Virus record (IMG/VR): IMGVR_UViG_3300028558_000791
Span: 186,001 to 250,000 of that record
Length of the DNA: 64,000 nucleotides
DNA from: a virus
Strand: one strand, 5' to 3'
Part shown: positions 1-64,000 of the stretch, piece after piece
Numbering within the stretch: position 1 is the stretch's first letter
Layout: every line of letters begins with the position of its first letter
Program-made: the position numbers and the translations under genes
The notes under the pieces: model-generated
The model's database searches: none
Seen by the model: only the letters and a program-made list of their open reading frames with translations
Told to the model about the DNA's origin: nothing

Positions 1-954
1 CTAAACAGTTTCAACATCAAAGCTACCTGTCTCAGTATGCATCAGGTTGACAACTATGTCTATTATGACTTGAAGTTACACCCTCGCGCTAAGGTACGAG
101 AGATTCAGAAGTATGGTGATGAAATCTCCCTTGCACTGAAGAAGAGCAAGCCAAGTGTCAAGGTTCTCCACGAGCAAGGTGTCGTTCGTGTGGAGTTTGC
201 TTCTCCTCGTGAGAAGCCCCTCAAGCTGTTTGATTTGTTCACCAACGACGATGTTCCCAAAGGCGGCCTAGTTTGTTTACTTGGTCAGACGGTTGATGGT
301 AGTAAAGTGTGGACTGATCTGTTAGATAACCCTCACTGTCTGATTGCTGGAACTACTGGTTCTGGTAAGAGTACGCTGTTGCACAACATTATCGCTAACG
401 TATTCAACTATAACGATGCAGATTTGTATTTGGTTGATCCGAAGCGTATTGAGTTTGGTCAGTATCAAGGCGTGCGGAAAACTCAAGTGTATCATAACTA
501 TGATGACGTGGTAGAGTTGCTTGCTAACATGATTGATATCATGGAAGATAGGTACGAGAAGCTTCGAGCCGGCTGGAATCCCAAAGACTTGAAACCAATC
601 CTCATCATTATTGATGAGTTTGCGGATCTGGTCATGCAGGACAAGGGTGATATGTTTTTCGATAGACTCTGTCGCCTGGCACAGAAGTGCCGTGCAGCCA
701 GAATGAGTATCATTCTCTCTACACAGAGACCTTCGGTAAATGTTGTCAATGGCGCCATCAAGGCCAACTTCCCAGCCCGTATTGCTTGCAAAGTTGCAAG
801 TCATGTAGACTCTAAGGTAATCTTGGATGCAACTGGAGCGGAAAATTTGCTTGGGAAAGGTGATGCTCTTATGCGCGATAACTCTCGCAATATGGAACGT
901 TTCCAGGTGGCATATACGGACGCAACTGAAGTGTGTGAAGTTTTCGGAGCCTAA
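1..954 (+). CDS. FtsK/SpoIIIE-like DNA translocase ATPase (5' end outside window)
   Basis: The frame is open from base 1. The residues before the first ATG (base 37) still resemble the FtsK/SpoIIIE motor domain, so the gene starts upstream of the window. Seen: Walker A GTTGSGKST encoded at 349-375, Walker B LIIIDEFADLVM around 601-636, and the family stretch STQRPSVNVVNGAIKANF. There is no gamma (DNA-orienting) domain after the ATPase; the protein stops about 30 residues after the last motor motif. FtsK-family motors are hexameric and pump double-stranded DNA. In a phage the role could be DNA segregation, recombination intermediates or packaging, which is inference. The stop codon overlaps the next start (TAATG), suggesting translational coupling. 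Family call is firm; function is not. Confidence 0.88.
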   Translation, partial: LNSFNIKATCLSMHQVDNYVYYDLKLHPRAKVREIQKYGDEISLALKKSKPSVKVLHEQGVVRVEFASPREKPLKLFDLFTNDDVPKGGLVCLLGQTVDGSKVWTDLLDNPHCLIAGTTGSGKSTLLHNIIANVFNYNDADLYLVDPKRIEFGQYQGVRKTQVYHNYDDVVELLANMIDIMEDRYEKLRAGWNPKDLKPILIIIDEFADLVMQDKGDMFFDRLCRLAQKCRAARMSIILSTQRPSVNVVNGAIKANFPARIACKVASHVDSKVILDATGAENLLGKGDALMRDNSRNMERFQVAYTDATEVCEVFGA

Positions 955-2303
955 TGTTAGCTGTAAGTCCGATAAATCTAATGGACGTTGATTCCTTAGT
1001 AGAAGATTTTCTAAGGGAACGCGAACAAGGAATTGCCACATTACATCGTATCCATTTTAAGAATGGCAATCAGCTATCTCTGCGTGCTCTGATTGAAGAA
1101 TTAAAAGAAGAGCTGAAAACAGGTTGTGTGACTTTTATCAACAATGGTTCGCCTATTGATGAGATTAATGACTACCTGTTTTATATTGTCAACGCTTCAT
1201 GCAAGAAGCTAGCTACACCTGACCTACGACACAAGGCAGAGTATATTTGTCCAGGCTGCGTTTTTCTGGGCAAAGAGTATTCTGTGTTGTATTTCAATAA
1301 GATTCTGTTTTGCGATGAGTGCGAATCAGAACTGAAAGAGTCGACCGATCCTAAGAGGGTATATTTCTTTCGCACATTCTACCGCCACAACAAGAATGGA
1401 TATCGTTGCCCGGATTGTGAGAGATTTATCCCGCATCCAATAGATAATTCAGGAACGGTCTCTTGTCCGTTTTTCGATTGTTTCTTTTCTGGTTCCACAA
1501 ATGATTTGAGTAAGATGCATCATCCTACTTCCAAATCTAATCCAGAGAAGCTTATTCTCGATGCATCTCATGATGGATTTTCGTTGAAGGATAACATTCA
1601 GTCACATGACGTGGATGTCCATACTCAGATGGAAATTGCTGAAGACCTACAAGCCAAGATAAAGACAATCAAGGAGATCATCGAGACTCAGAGCAACAAT
1701 GCGGCTTACAGCAGCTCTAATGCAACCGTTAGGCACAAACAATGCGTTTATCAGGCTTTTGCTAATCTTCTAGAAAGAAATCCCGAGGAAATGTCGGCTT
1801 ACGTGCTTAACAGCACCGATAGTCATATGGGATTTCAGCATAAGATATTCCAGGAGTACGTTTCGTTGTTGGAGGCTTCCTTGCCATTTTTCGTGCTTAA
1901 AAATAGGAAGCCAATTAAGATAGATAACATACTGGACGAGCATCTCGGTATATTCGATGGTATATCCGTTTTCGAAGGCATCGTCAACACTAAGCTGGCG
2001 GTCAAGAACGAAACTAAAGAGTTTTACATTGGTGGTAGGAAAGCAGCCTATACTAAGCCGTACTACATTGGTAAGCTTCTGAATATCATTCAGCAAGATA
2101 CTAAGACTCCACTTATGCAGAATGTTAGGGAGTATAGTTTCTCTAAGATTCACATGTTTGATGTTAGACCAGGTACTCTGGTCACTGTGACACATCTTCG
2201 AGTGCCGCCTCATTATCAAATGGGTGGAATGGCCTATGTTAATAGGGTCCGTAAGAAGATTGTGGAAAGGGCGAGGCTACTGATTAATGAGCAGCAGAAA
2301 TGA
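954..2303 (+). CDS. Unrecognised protein with four cysteine pairs (zinc ribbons)
   Basis: 449 residues, not recognised as a named family. The N-terminal half holds cysteine pairs at about residues 99/102, 120/123, 152/155 and 171/176, consistent with two zinc ribbons. The second ribbon (CPDC then CPFFDC) resembles those in nucleic-acid-binding proteins. The C-terminal 200 residues are mixed alpha/beta without a motif I can name. It starts within the stop codon of the FtsK-like gene (TAATG), and its end overlaps the next gene by 17 bp, so it is translated as part of one operon. A DNA- or RNA-binding partner of the motor ATPase is possible but only inferred from position. Confidence 0.75.
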   Translation: MLAVSPINLMDVDSLVEDFLREREQGIATLHRIHFKNGNQLSLRALIEELKEELKTGCVTFINNGSPIDEINDYLFYIVNASCKKLATPDLRHKAEYICPGCVFLGKEYSVLYFNKILFCDECESELKESTDPKRVYFFRTFYRHNKNGYRCPDCERFIPHPIDNSGTVSCPFFDCFFSGSTNDLSKMHHPTSKSNPEKLILDASHDGFSLKDNIQSHDVDVHTQMEIAEDLQAKIKTIKEIIETQSNNAAYSSSNATVRHKQCVYQAFANLLERNPEEMSAYVLNSTDSHMGFQHKIFQEYVSLLEASLPFFVLKNRKPIKIDNILDEHLGIFDGISVFEGIVNTKLAVKNETKEFYIGGRKAAYTKPYYIGKLLNIIQQDTKTPLMQNVREYSFSKIHMFDVRPGTLVTVTHLRVPPHYQMGGMAYVNRVRKKIVERARLLINEQQK

Positions 2304-2778
2304 TTCACTTAATCGTGCAATGGCTTTAATTATGAATCCTAAACAAGAAGTTGTTAGAATCAATATTTCATCAACGTTTTTACAGCGAGCCCGTTGTTCA
2401 GAGTGTGGGAAAGGCCCAACTTTCTACTATGCGAGCATGCAACCTTTCAAATGGAAAGAAATCAAGCATTTCTTAATCTATTCCAAGTTCTCTAAAAGAT
2501 GGGTCAAGAGAATGGTAACCAATTGGTACCAGGATTTCTCTCCTCGCTACTTCCGTAAGTTAGGCGATTTTTCTTTCGCTTTAGAAGGAAAATCATACAA
2601 TCCAGTTTTGCATAATGCACATGGTGCTAATGTAAAGGATCGCGATAACGTAATAGAGTACGTGGGTTGTGATTGCGGGTCAACCGTTTGGGCTTTCAAT
2701 GATAAGTCAACGAAAAAGCGACCCGAGGTTATCAATCGAAAGGGCCGATATAAATACCCTCAGAAGTTTGTGTTTTGA
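2287..2778 (+). CDS. Hypothetical zinc-binding protein
   Basis: 163 residues with CSEC at residues 37-40 and a CDC pair near residue 128, together a plausible zinc site. The middle is rich in aromatic and basic residues, as in nucleic-acid-binding proteins. GAGG about 11 bases upstream supports the ATG at 2287, which overlaps the previous gene by 17 bp; an in-frame ATG at 2320 is an alternative. The last 47 bases overlap the end of a convergent gene on the - strand. No family recognised. Confidence 0.7.
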   Translation: MSSRNDSLNRAMALIMNPKQEVVRINISSTFLQRARCSECGKGPTFYYASMQPFKWKEIKHFLIYSKFSKRWVKRMVTNWYQDFSPRYFRKLGDFSFALEGKSYNPVLHNAHGANVKDRDNVIEYVGCDCGSTVWAFNDKSTKKRPEVINRKGRYKYPQKFVF

Positions 2779-3220
2779 GCTGAGGAAGGCGTTTACGAAC
2801 CTGCTCCTCAAGGGATAGGAAGTCGTCAGCTAGCTCTTCAAACAGTTTCCATTCACGATTGATTAATTTATAGCATGAGTAATAAGATAGCCTAGCTACT
2901 GTATCGTAATATTCTTTACTGGCATGATGAAGATGATTAGGCGCCAAAGTATTGGCGAAAAAAATCCAATCTCCTAAATTCTGGTAGGTCAAAAAATCTT
3001 GTTTATTGCGGGCTTGCGCGAACAGCAGAGTGACACTATCTTGTGATAGATCGAACTCGGCGCTCTTATATTTCCCGTAAATGCTCACGATGTAAGCTTT
3101 CGTATCTCGTTGGCAATGAAGATCGTTTAATAGTTCATCGAAAAAACTAGTAATGTTCTTGTGAAAGACATCCATAGGGTGATGCAAGAATATTGAAAGA
3201 CTTGGTAAAAATGAAGACAT
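2732..3220 (-). CDS. Hypothetical protein, opposite strand
   Basis: 162 residues, one of only three - strand genes in the window. The sequence looks like a real folded protein: regular helix pattern, many aromatic residues, and a charged C-terminal helix rich in Glu, Asp and Leu. It fills the only gap between the genes on either side, which supports it. Its start overlaps the first bases of topA divergently, and its end overlaps the upstream gene convergently by 47 bp. A second ATG at 3175 would avoid the topA overlap. No motif or family recognised. Confidence 0.6.
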   Translation of the reverse strand: MSSFLPSLSIFLHHPMDVFHKNITSFFDELLNDLHCQRDTKAYIVSIYGKYKSAEFDLSQDSVTLLFAQARNKQDFLTYQNLGDWIFFANTLAPNHLHHASKEYYDTVARLSYYSCYKLINREWKLFEELADDFLSLEEQVRKRLPQLKTQTSEGIYIGPFD

Positions 3221-5001
3221 TAGTTATTGTAGAATCTCCAGCTAAAGCTCAAAAGATTCAAGAGTATCTTGGCAAGGATTATGTGGTACTAGCTAGCAAG
3301 GGTCATATTACTGACCTGGCAAAGGGTGGCCGCTTTGGTCTAGGTGTAGATGTCGAAAACAACTTCCGTCCTCACTACATTCTGCAAGAAGATAAGGTTG
3401 ATACGCTTGATTTATTGCTCAAAGCTTCCAAGCAGTGTGACAACATCTTAGTGGCAAGCGACCCTGATCGTGAAGGCGAAGCTATCGCCTGGCATCTCCA
3501 GGAGCGTTTAAAAGATACTGGTTTACCTATCAAGCGAGTTGTTTTTAACGAAATCAAGAAGGATAAGATCAAGAAGGCAGTCGCCTCTCCTAGAGACGTA
3601 GATATCAACTTGTTCCATTCTCAAGAGGCCCGACGTATTCTGGATAGGTTGGTAGGATTTATGGCCTCCCCATTCCTAATGAATACTATGGGTCCCAAAC
3701 TGTCGGCTGGCCGAGTTCAGTCTGTAGTTACTCGTATGGTCATTGACCGTGAACGAGAAATTGAGGTTTTCGTTCCAGAAGAGTTCTGGACTATTCAGGT
3801 TATGCTGTCCAACGGAAAAACAGAGTTCGCTACCAAGTTTGTTGGCCGTCCAACCAATGACAAAGATGCTCAGGCCGCAAAGGCGCTGCTCAATGTAAAC
3901 CCATACATTGTTTCAGAGGTCTCGGCGGAAGAAGAGGCTAAGTACCCTCAGCCGCCTCTGGTAACTTCTACGCTTCAGCGAATCATGTCTAAAGATCACG
4001 GCTTCAGTGCTGACCGTACCATGAAAGCTGCGCAGTCTCTTTACGAGAATGGTTACTGTACTTACATCAGAACTGACTCTGTTCGAGTTGGCGATGAAGC
4101 CTTGGAAGATGTCCGTAACTTCATTAAGGATAAGAAGTATGCTTTGCCAAAGAAGGCTTATGCTTACAAGAATAAGGATGCATCACAGGACGCCCACGAG
4201 TGCATCCGTCCATCCGATTTGACGCTAGAGCCAAACAACAATTATGCTATGGTTGACCCAGACGAGAAGCTTGTCTATGAAGTCATTTGGAAGCAGTTCA
4301 TTGCTAGCCAGATGATGCCAGCCATCTACAACACATTGAAGGTGACTGCTCATGTCAAAGGCAACAAAGCTGCTGAAGTTCGCGCAGCGGGTAAGGCTCT
4401 TAAAGACAGTGGCTTCTTGGACATTCTTGAAGTTTCTGATAATAGCAAAATTGAAATCCCGCTCCTCGCTGTCGGAGATAGTCTTAGCCTATCAAGTAAA
4501 ATCCCTGTCAGACTGGAGAAAAAATCGACTCAACCACCTGCTAGATATTCTGAAGATAAGCTAATCAAAGAATTAGTTGCCAAGAATATTGGGCGTCCTG
4601 CAACCTATGCAGACCTTCTCAGTAAGATTACGAATCGTAACTATGTAGAGAAGAAGGGTAGCGTATTCCACGCCACTGATTTGGGCAAGAAGATTACTGA
4701 CGAACTACAGAAGTTCTTCACGTTTATGGACTACAACTACACCGCCAAAATGGAACAACAGCTCGATGAAGTGGAAAGTGGTAAAGTTGATCATATCGAT
4801 ATGCTGAAAAAGTTTTATCCAGATTTCAAAAAGGAATTAGATCGGGCATATCTAGGACATGGTGCGACCATGTGTCCGAAGTGCGGAAGCCCGATGTCAG
4901 TTCGCAAAACTAAGACGGGACAGTTTTTAGGATGCTCAGGATATCCAAAGTGTAGACATACTGTGAATATTGCTTCCCCAGCATCTGCAAATGTTGCTTA
5001 A
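3211..5001 (+). CDS. topA: DNA topoisomerase I (type IA)
   Basis: 596 residues. Relaxes negatively supercoiled DNA by nicking one strand through a tyrosine. Seen: N-terminal TOPRIM domain starting VESPAKAQKIQEYLG, its acidic motif SDPDREGEAIAWHL, the LSAGRVQSV motif, and the catalytic loop YIRTDS with Tyr285. The DAHECIRPSD motif follows. The C-terminus carries one zinc finger (CPKCGSPM then CSGYPKCR), fewer than most cellular enzymes. I chose the ATG at 3211; a TTG at 3193 would add six residues that do not match the family. The enzyme would manage supercoiling during phage replication or transcription. Family call is very firm. Confidence 0.96.
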   Translation: MKTLVIVESPAKAQKIQEYLGKDYVVLASKGHITDLAKGGRFGLGVDVENNFRPHYILQEDKVDTLDLLLKASKQCDNILVASDPDREGEAIAWHLQERLKDTGLPIKRVVFNEIKKDKIKKAVASPRDVDINLFHSQEARRILDRLVGFMASPFLMNTMGPKLSAGRVQSVVTRMVIDREREIEVFVPEEFWTIQVMLSNGKTEFATKFVGRPTNDKDAQAAKALLNVNPYIVSEVSAEEEAKYPQPPLVTSTLQRIMSKDHGFSADRTMKAAQSLYENGYCTYIRTDSVRVGDEALEDVRNFIKDKKYALPKKAYAYKNKDASQDAHECIRPSDLTLEPNNNYAMVDPDEKLVYEVIWKQFIASQMMPAIYNTLKVTAHVKGNKAAEVRAAGKALKDSGFLDILEVSDNSKIEIPLLAVGDSLSLSSKIPVRLEKKSTQPPARYSEDKLIKELVAKNIGRPATYADLLSKITNRNYVEKKGSVFHATDLGKKITDELQKFFTFMDYNYTAKMEQQLDEVESGKVDHIDMLKKFYPDFKKELDRAYLGHGATMCPKCGSPMSVRKTKTGQFLGCSGYPKCRHTVNIASPASANVA

Positions 5002-5024
5002 TGAAAGAACGAGTACATTGATAC

Positions 5025-6338
5025 ATGACCACAGATAAAGTAGAGTATTTGACTCCAGAAATTCTGGAGCAACAGGAGCACCTTTCGCCAGAAAGATTAG
5101 CGAAACTCGCTCCAACCTATAGGGTTTCTCCTTCGGATAACTGGGAACGACCGCAGGCCAACTTCATCGATTTGATGAATTGGACCCAGCAGATGTTTAG
5201 TCCGGCTCTAAAAGATCAGCAACATTTAGAGAAGTTTGTACATAACCGCATCATCATTGACGGTCAGTTTCTTCAGTTTGCTGAAGAGTCTGGCGTTACT
5301 GTTGAGTGTTTGTACAAGGACTCTAGCATCTCCTGGACGACCGATCATGATTTCGAGAAGTTTTTTGTCCAAGGTGTATTTTACATTAAGGCCAAAGGAT
5401 TGGAATTTTTGCATGCCGCCTTGTTCCATAAAGGGAATCAGCAGGAAGACGAAATCAGTTTCTTCATAGTTGTTTCTCAGAAGAACTATGAGGCTTACGT
5501 TAAACTGCGTAATCAATTTGATGATTGGGTTCAGGAACGTGACCGTAGCAATCTGAACATCCGCGTTATTGAGGGAGATGATATCCCTTACACTAAGGAT
5601 CATTCTTGGGAAGATTTGTTCTTACCCGAGTCCATCAAAAACGAAGTGCGTGGTTTGGTTGAGAACTTCTTGGCCTCTAAGGACTTCTATTTGGAAAATA
5701 AGATTCCTTGGAAGCGTGGTATCTTGCTGTATGGTAAGCCAGGTAACGGAAAGACCTCCATTATTCGTACTATCATTGCGCAATACAATTTCAAACCCGT
5801 AACCATTGTAGCAGGAGCTAATGATGAGGCGGTGCGTGAAGCATTTTCTTATGCGGAGGAACAAAGTCCTTCGTTGCTTTACTTTGAAGACTTAGACTCG
5901 TTACTTGAGAAGAGTGTAGATATCTCTTCGTTCCTTAACTTGATGGACGGCATCTCAGCGAAAAACGGTTTGCTGGTTATTGCAACTGCAAACGAAGTTA
6001 AAAAACTGAAGACTAACATTACTGATAGACCTTCACGATTTGATAGAAAATTCGAGATTCCTCTCCCAAACGCAGAAATGGCTTATATATATCTAAAGAG
6101 ATGGTTTGGAACTCTTCTTACTGCCAAGCAGTGTAGAGACCTAGCCAAGTATGCAGCCAAGTACGAGTTTTCTTATGCTTACTTAAAAGAATTGTATATC
6201 TCTGCTATGTTCGAAGCCCTAGCGCATAATCGCAAAAAGCCAACTAACAATGATGTACAGAGTGCCCTTAACCGCCTAGTCAAGGACAAAAATCTATTGA
6301 ATGGCGGAGCCGTGAATATCGATAAATACTTTCAGTAA
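5025..6338 (+). CDS. BCS1-type AAA+ ATPase
   Basis: 437 residues. N-terminal domain of about 190 residues, then an AAA+ module: the lead-in WKRGILLYGKPGNGKTS with Walker A at about residues 237-244, Walker B LLYFEDLDSL, a sensor 1 strand VIATANE, and the arginine-bearing DRPSRFDRKFEIPLP. The region just before Walker A matches the BCS1/AAA layout (a loaded helix followed by a short W-R-G lead-in). These ATPases remodel or unfold proteins. No protease or membrane segment is fused to it. A partnership with the stand-alone M41 peptidase at 21.2 kb is a speculative idea. The start follows the topA stop by 23 bp. Confidence 0.85.
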   Translation: MTTDKVEYLTPEILEQQEHLSPERLAKLAPTYRVSPSDNWERPQANFIDLMNWTQQMFSPALKDQQHLEKFVHNRIIIDGQFLQFAEESGVTVECLYKDSSISWTTDHDFEKFFVQGVFYIKAKGLEFLHAALFHKGNQQEDEISFFIVVSQKNYEAYVKLRNQFDDWVQERDRSNLNIRVIEGDDIPYTKDHSWEDLFLPESIKNEVRGLVENFLASKDFYLENKIPWKRGILLYGKPGNGKTSIIRTIIAQYNFKPVTIVAGANDEAVREAFSYAEEQSPSLLYFEDLDSLLEKSVDISSFLNLMDGISAKNGLLVIATANEVKKLKTNITDRPSRFDRKFEIPLPNAEMAYIYLKRWFGTLLTAKQCRDLAKYAAKYEFSYAYLKELYISAMFEALAHNRKKPTNNDVQSALNRLVKDKNLLNGGAVNIDKYFQ

Positions 6339-6358
6339 AGGTTAAAAGTGTTTTCTAG

Positions 6359-6730
6359 ATGAAAGATCAGAATAGACGAAGTAAGAGGAACTACAAAAAG
6401 GCACCGAAGGGAGGTGAAACGCAGCCAGTCGTCGTCAACGACAAATTCGCACATATTGAAGCAGTGCAAGCCCAACCCCTCGAAGTTAAAGTGTATGGGA
6501 ACAATTTCGATAAAGCTCTTAGAGCTTTTCGAGCCTTAGTGCAGAAAGAAAGGGTTCTTTCGTCATATAAGGAAAAGCAGTCGTACGAGAAACCGTCCGA
6601 TAAACGTAGGAGAAAGCGCAACGAATCCGTAAGGAAACAACTTGAACTCTGTAGCAAAGGTGACTGTAGACATACAGAACACGCCAAGAATCGCAAAGAG
6701 CGCAAGTTTAAGCGTAACTCCTCAGAATAA
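6359..6730 (+). CDS. Small highly basic hypothetical protein
   Basis: 123 residues, dominated by Lys and Arg along its whole length, including the KRRRKRNES segment. One cluster near the C-terminus (CSKGDCRH...H) could bind a metal ion. The composition suggests binding to nucleic acid or packing against DNA, but no family is recognised. It sits between the AAA ATPase and the next gene with gaps of 20 and 12 bp, so it is co-transcribed. The spacer before ATG 6359 has no clear ribosome-binding site. Confidence 0.65.
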   Translation: MKDQNRRSKRNYKKAPKGGETQPVVVNDKFAHIEAVQAQPLEVKVYGNNFDKALRAFRALVQKERVLSSYKEKQSYEKPSDKRRRKRNESVRKQLELCSKGDCRHTEHAKNRKERKFKRNSSE

Positions 6731-6742
6731 TCTGGGAACAAC

Positions 6743-7459
6743 ATGTCTGATACCGATGGAAAAGTAAAACTTATCAAGAATCCTGAAAGAAGTAAACCTG
6801 CGTCATACAAACCGTATGTACCGCAATATCAGGTTCATGGTAAAGAACCCCAAGAGTATCAAGGTGGTGCAGTGGTGCCTGGTGCTACAATTGCCAGGCC
6901 CACTCAACTACCCTCTGATAATCCAAGGGCGAGAAGAGTGCCAGTGCGTCAGCCATATGCTGAACCTACCTCTTCTCCCATCGGTAGAGGACCCGTTCCA
7001 AATGTAGGTAATAATATGGAACATACGTGGTCTAGTGTAGATGGTGAGATTGTAGATGATTTGACTGGTGGGGAACTTGATCCTAACCAAGAGATGGTTG
7101 ATAATAATGACTATGTTAGTGAATCAGCTTTTGGATTCAGAAATGGACCAACTGCCGCTGACATTCGTCCTGAATATCAAGCTTTTCCGCCAAAGGCTAT
7201 TGAACAAGAAGTTCAAGCCAAGCATATTCCAGTTGATCCAGAAGACTTATTACCAGTATTAGCGGATTTAGAGGCTGATGCTTATCTTCTAATTGTAGCA
7301 GGAACTCCAGTTTGTTCTGGTCCCAAAGAAGAGATTGAAGACCAGGCTATGGCATTAGTATCTGGCGAACATGAGATGTGTGACGGAAATCCTGTCTCAG
7401 TCGATGATATAATTATTCTTAAGAGAGTCAAGGTAAAGATTGGTCTTTTCTTAGAATAA
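6743..7459 (+). CDS. Hypothetical protein with disordered N-terminal half
   Basis: 238 residues. The first ~110 residues are rich in Pro, Gly, Arg and Gln and look disordered. The last ~75 residues form a compact alpha/beta-looking domain (from PVDPEDLLPVLADLEADAYL onward) ending in a strand-rich VKVKIGLFLE. No family is recognised. The next gene starts 7 bp downstream and is also partly Pro-rich, so the two may act together, perhaps as virion or scaffold components; this is a guess from composition. Confidence 0.7.
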   Translation: MSDTDGKVKLIKNPERSKPASYKPYVPQYQVHGKEPQEYQGGAVVPGATIARPTQLPSDNPRARRVPVRQPYAEPTSSPIGRGPVPNVGNNMEHTWSSVDGEIVDDLTGGELDPNQEMVDNNDYVSESAFGFRNGPTAADIRPEYQAFPPKAIEQEVQAKHIPVDPEDLLPVLADLEADAYLLIVAGTPVCSGPKEEIEDQAMALVSGEHEMCDGNPVSVDDIIILKRVKVKIGLFLE

Positions 7460-7466
7460 AGGTACC

Positions 7467-8354
7467 ATGGGACAAGAGCCAAGAAAAGCTACAGATGTAT
7501 TGTTAGATTTAGAATCTAAAGTAACAGAATTACTAGGAATAATTCGTGCTCAGGATTTGAATATTAAGGTATTATCCAATAAATTAAATGATGTAATTGG
7601 ACGATTGGATAAGCAACCAGCCGGCCCACCAAAGATTGTAGTGGAGACAGTACAAGCGCCCCCAAGGGCAAATATTGTTCCATCGACATTCGACCAAATT
7701 CCGGCTGGTGATCCGACAAGGAACATTCCAGTAACGGCTGAATCTAAGCTTCCACAAGCTGGAGCACCACAAGGTTTCCGACGTTCTTCTAGACCGGAAA
7801 CTTATGCTGGTGACAATGCATACCTCCCTCGTCCTGAGCAAGAGATGAAGATGCCTGTCCAGCTTCCTAAGATGCCTCCAGCACGTCAAGACCCTAATGG
7901 GCCCCCTCCAGGTCGCGGGCCTTCTGATGCAGATGCTATGGTGCCACAAGAGGCAATGGAGAATCCAAGAAATAATAAGAGGGGCGTAATGGCTCCTCCT
8001 AATCCACGAGGAGCGCCAGTTGCACAACAACCACAAGCGCCGCCAATGGATGAAGAACATCAACAGCAAGCTGCACATGGACAAATTCCAGTTATGCAGC
8101 GATGTGTGGATAAGAATGGCAAATCCCTTTTCTTAGCGCCCGTTGAAATCGTTGACCTGTCAACCGGACAATCAGTTTTCAAAACAAGAACAAATGGAAC
8201 TGGTAAATGGATGGCGTCCCTTGGTATAGGAGGTTATCGAGTAACGATCACTAAGCAAGCTTCTATGAACAAGGAGAAGCTTGAAGCGGTACAAGACATT
8301 CAAGTGGACGGCACCCAATCGCCACTCGAATTACCGATGATGATCATCAAGTAA
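7467..8354 (+). CDS. Coiled-coil/Pro-rich protein with carboxypeptidase-regulatory-like beta domain
   Basis: 295 residues in three parts. An N-terminal helix (about residues 5-50) has heptad-like Leu/Ile/Val spacing suited to a coiled coil. A Pro/Gly/Arg-rich linker follows (about 50-205). The C-terminal domain resembles the carboxypeptidase regulatory-like (transthyretin-type) beta sandwich, with NGKSLFLAPVEIVDLSTGQ, a turn NGTGKWMASL and GGYRVTITK. Such domains are common in surface and structural proteins. A virion decoration or fibre role is inferred. AAAGG precedes the ATG. Confidence 0.68.
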   Translation: MGQEPRKATDVLLDLESKVTELLGIIRAQDLNIKVLSNKLNDVIGRLDKQPAGPPKIVVETVQAPPRANIVPSTFDQIPAGDPTRNIPVTAESKLPQAGAPQGFRRSSRPETYAGDNAYLPRPEQEMKMPVQLPKMPPARQDPNGPPPGRGPSDADAMVPQEAMENPRNNKRGVMAPPNPRGAPVAQQPQAPPMDEEHQQQAAHGQIPVMQRCVDKNGKSLFLAPVEIVDLSTGQSVFKTRTNGTGKWMASLGIGGYRVTITKQASMNKEKLEAVQDIQVDGTQSPLELPMMIIK

Positions 8355-8367
8355 TTGCGAGGCCCTA

Positions 8368-9066
8368 ATGGGTAAAAAGTATTCTGTAATTGTGGCTGAT
8401 CCGCCATGGCCGTTCAAGGATTCTCTTAAAATGTCCAATGTCAAGCGTGGCGCCCTGGCCAACTACGACACCATGACAATGCAACAAATTCGCGAGATGC
8501 CCGTAGCGGAGGCTTGCAATCCTGACGGAGCAGTCTTATGTTTATGGGTGCCGGGCTCTTTGCTACAAGACGGCCTCAACACCATGAAAGCTTGGGGCTT
8601 CGATCATAAGCAGACCTATGTATGGGTCAAAATCAAGAAGCATAGATTCAAGAGGTTTTCTGCTTGGATCAAAAAGAGTATATTGAAACATAAGCAAATA
8701 TCTTATGATAAGTTTGCTTATGATAGAGCCATCAAAGCAATTCTAGATTCATTGCCAAATGTTGATTTAGCAGATGAACTAGCTTTCTTTATGGGCCGCC
8801 TTTTTAGACAGACTCACGAAATTTGTTTGGTTGGAACTCGCGGTAAGATACTAAAGCAATTAGAAAACAAATCACAACGTTCTGTTAGTTTTGCTGAGAA
8901 CCTAAAACACTCAGCTAAACCAGAAGACCTACAAGACTCTTTGGAAGCTATGTTTCCAAAAGCTCGGAAACTAGAATTGTTCGCCAGGAGACTCCGCTCG
9001 GGTTGGACTTGTCTAGGTAACGAGATTGATGGTAAGGACATCTATGATGCTCTTGCCGAACTGTAA
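8368..9066 (+). CDS. MT-A70 family N6-adenine DNA methyltransferase
   Basis: 232 residues. Seen: the catalytic DPPW at residues 11-14 right after the first strand, a long variable middle (about residues 90-150), then the C-terminal family blocks GRLFRQTHEICLVGTRGK, the HSAKPEDL region and LELFARRLRSGWTCLGNE. Members transfer a methyl group from S-adenosylmethionine to adenine N6. In phages this usually protects against host restriction or marks phage DNA. No cognate restriction gene lies next to it; the HNH nuclease just downstream is of a different type. Target sequence cannot be read from the protein. Confidence 0.9.
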   Translation: MGKKYSVIVADPPWPFKDSLKMSNVKRGALANYDTMTMQQIREMPVAEACNPDGAVLCLWVPGSLLQDGLNTMKAWGFDHKQTYVWVKIKKHRFKRFSAWIKKSILKHKQISYDKFAYDRAIKAILDSLPNVDLADELAFFMGRLFRQTHEICLVGTRGKILKQLENKSQRSVSFAENLKHSAKPEDLQDSLEAMFPKARKLELFARRLRSGWTCLGNEIDGKDIYDALAEL

Positions 9067-9083
9067 CGGAGAATAGAAACATC

Positions 9084-9593
9084 ATGTCGAAGAAAACGCT
9101 TTTGTTAAATGCCAGTTATGAGGTGCTTTCTTTCATCCCAGAAAGAAAAGTATTCAAGTTGCTTTTCAAGGATAAGGTTGAAGTTGTCTCATCTTGGGAC
9201 GAGTTCATCACCTGGGGTTCCGGAAAGGTTGCACACCCTTCTATCTTGAGATTGAAGAATCACGTAAAGAGAAATTACTTCAACTCAAACTTTAGTCGTA
9301 AGGCTTTGGTAAAAAGAGATAGAAGCACTTGTCAGTATTGTGGTAGGAAGCTTACCGCTTCTCAGGTTACTGTTGACCACGTTTTACCAAGAGCACAAGG
9401 AGGTATTACCTCTTTCGTGAACTGTGTGGTCTCGTGTCAGGTTTGTAATAACCAAAAGGCTGATAAGACGCCGGAACAAGCAAACATGAAGCTTTTGAAG
9501 AAGCCAACTCATCCGTCTTTTTCTGCGACATACTATGTGGCGGATCCCCAGGAATACTGGCATAAAGATTGGGATGACTTCTTACAGGGCTAA
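9084..9593 (+). CDS. HNH endonuclease
   Basis: 169 residues. The C-terminal half has the HNH layout: CQYC, then VTVDHVLPRAQGG, the central Asn in FVNC, and CQVCNNQK. The N-terminal block beginning LLLNASYEVLSF is typical of this sub-family, which is common both in bacteria and phages. The two CxxC pairs would hold the structural zinc. It may be a free-standing homing-type nuclease or have a phage DNA-processing role; the two cannot be told apart here. Its stop is followed by a strong terminator. Confidence 0.88.
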   Translation: MSKKTLLLNASYEVLSFIPERKVFKLLFKDKVEVVSSWDEFITWGSGKVAHPSILRLKNHVKRNYFNSNFSRKALVKRDRSTCQYCGRKLTASQVTVDHVLPRAQGGITSFVNCVVSCQVCNNQKADKTPEQANMKLLKKPTHPSFSATYYVADPQEYWHKDWDDFLQG

Positions 9594-9610
9594 AACCTGA
9601 TTTGTCTGGA

Positions 9611-9639
9611 GGGGATAATAGAAACATTATCCCCTTTTT
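9611..9639 (+). terminator. Rho-independent terminator
   Basis: Perfect 9-bp stem GGGGATAAT / ATTATCCCC (9611-9619 and 9626-9634) with loop AGAAAC, followed by TTTTT. It ends the operon that runs from the window start to the HNH gene. Confidence 0.93.
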
Positions 9640-9675
9640 CAGGGCAATAATATGGAATACCTATATACTTTCCCA

Positions 9676-9683
9676 TGATATAT
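9676..9683 (+). promoter_or_regulatory. Proposed phage promoter core TGATATAT
   Basis: Exact TGATATAT octamer 37 bases after the terminator T-run and 10 bases before the next ATG. The three-base extension gives TATATAGG, also seen at 10354 and 62181. Confidence 0.55.
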
Positions 9684-9693
9684 AGGAAGCACC

Positions 9694-9954
9694 ATGACCC
9701 AGGTAACATCTTGTAACTGCATTGTTTGTGCGCAAGAGTTCGATTCAGAAGAACTCCAGAGCGTAGCGTTGTCTAAAATCAATGTAACTCGTTTCAAGAT
9801 TTGTCAGTCATGCCTTGATCATTGTGATCCAGCCGAAGACTATCGTGAAGTCCGTGAAATCATTAGTTCTTATCTTTGGTTTGCTGAGGCTAAGGGTCTA
9901 TTCAAGGAAGCTTCTGACATTTTGGATGATGTCAATTCCAAGAAGAAATCATAA
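9694..9954 (+). CDS. Small cysteine-rich protein (possible zinc finger)
   Basis: 86 residues. Cysteines at 7, 9 and 12 (CNCIVC) and a later CQSCLDHC cluster suggest one zinc site; the rest is a helical C-terminus ending in lysines. AGGAAG four bases before the ATG is a good ribosome-binding site. First gene after the terminator and proposed promoter. Its stop overlaps the end of a tiny convergent - strand gene. No family recognised. Confidence 0.72.
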   Translation: MTQVTSCNCIVCAQEFDSEELQSVALSKINVTRFKICQSCLDHCDPAEDYREVREIISSYLWFAEAKGLFKEASDILDDVNSKKKS

Positions 9955-10101
9955 TTCTATTACGACGACTCGTGGAGTTTCTTCTTCATCGTTTGATTTC
10001 TTGCGCTCAATAGGAGGCGCCTCAAGCTCGATGTAAAGAGGTTGTAACTCTTCTTTTTTCTTTTTCTCGATTTTGTGGATAAAAGGAAAGAAATCGTTCA
10101 T
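9949..10101 (-). CDS. Tiny - strand hypothetical protein
   Basis: 50 residues, starting MNDFFPFIHKIEKKKKEEL and ending in a strand VVVIEL. A very good ribosome-binding site (GGAGG, five bases before the ATG, reading the - strand) supports it, and it fills an otherwise empty stretch. A longer in-frame version starting at 10152 lacks such a site and runs over the divergent gene, so I prefer 10101. Composition is mixed-charge with a Pro-Pro centre. It converges with and overlaps the previous gene by 6 bp. Function unknown. Confidence 0.62.
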   Translation of the reverse strand: MNDFFPFIHKIEKKKKEELQPLYIELEAPPIERKKSNDEEETPRVVVIEL

Positions 10102-10139
10102 AGTCGCCTCCAATAGGGATATGCTGGAATAATGGTAAG

Positions 10140-10337
10140 ATGATGTGTTCAAATTGTTCCAAGCTAGCCTTCTTATACACTAAGAAGCAATGTATGCGCT
10201 GTCAAGGCACGGTTGTTGTCAACGTGGCCGTAATCTGTGAACTTTGTTCAACTAACGATAAGATTTGCTCCGTATGTTTGAAAAAACTTACGCCATTGCA
10301 ACCTAAGAGTGGTGGTTGCAACTGTGGTAAAAAGTGA
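10140..10337 (+). CDS. Small zinc-ribbon protein
   Basis: 65 residues with five cysteine pairs: CSNC, CMRC, CELC, CSVC and CNC. The spacing fits two small zinc fingers. Start is ATGATG at 10140; either Met is possible. It diverges from the tiny - strand gene across a 38-base gap, which may hold promoters for both. No family name can be given; nucleic-acid or protein binding is the usual role of such fingers. Confidence 0.7.
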   Translation: MMCSNCSKLAFLYTKKQCMRCQGTVVVNVAVICELCSTNDKICSVCLKKLTPLQPKSGGCNCGKK

Positions 10338-10353
10338 TTAGGATCCCTCGGGG

Positions 10354-10361
10354 TATATAGG
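10354..10361 (+). promoter_or_regulatory. Variant promoter-like TATATAGG
   Basis: TATATAGG 6 bases before the deformylase ATG, matching the 3' half of the TGATATATAGG site at 9676. Weaker candidate because the TGA part is GGG here. Confidence 0.35.
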
Positions 10362-10367
10362 TAAGAC

Positions 10368-10895
10368 ATGATAATCACAAATAATGAGGCCGCGCTACGT
10401 GTGTTCTGTGAACCCGTAACGATGGAAGAAGTAGGTTCTTTAATTGATACTCTCGAAAAAGAGCTAGACTATGCTAACCGTTTGGGTAAAAACGGAATTG
10501 GATTAGCAGCACCCCAAATAGGTATTGCTAAAGATATTGCTATTATACGTTTACCCAAGATTAGTTTAAATCTAATTAATGCAAGATTAACTCAAGGATT
10601 TGATCCTGCCACGTTTACAGATGAAGGTTGTTTATCTTTCCCTGGTCGTACAGAAAATACTACAAGATTCCAGGAAGTGTATATTACCAACAATCTAGTT
10701 GAGCCTCATAGTTTTGTAGCTAGCGGTTTTATCTCAGTAGTATGCCAACACGAGTTGGATCATTTGAGCTCTACTCTGTTTATGGATCGTAGCCTTCCTA
10801 AGCCGGTGCCGGTTATTAGGAAAGCCAAAGTTGGCCCTAATGAAACATGTATTTGTGGTTCGGGTAAGAAATACAAGAAGTGTTGTGGTCGCTGA
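10368..10895 (+). CDS. def: Peptide deformylase with C-terminal SEC-C zinc motif
   Basis: 175 residues. Removes the formyl group from the N-terminal Met of nascent proteins at the ribosome exit. All three catalytic motifs are present: GIGLAAPQIG (residues 43-52), EGCLSFPG with metal ligand Cys88, and HELDH with His128, Glu129 and His132. The C-terminus, after a short linker, is a SEC-C motif with Cys161, Cys163, Cys172 and Cys173 (CICGSGKKYKKCCG), the zinc tail best known from SecA. That fusion is not the usual layout of phage or bacterial deformylases. With intact catalytic residues it should be active. It belongs functionally with the trigger factor at 19.4 kb. Confidence 0.95.
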   Translation: MIITNNEAALRVFCEPVTMEEVGSLIDTLEKELDYANRLGKNGIGLAAPQIGIAKDIAIIRLPKISLNLINARLTQGFDPATFTDEGCLSFPGRTENTTRFQEVYITNNLVEPHSFVASGFISVVCQHELDHLSSTLFMDRSLPKPVPVIRKAKVGPNETCICGSGKKYKKCCGR

Positions 10896-10935
10896 ATCTC
10901 TAGCGATAACTGTTATAGAAAGATATGGGAGATTC
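10894..10935 (+). promoter_or_regulatory. Inverted repeat enclosing the ribosome-binding site of the next gene
   Basis: GAATCTC (10894-10900) pairs perfectly with GAGATTC (10929-10935). The right arm holds GGGAGA, the ribosome-binding site for the ATG at 10938. A second repeat ATAAC-T-GTTAT (10906-10916) is nested inside. The pairing could hide the start site in the message. Confidence 0.5.
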
Positions 10936-10937
10936 TA

Positions 10938-11195
10938 ATGACTGACAAAAAAGATGCTAAGAACGAGCTAACTAATGATGTATTGATGGCAGATATTATG
11001 CTGCGCGTAACTGCCATTGAAAAGCTTCTAATTGAGAAGGGTGTATTTACCCAAACAGAACTAACTGCAGCTACTGAGGAAATAGCCAAAAGAGTGGCTA
11101 AGGTAGTTTTAGAGAAAGTTCAAGGCTCAAAGAATATAGAAGAGTTTGTGGCTGATTTAGAAGCTTCTTCTAAGAAAAAGGATTTTGATAACTAA
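10938..11195 (+). CDS. Small helical hypothetical protein
   Basis: 85 residues, predicted mostly helical. Two Leu/Ile/Val-rich amphipathic helices (about residues 15-35 and 42-65) look like a helical hairpin or short coiled coil. The TELTAATEEIAKRV turn between them is of a type seen in many small phage proteins. The last base of its stop is the first of the next start (TAATG). Not recognised; probably co-translated with the thioredoxin-fold protein. Confidence 0.72.
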   Translation: MTDKKDAKNELTNDVLMADIMLRVTAIEKLLIEKGVFTQTELTAATEEIAKRVAKVVLEKVQGSKNIEEFVADLEASSKKKDFDN

Positions 11196-11503
11196 TGCAG
11201 TTCATTACTCAAGAAGAGGAACTTCAAATTGACCTGCCATTGCAGGCTTTGTATTTTTACGCTTCCTGGATGCCCTATCATAATAAATTCATTACTATGA
11301 TAGGTAAGATTGAGGAGAAGTATAAGGATATTTCTTTTTTTGCAGTAGATGTAGACGCTTTTCCAAGTCAGTGTAAAAGGTTTTCTGTAAATTCAGTACC
11401 TGAAGTTATAATCCTAAAGGATGGGAAAGAAATAAAACGAATCAGCGGGCTGGTCTTAACCAGCGCTTTTAGAAGCGCTTTTGCTGATATATGTAGTTCT
11501 TGA
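11195..11503 (+). CDS. Thioredoxin-fold protein lacking the CxxC active site
   Basis: 102 residues. Strand-helix order and length match thioredoxin. The usual active site W-C-G-P-C is W25-M-P-Y-H29 here, so both redox cysteines are replaced. The cis-Pro loop is kept (NSVPEVIILKDGKEI). It therefore should not catalyse disulfide exchange and more likely acts as a binding or structural subunit, as thioredoxin does for T7 polymerase; that parallel is inference. Other cysteines (two, outside the site) do not form a CxxC. Confidence 0.82.
   Translation: MQFITQEEELQIDLPLQALYFYASWMPYHNKFITMIGKIEEKYKDISFFAVDVDAFPSQCKRFSVNSVPEVIILKDGKEIKRISGLVLTSAFRSAFADICSS
11462..11482 (+). terminator. Probable terminator inside the 3' end of the thioredoxin-like gene
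   Basis: 7-bp stem AGCGCTT / AAGCGCT (11462-11468 and 11473-11479) with loop TTAG and a short TTT. Followed two bases later by the TGATATAT motif, the same terminator-then-motif order as at 9.6 and 32.6 kb. The T-run is short, so read-through is likely. Confidence 0.5.
11485..11492 (+). promoter_or_regulatory. Proposed phage promoter core TGATATAT
   Basis: Exact octamer located in the last codons of the upstream gene, 31 bases before the ATG at 11524, immediately after a hairpin with a short T-run. Confidence 0.5.
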
Positions 11504-11523
11504 AACTATTAAACGGAGTTTAT

Positions 11524-11856
11524 ATGCCAAAAAAAGTTGATACGACTGAAACACATGTTGAAGGTACTGAAACAGAAGCAACGCCAGCTACTAAGCCGGC
11601 TAAGACTGAAGCTCAGAAAATTTGGGAAGAGATTCAGGATCTCCCGATTCTAATGTTTGGTTTGCCAGATCAAACTGTTAACTTGCATTGTTCGCCAATT
11701 ACCGTAGAGCCATCCAGTTTATATTTGACTGTTCGCTCCAGCGCTACCCTACCATCTTTAGAGTCAGCAATCGGTTCTCGTTTTACTGTCGAATTGGCTG
11801 ATAAGTTTGTAATTGTCAAGCGTGCTCCAAAACCGCTCTTCCCTAAGAAGAAATAA
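11524..11856 (+). CDS. Hypothetical protein with Thr/Lys/Pro-rich N-terminus
   Basis: 110 residues from the ATG at 11524, which has GGAG upstream; a TTG at 11500 would add eight poorly fitting residues and lacks a site. The first ~35 residues are Thr/Glu/Ala/Lys-rich and disordered-looking. The remainder (from KIWEEIQDLPILMFGLPDQT) forms a beta-rich domain ending in KPLFPKKK. No family recognised. Confidence 0.7.
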   Translation: MPKKVDTTETHVEGTETEATPATKPAKTEAQKIWEEIQDLPILMFGLPDQTVNLHCSPITVEPSSLYLTVRSSATLPSLESAIGSRFTVELADKFVIVKRAPKPLFPKKK

Positions 11857-11866
11857 TTGAGGTTGT

Positions 11867-12388
11867 ATGACGAATAGAAACGCACCACCTCCAGGCACAC
11901 CATTACAAAGTCCAGATGAATACACTCCTAAGGGAGCTGTTAAATCACAAGGCCAATCTATGTTTGATAACAAGCGTAGGAAGCCAACTCAGCAAGAGTT
12001 TCAACAGCAAGTTCATCAGGCTCAAGAGGTACAGTCAGGATACAAAAAGCGTGCGGCTGAATTATTCGTACAGTTTCAGCGAGCGATAATGGATAAGACT
12101 CTTCCTCAGAATCGTAACGTATTCAATGTAGAGTCAGAAAAAGAATTGCTGCAGAATATGATTCAGCTAGCAGTTGAAATTAACAATGACCCAAATGAAA
12201 GAGAGAGTGAAGGCTGTCTCACTTGGATTGTTCTTCTTCTCAAAACTTGTTTCGCTCAGAGAGATAAGTTGAATGAGCTAGAGTTTTCTATGGCTTCCCT
12301 TCAGAAAAAATTTGAGCCGGTCGCCCTTTCCGAGTTCATAAACAAAGAAATTAATAAGGCGCTTGACAAGAAAAAAGGTAGTGAATAA
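11867..12388 (+). CDS. Hypothetical helical protein
   Basis: 173 residues. Pro- and Gln-rich N-terminal 45 residues, then a helical domain with the segment ESEGCLTWIVLLLKTCFAQR; this hydrophobic run is too short and flanked by charges, so probably a buried helix, not a membrane anchor. C-terminus charged (KEINKALDKKKGSE). Lies in the run leading to the primase zinc domain, and the next gene begins 7 bases after its stop. Not recognised. Confidence 0.7.
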   Translation: MTNRNAPPPGTPLQSPDEYTPKGAVKSQGQSMFDNKRRKPTQQEFQQQVHQAQEVQSGYKKRAAELFVQFQRAIMDKTLPQNRNVFNVESEKELLQNMIQLAVEINNDPNERESEGCLTWIVLLLKTCFAQRDKLNELEFSMASLQKKFEPVALSEFINKEINKALDKKKGSE

Positions 12389-12395
12389 CTTGCCT

Positions 12396-12575
12396 ATGAC
12401 CGCCAAAGAGTTACTTTTATCTTTAATTTCCGAAGAAAAAGAACGCTTCGGGCAGTATTCACAATTATGTGCTCTATACCAAGTGACCCCAGACCCAATA
12501 GCGATGGCAAGACACCAGGGGAAACTGGAAGTCCTTCAGCAGCTTTTGCGGGAAAAGATTATTACCAAGAGTTGA
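12396..12575 (+). CDS. Small hypothetical protein upstream of primase domain
   Basis: 59 residues from ATG 12396 (upstream in-frame TTG and GTG codons exist). Mostly helical, with amphipathic segments LLLSLISEEKERFGQYSQL and KLEVLQQLLREKI. Its stop TGA overlaps a TTG in the +2 frame (TTGA at 12572-12575), which I take as the start of the primase zinc-domain gene. The ribosome-binding site is weak, so coupling to the preceding gene is likely. Confidence 0.58.
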   Translation: MTAKELLLSLISEEKERFGQYSQLCALYQVTPDPIAMARHQGKLEVLQQLLREKIITKS

Positions 12576-13084
12576 TTGGCAAGGCTAACTCAGTCCCAAT
12601 CATGAAGCTGTTCAAGCATTACGGAATGCGATTGGACGCTTACAACAAGAAGTGTTCGTGCCCATTCAAATCGCACAAAGGCGGACGAGAACGTAGTCCG
12701 TCTTTTTATTTTTATCCAGACACCAACAGTTTCAACTGTTATGGTTGTAGTACTGGTGGACGTTGCTGCGATTTAGTAATGCATTTAGAAAGATGTACGA
12801 AGGTACAGGCAGCCTACAAGATACTTCAATTGTTTGGTTCTGATGTAGATGAGGATAACATCTATGACCCAGAAGATATGGCGGAACGCCTCCAAATAAT
12901 GATGGACTTTTCTAACGCCGTTCGCGAGTTTTATCAGAGTTATCCGACCGAGGAAGCAGGGGTATATGTTGAGGCAGTGTGCAAAAAATTTGACACGCTG
13001 AACCGCAAGAAAAAGCTGGATAACAAAGCTCTACAGCGAGTTGTAGAGCAATTCAAGCTATACATAACCCTATATAAACCATGA
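12572..13084 (+). CDS. Primase CHC2 zinc-binding domain protein (N-terminal half of a DnaG-like primase)
   Basis: About 170 residues. The CHC2 zinc finger is clear: CPFKSH (Cys30, His35), the serine-rich RSPSFYFYPD strand, then FNCYGCSTGG (Cys56, Cys59) and CDLVMHLE. This domain reads the priming site. No TOPRIM catalytic domain follows; that domain is encoded separately at 34460-35224. I start at the TTG 12572 because it overlaps the previous stop and gives the normal ~28 residues before the finger. The ORF could be extended to ATG 12467, but the added residues are Ser/Pro/Gly-rich and look like out-of-frame reading of the upstream gene. The stop overlaps the next start (ATGA). Confidence 0.8.
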   Translation: MIGKANSVPIMKLFKHYGMRLDAYNKKCSCPFKSHKGGRERSPSFYFYPDTNSFNCYGCSTGGRCCDLVMHLERCTKVQAAYKILQLFGSDVDEDNIYDPEDMAERLQIMMDFSNAVREFYQSYPTEEAGVYVEAVCKKFDTLNRKKKLDNKALQRVVEQFKLYITLYKP

Positions 13085-14277
13085 CTAACGCCATAATTCT
13101 TGGCGATGTGCACTTGGGTAAAGGAACGAACATCGGAAAAGGTGGTATCGGTTCTACACTGAATAGTCGCATCGTTGATCAGCTTAATCTGTTGGAATGG
13201 ACATTGGATCGTGCTGTAGAGCACCACGCAGAACATATCGTCCTTACTGGAGATATCTTCGAAGATCCAAAGCCACATCCAGCCCTAATTACATTGTTTA
13301 TTTCTTGGCTCAAAAAATGCCAAGCATATGAAGTTAATGTCCACATTATCGTGGGTAATCATGATATTCTTCGTAGCGGTCTTGTATCTACCTCGTCACT
13401 AGATATTATTAGTGAGGTAGATTTAGACGGTATTCATGTTTACAAGGACATCAATACAATCATCATTGGTACTACCGCTTTCACTATGGTACCATTTCGT
13501 GATAGAAAATCATTTACTGTAAATTCGAATGCGGATGCAATCTCGCTGGTTCGCGATAGTCTTGTCTACGAACTGGCTAGTATCCCCGACACTTATCACA
13601 AAGTTGTAATCGGACACTTAGCAATCGAAGGCTCAATCCCTGTTGGTGATGAGATTGACGATCTGGCTAATGAGTTGTTCTGCCCTCTCGATATGTTCGA
13701 GGGATACGACTATGTGTGGATGGGACACGTCCATAAACCGCAAGTTATGAAGAAGGCTAATCCGTACATCGCCCACATTGGTAGTATGGATATTTCTAAT
13801 TTCGGTGAAAGCGACCACGCTAAACACATCGTCATTTTCAACTGTGATGAGAGCAATGGTTGGTCAAGAGAGTTTTTGCCAACTAGGCCATTGCAGAAAA
13901 TCACCGTTAGTGTACCCAAAGATACTGAAGATCCAACCGCATACGTTTTAGACGAGATCAAAAAACTGGGTGTGCAAGATAAAGCGATTGTGCGCGTTGA
14001 AGTTGCGTTGACTTCCCCCGATCTCAAATCGGTCAACAAATCTACAATTGAGAAGTATCTGACGAGCCATGGAGCTTTTAACGTCAATGCAATCTCAGAG
14101 TCCAAGAAAGTCAATCTGATTAAGAAGGACAATAACAACACTATTGACTCCAAGATGGACGTGGTTGCTGCGATCAAAACATATGCGCAAACGTATATAG
14201 ATGACGCTACCAGAGCAAGCTTTATCGAGCTGGCCTTGGAAATCCATACTATCCATAAAACCGAGGGTAAAGAATGA
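13081..14277 (+). CDS. sbcD: SbcD/Mre11-like nuclease (T4 gp47-like)
   Basis: 398 residues. Calcineurin-type metallophosphatase motifs in order: GDVHLG (Asp9, His11), GDIFEDP, VGNHD, IGHLAIEG and MGHVHKPQ. These bind the two metal ions that cut DNA. It works with the ATPase encoded next (SbcC) to process double-strand ends and hairpins; in T4 the pair gp46/47 makes recombination ends. Starts and stops overlap its neighbours by 4 bp on each side, typical of subunits translated together. A hairpin-forming repeat lies inside the gene at 13386-13422. Confidence 0.93.
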   Translation: MTNAIILGDVHLGKGTNIGKGGIGSTLNSRIVDQLNLLEWTLDRAVEHHAEHIVLTGDIFEDPKPHPALITLFISWLKKCQAYEVNVHIIVGNHDILRSGLVSTSSLDIISEVDLDGIHVYKDINTIIIGTTAFTMVPFRDRKSFTVNSNADAISLVRDSLVYELASIPDTYHKVVIGHLAIEGSIPVGDEIDDLANELFCPLDMFEGYDYVWMGHVHKPQVMKKANPYIAHIGSMDISNFGESDHAKHIVIFNCDESNGWSREFLPTRPLQKITVSVPKDTEDPTAYVLDEIKKLGVQDKAIVRVEVALTSPDLKSVNKSTIEKYLTSHGAFNVNAISESKKVNLIKKDNNNTIDSKMDVVAAIKTYAQTYIDDATRASFIELALEIHTIHKTEGKE

Positions 14278-16499
14278 AGCCATCTAGATTGTACATCGAA
14301 AACTTCATGTGCTATGATGATGCTTATATTGATTTCTCTGAATTCAGTTCAGCACTTATCGTTGGTAAAACAGAAAACAACAATGACATATCCAATGGTG
14401 TCGGTAAGACTACTATCTTCCGAGCTATTGAATATGGATTATTCAACCATTCAGATGTCAATTTAGAAAACATTGTTCGAGACGATGCAGACAGATGCAG
14501 TGTAACATTCGATTTTGCCGTTGGTGATGAAGAATACAGAGTCACGCGCACACGCACGCGTAAGGGTACAAGTGATTTAACATTATACAAGCGTACAGCG
14601 TTAGAAGGTGATGCAACCGAAGCTCTCCACAGTGTTAGTGGGGATCGCTATAAACCAATCGAAGATAAGGACGAGAAGTATTGGAAAGACATTTCTGGTC
14701 GTCGTTCTGCTGACACAGAAAAAGAACTTGGCAAATTGGTCAAGGTGAACCTAAAGTCCTTTAGGATTTTCGTGCATTTTATGCAACACGATTTCGGTGG
14801 TCTAACAACTGCCACGCCCGAGACTCGTAAAAAGATTCTTAAAGATGCCCTCAATCTAGTTATCTATTCTAAGTTGGAAAAGATTGCTAAAGACAAATCC
14901 TCGGCTTTATCTAAAGAGTCTGATAGGTTCCGTACGCTTATTGAGAATATTGGTGACCCTGATCGTGCTCTAGCTGAGATTTCTCAGAAACTTGCAGCGG
15001 CGGACCAAGAGATTGCTACCCGAGCCCTCAAAGTAGGTGAGTTTGAATCTTTGATTGCACTGGCTAATGAGACAGTCAATCAACTCATCAATGACCATGC
15101 AAATTTAGAAAGCAAGTATTCTGCCCTGGCTGCTAGAGAGCAAACTCTCAACACAGAAAAGACTAGAATAGAAACCTCTATCAAAGAGTATACTACTAAG
15201 AAGTCTAATATTGTCAAGCTGGCTAAAGAAGCTATTGTTGAGCTAAAAGAACTTGAGGAAACTCAGGTTAAGTTAGTTGGCCTAGATTTCCATCAAATAG
15301 ATATTCTATCTGAGCAGATTGTCTCTAACAAAGAGAAAAATGCTCAATTGAGCCTAACCATTCAAAATGACATGGCAAGGTCAGAAAAACTCAAGAAGCC
15401 AATCCCGCATGATGGCGAGTGCGAAGAATGCCGCCAGCCCATCACAGCCGAACACAGGAAAATTTGCCAGCAGAAGCTGAATGACGAGCTGCGTGAGAAG
15501 CAGGAGAATATCCAGAATTGCAAGAAGGACATCGCTGCCATCAACGCGCAGAACACCGTCCATCAACAAACCATTAATCATCTGACCCTGTCTAAGCAAC
15601 ATCTTGAAAGCATCAATAACAAGATTTCTTCTAAAAAGAAAGAAATGATTGATAGGCGTACTATACACGATGAGTACAAAGCGTTGTTGGATAAGTTTGG
15701 CCAAGAGCTAGAAGAAAAGATCAAAGAACTAGACGCTGTTGAGGTTGAGCTAAAGAACTCCCCAATTAAGGAGGCTAAAGTTCTAGAGAAGCGAATTCAA
15801 GAAGAGAAGCAGAAAGTAAAGCTTATTGAGCAACAGAATCTTCTTAATAACAAAGAGCTGACGCATTTCAATAGCAATAAAGCAGTTTTACAACATGACA
15901 TCAATCAACGTGCTGATGAAAAGCGCAAGAAGATTGAGTATACCAAACTTCTAAAGGAGCTTGAAGATAAGTTGGGCATGTATCCTGCCGTTGTTCAAGC
16001 ATTCTCTAGTACTGGGATTCCTAATCTGATTATCCAAAACGTATTGGATGATTTGCAGATAGAAGCTAATGCGTTGTTAACTCAGTTGAAGCCAGGTCTA
16101 CAACTTGCATTTTCAGTAGAGAAGACTGTGGAAAAGACTGGCGACCAAGCTGATACATTGGATATTCAGTATTCCATTAATGGCAAGAAGCGTTATTATG
16201 AAAACATCTCTGGCGCTATGCAGCTAGCAGTCAATTTCAGTTTGAAATTGGGCCTATCTTTCCTACTTCAAAAGCTAAGTGGTGTAGATGTCAAGTTCCT
16301 ATTGTTGGATGAAATTGACCAATCTTTGGATAAGGCTAGTGTAGATTTCTTTGCAGATATTGTGAAGTTTTTCCAGAAGGATTATTCTATTTTGGTGATT
16401 ACTCATAATGATCGTTTGAAGGATAAGTTTTCTCATGCCGTCTTGGTGGAGCAAGATATAAATATGGTATCACGAGCGCGTGTAGTATCATCATGGTAA
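14274..16499 (+). CDS. sbcC: SbcC/Rad50-like ATPase (T4 gp46-like)
   Basis: 741 residues. Walker A is of the extended phage form (GKTENNNDISNGVGKTT). A long coiled coil follows, interrupted by a CxxC zinc hook (CEECRQPI, near residue 380), then a second coil and the C-terminal lobe with Walker B LLLDEIDQSLD and the VITHNDRLKD switch. The hook joins two molecules. Partner of the SbcD-like nuclease directly upstream (ATGA overlap). Length is intermediate between T4 gp46 (560) and bacterial SbcC (about 1000). Confidence 0.94.
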   Translation: MKPSRLYIENFMCYDDAYIDFSEFSSALIVGKTENNNDISNGVGKTTIFRAIEYGLFNHSDVNLENIVRDDADRCSVTFDFAVGDEEYRVTRTRTRKGTSDLTLYKRTALEGDATEALHSVSGDRYKPIEDKDEKYWKDISGRRSADTEKELGKLVKVNLKSFRIFVHFMQHDFGGLTTATPETRKKILKDALNLVIYSKLEKIAKDKSSALSKESDRFRTLIENIGDPDRALAEISQKLAAADQEIATRALKVGEFESLIALANETVNQLINDHANLESKYSALAAREQTLNTEKTRIETSIKEYTTKKSNIVKLAKEAIVELKELEETQVKLVGLDFHQIDILSEQIVSNKEKNAQLSLTIQNDMARSEKLKKPIPHDGECEECRQPITAEHRKICQQKLNDELREKQENIQNCKKDIAAINAQNTVHQQTINHLTLSKQHLESINNKISSKKKEMIDRRTIHDEYKALLDKFGQELEEKIKELDAVEVELKNSPIKEAKVLEKRIQEEKQKVKLIEQQNLLNNKELTHFNSNKAVLQHDINQRADEKRKKIEYTKLLKELEDKLGMYPAVVQAFSSTGIPNLIIQNVLDDLQIEANALLTQLKPGLQLAFSVEKTVEKTGDQADTLDIQYSINGKKRYYENISGAMQLAVNFSLKLGLSFLLQKLSGVDVKFLLLDEIDQSLDKASVDFFADIVKFFQKDYSILVITHNDRLKDKFSHAVLVEQDINMVSRARVVSSW

Positions 16500-16508
16500 G
16501 GGAGTTAG

Positions 16509-17147
16509 ATGTACAAAATTGCAATTTGCGGAAGAGCTAATACCGGCAAAAATACGTTAGCTAACCTTTTGTATGAAGAAGTTCATGAACGAGATAGCGC
16601 AGCGATGCTGGCTAAGTCTGGTGGTTTCACCGGGTTACAAGCATACTCTGGTAAGTTCATGGCCTTTGCTGATCCTATCAAAGAGATAGTGATGACTATG
16701 TTTCCACGAGCCAATAGAGAGTGCTTGTACGGGCCATCTCGTTTGCGTGCTGAACCTATTCCCGGCGCTTTTAAGAATGATAAGCCGCTAACCTATCGCC
16801 AGGCCCTGATTGATATTGGAACTGAAGTTGGGCGTTCCTATAGTGATAGGGTATGGTTGGAGAATTTTGACCACCGTTACGAGCAGATTCTTGTTAAGAA
16901 GAATCCGCCTAACATTGTTGTAGTGACCGACGTAAGATTCCGAAACGAATTCGATCATCTCAAAGAAAAAGGATTTTTTCAGATTCGTTTGTATCGTGAC
17001 ACTGGTGCTCCAGAGATTCAACACATCAGTGAAACAGGTCAGAGTTCAATCAAGGACGAAGAATTTGATTACGTTCTATTCAATAATAAGTCTTTAGAAG
17101 ATTTGAAAGAAGAGGTTAAGTGCCAGATCATTCCAAGGTTGATATGA
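16509..17147 (+). CDS. Deoxynucleoside monophosphate kinase-like P-loop protein
   Basis: 212 residues. Starts with a P-loop GRANTGKNTLANLL at residues 8-21, then FADPIKEIVMTMFP, DIGTEVGRSY and the VVTDVRFRNEF strand, a layout shared with T4 gp1-type dNMP kinases. These phosphorylate dNMPs, including modified ones, to supply replication. The match is to the family; substrate cannot be read. Its stop overlaps the next ATG by 4 bp. Confidence 0.82.
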   Translation: MYKIAICGRANTGKNTLANLLYEEVHERDSAAMLAKSGGFTGLQAYSGKFMAFADPIKEIVMTMFPRANRECLYGPSRLRAEPIPGAFKNDKPLTYRQALIDIGTEVGRSYSDRVWLENFDHRYEQILVKKNPPNIVVVTDVRFRNEFDHLKEKGFFQIRLYRDTGAPEIQHISETGQSSIKDEEFDYVLFNNKSLEDLKEEVKCQIIPRLI

Positions 17148-17497
17148 TGCAATGGGCTATTAATAAGTTTGTATCTGTACAAATGAGCGTAGAAGCCCTC
17201 AAACAAAACTTTGTACCTAAGTACCTGGCGACAGGAGAACGGAAATTCTATCGCTTTCTACTACTTTACGCCCTAAATAAACTAATCTATATTGAAAAGG
17301 GTTCTTTCAAAGGAACATCACCCGAATTAGAATTCCTAGATTATCATGAGCAGTTCATAATTCTGTATAGAAGAGAAGGTGAGGACGTTTATTTAGAGCT
17401 AGCCCGCTGTTTTAGACGAGCTGCCCATAAAGTTTATCGAGTCATGCTAAAGAAGAAAATGACCGAAAGAAACGCAAAGTTCCTCAATTTGGTATAA
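17144..17497 (+). CDS. Hypothetical basic helical protein
   Basis: 117 residues starting at ATG 17144, which overlaps the kinase stop (ATGA); a GTG at 17120 is less likely. Rich in Lys, Arg, Tyr and Phe, with helices such as YRFLLLYALNKLIYIEK and RCFRRAAHKVYRVMLKKK. Looks like a small DNA- or RNA-binding protein but no family is recognised. Confidence 0.68.
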   Translation: MMQWAINKFVSVQMSVEALKQNFVPKYLATGERKFYRFLLLYALNKLIYIEKGSFKGTSPELEFLDYHEQFIILYRREGEDVYLELARCFRRAAHKVYRVMLKKKMTERNAKFLNLV

Positions 17498-17498
17498 A

Positions 17499-18527
17499 AT
17501 GGCAGTTATTAGCGTTACGATTACACAATCAGCAGAGCAAGTAGTTTCAGGAATCCCTAAAACAGTTTCTATCACTACCAACATTCCTGCTACCATTTTC
17601 TATACGCTAGACGGCATTGACCCAACCCTGTTCTCTAATATGTACACGGGTCCGATTTTCCTACCATTCAGTTCTCTATTAGTTACCTTGAAGGTATTAG
17701 CTACTAACGGAACAGATTCCTCTCCAATTGTTATTGAACAATACATGACTAACATAGTGGATGGCAACGCCCGCCTACCTCATGCAGGAACTACTGCTGA
17801 AGCTGGAAGTGTAATCCCAGACGCTTACCCTTTTGGAACGCCTCCGTACCAACCACAGCAAGGCTATACTAACCCCGCCGATGCTGGACCTTACACAGTT
17901 TACAACACTGCCTTACCCGCTACGCCAACCGGCTATGATGGTAAGGGTAACCCAACCGGATTCACTAACCAACCATACGACTCTACTAACTATCAGATTA
18001 CTTATACTGATAGGGATGCTACGGGTAACCAAGGCGGGTTTATTGGCAACATGCCAGGCAAGACTACACTTCCTTACCCAAGTGATGTGCAGCCAGACAA
18101 GGGCCAACTATCAGGACAGGGCCCAGAGCAGACTCAGCAATTTACAGCATTGTTCGATCCAAGGGCGATGGTTATCTTCCAAGACTTTAGTAAAGAGGAC
18201 CCAAACGATCCTCCACAGATTAACAGACAGTTCTTCACGCTTGAGAATCCCGAGAGAGCTAGAGATGGTACATTCTATTTCAATACCGGTTTGGACGCCT
18301 CTGCCCCAATCAGCGGTTCTTTCGTAAGGGCTCACTACAACCCACGTACCAACACTATCACACACTATTACAGAGACTCCTGGTCTAACAAATGGATTAT
18401 TTCTACGGCCCCATATCAACCAAGCGGAACGTTTGACGGAAACATGGCAGCGAGTGCTATGGGAACCAAGAGCGGCGCTGGTGTTGTTTTCGAGTGGCTG
18501 CCATTTGCAAGACGCGTTCTCTTCTAA
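17499..18527 (+). CDS. Putative virion protein with chitobiase-C-terminal-like beta domain
   Basis: 342 residues. The N-terminal ~90 residues resemble the chitobiase/beta-hexosaminidase C-terminal domain (TVSITTNIPATIFYTLDG then DPT...YTGPIFLP), a beta sandwich often found on surface proteins. A Tyr/Pro/Gly/Asn-rich linker follows (about 90-210), then a strand-rich C-terminal domain with many aromatic residues. Composition suggests a virion surface or tail-associated protein, although its neighbours are replication genes. A proposed promoter begins 3 bases after its stop. Confidence 0.6.
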   Translation: MAVISVTITQSAEQVVSGIPKTVSITTNIPATIFYTLDGIDPTLFSNMYTGPIFLPFSSLLVTLKVLATNGTDSSPIVIEQYMTNIVDGNARLPHAGTTAEAGSVIPDAYPFGTPPYQPQQGYTNPADAGPYTVYNTALPATPTGYDGKGNPTGFTNQPYDSTNYQITYTDRDATGNQGGFIGNMPGKTTLPYPSDVQPDKGQLSGQGPEQTQQFTALFDPRAMVIFQDFSKEDPNDPPQINRQFFTLENPERARDGTFYFNTGLDASAPISGSFVRAHYNPRTNTITHYYRDSWSNKWIISTAPYQPSGTFDGNMAASAMGTKSGAGVVFEWLPFARRVLF

Positions 18528-18529
18528 AT

Positions 18530-18537
18530 CGATATAT
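18530..18537 (+). promoter_or_regulatory. Near-consensus promoter core CGATATAT
   Basis: Seven of eight bases of TGATATAT, in the 42-base gap before the nuclease at 18570; followed by AAG as at 25540. Confidence 0.45.
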
Positions 18538-18569
18538 AAGTATTACACATTAAACGGAAGATTTACTAA

Positions 18570-19355
18570 ATGATAGATGAATTGCGCCTCTCGGTTAGCA
18601 AAACCAAAACTTTTTTGGATTGCAAGGCCAAGTTTAAGTTTTGCTATATCGAAAAGCTGCCTCGTAAAGAATGGGAATTCCATACTTTCGGGAAGTTCTG
18701 CCACTCTGTTTTAGAATACTTTCATCAACAGTATATTGATGGAAGTACGCTTCCATATAGTACGGTTATGACGGACGGTTTCAAGCAAGCTTGGGCTGAG
18801 TATAAAGACAGAATGACTCCTGAGATGAAGAAGGAGTGCTGGGATATTATCAATCAATATCTCAAGCTGGTCACCAAAGATAAACAAAACGGCCTGCCTG
18901 CCAACGTAATTGCGGCAGAAAAAAGATTCGACTTTCCGATCACGGATAATATTGTTTTAAACGGAGCAATTGACAGAATCCAACTGGATGCCGATAATGT
19001 TCTCCACGTAGCCGACTACAAAACGACCAAACATAAAAAATATCTGAAGAACGATTGGTTCCAACTCTTGACATATGCTTACGTCTTGTATCATGACGAT
19101 CCTACTATCACGAAGGTAAGAGGATCTTACGTTTTACTGAGACACAATTTTGAGTATATTACAACAGAGTTTTCTTTGGCTGATATCTTGTCGGTCAAGG
19201 ATAAGTTTGAAGAGTACGCAGCTAAGATGAGAGCGGAGAAAGAATTTCCGCCAACACCGACTAATCTTTGTAACTACTGCGACTACTTACAAGAATGCCC
19301 GGCCGGTAAGAGCAAGGCTTATGATCAACAAGTTTACGGTGAAGTTAACTGGTAA
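18570..19355 (+). CDS. PD-(D/E)XK nuclease, RecB/Cas4-like, probable Fe-S cluster
   Basis: 261 residues. RecB-family order: FLDCKAKFKFCYIEKLP near the N-terminus, a His in FGKFCHSVLEYF, GAIDRI with the first acidic residue, VADYKTTK with the D-x-K core, and the QLLTYAYVL motif. The C-terminal CNYCDYLQECP plus an N-terminal Cys would bind a 4Fe-4S cluster as in AddB and Cas4. Such enzymes cut DNA ends or flaps. It begins the run that includes trigger factor and polymerase. No other CRISPR gene is present, so Cas4 is a structural likeness only. Confidence 0.9.
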   Translation: MIDELRLSVSKTKTFLDCKAKFKFCYIEKLPRKEWEFHTFGKFCHSVLEYFHQQYIDGSTLPYSTVMTDGFKQAWAEYKDRMTPEMKKECWDIINQYLKLVTKDKQNGLPANVIAAEKRFDFPITDNIVLNGAIDRIQLDADNVLHVADYKTTKHKKYLKNDWFQLLTYAYVLYHDDPTITKVRGSYVLLRHNFEYITTEFSLADILSVKDKFEEYAAKMRAEKEFPPTPTNLCNYCDYLQECPAGKSKAYDQQVYGEVNW

Positions 19356-19364
19356 GAGGAAACA

Positions 19365-20612
19365 ATGCAAATTGATGTAACTGAATTAGAACCATGCAGA
19401 TTGGCCATTCATTATGAAGCTAACTTCCTAGAGATTTCTGACAAGAGAGCAGAAGTTGAAGTAGCTTTCAAGAAGGCACCCGTTCCAGGCTTTAGGCCAG
19501 GAAAGGCTACGTCAGAAGTTATTAGAGTGCACTATCGTCAGCAGATTGACGACTCTCTAAAGCGAGCATTGGCTGAAGATGCTTTTCACAATACGCTTTT
19601 CGAAAAGAAACTAAGACCACACGGCGCCCCTCGTTTCAATAACTTACTGCTTGATGGTGGTAAGTTTACTTGTGAGTTTGAGCTTTTGACCAAGCCAAGT
19701 TTTGAGCTTCCAGATTGGAAGAATTTGGAAGTTCCCAAGCCACATGGTGAGGCAGATTCTAATGAACTAGCTCAGAAGATGATGCAGGACTTGCGCGTCC
19801 GTCTTGGTGATGTAACCCCATACACTGACACTGACTTTGTCCAAACTGGTGATAATGTCATTATCGATTACGAAGGTACTATCGATGGTGAGAAGGTTGA
19901 TAGCCTAGTTGCTCAGGGAGAAATGGTTACCATTGGTAGTAGCCCTCTAGCAGCTTTCGATAGCAATCTTTTGGGAATGTCTATGGGCGAGACTCGTGAG
20001 TTTGACTTCGTTGCACCGGAGAATGGTTTACCATCTCTATCTGGTAAGACTATCCACTTCACAGTTACTTTGAACATGGGCTCTAAGACTACGCCTGCCG
20101 CGTTGGATGATGAGATGGCTAAGAAGATGGGCAAAGCAAACTTTGCTGAGTTGGAGGAAATGGTGGCACAAGCCGCATTTGCCCGCTCTGCTAATATGAA
20201 CAAGATGGCCATTCATGAGGCTATCGCCAAGAAGTTGGTTGTTGAAACACAGGTTGCAGTTCCACGCTGGATGTCTCTATCCGAGGCTCAGTATCTAACT
20301 CAGCAGTCTCAGTTAGATTGGAATGTGTTGCCAGATTCTGACAAAGAGAAGATGATTGAAATGGCTGAGCAGAACGTAAAGCTATCTTTGGTCTTAGATA
20401 AGATTAGAGAGGCTGAACCAGAAGCTCAACTAACTGATCAGGAAGTCTTTGAGATTATTAAACAGAACCTAGCTCAAACTAAGGTTACTCAAAGTTTAGA
20501 TGAAGTTATTCAGCAAATGAATAAGACGGGTTATCTACAGATTCTGTTCTCTCGTATTAGAGATGAGAATACTATGGATTACGTAGTGAAGACAGTAAAG
20601 TTGATTGATTAA
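19365..20612 (+). CDS. tig: Trigger factor (ribosome-associated chaperone)
   Basis: 415 residues, close to the bacterial length of about 430. All three parts are there: the N-terminal ribosome-binding domain with the signature PGFRPGK (residues 41-47), an FKBP-type prolyl isomerase domain (GDNVIIDYEGTIDGE, the EFDFVAPENGLPSLSGK region), and the helical C-terminal chaperone domain. Trigger factor docks on ribosomal protein L23 and shields nascent chains. The GFRxGK loop being intact implies docking on the host ribosome. GAGGAAAC upstream is a good ribosome-binding site. Rare in phages as far as I know; acts at the same place as the deformylase at 10.4 kb. Confidence 0.93.
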   Translation: MQIDVTELEPCRLAIHYEANFLEISDKRAEVEVAFKKAPVPGFRPGKATSEVIRVHYRQQIDDSLKRALAEDAFHNTLFEKKLRPHGAPRFNNLLLDGGKFTCEFELLTKPSFELPDWKNLEVPKPHGEADSNELAQKMMQDLRVRLGDVTPYTDTDFVQTGDNVIIDYEGTIDGEKVDSLVAQGEMVTIGSSPLAAFDSNLLGMSMGETREFDFVAPENGLPSLSGKTIHFTVTLNMGSKTTPAALDDEMAKKMGKANFAELEEMVAQAAFARSANMNKMAIHEAIAKKLVVETQVAVPRWMSLSEAQYLTQQSQLDWNVLPDSDKEKMIEMAEQNVKLSLVLDKIREAEPEAQLTDQEVFEIIKQNLAQTKVTQSLDEVIQQMNKTGYLQILFSRIRDENTMDYVVKTVKLID

Positions 20613-20624
20613 GGAGAAAGTATA

Positions 20625-20951
20625 ATGGGAAAGAAAGCTGCTATTAATGTTCCGCTAACTAGTTTGCCTAAGAAGTGGGATGATCTCATTAAGAAGATGC
20701 CAGAGTTCAAAGACACGGCTGATGCGGCCGATGTGGATGGACTGAAGAAGATTATTGTTGAGTGTGAAGGTAACCTTTACACAGTCAACAAAGAACAAGA
20801 AGCCGATGCTAAGCTAGCGGGAGCACGTGAGATGGTTAAAGAACTATCTGCGCCTTACCGTGATGCCAGCAAGCATCAACAGGCTAAGATTCAGTACGCA
20901 CTACTTTGCTTAGAGAGCAAGGGCGTCGATCTAGATAACAAAGGCGACTAA
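20625..20951 (+). CDS. Hypothetical protein
   Basis: 108 residues, helical, acidic/basic mix, with a strong AAGGAGA ribosome-binding site. The middle reads as two long helices (KKIIVECEGNLYTVNKEQ and AKLAGAREMVKELSAPYR). It follows trigger factor by 12 bp and its last base is the first base of the next start. No family recognised; a role linked to trigger factor or the following genes is not established. Confidence 0.72.
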   Translation: MGKKAAINVPLTSLPKKWDDLIKKMPEFKDTADAADVDGLKKIIVECEGNLYTVNKEQEADAKLAGAREMVKELSAPYRDASKHQQAKIQYALLCLESKGVDLDNKGD

Positions 20952-21229
20952 TGAAAGTCGAGAGATTTCTCATACAAGCATGCTGTAACAAGACCCAGAT
21001 TGTCTTTAAACTAGACAAGCCTCTGGATCAAAGCATACTTGAAATTCTGAAAAGTAACGGGTTCACAGAAGCTCCACACTTTACTAAAGCCGGAATGCTA
21101 TATGCCGATAGTTCGGAATTAATAGTAACGGGTCCGTTTGGTGGGGATAAGCTTAATGCCAAGTGCAAAAAGCAAGACTGTAGCCAAACCCTCAATGATC
21201 TTGAGGCGTTACTTATCAGAATGGGGTGA
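20951..21229 (+). CDS. Hypothetical protein
   Basis: 92 residues, alpha/beta-looking, with four cysteines: CC near residue 11 and CKKQDC near the C-terminus. The pattern of a small ferredoxin-like alpha/beta fold is plausible (strand, helix, two strands, helix). Overlaps its predecessor by one base (TAATG). Not recognised. Confidence 0.68.
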   Translation: MKVERFLIQACCNKTQIVFKLDKPLDQSILEILKSNGFTEAPHFTKAGMLYADSSELIVTGPFGGDKLNAKCKKQDCSQTLNDLEALLIRMG

Positions 21230-21231
21230 CA

Positions 21232-21897
21232 ATGGCAAATGGGTCAGGATCTATCGCTGAAATCAGAAAGAAAGTTACCAAAACCCATGAATTTATCTCT
21301 ACTTCATATCATGAAGCTGGACATACAATTTTTGCTCTTTTACACCTAATGAGAGTTAGTTCTGTATCGGTATTCGAAGATAAAAAATTGAAAAGGGTTC
21401 ATGGTAACACTTACTATGAATATCCTAGTGATTTGGACGAAGTCCAGGACCAAGACCTTCTAAATACTTTAGTTAAGGCCGAAGTTGGGATTAGTTACGC
21501 TGGTTTGATTGCTGAAAAGTCTTTGTTTAGAAGCATTTCTGGTTCTAAACAAACCCCAACGTTTATTAGCGATGGGTCAGCATCTGACAACAAGTCAGCC
21601 CGTGAGGTGATTAAAAAGTACAACCTAGCACCTCCTGGGCCTAAAAGAACTGCTTATAAAGCAAAGATTATGAGAGAAGTTCAACAGGAACTTCATGATA
21701 ATTGGGATGCTGTAATGGTCGTGTCTCACGCCCTATTCCGTCATCGTCGTTTGTCATTTGAAGATTTACAAGAATTGCTTACCAAAAAGACCCATAATAA
21801 AAAGTTTTGGAAAGACCAATTCAAAAAGATTAGCCATTTTTACGACAATAGCAAGGCCCTTGACGAAAAAGATCTAAAGATTATTTTATCAAGGTAA
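21232..21897 (+). CDS. Stand-alone M41 (FtsH-type) zinc metallopeptidase
   Basis: 221 residues from ATG 21232 (GGGGTGA upstream). Carries HEAGH (His27, Glu28, His31), the zinc-binding and catalytic motif of M41, then helix VGISYAGLIAEKSLF that matches the FtsH GGRAAEE helix, and the block SDGSASDNKSAREV that should carry the third zinc ligand. The usual AAA ATPase and membrane segments of FtsH are absent. Without them it would need another unfoldase or act on loose chains. The BCS1-type ATPase at 5.0 kb is a candidate partner only by speculation. Confidence 0.82.
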   Translation: MANGSGSIAEIRKKVTKTHEFISTSYHEAGHTIFALLHLMRVSSVSVFEDKKLKRVHGNTYYEYPSDLDEVQDQDLLNTLVKAEVGISYAGLIAEKSLFRSISGSKQTPTFISDGSASDNKSAREVIKKYNLAPPGPKRTAYKAKIMREVQQELHDNWDAVMVVSHALFRHRRLSFEDLQELLTKKTHNKKFWKDQFKKISHFYDNSKALDEKDLKIILSR

Positions 21898-21934
21898 CGT
21901 AAGTTTCACACCGTATTCCCTGGCACAGTACACG

Positions 21935-21952
21935 CAGTCTATTCTTAGACTG
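21935..21952 (+). promoter_or_regulatory. Hairpin in the leader of the polymerase gene
   Basis: Perfect 7-bp stem CAGTCTA / TAGACTG with loop TTCT in the 121-base gap before dnaE. No T-run follows on either strand, so it is unlikely to be a simple terminator. Role unknown. Confidence 0.4.
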
Positions 21953-22018
21953 AAAAATCCCCTAGAGTGGGTAAGATGTACAGACGTGTTACAATGCACA
22001 ACCACATCAGGAGGTCGT

Positions 22019-25000
22019 ATGACCGACTTTGTTTCATTGCATAATCAGACTGAGTTTTCTATTCTCGATTCAATCATCTCGCCCAAGGGGCTCTTCAAAC
22101 GAGCCAAAGAGTTAGGGCAGACAGCCGTTGCGATTACAGACCATGGCACACTAGCTGGAGCTTGGGATGCATGGAAAGCATCCAAAGAAACCGGAGTCAA
22201 ACTCATTATTGGTTGTGAGTGTTATTTTCAAGATGACGCTGCCAATGTCAATGAGAAGTTTCGTCATATCATTTTGCTAGCCAAGAACGCTGTTGGCTAT
22301 CGCAATCTTCTAACGTTGAACAAGAAGGGTTTCGACCAAAGTTCTTTCGTAGGTAAGCGCGTATACTCGGTTCTAGATTGGAATCTATTGGCCGAACATG
22401 CTGAGGGTCTCATTTGTTTGACGGCTTGTGGTAACGGTATTATCAGCCAGCCCATTATGAAGGGCAAGCTAGATGATGCTGAGAGAACGCTATTGCGCCT
22501 CAAGGATTTGTTTGGCGAGAATTTGGGTATCGAGATTCAGCCCAACAATATGAAGCGTGGTTCAAACATCTTTAACGATGAAATCGATCAAGACTTTTTG
22601 AACAGACAATTAGTGAAGCTCGGCAAGAAGCACGACATTCGTGTGGTCGCCGCTTGTAATGCGCACTATCTAACTAAGGAAGAGTCTAGTACTCATGATG
22701 CCTTTTTGGCAATTGGGTCTCACCAACCAATTCATTCTGGGTTCCGTCTTCGTTACCCCGTGCCAGAGTTTTATCTCAAGACTGGTGATGAAGTAAAGGA
22801 TTTCTTCACTAGAGTTTTCAAGGATGACGCTCAGACGTTTATCGACAACAGCATATACTTCTCCAATCTGTGCGAAGTGCCAGAATGGATTGACCCTAAG
22901 TATTCTAATCCATCAGGTAAGGAACTGCCACAGTTTCCGGTCAAAGATGAACTGGACTATGCTCAATTCCGTACTTGGGTTGCAACTCAGCCAGAAGATG
23001 TTCAGAAGTTAGAAGAAGATAAACTCTTCTTACGCTACCGTTGTGTTATGACGTTTGACTCTCGTGTCAAAAATTTGACACCAGAAAAACACAAAGAGTA
23101 TATGGCTCGTATTGATGAGGAGCTAGACGTTTTGGAGTTCCACGGCTTCTCTAGCTACATGCTCATCGTAGCCGATTTTATAGACTGGGCCAGAAAGCAT
23201 GAAATTGCTGTTGGTGAGGGTCGTGGTTCGGTCGGCGGCTCATTGATTGCATACCTGCTAGGAATCCATCAGGCCGATCCAATTAAGTACAATTTGATCT
23301 TTGCTCGTTTCCATAACAAGGAAAAGTCAAGCTTCCCCGATATTGATACGGACTTTGCGCCCTCTGGCCGTCCATTGGTTCAAGAATATCTACGAAACAA
23401 ATATGGAGCGGACCATGTAGCCCACGTTAGCAACGTCAACACTATTACGCCCAAGGTGTATGTGAAGGATATTGCCCGCGTTTGTGAGCTTGGTGGTTCC
23501 AAAGAAGATGCCGTTAGAATTGGCAATGAAGTGGCTAACTGCATTCCAGCAGAAATCCATTCTATTGACGATGCGTTGGCTAAAGTTCCGCTGTTTGCGG
23601 AATACGCCAAGAAATATCCAGAGTTCGAAAAGTACAAAGCTATCTGTGGAAAGTACCGTGCCTGGTCCACTCACGCTGGTGGTATTATCATCTCCGCTCG
23701 TCCCCTCACTGGACTTGTGCCGTTGAGAAAGGATAAAGATGGAGCATTGGCGATTGAGTATGATAAGGACAAGGCCGAAGAAAATGGTCTAGTCAAGATG
23801 GATACTTTGGGCCTTTCGACTCTGGATACTATTGGTCAAACCATGAAGCTGATCAAGGAGTCCGGTAAAATCGTTCCTGAAGTCATCAGCTATGATGAGT
23901 ACGACCAAGAAGCATACGATATCATTTCTAATGGTGATACGTTCTGTGTATTCCAGCTTGGAACATCTGGTGGTACGATTGATTTGTGTAAACAAATCAA
24001 GCCTAAATCTGTCAATGATATTAGCTACATTAACTCGTTAGCGCGTCCTTCTGCCCGTGATATGAGAAAGGACTTTATCCTTACTAAGGATGGAAAGAAA
24101 CCATTCTCTCTATTGCATCCAACATTAGGTCGAGCATTCAATAATACTTTCGGATTCGGTTTGTATGAAGAAAGTCTTATGTATTTAGCTCAAGACGTAG
24201 CAGGATGGAGCTTGCATGGAGCTGACCGTTTGCGTAAACTGACTAAGGAAAAGGGAAAGAATCCTAAGAAAGCGCAGGAATGGAGAAACGAATTTATCAA
24301 GGGCGCTGTTGAGAACAATGTAAACGAAGCTATTGCGAAACGTATCTGGGATGAAGTTGTTGACAAGTTCCAAGGTTACGGTTTCAATATGTCCCACTCC
24401 ATCTTGTATTCTATGACGAGTTACAAGACGGCATATCTCAAAGCTCATTTTCCAATTGAGTTCTTGATGGCTAACTTGATGGCTGAAGTCAAGTCCAATG
24501 CGCCAGACTCTAAGGGTAATATTGAGAAGATTAAGAAGGAGATTCGTAAACGTCGAGTCAAGATTGTTCCCCCAGATATCAACAAGTCTCAATTGGTTTA
24601 TACGATTGAAGATGGAAACAGATTGATTACTGGTTTGGATGCAATCAAGTTCGTAGGTGCAGATGCAATCAAGGAAATTATTGAGAAGCGACCGTTCACT
24701 GACTTCTTTGACTTTATGACCAGAGTAAGTTCCAAGGCAGTACGAGCGAATAGTATTCAAGCGCTTGCCGCGTGTGGTGCATTGGATTCGTTCAAGATTC
24801 CTCGTAAGCTGATGTTTTTGTATTGTTCTGACTATCGTAAGAAGTTACAGGTCTGGCTCAAGAAGCATGATCCAACGGTAGACCAGTTTGTTTACCCATG
24901 GCCTGCTGAACCAGATTGGTCGATGCCTGAAGTGTATGCTTTAGAGCAATATTATTTGGGAGAATCGTTTACTTGTAAACCTGCATTGGCTTATGGTAGA

Positions 25001-25534
25001 TTCTTTGATGGAGAGTTTGTGACTGTTCAGGACATTAAGCGATCCAAAGATAAGACCAATGTATCTTCTGTCAAAGGCATCATCCGAGACTTTTTTGAAT
25101 TTCGTGTCAAGAAGGAAGGTAAGTATTATGGTCAGCCAATGGTTAAGGCCGTAATGGAAGATAAGAATGGTGACCAATGTACATTGACGATCTTCCCAGA
25201 TCGTTGGAAGGTTGTGCAAGAAAGGATTGGAGAACTCAACAAGAAGGCTGAATTCGATGTAGGTATCGCATTGTTCTTTTCAGGGAATACCAATTCTTAT
25301 GAAGACGATATGGGTGTCATATTGGATCAATTGTATCATATTGCCCTGCCACCTCCCCTGCCAACCGACTTGAAAGCCAAGAAAATCAACCTCAAAGAGG
25401 CTAAGGCTAAAATGTTTGGAATTAAGGAAGAAGCCGAAAAACCTAAGAGTCCTCAGGAGATACTCGATGAAATCGAGGATACTTTGTATGATGAAGGTCT
25501 TATCGATTTGGATGACGAAAACGAGGATGACTGA
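22019..25534 (+). CDS. dnaE: DNA polymerase III alpha subunit (C-family replicase)
   Basis: 1171 residues. Start ATG 22019 has a perfect AGGAGG; the ORF extends to 21986 but the added residues are not family-like. Domains: PHP (FVSLHNQTEFSILDS, ITDHGTLAG), the palm with GEGRGSVGGSLIAYL and the catalytic acid pair in FPDIDTDFAPSG, a third acid in KMDTLGLSTLD, THAGGIIIS, then fingers and a helix-hairpin-helix region, and an OB-type C-terminus. Expected as the phage replicase. No proofreading exonuclease, clamp or clamp loader is in this window. A proposed promoter overlaps its stop codon. Confidence 0.96.
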   Translation: MTDFVSLHNQTEFSILDSIISPKGLFKRAKELGQTAVAITDHGTLAGAWDAWKASKETGVKLIIGCECYFQDDAANVNEKFRHIILLAKNAVGYRNLLTLNKKGFDQSSFVGKRVYSVLDWNLLAEHAEGLICLTACGNGIISQPIMKGKLDDAERTLLRLKDLFGENLGIEIQPNNMKRGSNIFNDEIDQDFLNRQLVKLGKKHDIRVVAACNAHYLTKEESSTHDAFLAIGSHQPIHSGFRLRYPVPEFYLKTGDEVKDFFTRVFKDDAQTFIDNSIYFSNLCEVPEWIDPKYSNPSGKELPQFPVKDELDYAQFRTWVATQPEDVQKLEEDKLFLRYRCVMTFDSRVKNLTPEKHKEYMARIDEELDVLEFHGFSSYMLIVADFIDWARKHEIAVGEGRGSVGGSLIAYLLGIHQADPIKYNLIFARFHNKEKSSFPDIDTDFAPSGRPLVQEYLRNKYGADHVAHVSNVNTITPKVYVKDIARVCELGGSKEDAVRIGNEVANCIPAEIHSIDDALAKVPLFAEYAKKYPEFEKYKAICGKYRAWSTHAGGIIISARPLTGLVPLRKDKDGALAIEYDKDKAEENGLVKMDTLGLSTLDTIGQTMKLIKESGKIVPEVISYDEYDQEAYDIISNGDTFCVFQLGTSGGTIDLCKQIKPKSVNDISYINSLARPSARDMRKDFILTKDGKKPFSLLHPTLGRAFNNTFGFGLYEESLMYLAQDVAGWSLHGADRLRKLTKEKGKNPKKAQEWRNEFIKGAVENNVNEAIAKRIWDEVVDKFQGYGFNMSHSILYSMTSYKTAYLKAHFPIEFLMANLMAEVKSNAPDSKGNIEKIKKEIRKRRVKIVPPDINKSQLVYTIEDGNRLITGLDAIKFVGADAIKEIIEKRPFTDFFDFMTRVSSKAVRANSIQALAACGALDSFKIPRKLMFLYCSDYRKKLQVWLKKHDPTVDQFVYPWPAEPDWSMPEVYALEQYYLGESFTCKPALAYGRFFDGEFVTVQDIKRSKDKTNVSSVKGIIRDFFEFRVKKEGKYYGQPMVKAVMEDKNGDQCTLTIFPDRWKVVQERIGELNKKAEFDVGIALFFSGNTNSYEDDMGVILDQLYHIALPPPLPTDLKAKKINLKEAKAKMFGIKEEAEKPKSPQEILDEIEDTLYDEGLIDLDDENEDD

Positions 25535-25539
25535 TATAT
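25532..25539 (+). promoter_or_regulatory. Proposed phage promoter core TGATATAT
   Basis: Exact octamer overlapping the dnaE stop (TGA at 25532-25534), followed by AAG, 98 bases before the next ATG. It sits just upstream of the 13-bp inverted repeat. Confidence 0.55.
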
Positions 25540-25542
25540 AAG

Positions 25543-25614
25543 ATACAGACGATATTGGATAATAACAAAATCGACGCATCAACCGAAAAATGATACGAAT
25601 GATATCGTCTGTAT
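25543..25614 (+). repeat. 13-bp perfect inverted repeat in a gene leader
   Basis: ATACAGACGATAT (25543-25555) and ATATCGTCTGTAT (25602-25614) are exact reverse complements 46 bases apart. They lie between the proposed promoter and the helix-turn-helix gene. They could be a paired operator for that protein or, in RNA, a long 5' stem. Confidence 0.75.
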
Positions 25615-25636
25615 ATGCATAATAAGGAAAGTAGTC

Positions 25637-26530
25637 ATGACCAAAATCAAACTCAAGGAATGGGCTGACCGTCACAACCTATCATATTTAACTGCAAATA
25701 GACATTTTCATGCAGGTATGATTCCAGGTGCGGTGCAGCTAGACTCAGGTACCATCCTTGTGGAGGATGAATCTCTGGAGCAGTCCATGGCCGCAAATCC
25801 ATCTCACGGTGATGCAATGTCTCTCTTCCTTAAAAAGACAGTTGAGTTTAGCAAGAACAATTCTACAGTAGAAGATTTTGCTGCTTTCATCATCTCTAAT
25901 TTCCAAATCAGGTTGAATACAACTCCTGATAGTCCTAAATACTCTCGTCGTAAACCAGAAGCGGATGAAGTGCAAAAACACTTTCAGCAATTCTTACCAG
26001 ATAAAGAATCCATTGAGCATCTAAAAGCCGTTAAGTCTTTGCTCAAGGAAGGTAAGCAAGCTGGTGATGTTGTGCCTGCCGAGGCAGCGCTCCCCGAGGC
26101 AGCGCTCCCCGTGGCAGCCACTTCACCCGTTGCTGGTTTAGATGAGAATCTCATGCAAGATTTTTTGGCGTCTCCTAGCGCCACAGACGTACGTATGTAC
26201 GGGAATGTTACTGAAGGTCTGGTATCACGAAGTGTTGATTTTGACACAACTCCACAACAGATCAACTATACCGGCTCTACAAGCCAGACCTTCAGTAACG
26301 CTTCTTTCAGCGAAGGCGTTAGTAGTAACTACATGGTAAGTGGTGTAAACGCAGCAAATCCAGTCTCACTCGGTTTTGTTGGAGCTAGCGTAATACTTAA
26401 TGCTGTCCCAGCCTCCGCTCCATTTCAACCAACACAAAAAGAATTATTGTCAGCCACACAGGTTATAGAGACAACCGAGACTGACGACCTCCCACGCAAG
26501 CGTGGCAGAAAACCATCTAAGAAGAGATAA
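25637..26530 (+). CDS. Helix-turn-helix and AT-hook DNA-binding protein
   Basis: 297 residues. The first ~40 residues resemble the MerR/excisionase-type winged helix (LKEWADRHNLSYLTANRHF then AGMIPGAVQLDSGTILV). The C-terminus ends with an AT-hook-like KRGRKPSKKR. Between them is a long Ala/Pro/Ser/Asn-rich stretch, including a short tandem repeat at 26081-26119 and a perfect 16-bp inverted repeat at 26207-26299. Two DNA-binding ends suggest a regulator or DNA-architecture protein. The 13-bp inverted repeat in its leader is a candidate self-regulation site. Similar helix-turn-helix modules start IS607-type recombinases, but no recombinase domain follows. Confidence 0.72.
   Translation: MTKIKLKEWADRHNLSYLTANRHFHAGMIPGAVQLDSGTILVEDESLEQSMAANPSHGDAMSLFLKKTVEFSKNNSTVEDFAAFIISNFQIRLNTTPDSPKYSRRKPEADEVQKHFQQFLPDKESIEHLKAVKSLLKEGKQAGDVVPAEAALPEAALPVAATSPVAGLDENLMQDFLASPSATDVRMYGNVTEGLVSRSVDFDTTPQQINYTGSTSQTFSNASFSEGVSSNYMVSGVNAANPVSLGFVGASVILNAVPASAPFQPTQKELLSATQVIETTETDDLPRKRGRKPSKKR
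26081..26119 (+). repeat. Short tandem repeat in coding region
   Basis: GAGGCAGCGCTCCCC twice in tandem (26081-26095, 26096-26110), then a partial third copy. Encodes an Ala/Pro/Glu-rich linker (EAALP units). Confidence 0.8.
26207..26299 (+). repeat. 16-bp perfect inverted repeat within a coding sequence
   Basis: GTTACTGAAGGTCTGG (26207-26222) and CCAGACCTTCAGTAAC (26284-26299) are exact reverse complements, 61 bases apart. The whole block is 93 bp, 31 codons, starting and ending on codon boundaries. Inverting the block would place an in-frame TGA near its end. Confidence 0.9.
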
Positions 26531-26532
26531 TC

Positions 26533-27690
26533 ATGCAGCTACACAATCGTTTATCCAATTTGTTTCAAAAAGAAACTGACAGACTACTCAAGGGTTTCCT
26601 CAACGATAATCCCGATGTACTTAAGAAGTATGTTGAAGGTGGTGTTGTTGCCGTAGGCGCCGTTCTCAGACCAATCAATTCCTTTATGAGACACCTATTA
26701 GTGGTTCAAGGATTGGACCCGGAGGCCGTTCCTGGCGAGAAGCAAAGGCTTCTTGTCCTACAGTCTCTAACCAATTTCTTCGATTCAAAGCATGAAAAAG
26801 ACTTTGATGATGATTACGATCTATCTTGGGTTAATCAAAAGTTTGAAAAGACCAGAGGCGCTCTCAAAGACCTAAAGATGACTAAAGATAAGTTTATGGA
26901 ACTTACTGACCTATCTAGACTTCCAAATGTAAGAACATCTACCGTTCCTACTGTGGAAAGATTAGAAGATCTAACTGGTGAGCCAATTGATCATCTTGCT
27001 CAAAGAGTAAATCCAGTTGCTCCTGAACCAGAGAAGCGTGAGGCTCGTCTTACCTTTTCTGAACGAGCTGAAAAGTTGAAGAGAATTGCTCAAGATATTA
27101 GATCAGAATCTAAAGATTTCAATCCAGGTGATGCTATTCAGCAATTGAGAAGCTTTATGAATGACCTCGGCAAGCAGCTTGAAGATGTCAAGCCAGAGGT
27201 TGAAGAAAAGTCAGCTCCTCTAAAGCCAGGCAAGAAGAAGCTAAACAAAGGTAAGAGAGTCGGTTCAGGACTTAGAGTTCAGCGTGTTTCTAATACAGAA
27301 CCGGTGAAGGAAGTGCCAAGCACCCTAACTGTTGAGTCTGATCGTAAAGTACGCCCACCAGCAATACGTGAACCAGGCCGTAATCTAAGAGACTTGGCTT
27401 CTCAAAAGAAGGCAGAAATCAAGGCTGCTAAAGAAGCTACCCCTGAATTTAAGGCAGAGGCTGCTCGCAAATTAGCTAGAGCTACCGAGCTAACTCATCT
27501 TATGGCTCAAAAGGGTTTAGTTGAAGCTAGCGATACTGCTTTTAACACCCAGGTTGATTCTATGAAGAATTGGTCTGATAACAATTTTGATGCATTGGAA
27601 AGAGTAGTAACTAAGTACGGCCCTACTAAGGATGCCGTTGCAGAGAACAAATTCAAGGGTTCTTTCAGAAGAGCCAAGAATAAGGTATAA
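26533..27690 (+). CDS. Hypothetical protein, charged and helical
   Basis: 385 residues. N-terminal ~130 residues look folded (KYVEGGVVAVGAVLRPINSF). The middle (about 180-310) is Lys/Glu/Pro-rich and disordered-like, with a basic KPGKKKLNKGKRVGSG. The C-terminus is a helical Ala/Lys-rich region ending in RRAKNKV. It starts 2 bases after the previous stop. Candidate internal virion or DNA-associated protein by composition only. Confidence 0.7.
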   Translation: MQLHNRLSNLFQKETDRLLKGFLNDNPDVLKKYVEGGVVAVGAVLRPINSFMRHLLVVQGLDPEAVPGEKQRLLVLQSLTNFFDSKHEKDFDDDYDLSWVNQKFEKTRGALKDLKMTKDKFMELTDLSRLPNVRTSTVPTVERLEDLTGEPIDHLAQRVNPVAPEPEKREARLTFSERAEKLKRIAQDIRSESKDFNPGDAIQQLRSFMNDLGKQLEDVKPEVEEKSAPLKPGKKKLNKGKRVGSGLRVQRVSNTEPVKEVPSTLTVESDRKVRPPAIREPGRNLRDLASQKKAEIKAAKEATPEFKAEAARKLARATELTHLMAQKGLVEASDTAFNTQVDSMKNWSDNNFDALERVVTKYGPTKDAVAENKFKGSFRRAKNKV

Positions 27691-28137
27691 ATGCCAATCA
27701 GACGCGTTCAACAACAATCAGATAGGGGAAGTATTAGTGACCTAGCCAATGGGGATGACGAGAAGTTTCCTCCAACGCCTCTCGAACTTCATTTGAAGGG
27801 ATTGTATGAACACGCTATGGTTACTAGAGATGAAGCTTTGCTCAACTCGTTAGGATTAATTCCTCTAAATGGCGATGCAAAGAACCCCGTTTCAATTTAT
27901 AGACATCGTGAGTATGTCAATGGCCTCAGCGCTGCTCTTGCGGAACAAATCAGGGAGACAGCTAAAGAAATTGAAGGATGCTTCACTGTAGACCAATCGA
28001 CCTTTTCATTTGAGTTGAAGATGTCTCAACACAAGCAAGCTCAAGCTTTATCCGTAATTTCTGAGCCAGAAACTTTAGTAAAGACAGCAAGTGATGATGG
28101 CGTTCCGCCAAGAAGAAGTTTTAGAAGGGTGATCTAA
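27691..28137 (+). CDS. Hypothetical protein
   Basis: 148 residues starting immediately after the preceding stop. A disordered basic N-terminus (RRVQQQSDRGS) precedes a helical core (LELHLKGLYEHAMVTRDEAL) and a basic C-terminal PPRRSFRRVI. No family recognised. Adjacent on both sides with zero-base gaps, so strictly co-transcribed with its neighbours. Confidence 0.7.
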   Translation: MPIRRVQQQSDRGSISDLANGDDEKFPPTPLELHLKGLYEHAMVTRDEALLNSLGLIPLNGDAKNPVSIYRHREYVNGLSAALAEQIRETAKEIEGCFTVDQSTFSFELKMSQHKQAQALSVISEPETLVKTASDDGVPPRRSFRRVI

Positions 28138-28983
28138 ATGAAGTGTGTATCTTGCGAAACAGAAATCAATCCAAAATGGAAACACGCAATAGATATTAAC
28201 GTGTGCCCATTCTGTGGTAAGCATATCATGGAAGAGCACCTTAAGAATTGTGTTACTACTTTGGCTGCCGCTATGGAAGCCATGCTCAAATACCCTGAGC
28301 AGCTAGATGATTGGTTACTTTCAAACCATAATTACATCAAAACAGATTCACCAAATCTTAGAGAGTTCCTTCCTAAAGAAGCTCTTAAAGAGATGCGTAA
28401 AGTTCTTGATGATGAAGAGTTCCAAGAAAAGAAGAAGTCGGTTGTCAGGATCAAAACTCGTGATGAGGACGGTAACGTAACTGAGCAAGATGTTGTTGTT
28501 GAAAAGATGACAACTGACGATAGAACTCAGACGTTCCATGATCGTGCCAACAATATGCTAAAGCAAGAGAAAGCCGTGGACGGTGACCCTAAAAGTGTCG
28601 CCGACAAAACTAAAGATCTTAGGGCAGTTGCAGAAAAAGTCAAGAGAGAAGTCGCAGCAGCCATGTCCAACAAAGAAGGTGGTATGGCATCTATGACGAG
28701 CAAGGAAATGATGGCAGAAGCTGATCCAGAAGCAGTTGCCGAATTCCAGTCCGTAATCGGTAGCGGTGATATAGTTGCTTCGGGATTGCCGGCCCAAGCC
28801 ACAGCCGATGGGGATGATGATGAAATCCCACCAGCCGTTCTTGCTATGGCCAACATGAAGAAAGGCGGCGGCCCTGCCGGTGCCAATGAAAAAGATATGA
28901 GAGCGCTTGTCAACATGCAAGCGAAAGCTCAAGGCGCATCCAAGAGATTGGGCTCGGGTAAAGGTAGTTTCTCAAGAGGGTAA
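28138..28983 (+). CDS. Zinc-ribbon protein with low-complexity tail
   Basis: 281 residues. The N-terminus is a clear zinc ribbon with CVSC (residues 3-6) and CPFC (23-26). A helical region follows (LAAAMEAMLKYPEQLDDWLL), then long Lys/Glu/Asp-rich and Ala/Met/Gly-rich stretches, ending in a Gly/Ser-rich RLGSGKGSFSRG. The ribbon suggests nucleic-acid or protein binding. No named family. Neighbouring genes are also unnamed and of similar composition. Confidence 0.7.
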   Translation: MKCVSCETEINPKWKHAIDINVCPFCGKHIMEEHLKNCVTTLAAAMEAMLKYPEQLDDWLLSNHNYIKTDSPNLREFLPKEALKEMRKVLDDEEFQEKKKSVVRIKTRDEDGNVTEQDVVVEKMTTDDRTQTFHDRANNMLKQEKAVDGDPKSVADKTKDLRAVAEKVKREVAAAMSNKEGGMASMTSKEMMAEADPEAVAEFQSVIGSGDIVASGLPAQATADGDDDEIPPAVLAMANMKKGGGPAGANEKDMRALVNMQAKAQGASKRLGSGKGSFSRG

Positions 28984-28986
28984 GTC

Positions 28987-29289
28987 ATGATCAGAGTCGT
29001 TGACAATAAGAAAGTGGAAATGACCGATGATGAGTACGAGATGTACAACAAAATCGTTAAGTCATACACTGACATAACGGGCAAGGGCGAAGACCTATTT
29101 ATTGACCTTTTTGAGTCCAATGATGATGGTATTATTATCTTCCTAAAGCCACCTTCTAAAAGAAGGACTAGTTTAGAAGTATTCTTATTTCTAATGGCAG
29201 TAATGCAGCACCAACACCTGCGATTAATGCATCAACAGATCGATGAAGCGGTAGCTGACATAAAGAAAAACAATATGGCCGCCAAGTAA
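28987..29289 (+). CDS. Hypothetical protein
   Basis: 100 residues. An N-terminal MIRVVDNKKVEMTDDEYEMY resembles the start of many small phage proteins of unknown role; the C-terminus is helical (VFLFLMAVMQHQHLRL) with a His-rich patch. The hydrophobic stretch of about 10 residues is too short for a clear membrane segment. Not recognised. Confidence 0.68.
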   Translation: MIRVVDNKKVEMTDDEYEMYNKIVKSYTDITGKGEDLFIDLFESNDDGIIIFLKPPSKRRTSLEVFLFLMAVMQHQHLRLMHQQIDEAVADIKKNNMAAK

Positions 29290-29342
29290 TCATTTGTCGA
29301 GAAAAAGTTCGTTCAATTCAATATTACAGGAGAAAGACAAAC

Positions 29343-29849
29343 ATGAGCCAAACAGTAAGACTCGGCGATGTTTTAGGTTCTAATTTAGAGGAAAATTTCA
29401 AAGATTTCGACCTCACCGAGATACAGGAAGTATTAGAACAGCTACGAGACATTGATGCAATTGATTTGGCTCACGCTGAGATGTTGCAACAACAATCACT
29501 AAGGGGAGCAGACATTATAGTCGGTTACCTTTCAAAGATTGTAAAGACAGTAGGTTATCTAGAATCGCAAGTAAACAGTACGAAGAATAAAGTGTCCTTA
29601 GAATATGTAGCGCCTGATGGGGCTCGAACGACAGTGGACATGAAGAAATGGGCGGGAGAATCATCGCCTGAAGTTGAAAAAGTACAAATAAAATTAGCAG
29701 AAGCCAAGGGCGCGAAGATCGTCCTTGAACGAAAATACGAGATTTTAGTGAAGTCCCACCACCATTTTAAAGACATTGCGGCGGGCCTCCGAAAGACGAT
29801 CCTCGGTTATAGTTCAGGAACCAGCAACGCGGGCGAAGGCTACGAATGA
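29343..29849 (+). CDS. Hypothetical coiled-coil protein upstream of RecA
   Basis: 168 residues. Mostly helical, with heptad-like stretches (VLEQLRDIDAIDLAHAEML and EVEKVQIKLAEAKGAKIVL). A beta hairpin insert EYVAPDGARTTVDMKKW lies between. ACAGGAGA gives a good ribosome-binding site. Its stop lies 11 bases before the recA start, so a role together with RecA (loader or partner) is possible by position alone. Confidence 0.7.
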   Translation: MSQTVRLGDVLGSNLEENFKDFDLTEIQEVLEQLRDIDAIDLAHAEMLQQQSLRGADIIVGYLSKIVKTVGYLESQVNSTKNKVSLEYVAPDGARTTVDMKKWAGESSPEVEKVQIKLAEAKGAKIVLERKYEILVKSHHHFKDIAAGLRKTILGYSSGTSNAGEGYE

Positions 29850-29860
29850 TGGGAGATAAA

Positions 29861-31069
29861 ATGTCAGATGATAAGAAAAAGAAGTCAGATAGGCTAACCG
29901 CGTTTTTCCGAAGTTTTGCCGATGCAGACGAACAATTAGACTTTAGACTCGCCCACGAAACCATGGGAGAGAAGCTCCCCGTGACTTCCTCTGGTTCATT
30001 AGTTCTCGATGACGCTTTGTCATCTGGAGGACTTCCTAAGGGCAGATTAATTCAGTTCTATGGTGCTCCTGGTAGCGGTAAGACCTTGATGGCCATGCTA
30101 GCAATGAAAGAAGCTCAGCAAGCTGAGCCGGGCACTCAACAAATGTTCATTGACGCTGAAGGGACATTTGATGCTAAGTGGGCTGAAATTTTGGGATTGG
30201 ATGTTTCTCGTATCATTGTCGTTGATGGTGAGACTGCCGTTATTGGCCGTAGCTGTTTCGAAATGATCCTTGGCGTTCCTAAGGAAGACAAGAAGACTCA
30301 CTTGCTCGTCGGTAAGACCAAGCAAGGTTTGCTCGATATGATTATGGCAGGCGAGTTTAATATCAACATGGTTGTATTGGATTCACTTGGCGCTATTATT
30401 CCACCAGGCGAAGATGTTTCGGCTGTTGGAAAGATGAACATGGCTTTGTTAGCTAGATTCTTAACCACTACTTTCCGTAAGCTTTCTCTAGATGCAAATA
30501 GGGCTAATGTGCCATTCATTTTCATCAACCACAAGAAGGCTAATATGGATCCTTATGGTGTGGACCATTCATTCTCCGGCGGAAATACTTACGCTCACTT
30601 CTTGAGTGCCAACGTTTACTTTGAAGCAGTGGCACGTGCAGACGCACAAATCTTGGATGAAAAAGAGCAAAAGGTCGGTCATACAATGCGTGCCACCATT
30701 GAAAAGTCGAAGTTCGGCCCTTACCCACGTAAGTGCGAATTCAAAGTGAACTTCGGCATCGGTATCATTGATAAGCACGAAGAGGTCGCACAGCTAGCCT
30801 TGGACTACAACGTAGTCGTCAAGACCTCCACAGTGTCCCATGAATATGGCGACAAGAAGTGGGTTGGATTTCCAAAGTTCTGTGAAGCCGTCAAAGATGA
30901 TCCAGCCTTAGCGGCTGAGTTGACTCAGAAGATTGGTGAAGCTCGTGATTACAAGAGAGATGCCGCCAGAAGAGAACAAGAAGCAAAGAAAGAAGCTGCT
31001 TTGGCTCCAGCAGTAGCAGATGATGCTAGTGTTGAAATAGATACGAAGAAGAGTAAGAAAGGTAAGTAA
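29861..31069 (+). CDS. recA: RecA-family recombinase
   Basis: 402 residues from ATG 29861, chosen because GGGAG lies five bases upstream; ATG 29846 is also in frame. ATPase core: Walker A GAPGSGKT (68-75), the acidic strand FIDAEGTFD, Walker B MVVLDSLGAI, and the DNA-binding L2 region NHKKANMDPYGVDHSFSGG. The N-terminal helix is short and the C-terminus is a long Ala/Lys/Glu tail. It pairs homologous strands; with SSB, SbcCD and RuvC here it gives a complete recombination route. Closer in layout to phage RecA/UvsX forms than to host RecA. Confidence 0.93.
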   Translation: MSDDKKKKSDRLTAFFRSFADADEQLDFRLAHETMGEKLPVTSSGSLVLDDALSSGGLPKGRLIQFYGAPGSGKTLMAMLAMKEAQQAEPGTQQMFIDAEGTFDAKWAEILGLDVSRIIVVDGETAVIGRSCFEMILGVPKEDKKTHLLVGKTKQGLLDMIMAGEFNINMVVLDSLGAIIPPGEDVSAVGKMNMALLARFLTTTFRKLSLDANRANVPFIFINHKKANMDPYGVDHSFSGGNTYAHFLSANVYFEAVARADAQILDEKEQKVGHTMRATIEKSKFGPYPRKCEFKVNFGIGIIDKHEEVAQLALDYNVVVKTSTVSHEYGDKKWVGFPKFCEAVKDDPALAAELTQKIGEARDYKRDAARREQEAKKEAALAPAVADDASVEIDTKKSKKGK

Positions 31070-31072
31070 ACC

Positions 31073-31423
31073 ATGCCAATTGATTTAGGCCCAAACAGTC
31101 TAACGATGGCCATTGCGCCATCTCTTAAGAAACCTCCATTCATGATTGTATTGGATGGCGGTCTTCAAGGGAAGACTCGTATTTTCGAGAGATTTATTTC
31201 TTTGGATAAGCCTCTATCAGAAAATGGTTTTATCACAGTTAAAGGAATTTTCTGTGATAAGGACGAAGACGAAATAATCAAAGGTTTTGCGGACATCTTG
31301 ACGAATACCTCGAAAGAACTTATATTGGAGATGATGTTTCCGCTACACAGAGTTTACAGCATTAGAAGTTTAGTCTTCAATGCAGTAAAGACTATAAACA
31401 ATCCAAATAAGGAAAGTAAGTAA
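31073..31423 (+). CDS. Hypothetical protein
   Basis: 116 residues. Alpha/beta pattern with a strand PPFMIVLDGGLQGKTRIFE that superficially recalls a P-loop (GGLQGKT), though the spacing is not canonical and no Walker B is visible. One base of overlap with the next start. Located between RecA and the SSB gene, so a recombination accessory is possible. Unnamed. Confidence 0.68.
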   Translation: MPIDLGPNSLTMAIAPSLKKPPFMIVLDGGLQGKTRIFERFISLDKPLSENGFITVKGIFCDKDEDEIIKGFADILTNTSKELILEMMFPLHRVYSIRSLVFNAVKTINNPNKESK

Positions 31424-31704
31424 TGCGAGAAGACATAGAGGTGAATGAGTTAGTATTCACCAAGATCAACACGATAGTAAGTAACCAATCTGGTAGCAAG
31501 TGGATCGGAACGATGACCAATTTGATGACTGCTTTGAACAGAGTTTCTAGCAAGCGTCAAAGAGAGATTCTACCCGGCTCTCCAGGTGCTCTCAGAGTGG
31601 TGATAAACAGAGTAGCCAACAGGCTACGTAACAGGGGTATCGGAGTAAGATTCAGCCGAACCACTGACCACGCACGAACTCGTAACGTACGATTTACACA
31701 CTGA
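31423..31704 (+). CDS. Small protein resembling the C-terminal DNA-binding domain of phage primase-helicases
   Basis: 93 residues. The central part (GTMTNLMTALNRV then PGSPGALRVVINRVANRLRNRGIGV) follows the pattern of the short winged-helix-like domain often found at the end of phage and plasmid primase-helicase proteins. Here it stands alone with no ATPase. Strongly basic C-terminus. Proposed as a DNA-binding accessory; this is an inference from likeness. Confidence 0.62.
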   Translation: MREDIEVNELVFTKINTIVSNQSGSKWIGTMTNLMTALNRVSSKRQREILPGSPGALRVVINRVANRLRNRGIGVRFSRTTDHARTRNVRFTH

Positions 31705-31790
31705 TGTGATAGATAATACGATCGATGGTTTTGTTAAGTAGATAAAAGTACTAGAAACAGTACATAGAGAAATAACAGTAGGAGATCAAT

Positions 31791-32525
31791 ATGACGAATA
31801 CATTTGGTGAAGTAGACTGGAACTCAGACGTTTTCCCAGGCGACAACAAGAAACAAACAAACAGCAAAGACCTCTTTCTTCGTTTAGATGAGGGTCCAAA
31901 CGAGATCAGACTCCTGACCCAGCCACACCAGTACTTGGTTCACAAGTATAAGAAAGACGGTGACACAGGCTTTGGACAGAAGGTTCAGTGCTCCGCAATT
32001 CACGGAAGCTGCCCACTCTGTGCCACTGGCGATAAGGCCAAGCCACGTTGGTTGCTCGGCGTAATTAGCCGTAAGACTAACACTTACAAGATTCTTGATA
32101 TCTCTTTCGCTGTGTTCTCGCAGATCAGAAAGTACAACAAGAATGCGCGATTTGGTGATCCTACCAAGTACGACATCAACGTTGAAGTTGATAAGAACGG
32201 CGGAGCTACTGGATACTACAGTGTACAAGCCCTACCAAAAGAGCCACTATCGGCTGCTGACCAAGTAATTAAGGACAGCATTGATTTTGATGACCTGAAG
32301 CGCAGAGTCACTCCACCAACTCCTGACAAAGTTCAGGGTCGTTTGGACAAGATTAATGGTGTAACGACCACCGGTGCAACTACTTCCGCACCAGCTACGG
32401 CACCTGCCGCCGCTGCTGCTAAGAAGACTGTAACCAAGGCTGCCGCTCCAGCCGTCAGCATGACTGATGATGAAGACTTGGATAAGTCATTTCCGGACTA
32501 CGAAGGTGACCCAGCTCAATCCTAA
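31791..32525 (+). CDS. Single-stranded DNA-binding protein, T4 gp32-like
   Basis: 244 residues. The N-terminal half is the gp32-like OB region with a zinc site at Cys67, His71, Cys74 and Cys77 (CSAIHGSCPLC). Aromatic and basic residues for DNA contact lie around it. A Thr/Ala/Pro-rich linker follows (about 190-220), ending in an acidic tail with DDEDLDKSFPDYEGD, the kind used to recruit partner proteins. AGGAGA upstream. Ends with a strong terminator. Works with RecA, polymerase and primase here. Confidence 0.9.
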   Translation: MTNTFGEVDWNSDVFPGDNKKQTNSKDLFLRLDEGPNEIRLLTQPHQYLVHKYKKDGDTGFGQKVQCSAIHGSCPLCATGDKAKPRWLLGVISRKTNTYKILDISFAVFSQIRKYNKNARFGDPTKYDINVEVDKNGGATGYYSVQALPKEPLSAADQVIKDSIDFDDLKRRVTPPTPDKVQGRLDKINGVTTTGATTSAPATAPAAAAAKKTVTKAAAPAVSMTDDEDLDKSFPDYEGDPAQS

Positions 32526-32550
32526 ATCTATCACTCCCTAGATAGTACTG

Positions 32551-32587
32551 AAAAGCCTGCAACTTAACTGTTGTGGGCTTTTCTTTT
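32551..32587 (+). terminator. Rho-independent terminator after the SSB gene
   Basis: 13-bp stem (32551-32563 with 32570-32582, two G-T pairs) around loop TTAACT, followed by CTTTTT. Strong; separates the SSB transcript from the next unit. Confidence 0.93.
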
Positions 32588-32592
32588 TCAAT

Positions 32593-32600
32593 TGATATAT
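32593..32600 (+). promoter_or_regulatory. Proposed phage promoter core TGATATAT, predicts a leaderless start
   Basis: Exact octamer 6 bases after the terminator T-run and 7 bases before the ATG at 32608. If it acts as a -10-like element, transcription would start at or next to the ATG. No ribosome-binding site is present. Confidence 0.55.
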
Positions 32601-32607
32601 TACAAGT

Positions 32608-33168
32608 ATGGCAAAAACTATACTTGGCTTCGACGCCTCTTCGACTACTATTGGATATTGTGTATTAAGTTGGGATGAAACTACTAATGACATTTCCTTT
32701 GTCAAAGCAGGATATATCAAACCTAAGAAGACTGGAACTATTATTGAAAGAATAGTAGATACTAGAAATCAGGTTCAGAAAGTAATTGTAGATGCCCAAC
32801 CAGACTATATTGGAATTGAGGAAATTATTCAGTTCATGAAAGGTAAAAGCACGGCTAAGACTATTATCATGCTAACTACATTCAACAGAATGGTATGTTT
32901 GACCTCTTACGATTATCTGGGTAAATCTCCAACACTCTATAGTGTAATGACTATTCGTCATGGATTGAAGTTCGGCAAAGAATTACCAAAAAAAGAAGAA
33001 ATGCCGGCCCTTGTCGCCCAACATTTAGGAATTACATTTCCTTACGAGTATAATAAAAAGGGCAACATCAAGGTCGAAAGTTTTGACAAAGCTGACGGCA
33101 TCGCCGTTGCCCTTTATCATGCCCGAGTATTATCGGGTAAGGTGAAGCCCAAGGGTAAGAAGAAATGA
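32608..33168 (+). CDS. RuvC-like Holliday junction resolvase
   Basis: 186 residues. RNase H-type fold with the acidic residues expected: Asp9 in GFDASSTTIGY, Glu in DYIGIEEI, and a C-terminal acid in KADGIAVALYHAR. Such enzymes cut four-way junctions before packaging or at the end of recombination. No Shine-Dalgarno sequence precedes the ATG, matching the leaderless prediction. C-terminus Lys-rich. Stop overlaps the dnaJ start. Confidence 0.87.
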   Translation: MAKTILGFDASSTTIGYCVLSWDETTNDISFVKAGYIKPKKTGTIIERIVDTRNQVQKVIVDAQPDYIGIEEIIQFMKGKSTAKTIIMLTTFNRMVCLTSYDYLGKSPTLYSVMTIRHGLKFGKELPKKEEMPALVAQHLGITFPYEYNKKGNIKVESFDKADGIAVALYHARVLSGKVKPKGKKK

Positions 33169-34094
33169 ATCTTAAGGAAGCCTACACAACTCTAGAATTG
33201 GCCCAGGGCTCGTCCCCGGAGGAAGCCAAGAAGAAGTACCGAGAACTTACTAAAAAGTATCACCCCGATATAAATAAGGACCCCGATGCCGAGGGTAAGT
33301 TCAAGAAAATCAATGAAGCCTACCAAATCATACAAACTGGTAAGGGGACTGATCTACAAGATAGGCATCCACAACAAGGCGGTTTTCATAGACAGCAGCA
33401 GGTAATTCAATTAGAGAACGTTGAAGTTCATCTAACCATCTCATTCAAAGAATCTGTTCTTGGATGTAAGAAAGAAATCAAATACGCTCGTCAAAGCAAA
33501 TGCCAAGACTGTAATGGAGCTGGAGACATCAAGCTCAACAACGGTTGTAAGAAGTGTGGCGGTAAAGGTCAAATTGTTAATCGACAAGGTAACATGGTTA
33601 TGGTTACAACATGTAATGAATGTTATGGGCGGGCCAATGTAGCTGAATGTTCAGCTTGTCATGGCCATGGGACCGTACAGGCAGACGTGTCTGTGCACGT
33701 GTCTGTGCCTGCGGGAATTATGAATAACAATACTCTTCGTCTACAAGGCATGGGTAATTACGCAGGTTCATTCCTGGGAGTGGCTGACCAACATACTGAC
33801 GCTTTCTGTCATGTTACTGTAACACAAGAGCCGGGCCTTAATATAGAGGGACCGCATGTCATTAGTCATCTAACGCTTCCTTTGTTAGACGCTTTGCGTG
33901 GTTGTAAGCGTAAGGTAAAGACGATTCATGGAGACAAAGAGATTCAAGTCAAACCGCAGTCTAGAAACCGTGATGAGGTAATTATACCCCATTGTGGTGT
34001 CAGCGGTACTGGAGACCAAAAAGTAGTTCTAGACGTTGAATATCCTAAGAACACTGACAAATTGATTGGCGTTCTGTTAGATGAGGTAATATAA
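33165..34094 (+). CDS. dnaJ: DnaJ (Hsp40) co-chaperone
   Basis: 309 residues. J domain with the essential HPD (His33-Asp35), a short linker without a clear Gly/Phe region, then the zinc domain of four CxxCxGxG-like repeats: CQDCNGAG, CKKCGGKG, CNECYGRA (the third departs from consensus) and CSACHGHG. The C-terminal substrate-binding region follows (PAGIMNNNTLRLQGMGNY). HPD implies it can activate an Hsp70, here presumably the host DnaK since none is encoded in the window. A 12-bp tandem repeat occurs at 33685-33708. Overlaps its neighbours. Confidence 0.93.
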   Translation: MNLKEAYTTLELAQGSSPEEAKKKYRELTKKYHPDINKDPDAEGKFKKINEAYQIIQTGKGTDLQDRHPQQGGFHRQQQVIQLENVEVHLTISFKESVLGCKKEIKYARQSKCQDCNGAGDIKLNNGCKKCGGKGQIVNRQGNMVMVTTCNECYGRANVAECSACHGHGTVQADVSVHVSVPAGIMNNNTLRLQGMGNYAGSFLGVADQHTDAFCHVTVTQEPGLNIEGPHVISHLTLPLLDALRGCKRKVKTIHGDKEIQVKPQSRNRDEVIIPHCGVSGTGDQKVVLDVEYPKNTDKLIGVLLDEVI

Positions 34095-34459
34095 TGCCAC
34101 TCGCACTAAACTGTACGAATACACACGTAGATAAATTTGGTAAGAAGAGACACTGTGGTCAAGTAGAACCATATATGGATCCCAAGACTGAGCAAGTGTT
34201 TTGTCCACTATGTGATAATGAGATGCCTAATGTAACTCACTTTACTAAAGTGACGTTAAAGAATCTTAGACAATTCCGCACAAAGCCACAGATTCCGTTT
34301 GGGGTCAAGTGTCAAAAGTGTGGAAAAGAGGCTCAGCCGGCGATAGTCAACGATGATATAGTATGTCCGTCGTGTGCTAATCCGCACAGCCACCTGAGCG
34401 AGCCGTTCAAAATGATGTTGAAGGATAAGCTCCGAACCGTTAATAAAGACGTCACTTAA
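34094..34459 (+). CDS. Hypothetical double zinc-ribbon protein
   Basis: 121 residues with four cysteine sets: Cys7/Cys21, Cys37/Cys40, then CQKC and CPSC. Two zinc ribbons are likely. It lies between DnaJ and the TOPRIM protein with no gaps, so it could serve the primase half as a zinc subunit, which is speculative. Basic C-terminus. No named family. Confidence 0.72.
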   Translation: MPLALNCTNTHVDKFGKKRHCGQVEPYMDPKTEQVFCPLCDNEMPNVTHFTKVTLKNLRQFRTKPQIPFGVKCQKCGKEAQPAIVNDDIVCPSCANPHSHLSEPFKMMLKDKLRTVNKDVT

Positions 34460-35224
34460 ATGCTAGAAAAAATAGTTGAGTCGTGCCGCTTTCTGTTGGA
34501 AAACTATCCGGATGCGCGGCCCAGTAAGTCGTATCTCGACTCTCGCCTTAAAGGGGCAAGCCAGGAAGATTTCCGGTTTGGCTACTTCCCAGGGGTAGAA
34601 AACATTTCTGTACTCGCCGATTTGGTGGGTGAAGAATTTTTACAGAAGGAGAAGCTGCTCTTCGTAAAAGATATAGAGGATTCCCTTTTCCCTCGTAAAG
34701 TGCAGTCCTGTTACTTTGAGGACCACCCTCTGGTTATGCCATTCCGCGATCCCTACGGAAGAGTGGCTGGGCTGATTGGGCGCACCATCCTCTCTGATAA
34801 AGAGCAGAAAGAAAAGAATATCTCTAAATACAAGAATACTAAATTCGAAAAGGGAAGTCTTCTATTTGGTCTTTATGAGAATAAGCAACATATATTAGAC
34901 CGAAAGTTCGTTTATATCGTAGAAGGACAAATCGATGTTATAAAGGCATCTGAGATAGGTTTAAGAAATATTGTTGCTTTAGGTAATTCTTCTATCACAT
35001 CCTATCAATTTTCTGTCATTAGCAGATACTCCAGTAACCTGTTTTTGTTATTGGATAATGATGAAGCTGGCCAAAAAGGGAGGAAACAGATCATTAGTAA
35101 GTTTGGCCACTTGGCCAACATTCGTAATTTTTACATACCAGACGACTACAAAGACATCGATGAATACATCACTAAGGGGGGAGTTAGTGATCAGGAAGAA
35201 TTGTCTTTTGGCGTCAAGGATTGA
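34460..35224 (+). CDS. TOPRIM catalytic half of a DnaG-like primase
   Basis: 254 residues. DnaG core blocks: DPYGRVAGLIGRTI, KYKNTKFEKGSLLFGL, then the TOPRIM signature with Glu155 in YIVEGQIDV and Asp199/Asp201 in LLLDNDEAGQKGRKQ. These acids bind the metal ions for primer synthesis. There is no CHC2 zinc finger and no helicase-binding domain in this protein. The finger is at 12572-13084. It starts directly after the previous stop. Activity presumably requires the two halves to meet. Confidence 0.88.
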   Translation: MLEKIVESCRFLLENYPDARPSKSYLDSRLKGASQEDFRFGYFPGVENISVLADLVGEEFLQKEKLLFVKDIEDSLFPRKVQSCYFEDHPLVMPFRDPYGRVAGLIGRTILSDKEQKEKNISKYKNTKFEKGSLLFGLYENKQHILDRKFVYIVEGQIDVIKASEIGLRNIVALGNSSITSYQFSVISRYSSNLFLLLDNDEAGQKGRKQIISKFGHLANIRNFYIPDDYKDIDEYITKGGVSDQEELSFGVKD

Positions 35225-35256
35225 AATTTATTAAGAAATTTCCATCTTTCCCTTAT

Positions 35257-35264
35257 TGATATAT
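35257..35264 (+). promoter_or_regulatory. Proposed phage promoter core TGATATAT
   Basis: Exact octamer in the 74-base gap, 34 bases before the ATG at 35299; the message would keep the GGGG ribosome-binding site. Confidence 0.55.
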
Positions 35265-35298
35265 TGTGATTGTGTCTTTCAGTATCTAGGGGTAAAAG

Positions 35299-35739
35299 AT
35301 GGAACGCAGAAAAAACAGATCAGATAAGTATCAGTGGGTATTACTCGAAACAGTTTGTTCAAACGATATGATGGAGGCATTTTGCAATGAGGATAGTATC
35401 TCTGCAAGGCTCAATCCGTTTGACTACAACGAGGACCTAATCGAGCTAGAAGAGCAGCTCAAGAAAGAATTTTGGAGAGTCGTAGATACCCTATTGACCC
35501 CAAGACAAAGAGAAGTCATTCGACTTTATGCAGACGGCTATACTCAAATGGAGATTGCCAAGATGCTAAATGTCAACCAAAGTTCAATAACGAAAAGTTT
35601 GAACGGAAATGTAGACTATAAGAACGGAAAGAAAATCTACGGTGGCGCTCGTAAAAAGATCAGAAAGATTATCGAAAATGATGAGAAGATCAAGGATATT
35701 CTGAAAAAGATGAGTGACGCAAGAGACGAAAAATGGTGA
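35299..35739 (+). CDS. Sigma-70 region-4-like helix-turn-helix protein
   Basis: 146 residues. Residues about 66-101 match region 4 of sigma-70 factors (LTPRQREVIRLYADGYTQ then EIAKMLNVNQSSITKSL). No region 2 is visible, so it would not itself read a -10 element in the usual way. It may be a reduced phage sigma factor, like small late sigma factors, or a plain transcription regulator. It has its own proposed TGATATAT promoter. Likely candidate for controlling those promoters, by inference only. Confidence 0.75.
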   Translation: MERRKNRSDKYQWVLLETVCSNDMMEAFCNEDSISARLNPFDYNEDLIELEEQLKKEFWRVVDTLLTPRQREVIRLYADGYTQMEIAKMLNVNQSSITKSLNGNVDYKNGKKIYGGARKKIRKIIENDEKIKDILKKMSDARDEKW

Positions 35740-35746
35740 AAATTCG

Positions 35747-35769
35747 ACATCAGTGATATATGCTGATGT
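35747..35769 (+). promoter_or_regulatory. TGATATAT within an inverted repeat before the GIY-YIG gene
   Basis: ACATCAG (35747-35753) and CTGATGT (35763-35769) are reverse complements that flank TGATATAT at 35754-35761. The ATG at 35770 directly follows the right arm. If used as a promoter the message would be leaderless or nearly so. Confidence 0.55.
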
Positions 35770-36450
35770 ATGAGAGTTTATTATCTTTACAAGATCACTA
35801 ATACGTTTAACGGTAAGATTTACATAGGACAAAGTGTGAACCCACGTTCACGTTGGTACGGACATAAAAAAGAAGCGGAACGTGAAGTTCCACGAATGGT
35901 AATAGCCAGAGCTATCAAAAAATATGGTAGCTCTGGTTTTCTATTTGAGTTAATAGCTTGCTGCTCTAATCAAGAAGATACCAATGAAATAGAGACGGAA
36001 CTCGTACGACAATATGATAGTAGAAATTCTGAAAAAGGATATAATATTGCACTCGGTGGTATGAACGCCCCCAAAACCGAAGAGTGGAAACGTAAGGTTT
36101 CAGAAAAACTAATGGGTCATGAAGTGACACAGCAAACTCGTGACAAAGTTTCTAAAGGTAATACCGGCAAAGTGCGCTCTGAAGAGTTCAAAAAAGACGT
36201 AGGAGATTTTTGGCGAGGTAAAGAGCGTTCGGAAGAGCATCGAGATAATTTATCAGAGGCTCTTAAGGGCAATCAGAATTGGTTGGGCAAGAAACATTCA
36301 GACGAATCTAAGCAAAAAATGTCACAAGCAAATAAGGGCCGAAGACCTGCCGAGATAACAATTCAAAAGTCTCTTGAGAAAACCAAAGGTAAGACCTGGA
36401 AAGTTATAGATGGCAAGAGAGTATGGGTGGATAATGGACAAAGAGACTGA
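35770..36450 (+). CDS. GIY-YIG homing-type endonuclease with NUMOD repeats
   Basis: 226 residues. N-terminal GIY-YIG nuclease: YYLYKITN, IYIGQS, the conserved Arg in PRSRWYGH, and Glu in ETELVRQY. The C-terminal half contains three or four NUMOD3-like DNA-binding repeats (KLMGHEVTQQTRDKVSKGN, FWRGKERSEEHRDNLSEA, GKKHSDESKQKMSQAN). Free-standing homing nucleases of this type are common in large phages and spread by cutting genomes that lack them. No intron boundary was recognised around it. Confidence 0.92.
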   Translation: MRVYYLYKITNTFNGKIYIGQSVNPRSRWYGHKKEAEREVPRMVIARAIKKYGSSGFLFELIACCSNQEDTNEIETELVRQYDSRNSEKGYNIALGGMNAPKTEEWKRKVSEKLMGHEVTQQTRDKVSKGNTGKVRSEEFKKDVGDFWRGKERSEEHRDNLSEALKGNQNWLGKKHSDESKQKMSQANKGRRPAEITIQKSLEKTKGKTWKVIDGKRVWVDNGQRD

Positions 36451-36640
36451 TGAACAGTATGCGGAAAGAATTGGTTCGCTTCGTAAAATCTATAAAGTAA
36501 TGGATTTTCTTGAAATCCCATACGACTTTGAGTATGATGGTGATGAGGGTATGAATGTAAGAGATTTATACGATATCCTTATGGATGATGAAAAACTACG
36601 AGTTTTAGTCTCTAAACTTAGGAATAAAGCCTTTTGGTAA
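36434..36640 (+). CDS. Small acidic hypothetical protein
   Basis: 68 residues from ATG 36434 (GGGTGG upstream); an ATG at 36410 is also in frame. It overlaps the end of the GIY-YIG gene by 17 bp. Rich in Asp and Glu, with helices such as LYDILMDDEKLRVLVSKL. Could be a partner of the nuclease or an unrelated host-directed small protein. Not recognised. Confidence 0.6.
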   Translation: MDKETDEQYAERIGSLRKIYKVMDFLEIPYDFEYDGDEGMNVRDLYDILMDDEKLRVLVSKLRNKAFW

Positions 36641-36647
36641 CAAAAGC

Positions 36648-36685
36648 GTGGTAATAATCTGAAATCTACCTAGTAGGTTTACCAC
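36648..36685 (+). promoter_or_regulatory. Inverted repeat before the head-gene block
   Basis: GTGGTAA (36648-36654) and TTACCAC (36679-36685) are perfect reverse complements, with a smaller ACCT-AGT-AGGT repeat nested inside. They lie in the 116-base gap that precedes the structural block. No T-run follows. Confidence 0.45.
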
Positions 36686-36756
36686 CAATAAAGTGCAGAA
36701 TTAGTATCAATATTACTCTATTTAATGTAGGTATGTTCTGTTTAACGGGAGACACG

Positions 36757-37218
36757 ATGCCAAAATTTTCGATAGATTACTCAGGCTTGACCAAACTAAC
36801 AAAGAAAGCATATCGTCTTGCTGATGTAAAAGATCAGTTGGAAACTGTGGCTTTTGATGTGGTTAGGTTCAAGGATAGCGACAAGGGTGCAGACCTTTGG
36901 CAGATCCAAAGCGCAGATGATGGTGATTACATCGTTGCTCTATATGATAACGAGGAAGTCGAAAAGACCGCTTCTTCCAACCCTTGGGGTGTGTTCGTGA
37001 CCAAGAATGGTTGCGACTTGCAAATATCTTACAAGGGTGACCCCCTTGTAAGATTAGCCTCAGCTAAGCTTGGTATTCCAAGTTCAGAGCTGCACAAGGC
37101 TGAGCAGTACCTACCAGAAAAACTAGCCGCTAACAAAAAGCTCGTCAAGGCTTTGTTGAGCGAGCTAAGCGAAGCAGCTAGACAAGAGGTATCAAGACGA
37201 TACCCAGAACTGGTTTAA
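36757..37218 (+). CDS. Hypothetical protein, first gene of head block
   Basis: 153 residues from ATG 36757, which has GGGAG upstream; an ATG at 36733 is less well supported. Folded-looking: DLWQIQSADDGDYIVALY and NPWGVFVTKNGCDLQISY form strand pairs, and the C-terminal half is helical (KKLVKALLSELSEAARQEV). No family recognised. First of a long run of genes that leads to terminase and portal. Confidence 0.7.
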   Translation: MPKFSIDYSGLTKLTKKAYRLADVKDQLETVAFDVVRFKDSDKGADLWQIQSADDGDYIVALYDNEEVEKTASSNPWGVFVTKNGCDLQISYKGDPLVRLASAKLGIPSSELHKAEQYLPEKLAANKKLVKALLSELSEAARQEVSRRYPELV

Positions 37219-37233
37219 CGGAATAGGTATTCA

Positions 37234-38832
37234 ATGAGCTTTGATAAAATACATCAACTAGTCGGTTCCTTAGCAAAAGCAGTGGACGAAAATCAAAGGA
37301 TTCCAACTCCAATTTTAGCTGCTAAGCTAGCACGTTATGTTGAAGTCTATCCTCAAGATAAAACTCTTGGATCTATGTCCAGAATTATCGACAAGATGGT
37401 CGACAACAATACAAACTTCATTCGTAAAGCCGAGCTAAAGTCGCTTTACGGAAAACTGTATCAACATGGCACTAAGGTTGCTGAGTTGCTATCAGAGGAG
37501 CTTGGCGAGACTGCCGAGCCAGAAATTACTACTTATCAGCGCGATGAAGCTGTTCAAGCCAATCCATATCACGTAGGTGATCAGGTTTTAGCTAGTGCTT
37601 TAGAGAGCGTATTCGATAAGCACCTACCACTCAAGATGTACTCACAACCAGTAGCCGAAAAAGCTATGAGATCAGTGGGTACAACTTTGGATGCTTGGAA
37701 TCTCAGACCATCTCACTTGACCGTAAGTGATGGTAACGATAAGTTCATCGTAATCAAAGCTGACTACGAAACTCCAAAGGGTGTTACTAGCTTTTACGTT
37801 CCAGTAGAAGTTACTAAGAATAATGTAGTCGAACCAGACGTATTCATGGGAAATACTGGTCCAGAAGACCTCAACCACACTACTATCAAGGCATATCTAA
37901 AGCAACAGGCCGGCACCAAGACTAAGATTGGCGCTGCTGATATCCTAACTGCTTTGACTCATGCCGCTAGTGATAAGCGTGAAGTATCTGCCGCTGAACT
38001 AGCTGTTACCCGTTTGAACGCAGAACGTCAAGGTAAGTCAGAGTTTTTCCAGGGACAAGTAGTTGGACTTAAGGTAGATGCCGCTGCTAAGGCAGATGTT
38101 GCTCTTCCAAAGTCTGATGAGTTTGTTTCTTTCGAAGATAAATTCACTACTCCACAAGGCTTGGCCTCTTGGAGATTTGGTGCAGATAAAGTTGGTACTG
38201 CTAAGGCTCACATCTCTCGTGAACTACAATCCATGGGATTTGCTACCCACCAAATAGTTGTTACTGGTAATGACGAAAACACTATTTTCTGTGGAGTCTC
38301 CTTAGACACTGGAAAAGTTGCTTTCACGGTTCCAGTCAAAGTTGCCAATGATAAACTTCAGAAACCATCTATCATGTTGTGTAATGGCTCTATCTCTAGT
38401 TTTGATAGAAAAGGTATCAACGGTTTAGTTTCTGGAAATAAGACAGATGTTAAGGTTGCCGCAGTTGCTTCTAATATGTCTTCTCTCAAGCCAAGCGAGA
38501 TTGTCAGCAATCTACGTCAAGCTCTTGCTGAAGATAATTATGCCAAGGCAGAAGATGCTCTCAACGTACTAGCAAACGCTGGTGATGAAAAGGCTTATGC
38601 CCTTGCATTCCAGCTATACATGACCGGACTAGCTGGTGTCAAAACGGCTGAGACAAAGTGCTCTAAGATGATTAAGAGTGCTAACAGCGAATACCCAATC
38701 TGTTCACACACCGGATTGCCAACCAATAAGGTTTACCAAGACAAGAGTGGATATTGCCGTCCTCTATATCGTAAGGGTATGGATGAGACTTACGAAGGTG
38801 CATCCTTTATCAACGCTAAAATATTCGGGTGA
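37234..38832 (+). CDS. Large structural-type protein with a duplicated domain
   Basis: 532 residues. Two stretches (about residues 145-230 and 325-410) align to each other: LRPSHLTVSDGNDKFIVI...VTSFYVPVEVTKNNVVEPDV against FATHQIVVTGNDENTIFC...KVAFTVPVKVANDKLQKPSI. That points to a tandem duplication of a beta-rich domain. Helical regions join and flank them. The C-terminus (KCSKMIKSANSEYPICSHTG) has three cysteines. Probably a virion component by position and size, not identified. Confidence 0.7.
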   Translation: MSFDKIHQLVGSLAKAVDENQRIPTPILAAKLARYVEVYPQDKTLGSMSRIIDKMVDNNTNFIRKAELKSLYGKLYQHGTKVAELLSEELGETAEPEITTYQRDEAVQANPYHVGDQVLASALESVFDKHLPLKMYSQPVAEKAMRSVGTTLDAWNLRPSHLTVSDGNDKFIVIKADYETPKGVTSFYVPVEVTKNNVVEPDVFMGNTGPEDLNHTTIKAYLKQQAGTKTKIGAADILTALTHAASDKREVSAAELAVTRLNAERQGKSEFFQGQVVGLKVDAAAKADVALPKSDEFVSFEDKFTTPQGLASWRFGADKVGTAKAHISRELQSMGFATHQIVVTGNDENTIFCGVSLDTGKVAFTVPVKVANDKLQKPSIMLCNGSISSFDRKGINGLVSGNKTDVKVAAVASNMSSLKPSEIVSNLRQALAEDNYAKAEDALNVLANAGDEKAYALAFQLYMTGLAGVKTAETKCSKMIKSANSEYPICSHTGLPTNKVYQDKSGYCRPLYRKGMDETYEGASFINAKIFG

Positions 38833-38835
38833 ACC

Positions 38836-39663
38836 ATGAGAATAGCTAGGTTGGCAGACCTCTTAGCACACAAGTACGAGATGGTGTCTGAGGCCGCCCC
38901 CTCTGCTCAAGTGGTTAACGAAGTCAAAAGAGAACTCATCAATGCTTATAAGCTGTATGTCAATGGACAATCAGCTAAAGAGCCTATTCTACAAATGCTA
39001 GCTGATGCTGGCGAAACGTTCTCTAAAACATTAGTATCTATGTTCGAGGGCTTAATCGCTAGTATCGATAGTCATAGTAATTCCCAATTGTTCTTTAAGT
39101 TGAACAATATGTTGGGAATGATTAATGATATGAAGAATGACAAAGACTTCCCCGTTAGGTCATTCATTCATGATTCCGTCAGAGTCACCAAAGATTCTGA
39201 GAGAAATTATCGCGAACGTCTCAAGTCTAAGTTTGAGATGATCGTCTCTAGACTCTCCTCAATTTTAGAGAGAGAGGCTAAAAAATTACAAACCACATTG
39301 CCTCTAGGAACCCCTACTGGACTAGAAGGCGGCCGAGTTGAGCCACAAAGAAAAGAACTAAGCAAGGAAAAATTGCTTATGTTCATGAGGACTCCTGCGG
39401 CCCAATATTATGGGCTAGACAATATTGATATAATGACTAAAGCCCTTTCCTATAATGATGTGAAAGAAAAGATTACTACTCTTGTCAATGCTATTGATAG
39501 GGGTCATTTGCCGGCTGATGGGCCTGAAGTTATGGCTGAAACCCGTATGATTAAGAGCCGGTTGGATAGTAAACAGACTAATCTTCCGGCATTAGAGCAA
39601 ACACCTGAGAAACCGGCTCCTCCTGTTTCTCTCTTCGAGCAAGAGGAAGAAGATCCCAAATAA
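38836..39663 (+). CDS. Hypothetical head-block protein
   Basis: 275 residues, helical throughout, starting MRIARLADLLAHKYEMVS, an opening shared in style with the next gene (MRIAELLNAMASWL). Conserved-looking core NMLGMINDMKNDKDFPVRSF and a charged middle. The C-terminal 40 residues are Pro/Glu-rich and disordered. No family recognised. Confidence 0.7.
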   Translation: MRIARLADLLAHKYEMVSEAAPSAQVVNEVKRELINAYKLYVNGQSAKEPILQMLADAGETFSKTLVSMFEGLIASIDSHSNSQLFFKLNNMLGMINDMKNDKDFPVRSFIHDSVRVTKDSERNYRERLKSKFEMIVSRLSSILEREAKKLQTTLPLGTPTGLEGGRVEPQRKELSKEKLLMFMRTPAAQYYGLDNIDIMTKALSYNDVKEKITTLVNAIDRGHLPADGPEVMAETRMIKSRLDSKQTNLPALEQTPEKPAPPVSLFEQEEEDPK

Positions 39664-39674
39664 GAGGCTAAACT

Positions 39675-40388
39675 ATGAGAATCGCTGAACTATTAAATGC
39701 TATGGCTTCTTGGCTATCAAGCCCTAACAATGAAGCTATGTTGCTTGCTGAGTCCGATGAGAAGTGCATGCAAGTAGTGGCAGAGTCTTGTGTTCTAGCC
39801 GCTGAGCTACTCAAGAAAGCCGCTGTTGAAGTGGATACCCTTGAAGCTCCAACTGAGTCTGTTATCACTTCAGACTCCATCGAAGAGACTGCTGCTTTGG
39901 CAAACGCTTTCGATCAGTCTGGTGATCCTCAACTTAAGAGAATCGCATCCGTTCTAGACGAACTTCTTCTAACTATTGCTGCTCCACCAAACGCATACGC
40001 TGAGCGTAAGGATTTGGTTGATGCACGAGCTGATGCTCTGAAGAAGAAGTATGAGCAACCACGTGAAGACCTACACAAGTATAACCAAATTGGAAAGTCT
40101 GAGAAGGCTATTGAACAGAGTGGTTTTACTAAAGAATACAAGATTCTAGAGGCCCCACTAAGCTCACGTTACTGTCCAGATCATCCCGGCGCACAAATTG
40201 CCCGTGTTGGTGAACACATGTGGCAGTGCGATTTAGATAAGAAGACTTACAATTTTGAAACTGGATTTGAACTTGCTAATGGTTCAAAGGTGCCAGGTGG
40301 AGATGTCTCACAACAGACCAATGGTTTGGATACACCATTCCACGCCATCTTTGATACTCGTGAGGGCAGGCTCGGCTACAACAAGTGA
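39675..40388 (+). CDS. Hypothetical head-block protein with C-terminal zinc-ribbon-like part
   Basis: 237 residues. Helical N-terminal half with the Ala/Leu-rich segment CVLAAELLKKAAVEVDTL and ALANAFDQSGDPQLKRI; similar helical modules occur in other head-block proteins. The C-terminal part has RYCPDHPG ... HMWQCDLDKKTY, which could bind zinc. Tail ends RLGYNK. Not recognised. Confidence 0.7.
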   Translation: MRIAELLNAMASWLSSPNNEAMLLAESDEKCMQVVAESCVLAAELLKKAAVEVDTLEAPTESVITSDSIEETAALANAFDQSGDPQLKRIASVLDELLLTIAAPPNAYAERKDLVDARADALKKKYEQPREDLHKYNQIGKSEKAIEQSGFTKEYKILEAPLSSRYCPDHPGAQIARVGEHMWQCDLDKKTYNFETGFELANGSKVPGGDVSQQTNGLDTPFHAIFDTREGRLGYNK

Positions 40389-40402
40389 TTGATTGGTATA
40401 CA

Positions 40403-40552
40403 ATGGATCGGCATTTAGAAGAGTTTCAAGAGGCTATAGTAGAGGTTTTGTCACAGTTAGACTCGGGAATGGCTGAGCTTTTCTTAGACCGTTTCACGGA
40501 GATAATGAATGAACAAAAATGCACTCAAGAAAATTCTGGAACACCCAGATAA
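40403..40552 (+). CDS. 49-residue paralogue of the next gene's C-terminal domain
   Basis: Short reading frame in the 120-base gap. Its first 38 residues align with the C-terminal segment of the 252-residue protein encoded next: FQEAIVEVLSQLDSGMAELF against FHDVIRDVLSQLDLESSMLF, and both continue with a Phe-x-Glu-x-Met helix. That likeness supports it as a real gene or recent duplicate. It has no clear ribosome-binding site and overlaps the next gene by 44 bp in another frame. Could be a remnant of duplication rather than expressed. Confidence 0.5.
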   Translation: MDRHLEEFQEAIVEVLSQLDSGMAELFLDRFTEIMNEQKCTQENSGTPR

Positions 40553-41267
40553 AGATGAAATCATTGCTAAGTTAGTATTAGACTATCCTGCCAAAGATAT
40601 TCATGATTGGCTTGCTGGCAAATATACCAATGTCAGCGAAGCTAAATTCGTAGTGGCTGAAAAGTCAATTAAAGTATTCAAAGAGAACTATCTTGATGTC
40701 TATAGCATGATCCGTGAGGACATGATTAAAACCAAGCAGGCCGTAGCTACCAGTACGGAAGATCAGCTAGAGTTAGCTGTCAAGAGTAATCCAACTTACA
40801 AGAGTAAAATGTTGGAATTGGCTGGTAAAGAAATAGATGTCCGTTCTATGGTGGCACAATTGTGTTTAGCTATTGAAACGCGTTTAGGTCAGGTTTTTGA
40901 TGAAATTCAAGAAGACCCGCGTAATATCAATACTAAGATAGATCGTGTTCTAATCGAATATGGTGAGCTACTAGGCGGCTTATTGGAAAAGTATTACAAA
41001 TTTACTGAGAATCCGGCCGATTTGGTTGTCCAGCATAACGTGACTTTGCAGGTCGTGGATCAGCATATTTCGGTATTTCATGATGTAATCCGAGATGTTC
41101 TGTCTCAGTTAGATTTGGAAAGCTCCATGCTATTTATGGAATTATTTCAAGAGAAGATGGCTAGACTAAAGCCACCAGCTCTAGAGCAACCACTCAACAC
41201 TGACATGAAGCTTGCTGAGGCTAAACTACTCAACGAAACCATTAACAAAAAGTTGAATAACTCATAA
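40509..41267 (+). CDS. Helical head-block protein (possible small terminase or scaffold partner)
   Basis: 252 residues with a good GGAG site. Helical; opens with KKILEHPDKDEIIAKLVLDY and a segment DIHDWLAGKYTNVSEAKFVV that looks like a DNA-binding helix pair. The C-terminal domain (VFHDVIRDVLSQLDLESSML) is duplicated in the small upstream frame. Its position in the morphogenesis block and helical character are compatible with a small terminase, but no clear family match is visible, so that name is only a suggestion. Overlaps the next start by one base. Confidence 0.6.
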   Translation: MNKNALKKILEHPDKDEIIAKLVLDYPAKDIHDWLAGKYTNVSEAKFVVAEKSIKVFKENYLDVYSMIREDMIKTKQAVATSTEDQLELAVKSNPTYKSKMLELAGKEIDVRSMVAQLCLAIETRLGQVFDEIQEDPRNINTKIDRVLIEYGELLGGLLEKYYKFTENPADLVVQHNVTLQVVDQHISVFHDVIRDVLSQLDLESSMLFMELFQEKMARLKPPALEQPLNTDMKLAEAKLLNETINKKLNNS

Positions 41268-43189
41268 TGCCAGAGAACAAGCCTTCCAACAAACCTATTA
41301 TCGACATGCCTTCCAAGAAGCAGTTGGAGAAGGCTACTAAACCATATTCTGATGAGGAGTTAAAACTAACTCCTGAACAAGAAGAAAAGATGAAGAAGCT
41401 CATGGAGTTTTTTGATCATCATGGTGTGGATTATGGTAAGTTTATTCCTAAATTCTATTCTTACATTACTGAGAAGAAGGCTTATCCAAATTACGATCAG
41501 TATCAGCATATTGCTGGACAGCATGATATGAAGAGATGGATGCTTGCCCTAAAAGACATCCACTACAAACAGAAGGCCGGGTTCCAATATCGAGAGGCTA
41601 TCAAGACTGCGACTCAGGGTTGGGCTAAAATGGAAATCTACGATTTCTTGAACTGGGTAAAGTTTCACGAAGAAGGGGCTCACATGAAATACAAGTTTGC
41701 ACAAGTCTGGTATGAAAATGGACAGCCAGGCTATTTCTTGCACATTAAGCCAGACGCCCAGAAAGAACCTGAACCTCACTCCGATGCTAATGCTATCAAT
41801 GATGCTCGTGAAGAGTCTGAGCGTAAAGAAGAGAAAAGACAAACCATCGAGAAGCAACGTTCCAAAATTATTGGACGTTTAGATTCCGCTGAGAAGTTAC
41901 TTCGTTCCCAAGAAGGTCAAGAGTTTGCTGGTGGCGAACTAGAAAATTTGATGGAGGCTATCTATAGTCTCAAGAAGAAAGTTCAGCTTGTTAACAAGTT
42001 GAGTGTTTCTACACGCCTATACGAAGATATGATTGTTCGTGAAGGTAACGTACTAAAACGTAATGGATTCGTTAAAGCTGCCGAGGTACTATACTCGTTA
42101 GCTCAAACCCCAGGTCAAGCAGGTCAAGACGCTAAGGGTACGACTGGCCCTGGTGCAGTTCCTCCAGTCGCTCCGCCCGCCGACCCATCAGGGGCCGGCA
42201 ATCCTGGTGCTCCAGGTGGATTGCCAACACAACCACCAGGAACGCCAAGCGTTCAAACCCCAGTCGGCGGAGATCAAAATGATCCACCACAACCAAAGGG
42301 CATCAAAGATTTCATCGACAATATGAACGATGGAAATAAGACCGATGGTGATGTAACTGGTGCAGAAGATGATGAACTAGAAGTGATTGACTCAGAAGAT
42401 CAGTTGATGGTTACTGAAGCACAAATTGTACCACCACCTACTCCAGGCATTCCACCAGCAGCTTTGGAAGACGTTCCTACTACAGATGCCCCAAAGCCAG
42501 AGAGAAACCCTCCAGCATTCATTCCAGATGCAGAGGAGAAAGAACCTGGTAAACCAGGCGATCCCGGTTCTCCAGCAACCGAAGAACCACTAGAAGTTAC
42601 AGAAGATGACATTAAGCCAGGTGGTGATAAACCTGAGCCTGCTGCATCTAATTTTGACTCTAAGGTCGATGAAGTATTCAAGAGCCTCACCATCGGTGAT
42701 GTTGTAGCTAAGCTAGAAGATATCTCTAAGTCTTACAAGACTAGAGAAATGCCAAGACAATTAGGCATCGTTGATATGATGTTAGATAGCCTTGGATTGG
42801 CCTCCCTATTCCCTTCACTCTCTGAAGCTCAGAACAAAGCACTAGAGGCTAACAACTATATCTCTACTCGTGTAGACGATATTCTTGCTAAGCTACGTGG
42901 TGCAATGGCAAGTGCCGAAAAGTCTCCAGTTGCACCAGCTCCTGAGAGAGAAGATATGGCTGGCATCAGAGGCAAGCTACAAGGTGACCAAGATAAAGAG
43001 AAGCAGCGCAAGCAACAGCGTAAAGAGCAAGAAGCTGCCGAACTCGATGGTACAGGTAAAGAAGAGGGTAAGGAAACTCCAGCAGTAGAGTTGGGTGAAT
43101 TAGGTGCTCCTACCGCTCCAGCAACTCCAGGACCAGCCGCTCCTCCAACTCCACCTCCACCAGTAGTTCCAAGACCACCAGCCGTTTAA
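41267..43189 (+). CDS. Large head-block protein with Pro/Gly-rich linkers
   Basis: 640 residues. N-terminal folded helical part to about 160 (YPNYDQYQHIAGQHDMKRW, WAKMEIYDFLNWVKFHEEG), a coiled stretch (about 180-290), then long collagen-like linkers rich in Pro, Gly, Ala, Asp and Glu, with one short folded island (KVDEVFKSLTIGDVVAKLE). It ends in a Pro-rich APPTPPPPVVPRPPAV. Includes the helix FVKAAEVLYSLA seen in other head-block proteins. Likely a structural or scaffold-type protein; name unknown. Confidence 0.7.
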   Translation: MPENKPSNKPIIDMPSKKQLEKATKPYSDEELKLTPEQEEKMKKLMEFFDHHGVDYGKFIPKFYSYITEKKAYPNYDQYQHIAGQHDMKRWMLALKDIHYKQKAGFQYREAIKTATQGWAKMEIYDFLNWVKFHEEGAHMKYKFAQVWYENGQPGYFLHIKPDAQKEPEPHSDANAINDAREESERKEEKRQTIEKQRSKIIGRLDSAEKLLRSQEGQEFAGGELENLMEAIYSLKKKVQLVNKLSVSTRLYEDMIVREGNVLKRNGFVKAAEVLYSLAQTPGQAGQDAKGTTGPGAVPPVAPPADPSGAGNPGAPGGLPTQPPGTPSVQTPVGGDQNDPPQPKGIKDFIDNMNDGNKTDGDVTGAEDDELEVIDSEDQLMVTEAQIVPPPTPGIPPAALEDVPTTDAPKPERNPPAFIPDAEEKEPGKPGDPGSPATEEPLEVTEDDIKPGGDKPEPAASNFDSKVDEVFKSLTIGDVVAKLEDISKSYKTREMPRQLGIVDMMLDSLGLASLFPSLSEAQNKALEANNYISTRVDDILAKLRGAMASAEKSPVAPAPEREDMAGIRGKLQGDQDKEKQRKQQRKEQEAAELDGTGKEEGKETPAVELGELGAPTAPATPGPAAPPTPPPPVVPRPPAV

Positions 43190-43197
43190 GGAGATAA

Positions 43198-43971
43198 ATG
43201 AAACTCCGCGAACTGCTTCAAGAAATGAAGAGAGTACAAGAAAAGATAGGCTCATCACCAGCCTATATTTGCGGAGGTACGCCCAGAGATAAGTACATGG
43301 GACAATTACAGAACATTGCTGACATAGATGTTACAACCGGTGATAAGACGGTTGATTACCTATCTCAAGAATTTTTCATTGAGTTTCGTAAGAAATACAA
43401 CGTTACTCGTAAGACAATGGAAGATGGCCACAGCACTATCTTTATCGGCAGTCTAAAAGTAGACTTCTCATCCAACTTTATGGTTCCTAACGTGGATCAA
43501 GAGTTAGCTAAGATAGGAATTAAAAATCCTTCTAACATACAGAGAGAAATGTTTAGTCGTGACTTTACGTGTAACTCTTTATTACTGACAACGGACCTTA
43601 AGCAGATTCTCGATCCAACTAAAAGAGGATTCAAAGATATCAAGGAAAAGAAAATCAGGACTTGTTTAGCTCCAGAGATTACTCTAACTTCTAATAGGAA
43701 TAGAGTTGTAAGGGCTATTTATCTAGCTTGCAAATTAGATTTCGACATAGATGATTCAATTATTGCGTATGTAAAGAAGTATCCACAAACTGTTAAGATT
43801 TCAACTGAAAAAGCCATGAATGATAAGTTGAATGAAGCTTTCTCTAGGAATCCAGAGAAGGCGGCGGAGTTAATTTCCAAGATGAATTTGTGGACTCAGA
43901 TTCCAATTACGGAAAAAGTTTATCCGTACTACATGAAACATATCAAAGGAAAAGCTAATGTCAGTAAATAA
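43198..43971 (+). CDS. RNA nucleotidyltransferase-like protein (poly(A) polymerase/CCA-adding family head)
   Basis: 257 residues. Class II nucleotidyltransferase motifs: the GG-type YICGGTPRDKYMG (about residues 23-35), catalytic DIDVTTGD, and the RDFTCNSLLLTTD block. Normally followed by an RNA-binding region to reach about 400 residues; here the protein stops shortly after the motifs, with a helical C-terminus. Family members add CCA to tRNA or poly(A) to RNA. Why it sits among head genes is unclear. It might tag RNA or modify something else. Overlaps the next gene by 14 bp. Confidence 0.8.
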   Translation: MKLRELLQEMKRVQEKIGSSPAYICGGTPRDKYMGQLQNIADIDVTTGDKTVDYLSQEFFIEFRKKYNVTRKTMEDGHSTIFIGSLKVDFSSNFMVPNVDQELAKIGIKNPSNIQREMFSRDFTCNSLLLTTDLKQILDPTKRGFKDIKEKKIRTCLAPEITLTSNRNRVVRAIYLACKLDFDIDDSIIAYVKKYPQTVKISTEKAMNDKLNEAFSRNPEKAAELISKMNLWTQIPITEKVYPYYMKHIKGKANVSK

Positions 43972-45025
43972 GAAGGGATATTTTCAAGGTGGTGGCGGAG
44001 TCAACGAACCAACGCCCGGCGAAAAGAAATACAAGTCGGATCCGGCTTTGGTTGTTCAGCCGCGCTTTGAAGAACCATTTTATCGCAACTACGATTTGTA
44101 TACAATTCCTGGTATGGAGCACATCGGCCCAGGCACCGGGTACCATGGCCTACAAAATTACGATAGCGTCCAGGAATTTCTAGAAGCAAGACGCAAGAGG
44201 ATGAAGGACCGCTACGTAGCGGATGATTCCTGGCAATTAGATTCTGGCAAACGAACTAAAGAAAATCCGGGCATCAAAGCTCGTGCCGCTATTTTTGAAA
44301 GAATTATCAAGACTGCTGGACCTAATTACGATTTAGGTAAAGGGCTCTACCAAGAGATGAGTGATGGTAAGGTTGATAGTGTAGAGGAATTTAGAGAAGA
44401 AGGCAACCATGGTCCCGGCGCTCTAATGATGGCAGATGATAATGCTGACTATATGTTACCACCTAAAGAACATGGTACCAGTATCTATAATTGGAAGAAC
44501 AGTCCTTATCAAGGAACTCCTGGTGCCAAAAACAAGAAAAAGAAGAAGGATGTCAATCATATTGATTTCCCAATTGATGATGAGATTAACCATGATGGCG
44601 AGATTTATCCAAGTGAAGAATCTTACCACAAGCCAGGATTAGTCGGACCTAGTGGTATAGATAACGTTGCCACCTTCCCAGGTGAAACGGGAGCAACTGA
44701 CTTCTCATCCTACATGAATTCAACTGATATTGCTGGTGAACACTCTTATCTACCAGAGCACGACTTAATGGATAGGGGTGACGATGCCCTCAATTTTGGT
44801 CAGGATTTGGAAGATGAACAGGGCCCAGCCAGAGGGCTTCAAGATGATGACCTTCAAAAACTTTTTAATAAGTACCTAACTCCCGATGAGACCGGTTTAT
44901 TTGGACTACCAGACGGTGTAGACCCAGAGGGCCACGATGCTGACCAGACTCAACAGGTAGAAGAGCCTTTCACCGGAACTTCCGACATAGGTACTCAAAT
45001 GTATGAGGATAAGTGGAATATCTAA
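43958..45025 (+). CDS. Head-block protein opening with the YFQGGGGVNEPTPG motif
   Basis: 355 residues. The N-terminus reads YFQGGGGVNEPTPGEKKY after six residues, the same peptide that occurs twice in the large protein at 56.6 kb. The rest is rich in Asp, Gly, Pro, Tyr and Asn, with few predicted helices, and has a short basic cluster KNKKKKKD. It looks disordered or fibre-like. Virion or scaffold-associated is the best guess. No family recognised. Confidence 0.7.
   Translation: MSVNKKGYFQGGGGVNEPTPGEKKYKSDPALVVQPRFEEPFYRNYDLYTIPGMEHIGPGTGYHGLQNYDSVQEFLEARRKRMKDRYVADDSWQLDSGKRTKENPGIKARAAIFERIIKTAGPNYDLGKGLYQEMSDGKVDSVEEFREEGNHGPGALMMADDNADYMLPPKEHGTSIYNWKNSPYQGTPGAKNKKKKKDVNHIDFPIDDEINHDGEIYPSEESYHKPGLVGPSGIDNVATFPGETGATDFSSYMNSTDIAGEHSYLPEHDLMDRGDDALNFGQDLEDEQGPARGLQDDDLQKLFNKYLTPDETGLFGLPDGVDPEGHDADQTQQVEEPFTGTSDIGTQMYEDKWNI
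43979..44020 (+). repeat. YFQGGGGVNEPTPG motif, copy at an N-terminus
   Basis: Encodes the 14-residue motif starting at residue 8 of its protein. See also 57808 and 58099. Confidence 0.9.
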
Positions 45026-45093
45026 AACCAACGATTATCATTGCATACAACCGCATATTATCATATAAAGAAAGCACTCCCAGAGGTACCTAA

Positions 45094-46176
45094 ATGACTT
45101 TACGATCAACAGCACAACAGCTATACGTCATAGACCCGTCGTCACCGGCGTCCCAGCTACCAGCACACGATGAGCACTCGGTTTCGCACATGCCTGAACA
45201 CATGCAGCATGATTTTTCCGAAGAGCTTATGGCTGGTGCCCCAATCGAAGTTTCCGAACCTGGTGAGATTGAAATCGTAGTTGAAGAACTTCCTGGCGCT
45301 CCTCCTGGCACTAAACACCCAGAACCAGAACTCGAAGTACATGATGAATCTTTGCAAGTCGAAGACGGCGAAGATAAGAAGGAAGATCCAAAAGAGACTA
45401 AGAACGCCAAATGGGATTGGTCTAAGCACGGTCCTCATGGCTTCGTAGCTTGGGTTAAGGAAAGACTTGATGGTGTTCCTAAGCACTCTGGCTATGACTC
45501 TGCCGGCCTTGAACGTGCCATGGCTTACATGGAAAAACTAGATAGCGAAATTTCTAAGGCCATGAGAATGGATCTAGATTCTGAATTGGATGCCAATCAA
45601 GTTGAAAAGATTCGCTCTCAACTAGATGATGGTTTATCTCGTTTGCGTGATCGTCTTGACAAGGTCAAAGATTCTAAGAAGTCTTCTAAGAAGCGTAAGA
45701 AGACTGCTGCTGAAATGCAACCACAAATTCAAGAAGTACTGAACAGATGGTCTGATGAAGATATCCAATCTTATGTTGTTGATGCTTCCATTCCAGGCGA
45801 AGAGTGGGATATCCAAAAGGCTATTCACCAAATTGCTAATGGTGGTGAAGAGCCAGGTTTTGAAGGCGCTTGGATTAAGACCGCACAAAAAATCTATGGT
45901 GTTGGTAATGGTGTAATGATTACTGTTCCACTTTTGATTTCTAGAATTGCAAGAGTTTGTGTTAATGGTACTGTTTCTGCAGGACATGATATCGAAGATT
46001 TGTACAATAGACAAGTTAAGAAGTGGGCTTTGAGCGAACGTGAACAAGCTGAAGTTCAACAACTATTGTTTGATATGGGATACCCACTACGTCAAGACCG
46101 CGGCTTTATGCCAGAGGATGACTTAGAAGTATTTGACACTGACAATATGGATTGGGCAGCCAACTACAGAGCATAA
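45094..46176 (+). CDS. Hypothetical head-block protein
   Basis: 360 residues. An acidic N-terminal part with His- and Glu-rich segments (to about 110), then a Lys-rich charged coil (KVKDSKKSSKKRKK near 190-205), then a folded C-terminal domain (IQEVLNRWSDEDIQSYVVDA ... GVGNGVMITVPLLISRIARV). Its start lies 68 bases after the previous stop. Possible virion protein; not recognised. Confidence 0.7.
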   Translation: MTLRSTAQQLYVIDPSSPASQLPAHDEHSVSHMPEHMQHDFSEELMAGAPIEVSEPGEIEIVVEELPGAPPGTKHPEPELEVHDESLQVEDGEDKKEDPKETKNAKWDWSKHGPHGFVAWVKERLDGVPKHSGYDSAGLERAMAYMEKLDSEISKAMRMDLDSELDANQVEKIRSQLDDGLSRLRDRLDKVKDSKKSSKKRKKTAAEMQPQIQEVLNRWSDEDIQSYVVDASIPGEEWDIQKAIHQIANGGEEPGFEGAWIKTAQKIYGVGNGVMITVPLLISRIARVCVNGTVSAGHDIEDLYNRQVKKWALSEREQAEVQQLLFDMGYPLRQDRGFMPEDDLEVFDTDNMDWAANYRA

Positions 46177-46177
46177 T

Positions 46178-46822
46178 ATGAGCAGACATCCAAGACATCA
46201 ATCTGTTGTCAGTAGACAATCTGACGCACCCGATAGTGACGACCACTGGTTAAGAGCGTTTGAGAACTCTCTTCAAAAGACCAGCGTACAGCCACGTGGT
46301 AATAGTTTATTCGAGCAGATTAACACCATCATGAATGGTAAATCAAAGTATCCATCGGTACAAGCTGCCGTTGATGATATGATGCAGCGTAGTGGTTTGA
46401 CTGACTATCTACAGACTAAAACTTCTTCTGCCGATGAAGATGAGCCTGTTAGTAAGCCAAAGAGATCAAAGAAGACTGCGCAAGCACAGGACCCTAAGAC
46501 TCCACAAGTAATTATCGAGAAGCCAAGCATTGCGCGTACTCTTGATAATATCATTGAGAACTCTAAAGGTAATTTATCCGTTCCAACTGTCATTAGTCGT
46601 TTACGCGCATTGCATGGTAGCGATGTTTCTGACAATGGTGCTTGGGAAGATGAGAGGCTCATTCGTTTAGTTAGCAATCTCAACCTAACTGCCAAGAAAA
46701 ACAACCCAGATAGCTACGATAGGTTTGATAACCTTGGCACTGGTGACCATTCTAGTAGTGAACGTGACATTGATCCATCAAATACTGATGCGTTCAACGC
46801 TTTAATGCCTGCTAAAATTTAA
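46178..46822 (+). CDS. Hypothetical head-block protein
   Basis: 214 residues from ATG 46178, one base after the previous stop (a TTG at 46133 would overlap that gene by 44 bp). N-terminus Arg/Ser/Gln-rich and disordered. Two helical parts follow (KYPSVQAAVDDMMQRSGLTD, then KPSIARTLDNIIENSKG with SVPTVISRLRALHGSDV) joined by a Lys/Asp linker. Not recognised. Ends in a hairpin overlapping its stop. Confidence 0.7.
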   Translation: MSRHPRHQSVVSRQSDAPDSDDHWLRAFENSLQKTSVQPRGNSLFEQINTIMNGKSKYPSVQAAVDDMMQRSGLTDYLQTKTSSADEDEPVSKPKRSKKTAQAQDPKTPQVIIEKPSIARTLDNIIENSKGNLSVPTVISRLRALHGSDVSDNGAWEDERLIRLVSNLNLTAKKNNPDSYDRFDNLGTGDHSSSERDIDPSNTDAFNALMPAKI

Positions 46823-46835
46823 GTGCTTTGCACTT
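46821..46835. terminator. Short hairpin between convergent genes
   Basis: AAGTGC-TTT-GCACTT, a 6-bp perfect stem with a 3-base loop, spanning the ends of the + strand gene and the - strand nuclease-like gene. Weak T-richness on both sides. Possibly a weak two-way terminator. Confidence 0.35.
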
Positions 46836-47385
46836 ACCCAGCCTGTTTTTCAGGTTCTGGCGGGTATTTTTCAGTCCATAGCTTGCTATACTTACAGTTA
46901 TAGCACAACACCTCTTTGTCTTTGCTAAGAGTTAGCGTTTCTACTCTATCACTTTTGCATTCTTTGCAGCATCCACCATAGCATTCAACAATTTTTCTTC
47001 TGTATGCCTCAGCATATTTGCTTTTGAACGGCTTATTCTTATTACAGTTGTAGCAAATCACTTTGTGACCACTCTTCTGAACAATATTGTCATACAGATA
47101 GTTAATGTCACCATTGATTGTTAACTTAGTATATTCATCTTCACCACAGTTACAGCAAGCATTACCATAAGCAAGAATGACGGCGCTTCGTTTCATACGA
47201 TAGCGCCCGTTTTGTTTTTTAGAGTAATCCACATCAGACTGATGAGACTTCTTGTCAGCCTTTTTGCGACATGGCTTGCAGATATAATAGCCTTTATTTT
47301 GGTCGTAAGTATGCCAATTTTTGAGGGTTAATGAAATGCCACATTTGAGGCATGCCTTTTTTCTTCGTTTTTTCGTGGAAGGCAT
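46834..47385 (-). CDS. Degenerate HNH-type multi-zinc-finger protein, opposite strand
   Basis: 183 residues. Six cysteine pairs: CLKC, CKPC, CCNC, CYNC, CKEC and CYNC. The middle (YGNACCNCGEDEYTKLTING ... KVICYNCNK) is patterned on phage HNH nucleases, where the corresponding place would read IDH; here it reads LTINGD, so the first catalytic His is missing. It is probably a decayed homing nuclease or a DNA-binding zinc protein derived from one. It lies on the opposite strand between the head genes and terminase, typical of mobile genes. Divergent from the terminase start by 26 bases. Confidence 0.7.
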   Translation of the reverse strand: MPSTKKRRKKACLKCGISLTLKNWHTYDQNKGYYICKPCRKKADKKSHQSDVDYSKKQNGRYRMKRSAVILAYGNACCNCGEDEYTKLTINGDINYLYDNIVQKSGHKVICYNCNKNKPFKSKYAEAYRRKIVECYGGCCKECKSDRVETLTLSKDKEVLCYNCKYSKLWTEKYPPEPEKQAG

Positions 47386-47411
47386 CTTACTGAATATACG
47401 ATCATTTTAGT

Positions 47412-49295
47412 ATGCCAAGTCTACATATTGAAAATAAAGAAATGTTCGAGAAGATGAAGAAGCAACTTGCAATGCTTGACCCTGTAACTTTTTGCGAGTC
47501 CAATTTAACATTGGAAGGAGAGCCATTCAAACTAAGTGGTAATGGATATAAGCCGTTCTCAGATATCTATAGATACATCGGAATCAAAGCATTAGAGCCA
47601 GATGCAAAACCAGTTATCTTAGTTAAGGGACGTCAGGTAGGAGCCACTACGATGGCCAGCGCCCTAGAAATGTACTTCATGGGTTCTGGATTATTTGGTG
47701 ATGGATTCCGTCCACCAATCCGTATCATTCATGCATTCCCTCAATTGGAATTAGCTGCCGCTTATTCAAAGACCAAGCTTCAGCAAATGATTAGTCAGGC
47801 TAAGATTCCCGAAGGAACTCCAGAAAACAAGGCTTCCCGCCCAAAGTCTTTCATGCAGCAATTGCTTGATCAGTCATCTCCAACTAATGACTCTTTGCAC
47901 TTCAAACAGTTTATTGGCGGAAACCATTTGTGGGTTGAGTCAACTGGTATTGATGCCGACAGAATCATGGGTCGTACCGCTGACATTCTATTCTTTGACG
48001 AAGTCCAGAAGACTACCAGCCAAGCCATCGGAAACGCGCTCAAGATTCTAACCAACGCTAAGTATGGTAGACCAACTAAGGGCGTACAAGTTTTCTTTGG
48101 AACGCCTCGTCGTAAGGGATCTGATTACCACAAGATGTGGCAGTCATCTTCTCAACAGTATTACTATTTAGGATGTGAGAGCTGTAAAGAACATTTCCCA
48201 CTATATACTCCAGGATCTGATGATTGGGAGAAAGTTTGGATTCACGGTAAAGTTGTTAAGTGCTCTAAGTGCGGACATGAACAAGATAAGCTACAAGCAC
48301 AGGAACGTGGTAAATGGGTAGCCTTTAAGAATCCAAATGACCCAGACTGTGATATGATTGGCTTTCATATTAATCAGCTTTACATGCCTAAATTCACACG
48401 AGAAGATATCGATAAGGAAAAGCCGGGCCGTCATCCAATCAATACGGAACGTGTTTTTCAAAACGAAGTTCTTGGAGAGTTTTACCAGGGCGATGCAAGT
48501 CCATTGTCTCCAGATGAAGTTCGCACCATGTGCGCTGACTTCGAGAGAAAGTTTAGCCCACGTATTCTTCCATCAAAAGGTATTAACCAATATTTTACTG
48601 TACTTGGAATCGATTATGGCGCTCGTTCCGACTTGGAGCAATTGGCCGATCCAGAAAGAGTTAAGCCGGCAGGACAGTCATACAGCACGGCTGTTGTTCT
48701 ACAAACTAAGGGCGCTCAATTGTTATCAATCGAGTTTGCTACCAAGTTCAAGCGTAATGACGTTGAAAGTAAAAAAGGAATCATTGATCAACTGATGAGA
48801 CAATATAGTATTCAGTTGGCGGTCGGAGACATTGGTTACTCCAATGACTTCTCTTCTATGTTGCATAACACGTATGGAGATAGGTATTTAGTTTCTCGTG
48901 CCCATAATAAGATTAATGACCATGTCAAATTCAATCATGAAGCATTTCCAAAAGAAATCATTTTTGAAAGAGACTTCTACATTACTGAACTTTATGATCA
49001 GATGAAGAAGGGGATGATTAGATTTCCATTTGGAGATTATGAAAAGATAGCCTGGTTGATTGAACACAGTTGCAGTATGGAACTAAAGCCATCTATTTCT
49101 AAATATGGAGATCATACAGTTCATTATGTGAAAGGTGGAACTCCAAACGACGGGTTTATGGCATTGTTGAATGCCTATTTAGCCTTTAAGTTCTTGGTAA
49201 GTAGAGGATTTACAAATAATAATCCGGCTAATCATACAGCCAAAAACCTAACCAAACCCATGGTAATGTCTGGTTATGTGCCCAGGAAGTTCTAA
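47412..49295 (+). CDS. terL: Terminase large subunit
   Basis: 627 residues. ATPase: deviant Walker A KGRQVGATT at residues 72-80 (the last Lys of the usual loop is replaced by Ala), and Walker B ILFFDEVQK with Asp196-Glu197. A zinc-ribbon insert (CESCKEHFP ... CSKCGHEQ) follows, like the lambda GpA-type group. The RNase H-type nuclease half includes LGIDYGARSD (Asp401) and VGDIGYSNDFS. It cuts concatemers and pumps DNA into the prohead. The start lies 26 bases from a divergent gene, with no clear ribosome-binding site. Confidence 0.93.
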   Translation: MPSLHIENKEMFEKMKKQLAMLDPVTFCESNLTLEGEPFKLSGNGYKPFSDIYRYIGIKALEPDAKPVILVKGRQVGATTMASALEMYFMGSGLFGDGFRPPIRIIHAFPQLELAAAYSKTKLQQMISQAKIPEGTPENKASRPKSFMQQLLDQSSPTNDSLHFKQFIGGNHLWVESTGIDADRIMGRTADILFFDEVQKTTSQAIGNALKILTNAKYGRPTKGVQVFFGTPRRKGSDYHKMWQSSSQQYYYLGCESCKEHFPLYTPGSDDWEKVWIHGKVVKCSKCGHEQDKLQAQERGKWVAFKNPNDPDCDMIGFHINQLYMPKFTREDIDKEKPGRHPINTERVFQNEVLGEFYQGDASPLSPDEVRTMCADFERKFSPRILPSKGINQYFTVLGIDYGARSDLEQLADPERVKPAGQSYSTAVVLQTKGAQLLSIEFATKFKRNDVESKKGIIDQLMRQYSIQLAVGDIGYSNDFSSMLHNTYGDRYLVSRAHNKINDHVKFNHEAFPKEIIFERDFYITELYDQMKKGMIRFPFGDYEKIAWLIEHSCSMELKPSISKYGDHTVHYVKGGTPNDGFMALLNAYLAFKFLVSRGFTNNNPANHTAKNLTKPMVMSGYVPRKF

Positions 49296-49319
49296 AGTAG
49301 TCTAAATACCGAGGTTTAC

Positions 49320-49327
49320 TGATATAT
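49320..49327 (+). promoter_or_regulatory. Proposed phage promoter core TGATATAT
   Basis: Exact octamer 48 bases before the portal ATG. It is flanked by a TCTAAAT (49301-49307) / ATTTAGA (49331-49337) perfect inverted repeat. Confidence 0.55.
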
Positions 49328-49375
49328 CACATTTAGAGTATTAGGTAGAGGGTATAGTGGAACAACAGAGGTTAC

Positions 49376-51253
49376 ATGGCTGGTATTAAAAAATCAGGTT
49401 TAGGGGAGGCTCCTTCCTTTTCAGCGAGATTCTTGGAAGGTAGATCCACTACCCCACAGGTCAGCGCCATTATGGCTCATGGCGTTTCAGGAGAGAGAAG
49501 AGTTATTCTTTCTGATGAAGTAGACCAAGGCTATTTTCGCGATGGCTCAGGCCCTAATTACAATAAGATGGCGTTAGCTAACGCCCCTACAAATGCTTCT
49601 AACGTAGTTTCATCTACTGGCGTAAAGAAATATGGACAGGCAGTTAGCAGTTCTGGTGGTATGTTTCGCGGTATTCATGGCGATACTGTCAAGCAAACCC
49701 CTGAAGTTTATTCGCCATTGTGGCTGAACAGCAACTTAAATCTTCCCCGCGACCGTGCAACTATTAATGCATGGTGTCGTAGCTTTTTCGCATTGAATCC
49801 ATTCGTGCACAATGCAATCAGTTTGCATAGCACTTATCCAATTAGCAAGCTTTCTATCAAATGTCCTAACAAGGATATTGAAAAGTTCTTCGATGATATG
49901 ATTGAAGAAATTGACCTAATGAATATCTGTATTCAAATCGCCCAAGAGTATTGGCTCTTAGGAGAAGCGTTTGTTTATGCAGAACTGGATGAAGGTAAAG
50001 GTAAGTGGAGTCGCCTACACATTCAAAATCCAGACTTCATGATTGTCAAACGTACGGTCGTAGCCAGCGAACCAATCATCATGCTTCGTCCTGATGAGAA
50101 TCTCAAGAAGATCATTTTCTCTAATCGTCCAACCGATATTGAACAGCGTAAGCAGCTTAACCAGCACATTATCGATTCTGTCAGACGCGGAGAAAACATT
50201 CCACTAGACAACTTCCACGTATCACATTTGGCCCGTAGAATTAGTCCTTACGAAATTAGAGGTACTGGACTTCCAGTCTGTATTTTCCGTCAGTTGATGC
50301 TTTTCGACAAGCTTCGTGAATCCAAGTACGCCCAGTCCGATAATATGATTAACCCATTGACTTTGGTCAAGATTGGTTCGGCCGATTACAAGCCAACCTT
50401 CGCTGACCTTGAAGCATGGAGAGGCGTATTCGAAGAAGCCCAGTACGACAAGGACTTTAAGATTTTCACTCATGAAGGTGTTGCCGTTGAAAGAGTTGGT
50501 TGGGGACAGGGTATCTATGATATCTCTGGAGACATCACTCAACTTATTAAGGAAATCTTCGTTGGTATGTTCGTTCCACCAGTAATGATGGATGGTGGTG
50601 ATACAACTACTTATGCTAACGGATCTGTAGCTCTTGACGTTCTTCGTCAGAGATACATGCAGTTTCGCAATATGATGTCCCAATGGTTGAAGACCAAGAT
50701 TTTCGCCCCAATCTCTAAGATTCAAGGGTTCTACGACTACTCTGGTGGTGAAAAGCAACTCATTGTTCCAGAAATTGATTGGAACCATATGTCTTTGTTT
50801 GATGCAGACACTTACATCAATAGCTTGGTAACTCTATCTCAGGGACAGGCTGACCAGAAGAGAGTCTCCGTTCATACTTTGTATCGTTCATTGGGTCTTG
50901 AGTATGAAGACGAAGTACGCAAGATGCGTAAAGAAAATGTTCAGAATGCAATCTCCAAGAAGGAAATGGCAGCTCTAGAATCTATGGACCTCAATGCACT
51001 ACGTGCCCTGGATGACCAGGATGAAATTCCAGAGCCAAAACAACCGGGTGCAGGTCAAGAGCAACCACTACCAGGCGAAACTCCAGGTGGAGCCCCTCCA
51101 GGCGGTGGAATGCCGGATCTTGGTGGCCTACCAGGCGGACCTCCTCCACCACCTCCACCAGCAGGTGGCCCTCCACCCCCTCCGAGTGGCGCTTCAGCGG
51201 GTCTTCCTCCACCAGGTGGCGGAGCCCCTCCAGGTCCACCTCCAGCCGGATAA
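49376..51253 (+). CDS. Portal protein
   Basis: 625 residues. Position directly after large terminase and size fit a portal. Blocks typical of portals: INAWCRSFFALNPFVHNAI, IAQEYWLLGEAFVYAELD, the RGTGLPVCIFRQLMLFDKLR region, and VGMFVPPVMMDGGDTTTYAN. The portal forms the ring through which DNA enters. The C-terminal ~75 residues are almost all Gly, Pro, Ala and Gln, a low-complexity tail unusual for a portal. No fused MuF domain. Confidence 0.9.
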   Translation: MAGIKKSGLGEAPSFSARFLEGRSTTPQVSAIMAHGVSGERRVILSDEVDQGYFRDGSGPNYNKMALANAPTNASNVVSSTGVKKYGQAVSSSGGMFRGIHGDTVKQTPEVYSPLWLNSNLNLPRDRATINAWCRSFFALNPFVHNAISLHSTYPISKLSIKCPNKDIEKFFDDMIEEIDLMNICIQIAQEYWLLGEAFVYAELDEGKGKWSRLHIQNPDFMIVKRTVVASEPIIMLRPDENLKKIIFSNRPTDIEQRKQLNQHIIDSVRRGENIPLDNFHVSHLARRISPYEIRGTGLPVCIFRQLMLFDKLRESKYAQSDNMINPLTLVKIGSADYKPTFADLEAWRGVFEEAQYDKDFKIFTHEGVAVERVGWGQGIYDISGDITQLIKEIFVGMFVPPVMMDGGDTTTYANGSVALDVLRQRYMQFRNMMSQWLKTKIFAPISKIQGFYDYSGGEKQLIVPEIDWNHMSLFDADTYINSLVTLSQGQADQKRVSVHTLYRSLGLEYEDEVRKMRKENVQNAISKKEMAALESMDLNALRALDDQDEIPEPKQPGAGQEQPLPGETPGGAPPGGGMPDLGGLPGGPPPPPPPAGGPPPPPSGASAGLPPPGGGAPPGPPPAG

Positions 51254-51274
51254 TGTTTTAAATCCGCCGAATAA

Positions 51275-51328
51275 CCCCTACTTGTGAATAATCACGCATT
51301 GTTTTAGCTATTGCGCACAAGTAGAGGG
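51275..51328 (+). promoter_or_regulatory. Stem-loop that buries the ribosome-binding site
   Basis: CTACTTGTG (51278-51286) pairs perfectly with CACAAGTAG (51316-51324), extended by CCC/GGG across a bulged A. The right arm includes TAGAGGG, the ribosome-binding site for ATG 51334. A smaller CGCA/TGCG pair lies inside. No T-run, so more likely a translational switch than a terminator. Confidence 0.55.
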
Positions 51329-51333
51329 TTTCC

Positions 51334-52569
51334 ATGGATAAATTAGCTCAAAGTAAAAGACAAACAGGTCGTGGTTTTTTCAACGAATTGCGTGAAAAGA
51401 TCAATGCTCCTGGTGCTTTCGTAGAAGGTATATTCAAACCCGAATTAAATAGGGTTATGGAATCCTTAAAAGCACTAGATGACCGTGTTCGTTCAGAATT
51501 AACCGGCAAACAAATTGGCAGTGCCACAGAGCCAGCCATCAAAGAGTCTGCTAAGAAGCTCTTGAGTGACTCTAGAGGTCTTTTCAATCGTCGTGAATAT
51601 ATGTCCGGCGTTTCTGATTTGGCCATGTTTCATAAAAAGCTTCAGGCTATTGTTAATGACATTGATAAGTTCTTTGTTGATGTGAATAAAATTCATCACA
51701 AGTTCTTATTTGATGGAGTTAAGGAAGATAAAATCAACAGACTTCGTGAACACATGGAGCCTAAAGCTGCGTCTTTAATCGCCGATCAACTTCTCAAGGA
51801 AGCTGGCCTTGTTGACTCTCTATTGAATTTCTTTACAACTCGTGGTCGTGGACTTGCTGCTTGGGAAAAGAAGTATCCTAAGGAAATTAAGGCACTTCGT
51901 GATGGTGGCTTCAAGCTGCTAGATCAAGCTGATTCAGTACTAGCTTCCACTATCTCTGTTATGAAAGATATGGCAACTGCTAGAGCTACTCGTAGACCAG
52001 ATGATTATATGGATTATGCCAATAAGATTAAGCAGGACTTCAACAAGTTTGATGCTGCATTTAAATCTTATTATCAAAATGCTGTAATGCCTTGGATGAG
52101 AATCAAGGATCAGATGGAAGCAGAATTAGCAAAGCAGCAAGCTGCGCAACAATCAAGCAATCCAAATGTAGGAAAAACTGAATTAGGTACAGACCCTACA
52201 GTACCGCCAACACCAGGTGGTCCACCTAGTGGTCCTTCAGGTGGATCTCCTATTCCTCCAATGGGTGGTGGTTTTATTAACCCACATCCAGGTGCACCAC
52301 CAGTTCCAGTTGCGGCACCTCCAGTTGAGGAAGCCGCTCCAGATACTCTTCCAGGCGGCTACCAGCCAGAGGCTAAGGTTCGTATTGCCCCAGAGCCACC
52401 CAAGGTCAGAGTTGCTCATGAACAATTCTATAAATCACTTGAGGCCATGGCCGGAGAAGATCCTCGCGTTCTGTGTGGTTACATTGCTAAATATGCTAAA
52501 TCTATTCAAGGAGATGACCCAGAGACTGCTATTTCGCTATTTTCAATCGTCAAGAAACTAAAGGAGTAA
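51334..52569 (+). CDS. Hypothetical head-block protein
   Basis: 411 residues. N-terminal ~270 residues are helical and folded (AGLVDSLLNFFTTRGRGLAA, DGGFKLLDQADSVLASTISV), followed by a Pro/Gly-rich linker (about 285-350) and a small C-terminal helical domain (FYKSLEAMAGEDPRVLCGY). Placed straight after the portal, where head proteins normally are. Its ribosome-binding site is buried in a stem. Not recognised. Confidence 0.7.
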   Translation: MDKLAQSKRQTGRGFFNELREKINAPGAFVEGIFKPELNRVMESLKALDDRVRSELTGKQIGSATEPAIKESAKKLLSDSRGLFNRREYMSGVSDLAMFHKKLQAIVNDIDKFFVDVNKIHHKFLFDGVKEDKINRLREHMEPKAASLIADQLLKEAGLVDSLLNFFTTRGRGLAAWEKKYPKEIKALRDGGFKLLDQADSVLASTISVMKDMATARATRRPDDYMDYANKIKQDFNKFDAAFKSYYQNAVMPWMRIKDQMEAELAKQQAAQQSSNPNVGKTELGTDPTVPPTPGGPPSGPSGGSPIPPMGGGFINPHPGAPPVPVAAPPVEEAAPDTLPGGYQPEAKVRIAPEPPKVRVAHEQFYKSLEAMAGEDPRVLCGYIAKYAKSIQGDDPETAISLFSIVKKLKE

Positions 52570-52570
52570 T

Positions 52571-53719
52571 ATGCCAGTCAGGGGTAAAGCCAACCTTGGA
52601 CCAAATTTCTATCCGAAATTGGTCCAGATATCCGAAGAATTGGGGATGAAACCAGAAGACCTTCTGGCTGTCATGACCTCAGAGTCTGGCTTGAATCCAT
52701 CAGCATATGAAGAAACATACAAAGGATCTGGTTTAATTGGATTTATGCCAGATACTTTGAGGGGCCTTGGCTATAAAGGCACTTGGCAAGACTTTACCAA
52801 ACTAACTGGCGAAGAGCAACTTGATTGGGTCAAGAAATTCATTCAAGGTAAAAATGGATTGATGGGTAATCGTAAGTTTACATCTGCCGGATTGTACTAT
52901 ACTGGTAACTTATGGCCTATTGCTCTAAAACTTCCTGGTGTAATTAAAGGCGATCCTAGTACTCGTATTCTAGAATCAGATCCAGAAACGGATGCAAGCG
53001 GTAAGTATAGTAAGAAGTATTTTGATCTTGGATACAAGATTAGCAAAAGTTTTGAAAGCAAAGCATATAAAGCAAATCCTCTTTTTGATCGTGATAAAAA
53101 AGGATACATCACTTATGGTGATATGATTAAGCAGACTGAGATTAACAGAAAGAATCCTGTTTATCAAAAGGCAATTGCGGAAATGGCTAAGAGCACCGGC
53201 TATCAACCTGGAAAATCAATCAACCCATCTATGCTCGCACAAAAAAATAATACACAGTCACCTTCATCGCTACAAGGAATGGATGGCATCATGGATAAAT
53301 ATATACAGGAGTTGCAGGTGGCTGCCACGTCTTATGACTTAAAGAAGTTATACAAGCGTGCCTTACCAACTCATGACGTCCTGATTCAAATTTCTGCACC
53401 AGACTATTCTAGCGCAATAGAATTCTCTCGCGTATTGACTGCGGCTTTAGACGAAGATTTACTATCATCATCTTATCCATATACAGATGGTCATCAAGTG
53501 GAAATTGAATGTTCCATCTCAGGACCAGAGAAAGAATGTTTCGCCGCAGTTCAACAGATGACCAATGCTGTAGCTGAGGCTTTCAAAGATGCAACTGCAA
53601 AAATTGGTGGTATTGCTATTAAAACCCAGCAATTTACCAATAAGAAGTCATCTTATCAACCAATCAGCCCTAGAACTGCTGATACTAACTACAGGAAGTT
53701 CCTGCTCAAATTCATCTAA
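52571..53719 (+). CDS. Lytic transglycosylase-like protein
   Basis: 382 residues. The N-terminal ~110 residues are an SLT-type lysozyme fold: LLAVMTSESGLNPSAY with the catalytic Glu38, and GSGLIGFMPDTLRGLG. The middle is a charged linker. The C-terminal ~130 residues form another alpha/beta domain (HDVLIQISAPDYSSAIEF ... VEIECSISGPEKECF) of unknown role. It probably sits in the particle and helps breach peptidoglycan at entry. No signal peptide, which fits a virion enzyme rather than a secreted endolysin. Confidence 0.83.
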   Translation: MPVRGKANLGPNFYPKLVQISEELGMKPEDLLAVMTSESGLNPSAYEETYKGSGLIGFMPDTLRGLGYKGTWQDFTKLTGEEQLDWVKKFIQGKNGLMGNRKFTSAGLYYTGNLWPIALKLPGVIKGDPSTRILESDPETDASGKYSKKYFDLGYKISKSFESKAYKANPLFDRDKKGYITYGDMIKQTEINRKNPVYQKAIAEMAKSTGYQPGKSINPSMLAQKNNTQSPSSLQGMDGIMDKYIQELQVAATSYDLKKLYKRALPTHDVLIQISAPDYSSAIEFSRVLTAALDEDLLSSSYPYTDGHQVEIECSISGPEKECFAAVQQMTNAVAEAFKDATAKIGGIAIKTQQFTNKKSSYQPISPRTADTNYRKFLLKFI

Positions 53720-53730
53720 GGAATAGCAAA

Positions 53731-54135
53731 ATGGTATCGGAAAAACAACTTTTGGACACAATTCAGCAGCTTCAAGGTTCAGGCAAAACATTTGCTGAGT
53801 TCCTGGCAGAGATTTTTAAAGATAAATTCATCGAAGTTTATGTTGGAGATTCTTATGAAGATGTAAGTACAGAACAAATCTCAACAACATATCCTGCTGT
53901 ATTTTGTGGTAAAGTTGTTGCTGCATATCGTGAATGTTTAATTCTTAGTTGCGCTTATGTTAATGGTAAGCACTTAACAATGGGCAATATGATGTTCGTT
54001 AATGAAAGAGCTATTAGAGCTTTGAATGAAGTGGATGGTAAAGGTACACTAGAAGATATGATGCTTCGTAGTAAAGAGACTTTGGATATTAAAGCGACCT
54101 TTGGGTCTGTAGAAAAGCCTGATACAAAGAAATGA
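53731..54135 (+). CDS. Hypothetical small head-block protein
   Basis: 134 residues. Regular alpha/beta pattern; core TYPAVFCGKVVAAYRECLIL suggests a small beta-rich fold such as an SH3-like or RNA-binding shape. The C-terminus is charged and short. Overlaps the next ATG by 4 bp (ATGA). No family recognised. Confidence 0.68.
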   Translation: MVSEKQLLDTIQQLQGSGKTFAEFLAEIFKDKFIEVYVGDSYEDVSTEQISTTYPAVFCGKVVAAYRECLILSCAYVNGKHLTMGNMMFVNERAIRALNEVDGKGTLEDMMLRSKETLDIKATFGSVEKPDTKK

Positions 54136-54884
54136 TCAACACCGACACGCTGCTACAACTTGCTAGTACTTATGAAGATAAGTGTTTACAGGATTTGGTA
54201 AAGGTCGCGAAAATTCGCGAATTACCAGACGGTAGCTATCGTGTGCTCTCTGAAAAGGGAAAAGAACTAGGTTCCTATAAATCTAGGAAAGGCGCAGAAA
54301 AACGTCTTCGTCAAATAGAGTTCTTCAAACACTTGGACAAATCAAAGGCTGATGATCAAGGCAATCCAATGAAGCCAATTGACTTATCTAAAGCGGATGA
54401 GTTTAGTTATTCTGCTTTGATGAGGGCGTTACGTCAACAAGCCACTCCTGAACAAGTAATTACATTTCTTAAGATTTTCAAACTACAATTCGATAGAGCG
54501 GTTAAGGGTAAAATCAATAAGCCAGAACGAGTCGCTTTACAGAATGCGGTTATCAAATTCCATAAGATTCACCCAATCAAATTAGATAAGAAGATGGTTA
54601 AGTTTGCTGCTGTTGCAGAACTTGGAAATGCTGATCAAGTTGGAACATATTTATCCGGTATTGTTAGGTTCATTCTTAATAGATTGCCACAGGATAAAAG
54701 ACCAAGGGCTACTGAGATTCTCAAGCAGAAATTTAACGTTATGAGTGAGAATGAGATTTCTGGTAAGAACATGCCAAACGCCGCTGTTTACGGTCAAGCC
54801 ATTACATTCGTTAAACACGTACTGTTCAATCAGGACGCCAGCTATGTAAGGGAAGTTCTTAACAGCCTATCGAGGAATCTATGA
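54132..54884 (+). CDS. Hypothetical protein with a small basic N-terminal fold
   Basis: 250 residues. The segment YRVLSEKGKELGSYKSRKGA and EKRLRQIEFFKHL is a compact motif found at the start of several phage proteins of unknown role. A helical remainder follows, including LMRALRQQATPEQVITFLKI. ATGA overlap with the next gene. Probably a structural or accessory protein of the virion. Confidence 0.68.
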   Translation: MINTDTLLQLASTYEDKCLQDLVKVAKIRELPDGSYRVLSEKGKELGSYKSRKGAEKRLRQIEFFKHLDKSKADDQGNPMKPIDLSKADEFSYSALMRALRQQATPEQVITFLKIFKLQFDRAVKGKINKPERVALQNAVIKFHKIHPIKLDKKMVKFAAVAELGNADQVGTYLSGIVRFILNRLPQDKRPRATEILKQKFNVMSENEISGKNMPNAAVYGQAITFVKHVLFNQDASYVREVLNSLSRNL

Positions 54885-55651
54885 TTAGAAGATTCCGAGC
54901 TGTAATTCCAGGGGTTCTGTATCGTGGCTCCGGCCCCACTCCACAAGACGTTCTCGAATTACAAGATAAATTAGGGATCAAAAAGATTGTCTCTTTAGAC
55001 CAAGAGATTGGTGAGAAAATTGATCGCGCTTGTCAAATGTTAGGTATCAATCATATCAAATTGTATATTGATCATACTAGAAAGAGTTTGTATGATTTTT
55101 TATCTCAGGATATGAAAAAACTCTTTCTAGAGGGTGGGCCAACATTTGTTCATTGCCATGAGGGTAAGGATAGAACTGGATTGGCCTGCGCTATAGTAGA
55201 ATGTAAATTCCTTGGTAAAGATCCCGAGAAAGCTATTCAAGAGGCAAAGGCTTTAGGGTTTGGTGTTGGCATAGCTCCTCAAACTACTCAGCAGTTTGAG
55301 CGTATCATTCGTCACTGCAAGCCCGATAAGGATACTAATAGTGCTGATATAGTCTCTAATGAACGAGAGTATATTGGTGATAATCGTGATAGTTTCTTGG
55401 ATGAGGGACATCAAGGATCGTTCTCTCCATACCTATCTCAGACTAAGCAAGACCCAGTGGATTCATTATACCCATCTACACTAGACCAATACCCAACTCG
55501 TCAAAATTATGATAGTCCACCATTATTCCGGCATGATCCTAGTGAGAGTGTCACATTACCTAATGTAGGGGAATATGACAACGATGCTGGTCAACGAGGT
55601 TTTGGGCCAGTGGAACGCATGGATGGTTTCTTCTCAGAGGTAGGTCATTGA
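54881..55651 (+). CDS. Protein tyrosine/dual-specificity phosphatase
   Basis: 256 residues. The active-site loop HCHEGKDRTG has catalytic Cys92 and Arg98. Upstream, VLYRGSGPTPQDVLELQDKL and the strand KIVSLDQE match the compact dual-specificity/KpsC-like phosphatase layout. The C-terminal ~85 residues are acidic, Pro/Tyr/Asp-rich and look disordered. Presence inside the head block suggests a virion-packaged or host-directed enzyme that removes phosphate from proteins or inositol-like substrates. Starts by 4-bp overlap. Confidence 0.85.
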   Translation: MIRRFRAVIPGVLYRGSGPTPQDVLELQDKLGIKKIVSLDQEIGEKIDRACQMLGINHIKLYIDHTRKSLYDFLSQDMKKLFLEGGPTFVHCHEGKDRTGLACAIVECKFLGKDPEKAIQEAKALGFGVGIAPQTTQQFERIIRHCKPDKDTNSADIVSNEREYIGDNRDSFLDEGHQGSFSPYLSQTKQDPVDSLYPSTLDQYPTRQNYDSPPLFRHDPSESVTLPNVGEYDNDAGQRGFGPVERMDGFFSEVGH

Positions 55652-56302
55652 ATGATTAAAAAGTCTTATTCCGTACAAATGAGCTATGATGTGTCTGACA
55701 GCGAAAAGCAGCAGGCAGAGAAAGCGCTATTGTATTTTAAGGCTGCTGAAAGATTCTTAATGCAATCTTCTGATCATTTGAATATTATGAAGACTCCATT
55801 TAAGGATAATCCAGATATGACGCCTGAAGATGTTATGAAGGCTCGTGCCGTCATTAGACGTTTCAGAGATAAAGCTATTGATAATTTTGACCAATTCAAA
55901 AAAGTAGCTTTTGATTGCGTTAATCTTATGCAGACTTTTGAAAGCGACACTCAAACTCTCAAACTAATGAAATCATTCATTGCTGCTATTGATGATTTGG
56001 AAGTTAGTGTTAATCAATTCTCAGAATTATTTAATGATTTGCACTCAAAAGACTTCGTCAAAAACGTAGTAACTTTCATTGAGAGTATCCAAAAGCAATG
56101 CGATGAGATTGATGAAATTATTGACGAAAGAATCAAGTCCCATATTCAAACCAATATATTGGCTAGTAGTTGGGTTGACTCAGTTAGCAATGATTTACAA
56201 ATGAAAATAGAGAAAAAGACACCATTAATCGTCGATCTCTATAATCAAAGACAAGAGCAGCTAAATGATGCTGTAGAGGAAAGGATGCCATCAGGGAAAT
56301 GA
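55652..56302 (+). CDS. Hypothetical coiled-coil protein
   Basis: 216 residues, starting directly after the previous stop. Almost entirely helical, with long heptad-like runs (VNQFSELFNDLHSKDFVKNV). Acidic, with many Asp, Glu and Lys. Compatible with a scaffold or core protein, but not recognised. Confidence 0.68.
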   Translation: MIKKSYSVQMSYDVSDSEKQQAEKALLYFKAAERFLMQSSDHLNIMKTPFKDNPDMTPEDVMKARAVIRRFRDKAIDNFDQFKKVAFDCVNLMQTFESDTQTLKLMKSFIAAIDDLEVSVNQFSELFNDLHSKDFVKNVVTFIESIQKQCDEIDEIIDERIKSHIQTNILASSWVDSVSNDLQMKIEKKTPLIVDLYNQRQEQLNDAVEERMPSGK

Positions 56303-56307
56303 AAATG

Positions 56308-56370
56308 GTAATATCGCTGTATATTAGATGAAGTTTTCGGTCGTAGATCGGAAAATTGTAGCAATATTAC
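56308..56370 (+). promoter_or_regulatory. Nested inverted repeats in a leader
   Basis: GTAATATCGC (56308-56317) pairs with GCAATATTAC (56361-56370) at 9 of 10 positions, and TTTTC...GAAAA pairs inside. It occupies the 102-base gap before the small gene at 56405. The right arm carries the CAATATTAC motif also seen at 29319 and 36708. Confidence 0.5.
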
Positions 56371-56404
56371 ATTATACCTGTGTGGTCTCCCAATTGGAGA
56401 GTTT

Positions 56405-56560
56405 ATGTTCATTAAACACGGTGATGGAAAAATACTAGACGTTGTTGACGGAGAAGAGCTAACTGACGCTCAGAAGAAAGCTGTCAAAGATCGTTCTAAA
56501 GACCTCGTCAAACAATCTGACGATTCAACTGATTCTTCCAAGAAGAAGTCAGGGAGCTAA
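56405..56560 (+). CDS. 51-residue hypothetical protein
   Basis: A short, well-placed gene (GGAGAG upstream) starting MFIKHGDGKILDVVDGEEL and ending Ser/Lys-rich (DSSKKKSGS). It lies 5 bases before the protease-scaffold gene, in the same operon. The opening looks like a small folded beta strand pair; the end is disordered. No family recognised. Confidence 0.68.
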   Translation: MFIKHGDGKILDVVDGEELTDAQKKAVKDRSKDLVKQSDDSTDSSKKKSGS

Positions 56561-56565
56561 AACGA

Positions 56566-59500
56566 ATGCCCATTATTAAACTAGGCGAAGCCCACGAAAT
56601 TAAACTGGAGAACATGGAGTCATGTCTTCCTGAAGTGAGTGCTGAGGTCTTAGATAACTTTAGGAAGTTTGCAACCAATCTAAAGAAGATTGCTCCTAAA
56701 GCTGAAGACTTCCTCTATTTCTCTGCTGTTATGATGCATGCTGCTGAAGCATCTGCGCTTAACGAAGATGGTACACCAAAGCTAACCCTCAAAGGCGAAC
56801 CAGTCCAAGTAGGATGGGATACTAGTGGTGGTACATGGAAATGGGCATCTAATGACCCTAACATTAAGCCATATAAGAATTCTAATGGAGACATATTTCC
56901 AGAAGCAGAATTAACCAAAGCTTACAAGAAGTGGAAGCACAAGCCTCTATGCGTGGATCATAAATCGAGTTCGGTTGACCATGTTAGAGGTTTTATCGTT
57001 GATACTTATTACGACCGCTCACTCAAGAGAGTGATTGCATTGTGCGCCTTAGATAAGGCCGGATTCCCTCAATTAGCTAGACAAATTTCAACAGGCGTTT
57101 CTAACTGTGTATCCATGGGTACAGCAGTAGGAAGAGCCATCTGTTATGACTGCGGTAGAGTCGCTCGTGCTGAGCAAGACTTCTGCGCTCATATGAAGAA
57201 CAAGACTTGCTACGGTGAAATCAACGTAGACCTCAATCCAATTGAGTTATCTATCGTTGTAAATGGTGCAGACCCTAGAGCCAACATCAAACACATCATC
57301 GCCGCAGCAAACACAATGAACACTTACCTAGAGAATCGCGCTAAGGAACTAGAAAAAATAGCCGACCTCAAGTTTAGTGCTCAATTCAGTGTGTCAGATC
57401 TTAATGGTGACGAAGGTGGAGGAAGTGCTCAATTTAATGTTGATGCTACTGACATTAACCAGTTCAAGAGCGAATTAGACGAAGCATTCCGCAAAGTCCA
57501 AGAGTTCAAGAATGTAAAAATTTCTGAAAAAGATACTAATTCTACAGCATCTAATCAGACGTCGGGTTCGATCGCCATGGATGAAGGTGCACCCACGGAT
57601 TCTGGATTGGCTCTCCAAACTCCGCAAGCCATTAGGCTTGCATCCGCTGATGTAGAGGCGGAATCATTGGCTGAGCTTCAGCAAGTAACTGCATCAATTG
57701 AAGCTACGTTAGGTCAAATGAAGAAGAGCTTGGATAAGTTAGCAAAAACTTCTACTACTAAAAAACAAGAGGAAAACATGTCTGGATCAAAAGAAATCAA
57801 TAAGCAAGCTTATTTCCAGGGTGGCGGTGGCGTTAATGAACCAACTCCAGGCCAAGTTAAATATCCAAAGGACGGTCTTAACGAGCAACTTCGTGAACAC
57901 GAAGATAAGCACATGACCGGTCAACCACCTTTCCCTGAGGTTGGTCCAGTGGATGGAATGCATCCTTCTCCAGCTTCGGCTGATCCTTCTGACGAGCTTG
58001 CTCGTAAGAAGATGCTCGCTAGAGCAGAAGCAGAAGAGCGTGCCCTCAAGCGTAACGCCATTGTCAATATGGCCAAGGACGCATTGAAGAGCAAGGAAGC
58101 TTACTACCTCGGTGGTGGCGGTGTAAACGAGCCAACTCCAGGTAAAGTAAAGTATCCAAAAGACAAGCTCAACGAAGAGCTACGTGACTACGAAGATAAG
58201 CACATGGTTGGACAGCCTCCATTCCCAGGTGTTGGTCCAGTCGACGGCATGCACCCTTCTCCATCATCTGCTGATCCAAAGGATGAATTGAAGCGTAAGC
58301 AAATGCTCGCTCGTGCACAACTACGTGCCAGATTTGTCAAGGCCGCTAACAGTAACGGCACTCAGAACAGAGCCAGAAGCGCTTGGGAAGTATTCCTTGG
58401 TGACAAGCTATTGTTGACCGCATCTGTTGACGAACTCTCCGGTGGAAACACTGACGTTCTATATGACTCAATTGCTACTAAGGACTTCGGAGCCAAGTTG
58501 ATCGAAAAGGTCAAAGTTCAAGGCGCTGATGCAGTAAGCAAGCTAATTAAGAAAGCCCAAGGCGCTCCAGGCGCACCACCAGCCGGCCCTCCAGCAGGTG
58601 ATCCATCCAGTGCTCCACCTCCAGGCGGTGACATGGGTGCAGGCGCTCCAGATGCTGGTCCTCCAGCAGAAGACGCAGGCAAGTCTGGTGACCCAAAGCA
58701 AAGCGCAGTAGAACTCGCTGAGAAGGTAAGAGACCTAAGCTCTGACCTAGTAGAAGCAGTTCGTGCCCTAACCGGTGAACAAGCCGAAATGGGTGGCGCA
58801 GGCCCAGCACCAGATGCAGGTGGAGTTGGTGGCCCAGCCGGTGGTCCAATGGCCGCTGATGACCAGGATGCAAAGAAGAAGAAAGACTCTATGGAGTCCT
58901 CTGCTAACTTTAGCACCTCAACTCTCAACACCTTGAGAAAAGAATTGAATGGCGCACTTACTCATGCAATGAAGGAAGCTATTGCAGAGCTAACCGAACA
59001 CCAGCAAGAATTAGACATGATTGCCGGTATGTACGACAAGGGTGCTGTAACTCAATCTAACCAAGACTTTGTTGGAACTATCGTAGAAGACGCATTGAGC
59101 GAAGCTAAGACTGCTGTTGCAGACGGCTTTAAGCTAATGACCGCCTTCGTCAAGTATGCTCGTGGTACCAAGGCAATTGTCAAGCGTGCTGAGATTGAAT
59201 CAGAACTTGAATCACTAGCCGATGGAGACACTATGAGCGACAAGAAGGACAGTCACTCCGCAGACGGCGGTGACTTGATGGGACTAATTAATGACACCAA
59301 TGCAGACTTGGACGCAGTTCAAGAGATGATGGGTGACGACCAGGATCACGATCTTGGCGGTGAACTTGATGGCGATGGCCTAGCTGGACTCTTTGAAGAG
59401 GGTGGCGAAGGTGAAGAACATGGTCACGAGGAACCACTATTCGAAGGTTTGGCTGACGACAACGATCTCACTTTTGAACAAGGTGAGAAAGTACCACCAG

Positions 59501-60294
59501 AGTTGGCCGGAAAGAAGTTAACTATGGCATCATTTGATGATAGAGCAGGCCGTGCAGCTCTCAGGGCCAAGTTGGCTGCTGACGCTCTCGGAAAAGAAGA
59601 CGACGGAGAAGTTCAGGATATGTCCAAGCAAAAGTGGAGCGATATGCTAGATGCTGCTGACAAGCACTCTGACGGTCAAACCGAATTGGACGTCAAGCCA
59701 TCCGACAGCCTCGGATTGGTTGAGACCCTACCAGAAGTAAACAAGGCCATGATGGACGTTGCTAAAGCTCCACCAAAGGTTCGTAAGGAAGCAGAAGTAA
59801 TTCAGAGATTAGTTTCTGAAGGCAAGCTTGATCCAAATGATGTTGATGCACTCGCATCTTACGGATTGGATAAAGAAGCCGTTGCTTACTGGAAGAAGTA
59901 CTTCGGTGAAGTTGATGGTGGCAGTGAATTCGCCAGTGAGATGGTGAAGGAACATGTCAAGGCAGCTATGGAAGAAGAACTAAACACCTTCAGAGTCAAG
60001 CTAGCCCGTGCTTACGAACTAACTTACGATATGGTTGACCGTGGCCTATGCCGTCACGACAGAGTCACCATCTCTGATCAAGTTGACCAGATTATGAGAT
60101 TTAACGATGATGCATTCGAATCCTTGAAGAAGGTCGTTGCCCGTCATGAACCAGGTAATCTACGCAAGTCTGCTGGCGCAATGCCACAGGTTGGTCTCAG
60201 AGTTGACGGAGAATTCTCTCCAGCTCAAGCAGTCGAGGATGACTCTTATACCCAATTGTCAAGCCTCTTTGGTAACAAAAAGGGTGTGTTCTAA
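56566..60294 (+). CDS. Prohead-protease-like N-terminus fused to repeat-bearing scaffold-like region
   Basis: 1242 residues. The N-terminal ~250 residues resemble phage head-maturation proteases: WKHKPLCVDHKSSSVDHVRG (candidate catalytic His), VSNCVSMGTAVGRA (candidate Ser), then CYDCGRVARAEQDFCAHM and LSIVVNGADPRANI. Then a helical linker, two 73-residue repeats starting near 415 and 512 that begin with a Y-x-x-GGGGVNEPTPG motif, a Gly/Ala/Pro-rich stretch, and a long helical, acidic C-terminus. Protease plus scaffold in one gene, with a likely internal start at 57778, recalls fused protease-scaffold systems. Exact family uncertain. Confidence 0.65.
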   Translation: MPIIKLGEAHEIKLENMESCLPEVSAEVLDNFRKFATNLKKIAPKAEDFLYFSAVMMHAAEASALNEDGTPKLTLKGEPVQVGWDTSGGTWKWASNDPNIKPYKNSNGDIFPEAELTKAYKKWKHKPLCVDHKSSSVDHVRGFIVDTYYDRSLKRVIALCALDKAGFPQLARQISTGVSNCVSMGTAVGRAICYDCGRVARAEQDFCAHMKNKTCYGEINVDLNPIELSIVVNGADPRANIKHIIAAANTMNTYLENRAKELEKIADLKFSAQFSVSDLNGDEGGGSAQFNVDATDINQFKSELDEAFRKVQEFKNVKISEKDTNSTASNQTSGSIAMDEGAPTDSGLALQTPQAIRLASADVEAESLAELQQVTASIEATLGQMKKSLDKLAKTSTTKKQEENMSGSKEINKQAYFQGGGGVNEPTPGQVKYPKDGLNEQLREHEDKHMTGQPPFPEVGPVDGMHPSPASADPSDELARKKMLARAEAEERALKRNAIVNMAKDALKSKEAYYLGGGGVNEPTPGKVKYPKDKLNEELRDYEDKHMVGQPPFPGVGPVDGMHPSPSSADPKDELKRKQMLARAQLRARFVKAANSNGTQNRARSAWEVFLGDKLLLTASVDELSGGNTDVLYDSIATKDFGAKLIEKVKVQGADAVSKLIKKAQGAPGAPPAGPPAGDPSSAPPPGGDMGAGAPDAGPPAEDAGKSGDPKQSAVELAEKVRDLSSDLVEAVRALTGEQAEMGGAGPAPDAGGVGGPAGGPMAADDQDAKKKKDSMESSANFSTSTLNTLRKELNGALTHAMKEAIAELTEHQQELDMIAGMYDKGAVTQSNQDFVGTIVEDALSEAKTAVADGFKLMTAFVKYARGTKAIVKRAEIESELESLADGDTMSDKKDSHSADGGDLMGLINDTNADLDAVQEMMGDDQDHDLGGELDGDGLAGLFEEGGEGEEHGHEEPLFEGLADDNDLTFEQGEKVPPELAGKKLTMASFDDRAGRAALRAKLAADALGKEDDGEVQDMSKQKWSDMLDAADKHSDGQTELDVKPSDSLGLVETLPEVNKAMMDVAKAPPKVRKEAEVIQRLVSEGKLDPNDVDALASYGLDKEAVAYWKKYFGEVDGGSEFASEMVKEHVKAAMEEELNTFRVKLARAYELTYDMVDRGLCRHDRVTISDQVDQIMRFNDDAFESLKKVVARHEPGNLRKSAGAMPQVGLRVDGEFSPAQAVEDDSYTQLSSLFGNKKGVF
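57768..57780 (+). promoter_or_regulatory. Internal in-frame ribosome-binding site and ATG
   Basis: AGAGGA (57768-57773) lies four bases before ATG 57778, in frame within the large gene. It could produce a second product (57778-60294, 838 residues) that begins just before the first repeat. Confidence 0.5.
57808..58026 (+). repeat. First 73-residue repeat beginning AYFQGGGGVNEPTPG
   Basis: Encodes residues 415-487. Sixty of 73 residues match the second copy by my hand alignment; also shares its first 14 residues with the N-terminus of the protein at 43958. Confidence 0.92.
58099..58317 (+). repeat. Second 73-residue repeat beginning AYYLGGGGVNEPTPG
   Basis: Encodes residues 512-584, exactly 97 residues after the first copy. 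Ends with MLARA as the first copy does. Confidence 0.92.
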
Positions 60295-60318
60295 AGCTAA
60301 CCTAGAACGAGGATACAA

Positions 60319-61029
60319 ATGAAAAACCAGAGCGTATCAGATTTTGTAGCCGCAACTATGAATGCGGTGCTAAACAGCAAAGAACACAAGTCGTTGTTCG
60401 ATGTTCAATACAAGTATGCACAAGACATGAGTGATGCAAAAGACTCTTGTGGCAAGTGCGGATCTAAACACGGCGATGCAGATAGCTGCATGGCTGATGA
60501 TGACGACAATGACGCCCGTAAGGCTAAGAAGGATTCTGACTCAGACTCCTCTAGTGCTTGGGATGATGACAATGATGCTCGTAAGAAGAAGGATTCCGAT
60601 TCTGATTCCAGCGATGCAGATGATGATGAGAACGATGCCCGTAAGAAGAAGGACTCTGATTCTGACTCCAGCTCTGCTGATGACGATCTAGAAGTTTCTG
60701 CTGCATTCGACGTAGCTATCGACAGCTTGCTAACTGCATCTGCCGCTCTTGACTCCGTTGGTCTCGGTCGTGGTTCCTCACTTACCTTGAAGATTGCTTC
60801 TTTGGTTGTTGAAGCCAAGAAGAAGGACAAGGATTCCAAGAAGGACAAGAAGAAGAGTGACTCTCAATCTGCCAAGGACAAGAAGTCCAATCCATTCGCT
60901 AAGAAGAAGGATGACAAGAAGAAGAGTGACGACAAGAAGAAGAGCGATTCTCATTCTGCAAAGGATAAGAAGAGTGATTCTAAGTCTTCTAAAGACTCTA
61001 AGAAGCCAGCTTCTAAATCTTCCAAGTAA
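60319..61029 (+). CDS. Low-complexity charged protein with 20-residue repeats
   Basis: 236 residues. After a short helical N-terminus (about 40 residues, then CGKCGSKHGDADSC), three near-identical repeats of about 20 residues follow: DDDNDARKxKKDSDSDSSxA. A short Leu/Ala-rich helix (about 130-165) comes next, then a Lys/Ser/Asp-rich tail of about 70 residues ending KKPASKSSK. The result is blocks of strong opposite charge. GAGGA upstream. May be a virion internal or scaffold protein, or a phase-separating one. No named family. Confidence 0.75.
   Translation: MKNQSVSDFVAATMNAVLNSKEHKSLFDVQYKYAQDMSDAKDSCGKCGSKHGDADSCMADDDDNDARKAKKDSDSDSSSAWDDDNDARKKKDSDSDSSDADDDENDARKKKDSDSDSSSADDDLEVSAAFDVAIDSLLTASAALDSVGLGRGSSLTLKIASLVVEAKKKDKDSKKDKKKSDSQSAKDKKSNPFAKKKDDKKKSDDKKKSDSHSAKDKKSDSKSSKDSKKPASKSSK
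60495..60680 (+). repeat. Three tandem ~60-bp coding repeats
   Basis: Codes for the Asp/Asn/Lys/Ser repeats; copies differ mainly at third codon positions, so selection acts on the protein sequence. Confidence 0.8.
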
Positions 61030-61037
61030 GGATAACA

Positions 61038-61253
61038 ATGTACAAACAAAGCAGTTTTGAGGACGAACTCTATCGTTCGATGGAGAAGACTATAGTCAAA
61101 AATCAAACCGAAGATAAGCACGGTTTCAATAAGCTAGCTCAAGCTGCTGACCTTTTGAATGCGGCGGCCGATATTTTCGACCGTGCTGGTATGCAAGAGG
61201 AGTCGAAAGACGTTACTAATATTCTAGAAGAACTAGCTAAGGATCTCAAATGA
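61038..61253 (+). CDS. Small helical protein, paralogue of the next gene's N-terminus
   Basis: 71 residues. SSFEDELYRSMEKTIVKN then LAQAADLLNAAADIFDRAGM align with the first ~65 residues of the next protein (SLFEDELVASMESQL ... LTKAAECLHAALEIFEEQGL). The core is an Ala-rich helix pair. Overlaps the next gene's start (ATGA). Probably interacts with or competes with its longer sibling. Unnamed. Confidence 0.72.
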   Translation: MYKQSSFEDELYRSMEKTIVKNQTEDKHGFNKLAQAADLLNAAADIFDRAGMQEESKDVTNILEELAKDLK

Positions 61254-62170
61254 GTAAAAGTCTATTTGAAGATGAATTAGTTGCTAGCATGGAGAGCCAG
61301 TTGCGCAAGCAGGGGTCGGCCGAGAAGCCAGCCCTTACTAAAGCTGCTGAGTGCCTCCATGCTGCTCTAGAAATTTTCGAAGAGCAGGGCCTGACCGCAA
61401 GAGCGGATCAGGTACTGCAACTTCTACAGAAGATTGCGCAAACCAACGAAGCACGTGACGTTCAGCAAATGCCATCAGTTCACAAACTAATGGAAGCTGG
61501 ATTGACTCAGCGTGATATGCATGAATTTGCTAAAGGCAGTCCAATTGCCAAGGCTAAATTCAATATGGTTCTGCGTGGTTTGGGATATTCTGATCATCAG
61601 ATTGGCAAGTTCATTGGTCCAACTAATGTTATGTCCGAAGATGATGCCAAGCAAGTTCTTGACCCAAATCGTTCATTCAGCAAGATTTATGACTGGATGA
61701 AGAACCCAGGCAAGCCAGTTGATCCAAGGAACCCACAGCCAGGTGAAGAGTTTTCTATCAAGAGCCTTCCAGTTACTGGTCCTGGCGATACTTTGCAGTT
61801 TGAGAGTCTCAAGCCAAAGCCAACTCAAGTTCCAAAAGACGAAGCTCTTGAGTTCAAGAGCATTGCTCAAAAAAAAAGATCAAATCTGACTGATCGTCAC
61901 ACCCATGGTCTAACTCCTGAAAAAGAAGTTGAGAACCTAAAGCATCACGGCACTCCTTTCAATATGGCTGATGATGTTCCTCTTCCATTTGATAGACACA
62001 ACGTCAAAGAGAAAGACGTCGATCCTGATTTTGCTGAGTTACTTAACTCACCAACGTTTGATCTTGATGCCTCTGACGATGAGTTAATGGGGATTGAAAT
62101 TAAAGATGATACTCTAGAAGTCTTTGATAACGATGGCCATATTGAGGATTTTGAAGACGAAAGAGATTAA
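61250..62170 (+). CDS. Hypothetical head-block protein with helix-pair N-terminus
   Basis: 306 residues. N-terminal ~65 residues are paralogous to the small gene before it. A helical part with a short motif LTQRDMHEFAKGSPIAKAKF follows, then a Pro/Gln/Lys-rich linker and an acidic C-terminus (DDTLEVFDNDGHIEDFEDER). A run of nine A bases at 61869-61877 within the coding sequence is a possible slippery site but no partner frame is evident. Not recognised. Confidence 0.7.
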   Translation: MSKSLFEDELVASMESQLRKQGSAEKPALTKAAECLHAALEIFEEQGLTARADQVLQLLQKIAQTNEARDVQQMPSVHKLMEAGLTQRDMHEFAKGSPIAKAKFNMVLRGLGYSDHQIGKFIGPTNVMSEDDAKQVLDPNRSFSKIYDWMKNPGKPVDPRNPQPGEEFSIKSLPVTGPGDTLQFESLKPKPTQVPKDEALEFKSIAQKKRSNLTDRHTHGLTPEKEVENLKHHGTPFNMADDVPLPFDRHNVKEKDVDPDFAELLNSPTFDLDASDDELMGIEIKDDTLEVFDNDGHIEDFEDERD

Positions 62171-62180
62171 TTCAAACGTT

Positions 62181-62188
62181 ATATAGGG
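62181..62188 (+). promoter_or_regulatory. Variant promoter-like TATATAGG
   Basis: Matches TATATAGG at 9679 and 10354; 33 bases before the ATG at 62222. Confidence 0.35.
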
Positions 62189-62221
62189 TACTAGAGCTGT
62201 ATAGGTGAAATAAGGACACTA

Positions 62222-62911
62222 ATGCTAAGACTAGTACAAGTGGGTAACACGTTACCCGTCAGTTTCATTTGCGACCCATCCGCAGAATTTCAACCTGGAC
62301 AGGTTGCTGAATTAACCGTTATTGGTAACCAGGTAATGGCTACCGTCAGTAATGGTACCGCACCTATTGGTATTATTGATGATATCAAAACCAAAGCTTT
62401 CTCCAACGTTTCTTGGAATGAAACTGTTATTGTTCCCGCTGTAGGCGTACTAGGACCAAATAATACATTAGTTACTCCAGTTGATATTAAAGCCGAACTA
62501 AGGAAGCCAAATATTATTCCATCCAGCTTCAATTCTACAGTTAATGTAGTTTTGAATCCTGTGAATGGAATTATTACTTTTGTAGCTGGCACTCCATTAA
62601 ATATTGATTTGTCTGGTACTGGACAACCAAATGCTATTAAAGCAATTGTCAATTATACTTATCAAGTAGCTAATATTCCAGGAGATGACAGCACTGCTGG
62701 TTCTGGTAGAATGACTGTATGGTTTGAGAGAATGTTTTTCCAAACCGACCAGTACGAAACCAATCAACAGTACCCTGTCCGTGCTAACTTATACGTTTCT
62801 GAAGCGGGCTTCTTGACTACTCGTAGGCCAAGTCCGATTCATCCTGCTGTTGGTATGGTTACTGCGCCTCCTACTCCGATGAACCCAATGATCGAAATCT
62901 TGTGGTTCTAA
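62222..62911 (+). CDS. Putative beta-rich virion protein
   Basis: 229 residues, strongly beta-rich with few charges: VAELTVIGNQVMATVSNG, APIGIIDDIKTK and FERMFFQTDQYETNQQYPVR. The G-x-P-I-G-I turn resembles small head decoration domains. AAGGA upstream. A weak terminator follows it. Structural role is inferred from composition and position. Confidence 0.65.
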   Translation: MLRLVQVGNTLPVSFICDPSAEFQPGQVAELTVIGNQVMATVSNGTAPIGIIDDIKTKAFSNVSWNETVIVPAVGVLGPNNTLVTPVDIKAELRKPNIIPSSFNSTVNVVLNPVNGIITFVAGTPLNIDLSGTGQPNAIKAIVNYTYQVANIPGDDSTAGSGRMTVWFERMFFQTDQYETNQQYPVRANLYVSEAGFLTTRRPSPIHPAVGMVTAPPTPMNPMIEILWF

Positions 62912-62918
62912 ACCCCTT

Positions 62919-62939
62919 AGAATAGCTGCATATTCTTTT
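62919..62939 (+). terminator. Possible AT-rich terminator
   Basis: AGAATA / TATTCT 6-bp stem with loop GCTGCA, followed by TTTATTT (62937-62943). Weak stem, so partial termination at best. Confidence 0.45.
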
Positions 62940-63000
62940 ATTTAGTAGAAGCTTTCTATAATATCGCATATTGTAGACAATCTACTCAATTGAGGCCATA

Positions 63001-64000
63001 ATGACTTTTAAACACATGAAATTCGAGGATTCTCCGACTATGCGTGCCTTAGAGAAGGTCGCTAAGGAAAAGGGCCTAGTCAAACCAGAGACTCTGGAAA
63101 AGAAAGCCTCAGTTACAAAGAAGGCAGACTACTCACCAACGCACGATCTCATGGAGAACATTCTAAAGCTATGTGCCGGTTTGAGAACTCAAGGTCTTGC
63201 TAAAGAAGCTTCTGAAATTGAAACTAACTTCCTAAACTATAAACAAGCGCAAACTCTTTATGAAACTTCTAAGGAGAAGGGCGAAGACTTAGTTGACTCT
63301 GCTCATCCTAAGGGAAGCCACAAGCTAGAGGGTGTCGAAGGTGACGAAGCTACGTTCGAGACTATCGTTGACCAACACTTAAAGAATCTAGAAATGATTA
63401 GCAAGAAGCCAACTGGTAAGTTATCTAATGCTTCTATTTTATCTTCTGTCAAGAAGGCTTTAGGTCAGGTAACTGCTCCTCAAGAATCAGAATCAGATTT
63501 ATACAATACCATGAACCAAAGATTGAATAAGCTTCTTGCCGATCTTGGTGCAGTAATTTCCGTATTGAAATTAGATGGTGGGCCAGATTATGATACTGAA
63601 GGTGCCGATGCTGGTGCCGATGCTCTAAGAGCTGCTGTAGCCGCCAGACCATTTACCAGAGATAAGTATCGTGCCGCTATGGCCGCTCTAAATCAGATTC
63701 AAAATACATCAAAGAGTGGTGCTTATAAAACAAGCGAATGGTTTGGTAGTCCAGATGCAAATGATCCTGGCCTCGCGGCTTGGAACAAGCGTGCAGGCGG
63801 TATGATGGGTAAACTAGTTAATAACTTGCGTTCCATCGAGCCATTAATTTCCAAGATTGAAAACATCAGAGTTCTTAAAGAGCAAGGAACTTATCAAAGC
63901 CCGGAAGATGCGGCTAAGAAAAATACAATCACTCTTCCAGAACAAACTCTAGTTTCTGATCCATTAGTTGTAAAGCTACAAAATTTAGTTAACCAACTCA
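63001..64000 (+). CDS. Hypothetical head-block protein (3' end outside window)
   Basis: At least 333 residues; frame is open to the last base. GAGG before the ATG at 63001. Helical, with a Lys-rich N-terminus and a helix pair MENILKLCAGLRTQGLAKEA of the same type as in the genes at 61.0 and 61.3 kb. Later segments (AALNQIQNTSKSGAYKTSEW) are mixed. Probably virion-associated by position. Confidence 0.7.
   Translation, partial: MTFKHMKFEDSPTMRALEKVAKEKGLVKPETLEKKASVTKKADYSPTHDLMENILKLCAGLRTQGLAKEASEIETNFLNYKQAQTLYETSKEKGEDLVDSAHPKGSHKLEGVEGDEATFETIVDQHLKNLEMISKKPTGKLSNASILSSVKKALGQVTAPQESESDLYNTMNQRLNKLLADLGAVISVLKLDGGPDYDTEGADAGADALRAAVAARPFTRDKYRAAMAALNQIQNTSKSGAYKTSEWFGSPDANDPGLAAWNKRAGGMMGKLVNNLRSIEPLISKIENIRVLKEQGTYQSPEDAAKKNTITLPEQTLVSDPLVVKLQNLVNQL

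Follow-up and report, generated by a model that had tools for sequence, protein, structure and literature searches.

The occurrence of a peptide deformylase (PDF), a trigger factor (TF), an M41-like peptidase and a DnaJ in the same phage raises the question of whether these proteins act together on nascent chains at the ribosome exit site or are separately useful genes. The window, i.e., the whole 64,000-nt stretch of DNA analyzed here, covers positions 186,001-250,000 of the IMG/VR record IMGVR_UViG_3300028558_000791, and the phage carrying the four genes is a bacteriophage of about 480 kb. It was compared with a clade of 51 related IMG/VR records, all huge phages; matches among named phages were too distant for host assignment. 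The four genes are genuine and intact within the window and are under strong purifying selection, with a dN/dS of 0.03-0.12 that is a rough estimate at a dS near saturation. The identities and positions given in the initial annotation for the deformylase, TF and DnaJ agree with the open reading frames and the family models.

The deformylase gene (positions 10368-10895; this and all other features described are on the + strand) encodes 175 amino acids, with a C-terminal SEC-C metal-binding tail and both Pfam domains above their cut-offs. The proposal that it retains its catalytic residues holds, as motif I (GIGLAAPQ, 10494-10517), motif II (EGCLS, 10623-10637) and motif III (HELDH, 10749-10763) are intact and conserved in 27 relatives. 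Among these, GxGLAAxQ, EGCLS and HExxH are fixed save at most one variable position each, with EGCLS, the G, L, A, A and Q of motif I and the HE..H of motif III being invariant. The protein scores 83.7 bits against the Pfam Pep_deformylase model (cut-off 22.8), the top PDB matches of its fold are PDFs (E ~4e-12) and the predicted model has a pLDDT of 91. The score against the NCBIfam equivalog TIGR00079 was 88.1, below a cut-off of 103.95 that is a curated naming threshold and not a biochemical feature, and the family assignment is based on the motifs and fold rather than on this score. By these the phage gene is a peptide deformylase, and deformylase activity is predicted.

The SEC-C tail of the enzyme, KVGPNETCICGSGKKYKKCCGR (10827-10892), substitutes for the helix through which the E. 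coli enzyme binds the ribosome; the alignment to E. coli PDF ends at residue 150 of the phage protein. It scores 35.9 against Pfam (cut-off 20.4) and contains the CxC...CC metal ligands, of which Cys161, Cys163 and Cys172 are invariant among relatives and Cys173 is found in 96%. The tail is better conserved than the enzyme core (mean top-residue fraction 0.81 and 0.75, respectively, with 0.45 for the linker). When viral PDFs were retrieved via the core alone, 19 of the 20 clade-type enzymes carried SEC-C, compared with 5 of the 60 others, and no PDF-SEC-C fusion was found among the 80 best cellular matches listed in one genome scan. Given that this was a single scan with the best matches listed only, the restriction of the fusion to viruses is a tendency and not a proof. 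SEC-C motifs bind metal and are found on many unrelated proteins, and the region matches several NCBIfam SEC-C proteins of unknown function. Viral PDFs reportedly do not possess a ribosome-binding C-terminal region, and some of them work in vivo with no anchor at the C-terminus (PMC5591237); the helix of E. coli PDF binds at uL22/uL32 (PMC12690207). In co-sedimentation experiments the metal-binding domain of SecA associates with ribosomes, and crosslinks link the tail of SecA to uL23 (PMC6620043); by analogy with this binding, established for SecA alone, we infer that the phage tail may bind ribosomes as well.

The TF gene (19365-20612) encodes a three-domain protein of 415 amino acids that exceeds the Pfam cut-offs for Trigger_N, FKBP_C (the FKBP-type PPIase domain) and Trigger_C, as well as that of NCBIfam TIGR00115 (200.7; cut-off 180.2), with a match reaching residue 407. 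TF docks on the ribosome at uL23, and the docking signature GFRPGK (19488-19505) that had been noted initially is indeed present; it aligns to GFRKGK of E. coli, and neither its GFR nor its second G varies among 11 relatives. The profile match to solved TFs stops at residue 350 of 415, where the C-terminal part has diverged, but within the phage family this domain is strongly conserved (e.g., YLQILF), and its conservation and constraint suggest that it is functional. PHROG 26774 matches the phage TF, and identity to the matches in the named-phage collection is 24-35%. Four of these 26 matches were inspected, and all four were rejected as phage TFs: H14 and H15 lie on Acinetobacter chromosomal contigs with tig-clpP-clpX, and H2 and H5 lie in bacterial tig-clpX neighbourhoods. 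In bacteria, tig adjoins clpXP, and TF works together with ClpXP (PMC7804408).

Downstream of the TF gene, two small proteins are encoded between TF and the M41-like gene (20625-20951) and overlapping the latter (20951-21229), both kept in the clade and without a Pfam or PHROG match; for the second, no credible structure match was found either. The peptidase itself had been placed at 21232, which is an internal ATG of an open reading frame starting at 21226 (21226-21897). Its assignment to M41 stands as regards the fold and the zinc ligands, but its Pfam M41 score of 16.5 misses the cut-off of 29.9. In a profile comparison the 223-amino acid protein matches FtsH weakly (E 0.038) and over the peptidase part only, and its best fold matches are FtsH-type (E ~1e-4, probability 1.0). 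The HEAGH zinc site (21310-21324) is invariant in 11 relatives, and the candidate third ligand, the conserved Asp121 (21586-21588), lies at the GASNDI of FtsH, at most one residue from the FtsH Asp. Motif, profile and fold thus describe a stand-alone FtsH-type metallopeptidase domain with no fused AAA+ ATPase, which may act like FtsH, yet is not FtsH. The gene was undetected in all five records of the deepest subgroup of the clade.

About 11 kb downstream of the M41-like gene, and adjoining RuvC and primase-type genes, lies the DnaJ gene (33165-34094), which encodes a class A-like protein comprising a J domain with HPD (33261-33269), a zinc centre and a C-terminal domain. The DnaJ and DnaJ_C models were passed, whereas the zinc centre is slightly below its cut-off (32.4 vs 32.7) and the NCBIfam bacterial DnaJ equivalog gives 191 against a cut-off of 377. 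DnaJ_C is present in 31 of the 33 clade records tested and in none of 17 PDF-bearing phage records outside the clade. A GroES-like protein is encoded in the record, in which neither HSP70 nor GroEL was found; an HSP70 partner of its own is not needed for the protein to count as a DnaJ. DnaJ and Hsp10 are known as sporadic jumbo-phage genes with a proposed role in assembly (PMC7824862), and some moraphages carry DnaK (PMC12619734).

Frequent pairing of PDF-SEC-C and TF in phage genomes had been put forward as the support to look for, and this was borne out inside the clade but not outside it. Unlinked genes in related phages, which had been named as counter-evidence, were not seen within the clade: in all 45 records with a contig long enough to include both loci, the two genes occur together and in fixed order, while TF was found in 0 of 63 other PDF-bearing phage records tested. 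PDF-SEC-C occurs without TF or DnaJ outside the clade; TF was never found without PDF wherever the contig reaches both. The linkage is therefore real, yet it is the property of one lineage. The block, together with SbcCD, DnaE and RecA, keeps the same order, and common descent alone can explain the linkage, since the identities of PDF, TF and M41 track those of the replication genes SbcD and DnaE (r = 0.96-0.98). Given that DnaJ lies beside replication-type genes and that M41 went undetected in the deepest subgroup, the four-gene set proposed initially is not established. The proposal that the phage retunes exit-site processing gains support for PDF and TF, from their co-occurrence, motifs, selection and the place of SEC-C.

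The wider genome adds a context that the earlier reading, restricted to the window, did not have. No tRNAs are present within the 64-kb window, as had been stated, but this does not hold for the genome, in which ARAGORN detected 57 tRNA genes along with a tmRNA. The record also encodes IF3, EF-G, EF-Ts, an RF2-type release factor and aminoacyl-tRNA synthetases.

On balance, we lean towards PDF-SEC-C and TF being a phage-supplied pair for nascent chains at the exit site, forming part of a phage translation toolkit. PDF would strip the formyl group from new chains, with the SEC-C tail substituting for the C-terminal helix of E. coli PDF and anchoring the enzyme near uL23, like the SecA motif, and TF would dock at uL23 via its GFRxGK loop and shield the nascent chains. 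The two proteins would probably cooperate, and act on host ribosomes as the exit-site end of the toolkit of tRNAs, synthetases, translation factors and tmRNA. The M41-like peptidase, encoded in the TF gene run, may trim or remove failed chains, and DnaJ and the GroES-like protein may be co-chaperones recruiting host HSP70 and GroEL. More tentatively, the lineage may have swapped the ribosome-anchoring helix of PDF for a SecA-type SEC-C and paired the enzyme with its own TF, which would bring the host ribosome exit port under phage factors, beside phage initiation, elongation, termination and rescue factors.

The conserved order of the block and the tracking of SbcD and DnaE identities would be expected if there were no exit-site set and four separately useful, host-derived genes were riding in a conserved core region, DnaJ serving replication or virion assembly, M41 host protein removal and TF virion folding, with PDF supplementing that of the host. 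The commonness of PDF-SEC-C without TF or DnaJ and the sporadic jumbo-phage DnaJ and Hsp10 with their proposed assembly role also fit this explanation, but TF never being found without PDF on contigs that reach both and the abundance of other translation genes in the same genome argue against it, and we regard it as rather unlikely. The tail may also be no ribosome anchor: SecB is bound by the SEC-C of SecA (PMC8076867), and the phage tail might bind such a host factor (SecB or SecA), directing PDF to exported proteins, or serve metal delivery or stability and merely stabilise the enzyme. The metal binding of SEC-C, its presence on diverse proteins and the NCBIfam matches mentioned above are in line with this; however, PDF acts on nascent chains at the ribosome, and the element for which the tail substitutes is known to bind ribosomes. 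We consider this role for SEC-C unlikely. It is improbable that the phage TF is a decoy that occupies uL23, excludes host TF, SRP or SecA and redirects host nascent chains without folding phage proteins. The conserved docking loop combined with a C-terminal chaperone region diverged from solved TFs would suit a decoy, but not the strong conservation and constraint of that region within the phage family.

Translation genes of huge phages are known, but in the literature searched we did not find their exit-site end, i.e., a TF and a PDF with a putative anchor, and both the PDF-SEC-C fusion and a lineage-wide phage TF seem to be undescribed before. If the exit-site pair is real, it offers a possible answer to how viral deformylases lacking the helix reach nascent chains, and phage takeover would cover folding as well as decoding.

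Compared with known systems, the phage PDF shares the fold and three catalytic motifs with E. coli Def and the PDFs of phage Vp16 and cyanophage S-SSM7, and it adds SEC-C after a variable linker to the short form described for known viral PDFs, which reportedly lack a ribosome-binding C-terminal region (PMC5591237). The tail resembles the SEC-C of SecA, YecA and YchJ in its CxC...C[CH] signature, its basic residues and its C-terminal position on a flexible linker, although it is joined to a deformylase, unlike in SecA. It ends in CC and mostly has GPN, whereas the SEC-C of E. coli SecA has CH at its end and GRN. The three domains and GFRxGK loop of the phage TF are those of bacterial TF (tig, TIGR00115), but its gene lies in a run with an M41-like peptidase gene instead of clpP/clpX. 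With the M41 domain of FtsH, the peptidase has HEAGH, the conserved Asp and the fold in common, but it lacks the AAA+ and membrane parts and scores below the Pfam cut-off. As in jumbo phages with DnaJ/Hsp10 (PMC7824862) and in moraphages (PMC12619734), a co-chaperone occurs here without its ATPase; unlike jumbo-phage co-chaperones, this DnaJ is kept across one clade, near the PDF-TF block. Finally, PDF, tmRNA, IF3, EF-G, EF-Ts, release factors and synthetases are common to this phage and the suites reported for huge phages (Al-Shayeb et al. 2020, PMC7162821). SmpB, also reported in those suites, was not found in this record, whereas TF, unmentioned in the text of that study, and the SEC-C fusion, undescribed there, are both present here.

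The virus record containing the window (its bases 186001-250000) is 480,838 bases long in IMG/VR and belongs to a tailed phage, since genes for head, tail sheath and tail fibres are found downstream of the window. The initial annotation placed four genes here, encoding a peptide deformylase (PDF) with a SecA-type metal-binding motif, SEC-C, as its C-terminal tail (10368-10895), trigger factor (TF; 19365-20612), an M41-like peptidase (21226-21897; its start was first given as 21232, an internal ATG) and DnaJ (33165-34094), and all are present at these positions. PDF, SEC-C, all three TF domains and DnaJ score above curated cut-offs, with TF also exceeding that of NCBIfam TIGR00115. The M41 gene falls below the Pfam cut-off; its HEAGH motif and distal Asp do not vary among 11 relatives, and the best matches to its predicted structure are FtsH-type proteins. 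Both PDF and TF had been described as retaining their key residues, which is confirmed by three catalytic motifs invariant in 27 PDF relatives and by the ribosome-docking signature GFR.G invariant in 11 TF relatives. According to rough Nei-Gojobori estimates, with dS near saturation, dN/dS is 0.03-0.12 in all four genes, near the values for DnaE and RecA. These are maintained genes, and PDF and TF very probably carry out the chemistry of their families.

To assess linkage, 51 related TF-bearing records, many of them fragments and some near-duplicates, were gathered via TF, via PDF and via a PDF-core profile. PDF is present in 45, and the six others are fragments of 19-35 kb ending less than 6 kb upstream of TF, where PDF would be expected about 9-10 kb away. 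Loci reaching far enough keep the order PDF, thioredoxin, SbcD, SbcC, nuclease, TF, two small genes, M41 and DnaE, of which the PDF-to-TF portion is conserved down to 35-45% identity; the M41 profile gave no detection in the five most distant clade records. DnaJ_C was detected in 31 of 33 clade records tested; of the two lacking it, one is a fragment that likewise stops short of TF, and the second may be a real absence. The pairing of PDF with TF, proposed earlier as a check in phage genomes, thus holds throughout this clade where contigs reach both genes and fails outside it, with TF in 0/63 PDF-bearing phage records, some above 300 kb. DnaJ_C was likewise found in none of 17 such records tested. 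Because TF is absent from the other PDF-bearing phage records tested and the identities of PDF, TF and M41 correlate with replication-gene identity (r = 0.96-0.98), the pairing is most simply read from these sequences as an old acquisition retained in a single lineage. Presence in the same genomes is not in itself proof of a joint function.

The C-terminal helix of E. coli PDF holds the ribosome at uL22/uL32 (quoted in PMC12690207), a part that viral PDFs reportedly do not have (PMC5591237). Alignment of the phage PDF to the E. coli enzyme ends at residue 150, and the predicted model has no long helix past residue 141. SEC-C follows a variable linker and is better conserved than the enzyme core (top-residue fraction 0.81 versus 0.75, and 0.45 in the linker). 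In a core-based sample, where the tail was not used in the search, SEC-C occurs in 19 of 20 clade-type PDFs versus 5 of 60 other viral PDFs, the remainder having a basic tail, no tail or a Cys-less GRN...KYKKA...GW tail. This last type (GRN.xV...KYKKA...GW; viral loci L303-L305, L308, L309, L326, L330, L351, L355 and L356) is similar to SEC-C, but the metal ligands are replaced, and it is possibly another type of anchor. One clade PDF (locus L298, at 1001) ends at 145 aa without SEC-C, a truncation or sequence error. No PDF-SEC-C fusion appears among the 80 best cellular-genome matches listed, which are PDFs without SEC-C or SEC-C proteins without PDF motifs; the fusion does recur in a 635-kb metagenomic phage of the named phage collection. 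The metal-binding domain of SecA, which has this motif too, sediments together with ribosomes, and crosslinks connect the SecA tail to uL23 (PMC6620043). Judging from position, conservation and this analogy, there is about an even chance that SEC-C anchors the phage PDF at the ribosome exit port.

The rest of the record encodes 57 tRNAs covering every amino acid except Trp, a tmRNA, TrpRS, TyrRS, PheRS and a class II D/K/N synthetase, IF3, EF-G, EF-Ts, an RF2-type release factor and a GroES-like protein, and searches of the record for HSP70, GroEL and SmpB found none. The phage therefore apparently supplies adaptors and factors that fit into host machines. The tmRNA (stretch L102 of the record, 10047-10403; Rfam, 142 bits) has the tag ANDNAFAMAA and stands in a record without an SmpB gene. 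Two tRNAs with CTA anticodons, reading TAG, lie at L102:12924-12997 and L102:13183-13255 (record about 172.9 and 173.2 kb), and the RF2-type factor, with SPF and GGQ, at L111:18809-19903 (record 406,809-407,903). Among the 345 genes below 405 kb that encode at least 120 aa, TAG is the stop codon of only 6. Together these features resemble a kit for amber suppression, carried by a phage with its own genes still in the standard code. ARAGORN also reports a TTA-anticodon tRNA, reading TAA, the commonest stop codon (L096:10073-10149). The part between 408 and 480 kb (L112-L115) is richer in G+C than what precedes it (0.48-0.53 versus 0.39-0.45), and its genes are smaller and end more often in TGA; this is either an arm that evolves differently or a join made in assembly.

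The reading of all four genes as a nascent-chain set at the ribosome exit is partly supported: it is good for PDF-SEC-C and TF, which most likely would work, jointly or one after the other, on chains emerging from host ribosomes, and it is less certain for M41 and DnaJ. DnaJ is more loosely placed, adjoining RuvC and primase-type genes, and its role may be in replication or assembly.

No mention of a phage TF was found in the literature searched, jumbo-phage reviews included. Of the 26 TF matches in named phage records, the four that were inspected all proved to be bacterial DNA: CAKLQF020000005.1, OR844993.1 and MT835572.1, filed as phages, have bacterial-looking TFs in tig-clpP/clpX neighbourhoods, and CAKLQH020000005.1, a sister assembly of the first, has the same match. 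The single gene run shared by the phage TF and M41-like peptidase is reminiscent of the bacterial tig-clpP-clpX arrangement (PMC7804408). Translation suites in huge phages (PMC7162821) and phage DnaJ and Hsp10 (PMC7824862) were already described; the toolkit here is of this known kind, and PDF-SEC-C and TF appear to be what is new in it.

Follow-up and report, generated by a model that had tools for sequence, protein, structure and literature searches.

In the genome of an uncultivated jumbo phage, a 93-nt block lying wholly inside a protein-coding gene carries a long hairpin in which pairing has been kept while the letters of the stem have drifted. The source is a viral record of 480,838 bp (G000), and the window analysed here is a 64-kb stretch of it. 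The block, at positions 26207-26299, is conserved in related phages, shows covariation in its stem and constraint at the nucleotide level within the reading frame, keeps one orientation, and occurs as one strong copy per record. On balance, comparative sequence analysis favours a functional RNA element that would act on its own transcript, and RNA rather than DNA is likely to be its functional form. A strong RNA hairpin was among the readings offered by the original prediction for this repeat, and covariation, invariant loop blocks and synonymous-codon constraint now support it.

The inverted repeat and its statistical background

The 5' arm of the repeat, GTTACTGAAGGTCTGG, is followed after 61 nt by its exact reverse complement. 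Both arms lie in frame within the host ORF, and the block that they delimit corresponds to codons 191-221 (Table 1). The coordinates and the ORF frame confirm the features that had drawn attention to the locus, namely a perfect 16-bp repeat, a spacing of 61 bases and a 93-bp block that begins and ends on codon boundaries. Apart from the two arms, the 16-mer has no further occurrence anywhere in the 480,838-bp record.

Table 1. Features of the hairpin locus and further long repeats (window coordinates, unless prefixed with G000 for the whole record)
Feature	Position	Strand	Basis or remark
Promoter-like TGATATATAAGATA	25532..25545	+	overlaps dnaE stop codon
Intergenic leader of ORF	25535..25636	+	conserved in relatives
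Host ORF	25637..26530	+	297 aa, MerR-like/AT-hook protein gene
Outer stem, 5' arm	26207..26222	+	repeat and covariation
Possible 2-bp inner helix	26229..26230 with 26276..26277	+	tentative
Apical helix GUUGAU / AUCAAC	26234..26239 with 26261..26266	+	pairing where present
Loop block 1, ACTCCACAA	26249..26257	+	identical in 18/18 aligned sequences
Loop block 2, AACTATACC	26264..26272	+	nearly invariant
Outer stem, 3' arm	26284..26299	+	repeat and covariation
Further inverted repeats (examples)	G000:15363-15449, 335095-335162, 357641-357728, 372360-372435		

The expectation from chance was derived from 20 first-order Markov simulations of the window, in which loops of up to 200 nt were counted. 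Perfect inverted repeats averaged 0.1 per simulated window for an arm of 13 bp and 0.05 for an arm of 14 bp, and none was longer than 14 bp, which bears out the earlier claim that a repeat of this kind is unlikely by chance. Across the whole record, eight perfect inverted repeats of at least 14 bp are present, against about 0.4 predicted by scaling the window simulation. This phage is thus rich in long hairpins, and having such a repeat does not by itself single out the one at 26207-26299; its distinguishing mark among the long repeats of the record is conservation in relatives. The excess in the record comprises perfect inverted repeats of 14-19 bp, several of them with loops of 30-56 nt.

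Host gene and genomic neighbourhood

The protein encoded by the host ORF consists of an N-terminal winged-HTH domain (MerR/BldC-like), a conserved helical middle, a variable linker and a basic C-terminal tail that is AT-hook-like (PRKRGRKPSKKR). Its predicted structure has a mean pLDDT of 59 and is readable for the N-terminal domain only. The winged-HTH domain itself is modelled with confidence, and among solved folds MerR/BldC-type regulators come closest to it, with weak scores (best E=0.012). The linker, spanning about residues 145-260, is predicted to be disordered, and the peptide encoded by the block falls within this disorder. Searches of Pfam and PHROGs gave no significant family match for the 297-aa protein, the family profile had no match among PDB sequences, and no RNA-binding domain was recognisable in the protein.

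The ORF would be carried on a long co-directional phage transcript. A gene for a DnaE-type polymerase lies upstream of it and one for a UvsX-like recombinase downstream, and the next gene starts 2 nt past the stop codon of the ORF. Further away lie topoisomerase I, terminase, and a calcineurin-like phosphoesterase followed by an SMC-like ATPase. In two relatives, L008 and L011, the C-terminal parts of the gene are near-identical, whereas the N-terminal HTH regions and the upstream sequences are clearly different; this contrast in sequence suggests domain swapping in the gene. In a distant part of the record (G000:420000-480000), G+C climbs from about 0.42 to 0.48-0.57, which may reflect a chimeric join or a foreign segment.

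Distribution among related phages

A search of IMG/VR by protein, and then by protein alignment, yielded 28 homologous loci. A scan with the loop core added four copies (L149, L168, L214, L178), three of them in complete homologs and one in a truncated homolog. Every homolog examined, apart from the five most distant (L054-L057 and L059), has the block at the equivalent position, with frame and orientation unchanged. Those five are without the core, so the gene family can dispense with the element. With E below 0.001, a covariance model detects it in 23 sequences, the window and 22 other genes, and protein identity among the homologs recovered in this way goes down to about 38%. In L052, core and stem are evident by direct alignment, together with a weak covariance-model score and an unremarkable fold in the excerpt tested.

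Within the gene, the block forms a conserved island surrounded by a hypervariable linker. Each record yields a single strong match to the covariance model, which in every case falls inside this gene, and in L011 and L046 the element accompanies the gene despite a different upstream region. Three classes of weaker signal were set aside: a match at G000:414281 (20 bits, E=0.08) lacks at least one of the two core blocks, exact core matches that lack the stem in other viral contigs are attributed to chance, and opposite-strand matches to the model are weak palindromic echoes of the element itself.

The uniform orientation bears on another reading contained in the original prediction, that of an invertible DNA switch between the arms that would confer phase variation. 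Perfect arms would suit such a switch, and inversion would truncate the protein ahead of its AT-hook; as had been predicted, the frame of the inverted block stays open until a TGA at codon 25 of 31, the one stop in that frame. However, all homologous copies share one orientation with no inverted copy among them, the opposite-strand model matches amount to the palindromic echo only, and the arms drift freely between phages. Inversion would also reverse-complement the most conserved bases and thereby destroy the invariant blocks. On these grounds the switch is not supported and is assigned a negligible probability.

Compensatory evolution of the stem

The letters of the stem vary freely between phages while their complementarity is kept. 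From an ordinary MAFFT alignment of 18 sequences, RNAalifold found the outer stem unaided, with two-sided compensation at 11 of 14 pairs. Scored against a hand-drawn structure, the same alignment shows two-sided changes at 16 pairs and double changes in 48 cells, compared with 20 by shuffle (0/500 shuffles as high), and its pairing of 81% drops to 23-52% with slid partners. In the covariance-model alignment, which comprises 23 sequences and is fitted to the structure, there are 19 pairs and 70 double-change cells against 22.7 shuffled. Parsimony on a tree inferred solely from the N-terminal part places about 40 compensatory double changes on separate branches. The corresponding shuffled mean is 10.5 (maximum 19), and the slid-partner control on the same tree yields 2-8 double changes. 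Counts based on the covariance model, those on the tree included, lean towards the model's own structure, as those from MAFFT and RNAalifold do not.

Inside the outer stem, the possible 2-bp inner helix is paired in 93% of cells and has almost no covariation. The apical helix is 95.6% paired where present and is absent or shortened in the most distant copies. These inner helices are not supported by covariation because they are almost invariant. The fold of the copy in the window is more stable than each of 300 synonymous recodings, and most relatives behave similarly, with L046 and L052 as exceptions.

A neutral origin of the repeat, as a template-switch scar or by chance, would be in keeping with the surplus of long inverted repeats in the record. 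Against it stand the compensatory evolution across the clade and the Markov control. The original prediction held that a neutral scar would be left in the absence both of inverted reads and of conservation in relatives; in fact, relatives conserve the repeat with different stem sequences. Such an origin has a vanishingly small probability.

Loop blocks and coding constraint

The two loop blocks, ACTCCACAA and AACTATAC(C), hardly vary, whichever codon position is considered, and remain fixed across phages whose stems have few letters in common. Depending on the phage, block 2 begins 0, 3 or 6 nt past block 1. Synonymous-codon identity is 0.80-0.94 within the block, compared with mostly 0.35-0.65 elsewhere, and at the loop blocks it reaches 0.94 in the close set and 0.97 in the distant set, where about 0.4-0.5 would be expected. 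A survey of overlapping reading frames found no alternative frame open in all copies. Because synonymous positions are frozen, the fold is unusually stable and no alternative frame is shared, the constraint acts on the nucleic acid and not on the peptide.

A constrained peptide (TPQ..NYT) or a constrained overlapping gene would account for the conservation of the reading frame and of several residues. It would not account for the frozen synonymous positions in a peptide that is predicted to be disordered, or for stem residues that vary in register with pairing, and the survey of frames leaves no overlapping gene common to all copies. This explanation is held to be highly improbable.

Several other roles were also considered and rejected. 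A promoter reading of AACTATACC was dropped, since the distance between the blocks varies by the steps given above and a promoter would not need the stem. An intrinsic terminator would be a short-loop GC-rich hairpin with a U run, and the present structure has a 61-nt loop and is followed by GCTTCTTTC inside the ORF. Programmed frameshifting was dismissed, as no slippery site was noticed by eye and the zero-frame C-terminus is conserved. Pairing of the loop with the LVED codons (TTGTGGAG, ORF nt 122) is found only in the window and in L004/L005 and is regarded as chance.

RNA or DNA as the functional form

At stem positions flanked by Watson-Crick pairs, the coding strand has 25 G-U combinations against 5 A-C, a count to be read with the caveats that it comes from the covariance model and leans towards its structure, that G-T is the mildest mismatch in DNA too and that related sequences are not independent. 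The excess is suggestive of a transcript of the coding strand or of single-stranded DNA of that sense. The main rival to the RNA reading is a DNA-level origin inside an initiator gene. More broadly, the block could be a replication origin, packaging or primosome site located within the gene of its own initiator and used as an extruded or single-stranded hairpin, which is considered rather unlikely.

Several properties of the locus would suit such a site. The protein has an N-terminal winged-HTH domain, a disordered linker over the element and a basic C-terminus; its neighbours include dnaE, the UvsX-like recombinase and topoisomerase I; and the single copy per record stays with the gene despite the differing upstream region in L011 and L046. 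A precedent exists in phage lambda, whose origin maps within gene O (PMC5043065) and is likewise a nucleic-acid signal that the gene of a DNA-binding phage protein carries within its coding sequence. Unlike the present locus, lambda relies on repeated sequence-specific binding sites; here there is one hairpin with a fixed loop and a stem whose letters drift, only the pairing being kept. No repeated sites for the encoded protein were found in 25500-27200 beyond short low-significance repeats. The excess of G-U over A-C in the stem also speaks against a DNA site. Finally, in none of G000, G008 and G009 does GC skew switch at the site, which, given that co-directional genes could mask one, is mild evidence against a fixed bidirectional origin.

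Proposed mechanism and alternative RNA roles

In the preferred reading as a cis-acting RNA element, a clamp stem of 16-20 bp, whose letters would be irrelevant provided that they pair, would hold up the loop. The loop would present ACUCCACAA and AACUAUACC, single-stranded or weakly paired, for recognition by sequence, and a protein, perhaps the gene's own product, would bind it. This binding would tune the expression of the gene itself or of the gene that begins 2 nt past its stop codon. The location of the element could be explained by the disordered linker, where the protein would tolerate the insertion of a signal. We infer cis action, a protein ligand and control of expression as the outcome; autoregulation through the element by the gene's own protein is conceivable, though doubtful. 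A bolder proposal, unlikely as a whole, is that the hairpin is the first known member of a class of structure-specific control sites concealed by jumbo phages in coding sequence, and that it works as an RNA (or RNA-primed) switch for replication start or for the replication operon, with the DNA-binding product of the host gene as the reader.

A trans-acting small RNA, released from the mRNA or acting within it, might instead use the loop blocks to pair with host or phage RNAs. Two fixed loop blocks on a drifting stem do resemble seeds, but no convincing base-pairing target for the loop was found among the 57 predicted phage tRNAs, near the locus or record-wide, where complementarity is confined to isolated 9-10-mers. 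A small RNA is judged improbable. Pairing with phage tRNAs had been considered on account of a resemblance to tRNA-His, and the best matches proved ordinary. The 57 tRNA genes are those predicted in G000 (e.g. L127, L130), where one poorly formed tRNA-His candidate adjoins a normal one.

Another possibility, assessed as very unlikely, is a polymerase-modifying antitermination element of the put type, acting for the operon from the nascent RNA. The HK022 put RNA is a cis-acting RNA folded from the phage transcript (PMC9378689), as is proposed for the present element, and a structured RNA within a long transcript of co-directional phage genes would agree with such a role. The present element, by contrast, lies inside an ORF, midway along it and not in an early leader, and no consistent second stem-loop could be made out. 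A covariance-model search of Rfam detected no similarity to any family, catalogued ribozymes and riboswitches included, the best overlapping match being a snoRNA model with E=6.9.

Relation to known systems

Cis-acting hairpins in mRNAs are a known kind of regulatory element. The translational operators of T4 gp43 and of the MS2 coat protein are mRNA hairpins in which a phage protein binds a sequence-specific loop. The element described here likewise has a hairpin with a sequence-specific loop, for which protein binding is proposed; unlike these operators, which are placed at the ribosome-binding site, it lies about 570 nt into the ORF. The HIV RRE and the cis-acting elements of RNA viruses are structured RNAs inside viral coding sequences and show the same superposition of protein code and RNA structure, whereas the present case concerns a double-stranded DNA phage and the disordered linker of a DNA-binding protein.

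An incomplete coverage of the literature on structured RNAs in phages and huge phages yielded no description of the element. As far as checked, a hairpin that overlaps the code for a disordered linker in a clade of jumbo phages is new and has no Rfam entry. Structured RNAs are normally sought between genes; here, a clear covarying structured RNA overlaps a protein-coding linker in uncultivated giant phages. If its function is confirmed, the element would provide a concrete way into the regulation by jumbo phages of a gene set to which dnaE and the UvsX-like recombinase belong, and would suggest that disordered linkers host nucleic-acid signals.

The leader of the gene and a second hairpin

The leader upstream of the ORF probably contains a promoter at TGATATATAAGATA, because close variants of this motif occur about 20 nt upstream of three tRNA genes in the record. 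The leader also holds a partly conserved 13-bp inverted repeat (25543-25555 / 25602-25614), as well as conserved AATAATAACAAAA and AAAATGATA stretches, and is possibly a second regulatory element.

Two other repeats of the record were compared with relatives, and only the one at 152074 matched over the whole stem-loop. This second conserved long hairpin (G000:152074-152147, corresponding to L131:12074-12147) lies outside the window and has the arms GAATCTGTGCTATAAT/ATTATAGCACAGATTC. Its occurrence alongside the first suggests, tentatively, that such elements do not stand alone. The hairpin spans the start codon of an ORF beginning MNKYMFESDYS, and about 50 nt are nearly invariant in four relatives.

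Follow-up and report, generated by a model that had tools for sequence, protein, structure and literature searches.

The products of two genes in this giant phage share a conserved 14-residue peptide that most likely acts as a common address label for the growing head. Both genes are named here by their start positions in the window, the 64,000-nucleotide stretch that was analysed (186001-250000 in a virus record of 480,838 bp), and both lie, with all the features described within them, on its + strand. Gene 43958 (43958-45025) encodes an acidic, mostly disordered protein of 355 residues (pI 4.6), a candidate internal-head-protein-like product, and gene 56566 (56566-60294) encodes a 1242-residue protease-scaffold fusion. 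Our reading, to which we give a probability of about one half, is that 56566 is a two-product scaffold gene and that the peptide at the head of the scaffold is reused as a core-targeting tag resembling the capsid targeting sequence (CTS) of T4. Two in-frame products would be made, the full-length fusion and the scaffold alone from ATG 57778, with the motif as a linear docking peptide at the N-terminal head of the nested scaffold. The same peptide at the N-terminus of the 43958 product would then dock where the scaffold docks, and the docked protein would be brought into the prohead core.

The protease-scaffold gene and its internal start signal

The 56566 product is a head maturation protease joined to a scaffold-like tail. 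Residues 34-247 (56665-57306) are homologous to gp19 of Bacillus phage G (E=1e-19; profile E=4.4e-41) and residues 105-213 match head maturation proteases (phrog_18299, E=1.8e-12), placing the protein by sequence match in the head maturation (prohead) protease family. The remainder was predicted to consist of long helices together with acidic stretches that are disordered, a make-up expected of a scaffold, and a helical C-terminal segment (59971-60150; pLDDT mostly 69-89) matches the C-terminus of phage G gp21 (profile E=6e-8). A fold search of the PDB with the low-confidence model of the fusion protein gave nothing significant. In phage G the protease and scaffold-like genes are separate, gp21 lying downstream of the protease gp19, whereas in 56566 the two are fused; the gene order of portal, protease, scaffold-like protein and major capsid protein is the same in both. 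The GGGGVNEP motif described below is absent from the gp19 and gp21 sequences of phage G.

The head-gene neighbourhood includes a terminase (47412), a portal (49376) and the protease (56566), with the major head protein (phrog_2522) about 6 kb past the end of the window. Also inside this head gene block is a gene (54881-55651) for a protein with a cysteine phosphatase signature (HCHEGKDRTG), and directly 3' of the scaffold gene is one (60319-61029) for a low-complexity protein with repeated DDDNDARKKKDSDSDSS units. A scan of a genome collection gave three matches, two of them unrelated and one a true scaffold relative (L271); its contig, 383 kb long, was binned as a Chitinophagales MAG, which is a weak hint to the host.

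Within the fusion gene an ATG at 57778 (Met405) is preceded by a Shine-Dalgarno-like AAGAGG (57767-57772) and opens a putative nested scaffold ORF (57778-60294) of 838 residues (89.5 kDa, pI 4.8). The comparison covered 41 homologs that are nearly complete and share, for the most part, 36-93% identity with the 1242-residue protein of the window; these are related to one another, and the conservation counts from them are not independent. Met405 is invariant in all 41, and pairing with the 16S tail before it is -5.4 kcal/mol or better in 41/41, so that every homolog passes a threshold of -5 kcal/mol. Other well-conserved Met residues have such a site in no more than 28% of members. The codons under the Shine-Dalgarno are skewed as well: the Glu at -3 from Met405 is encoded by GAG in 34 of 37 cases, against 26% overall, and synonymous change is near zero for the Gln at -4 (0.05 of expected) and the Glu at -2 (0.01). 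Among the windows with the lowest synonymous change there are only two troughs, one of them at these codons, and the Shine-Dalgarno is retained even where the encoded residues differ. A conserved in-frame internal start with its ribosome-binding site, as in nested genes of the lambda C/Nu3 type, is thus present as a conserved signal.

Could the methionine and its purine-rich codons be conserved for protein reasons, with a single fusion protein being made? Sites that resemble ribosome-binding sites are common in purine-rich coding DNA, and 13% of the other internal Met codons (n=1430) also reach -5 kcal/mol or better. Set against the invariance of Met405, the skewed synonymous codons and the persistence of the Shine-Dalgarno over differing residues, this explanation appears very unlikely. 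An in-frame scaffold of 838 residues probably starts at ATG 57778 inside the protease gene, and it is from these signatures that we infer use of the start.

The fusion gene also holds a nucleotide-conserved element (57517-57570, codons 318-335; core GATACTAATNNTNNNGCATNTAATCA at 57532-57557), located 220 nt upstream of the internal ATG. Synonymous change in its lowest windows is about 0.1 of expected, rare TCG serine codons are kept, about 31 of the 41 homologs preserve the core, and the element occurs once in the 480-kb record. Conservation here (AAAGATACTAATNNTNNNGCATNTAATCA.TCGTCGGG) exceeds that at the ribosome-binding site. No match to a sigma-70 promoter was found; the element might act in cis on the nested scaffold, perhaps as an internal promoter or a binding site.

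The shared peptide in two protein families

In the 43958 protein the motif, YFQGGGGVNEPTPG, occupies residues 8-21 (43979-44020). It occurs twice in the 1242-residue protein, as AYFQGGGG at residue 415 (copy 1, 57811-57852) and as AYYLGGGG at residue 512 (copy 2, with the variant YYLGGGGVNEPTPG, 58102-58143). The preliminary description had reported the motif in both proteins, and this was confirmed, with the three sites exactly at 43979, 57811 and 58102; also confirmed was that each copy in the larger protein starts a 73-residue repeat (57808-58026 and 58099-58317) with 60 of 73 residues matching. Copy 1 begins 10 residues after the internal ATG and copy 2 lies 97 residues further in. The N-terminus of the putative nested scaffold, counted from Met405, resembles that of the 43958 protein, and a new point is that copy 1 probably marks the N-terminus of an internally initiated scaffold.

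The 43958 and 56566 proteins have in common a stretch of 26 residues, 19 of them identical (73%, E=2e-9), and 500 shuffles of both proteins produced zero common 8-residue words. A scan for further copies, proposed in the preliminary description, was extended to the whole 480,838-bp record as a degenerate search with two mismatches allowed, and found these three sites only. Together the E value, the shuffles and the scan rule out a chance match. At the DNA level the three copies differ from one another at 9-11 of 42 nucleotides, mostly silently, with the same codon at only 4-5 of 12-14 shared degenerate residues. Since silent sites differ, there is no support for a recent copying of DNA from one gene to the other, by duplication or by gene conversion, and this divergence indicates that the peptide, not the DNA, is what is kept.

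An exact DNA-pattern scan for the motif across 2.9 million viral contigs (IMG/VR) matched 116 stretches, and those inspected all belonged to the two families, with the exception of one short chance frame (L132). When a motif profile was run over all frames of the loci fetched for the two families, only these families exceeded noise. Profile searches of the fetched loci and of 70 records returned two families only, and in that range the motif was not seen as a tag spread over many virion proteins of one genome. The major capsid protein has no motif, and the literature searched did not contain its exact string. None of the 41 aligned scaffolds has lost copy 1. What stays constant in divergent scaffold copies is the aromatic pair, a Gly, E/T-P-T-P-G and K-Y, while their Gly run varies in length and sequence (GAGG, GTEEP, NGDGNN). 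As the Gly run is replaceable, cuts near GGGG, for which the preliminary description had suggested looking, are not specially favoured. That description had also raised the prospect of the motif being absent from relatives; it is present in dozens of them. Its broader proposal of a common handle fits the conservation of the motif, its occurrence in two gene families of viral contigs and its position in segments predicted to be disordered, a fit that does not extend to any one specific role.

The motif is the best-kept part of the 43958 family (mean majority 0.91 across residues 8-30) and is N-terminal in the unfused genes. Conservation continues to about residue 120, followed by a body of variable length and content. 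For the 43958 protein itself AlphaFold2 gave a mean pLDDT of 44, and disorder was predicted. A second conserved module (NYDLY..GPGTG..Y.SV..FL..RRKR) lies at 44069-44215, with a weak further copy at 44324-44398. In relatives it reads NYD..G.G.Y..M.KYKSV..F..KRKR or NYD..GPGTGLY.NM.KYKSV.DFL..KRKR, and it persists after loss of the motif. This second module is found on different protein bodies in different relatives, in one protein per genome: it heads unrelated bodies in L231 and L236, and is joined directly to a nucleotidyltransferase in L200, L201 and L202. In the relative L166 / L179 the 43958-type gene apparently has GTG as its start codon, and a single in-frame TAA interrupts it.

Many 43958-type loci were retrieved by the motif itself, and motif conservation among those is overstated. 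Loci were also fetched via the nucleotidyltransferase so that the motif played no part in their selection; in 8 of 8 the next gene or fused part carried the motif, either exact or changed at one or two residues. In further records searched with a 43958 profile, the motif was missing from about 13 of the 42 that had a recognisable 43958-type protein (hand count), roughly a third; relatives that lack it include L184, L185, L186, L200, L201, L202 and L220, and further L221, L222, L231, L235, L236 and L237. The motif is therefore not essential in that protein. Among genomes with the GTEEP form in scaffold copy 1, the 43958 protein has the same form in G002 and G010, keeps GGGG in G001, and has lost the motif in G009, G018 and G019; in G011 the form is not common to the two proteins. 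This pattern is suggestive of linked evolution, with genomes too few and lineages not independent.

Gene 43198 (43198-43971, + strand) encodes a nucleotidyltransferase-like protein of 257 residues, a predicted enzyme with a poly(A) polymerase head domain whose match to PF01743 (E=5.9e-13) is above the curated cut-off. In about a dozen relatives the nucleotidyltransferase and the 43958 gene are fused in frame with the motif at the junction, and the 43198 product is 59-69% identical to the N-terminal part of fused ORFs. As the motif is internal in such fusions, a free N-terminus is not required. The phage has two nucleotidyltransferases, the short head-domain protein before the 43958 gene and a full-length CCA-type enzyme by the major capsid gene (L203:7859-9103, about 257859-259103 of the record, - strand).

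Possible processing and scaffold-only roles of the peptide

The main alternative is that the phage's own head maturation protease cuts at the motif, copies 1 and 2 serving to part protease from scaffold and the 43958 copy to remove a short propeptide or split the nucleotidyltransferase fusion. Its location, both where the protease domain gives way to the scaffold domain and at the junction with the nucleotidyltransferase, in segments predicted to be disordered, would suit such a role, and the prohead proteases of large phages take N-terminal propeptides off many head proteins (PMC10052503). However, the conserved stretch around the motif is about 20-25 residues long, far above short known sites such as AXE in SPN3US (PMC10052503), and the variable Gly run, the major head protein without the motif and the nucleotidyltransferase fusions that lack it at the junction all argue against cleavage as its function. 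We regard this account as unlikely; T4 CTS peptides serve docking and are cleaved too (PMC9026906), and a processing role could hold in addition to docking.

The other possibility is that the motif is needed within the scaffold only, for example for scaffold-scaffold contact, and that the 43958 copy, taken over as a linker, plays no part in head assembly. The universal retention of copy 1 in aligned scaffolds, set beside the loss of the motif in many 43958 relatives, is what this would predict. Where the 43958 copy is present, however, no part of its family is more conserved, and it has diverged silently with the peptide kept, which shows that the peptide is under selection there as well. A purely scaffold-internal role seems quite improbable to us, and we prefer docking of both proteins through the shared peptide.

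Comparison with known systems

Herpesvirus UL26/UL26.5 are nested protease-scaffold genes, and in these, as in lambda C/Nu3, P2 and the 56566 gene, a single reading frame has the protease at its N-terminal end and the scaffold at its C-terminal end. For lambda and P2 a single gene for protease and scaffold is described in PMC8508860, which cites Shaw and Murialdo 1980 for the lambda C/Nu3 overlap. In the lambda C/Nu3 type the scaffold alone is made from an internal start, and such a start is proposed for 56566 on the basis of sequence. Compared with lambda C/Nu3, the proposed 56566 scaffold is large (838 residues) and has two repeated motif modules at its head. The likeness to lambda and P2 is one of gene layout, no homology to their proteins being shown.

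In T4 the internal proteins, whose bodies otherwise diverge, carry a 10-residue capsid targeting sequence that is later cleaved (PMC9026906; PMC3012670). The peptide described here may be comparable to the CTS of IPI-III, being short, N-terminal and common to proteins with otherwise variable bodies, and core targeting is proposed for it; per genome only the scaffold and one 43958-type protein carry the motif, and the bodies vary between genomes. In T4, gp21 cuts the CTS at a known site, and its likeness to the motif is one of arrangement, with no sequence resemblance claimed. Two further differences from T4 are that the peptide is present on the scaffold itself and that the copy in the 43958 family is internal in some cases. 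This analogy, together with gene neighbourhood, would place the 43958 product in the head.

We consider it a tentative and rather doubtful extension that a clade of uncultured giant phages tags a modular internal protein, with its second module, and a fused nucleotidyltransferase for packaging and delivery to the host. If true, the head peptide of the nested scaffold would be a cargo-loading tag, by which an enzyme enters the head and reaches the host. Little is understood of how the largest phage heads are assembled, and nearly all the proteins in them lack names. The combination of a conserved internal start with a scaffold-shared peptide would provide a directly testable rule for building and loading such heads, and in uncultured giant phages the motif may serve to pick out candidate packaged proteins by sequence.
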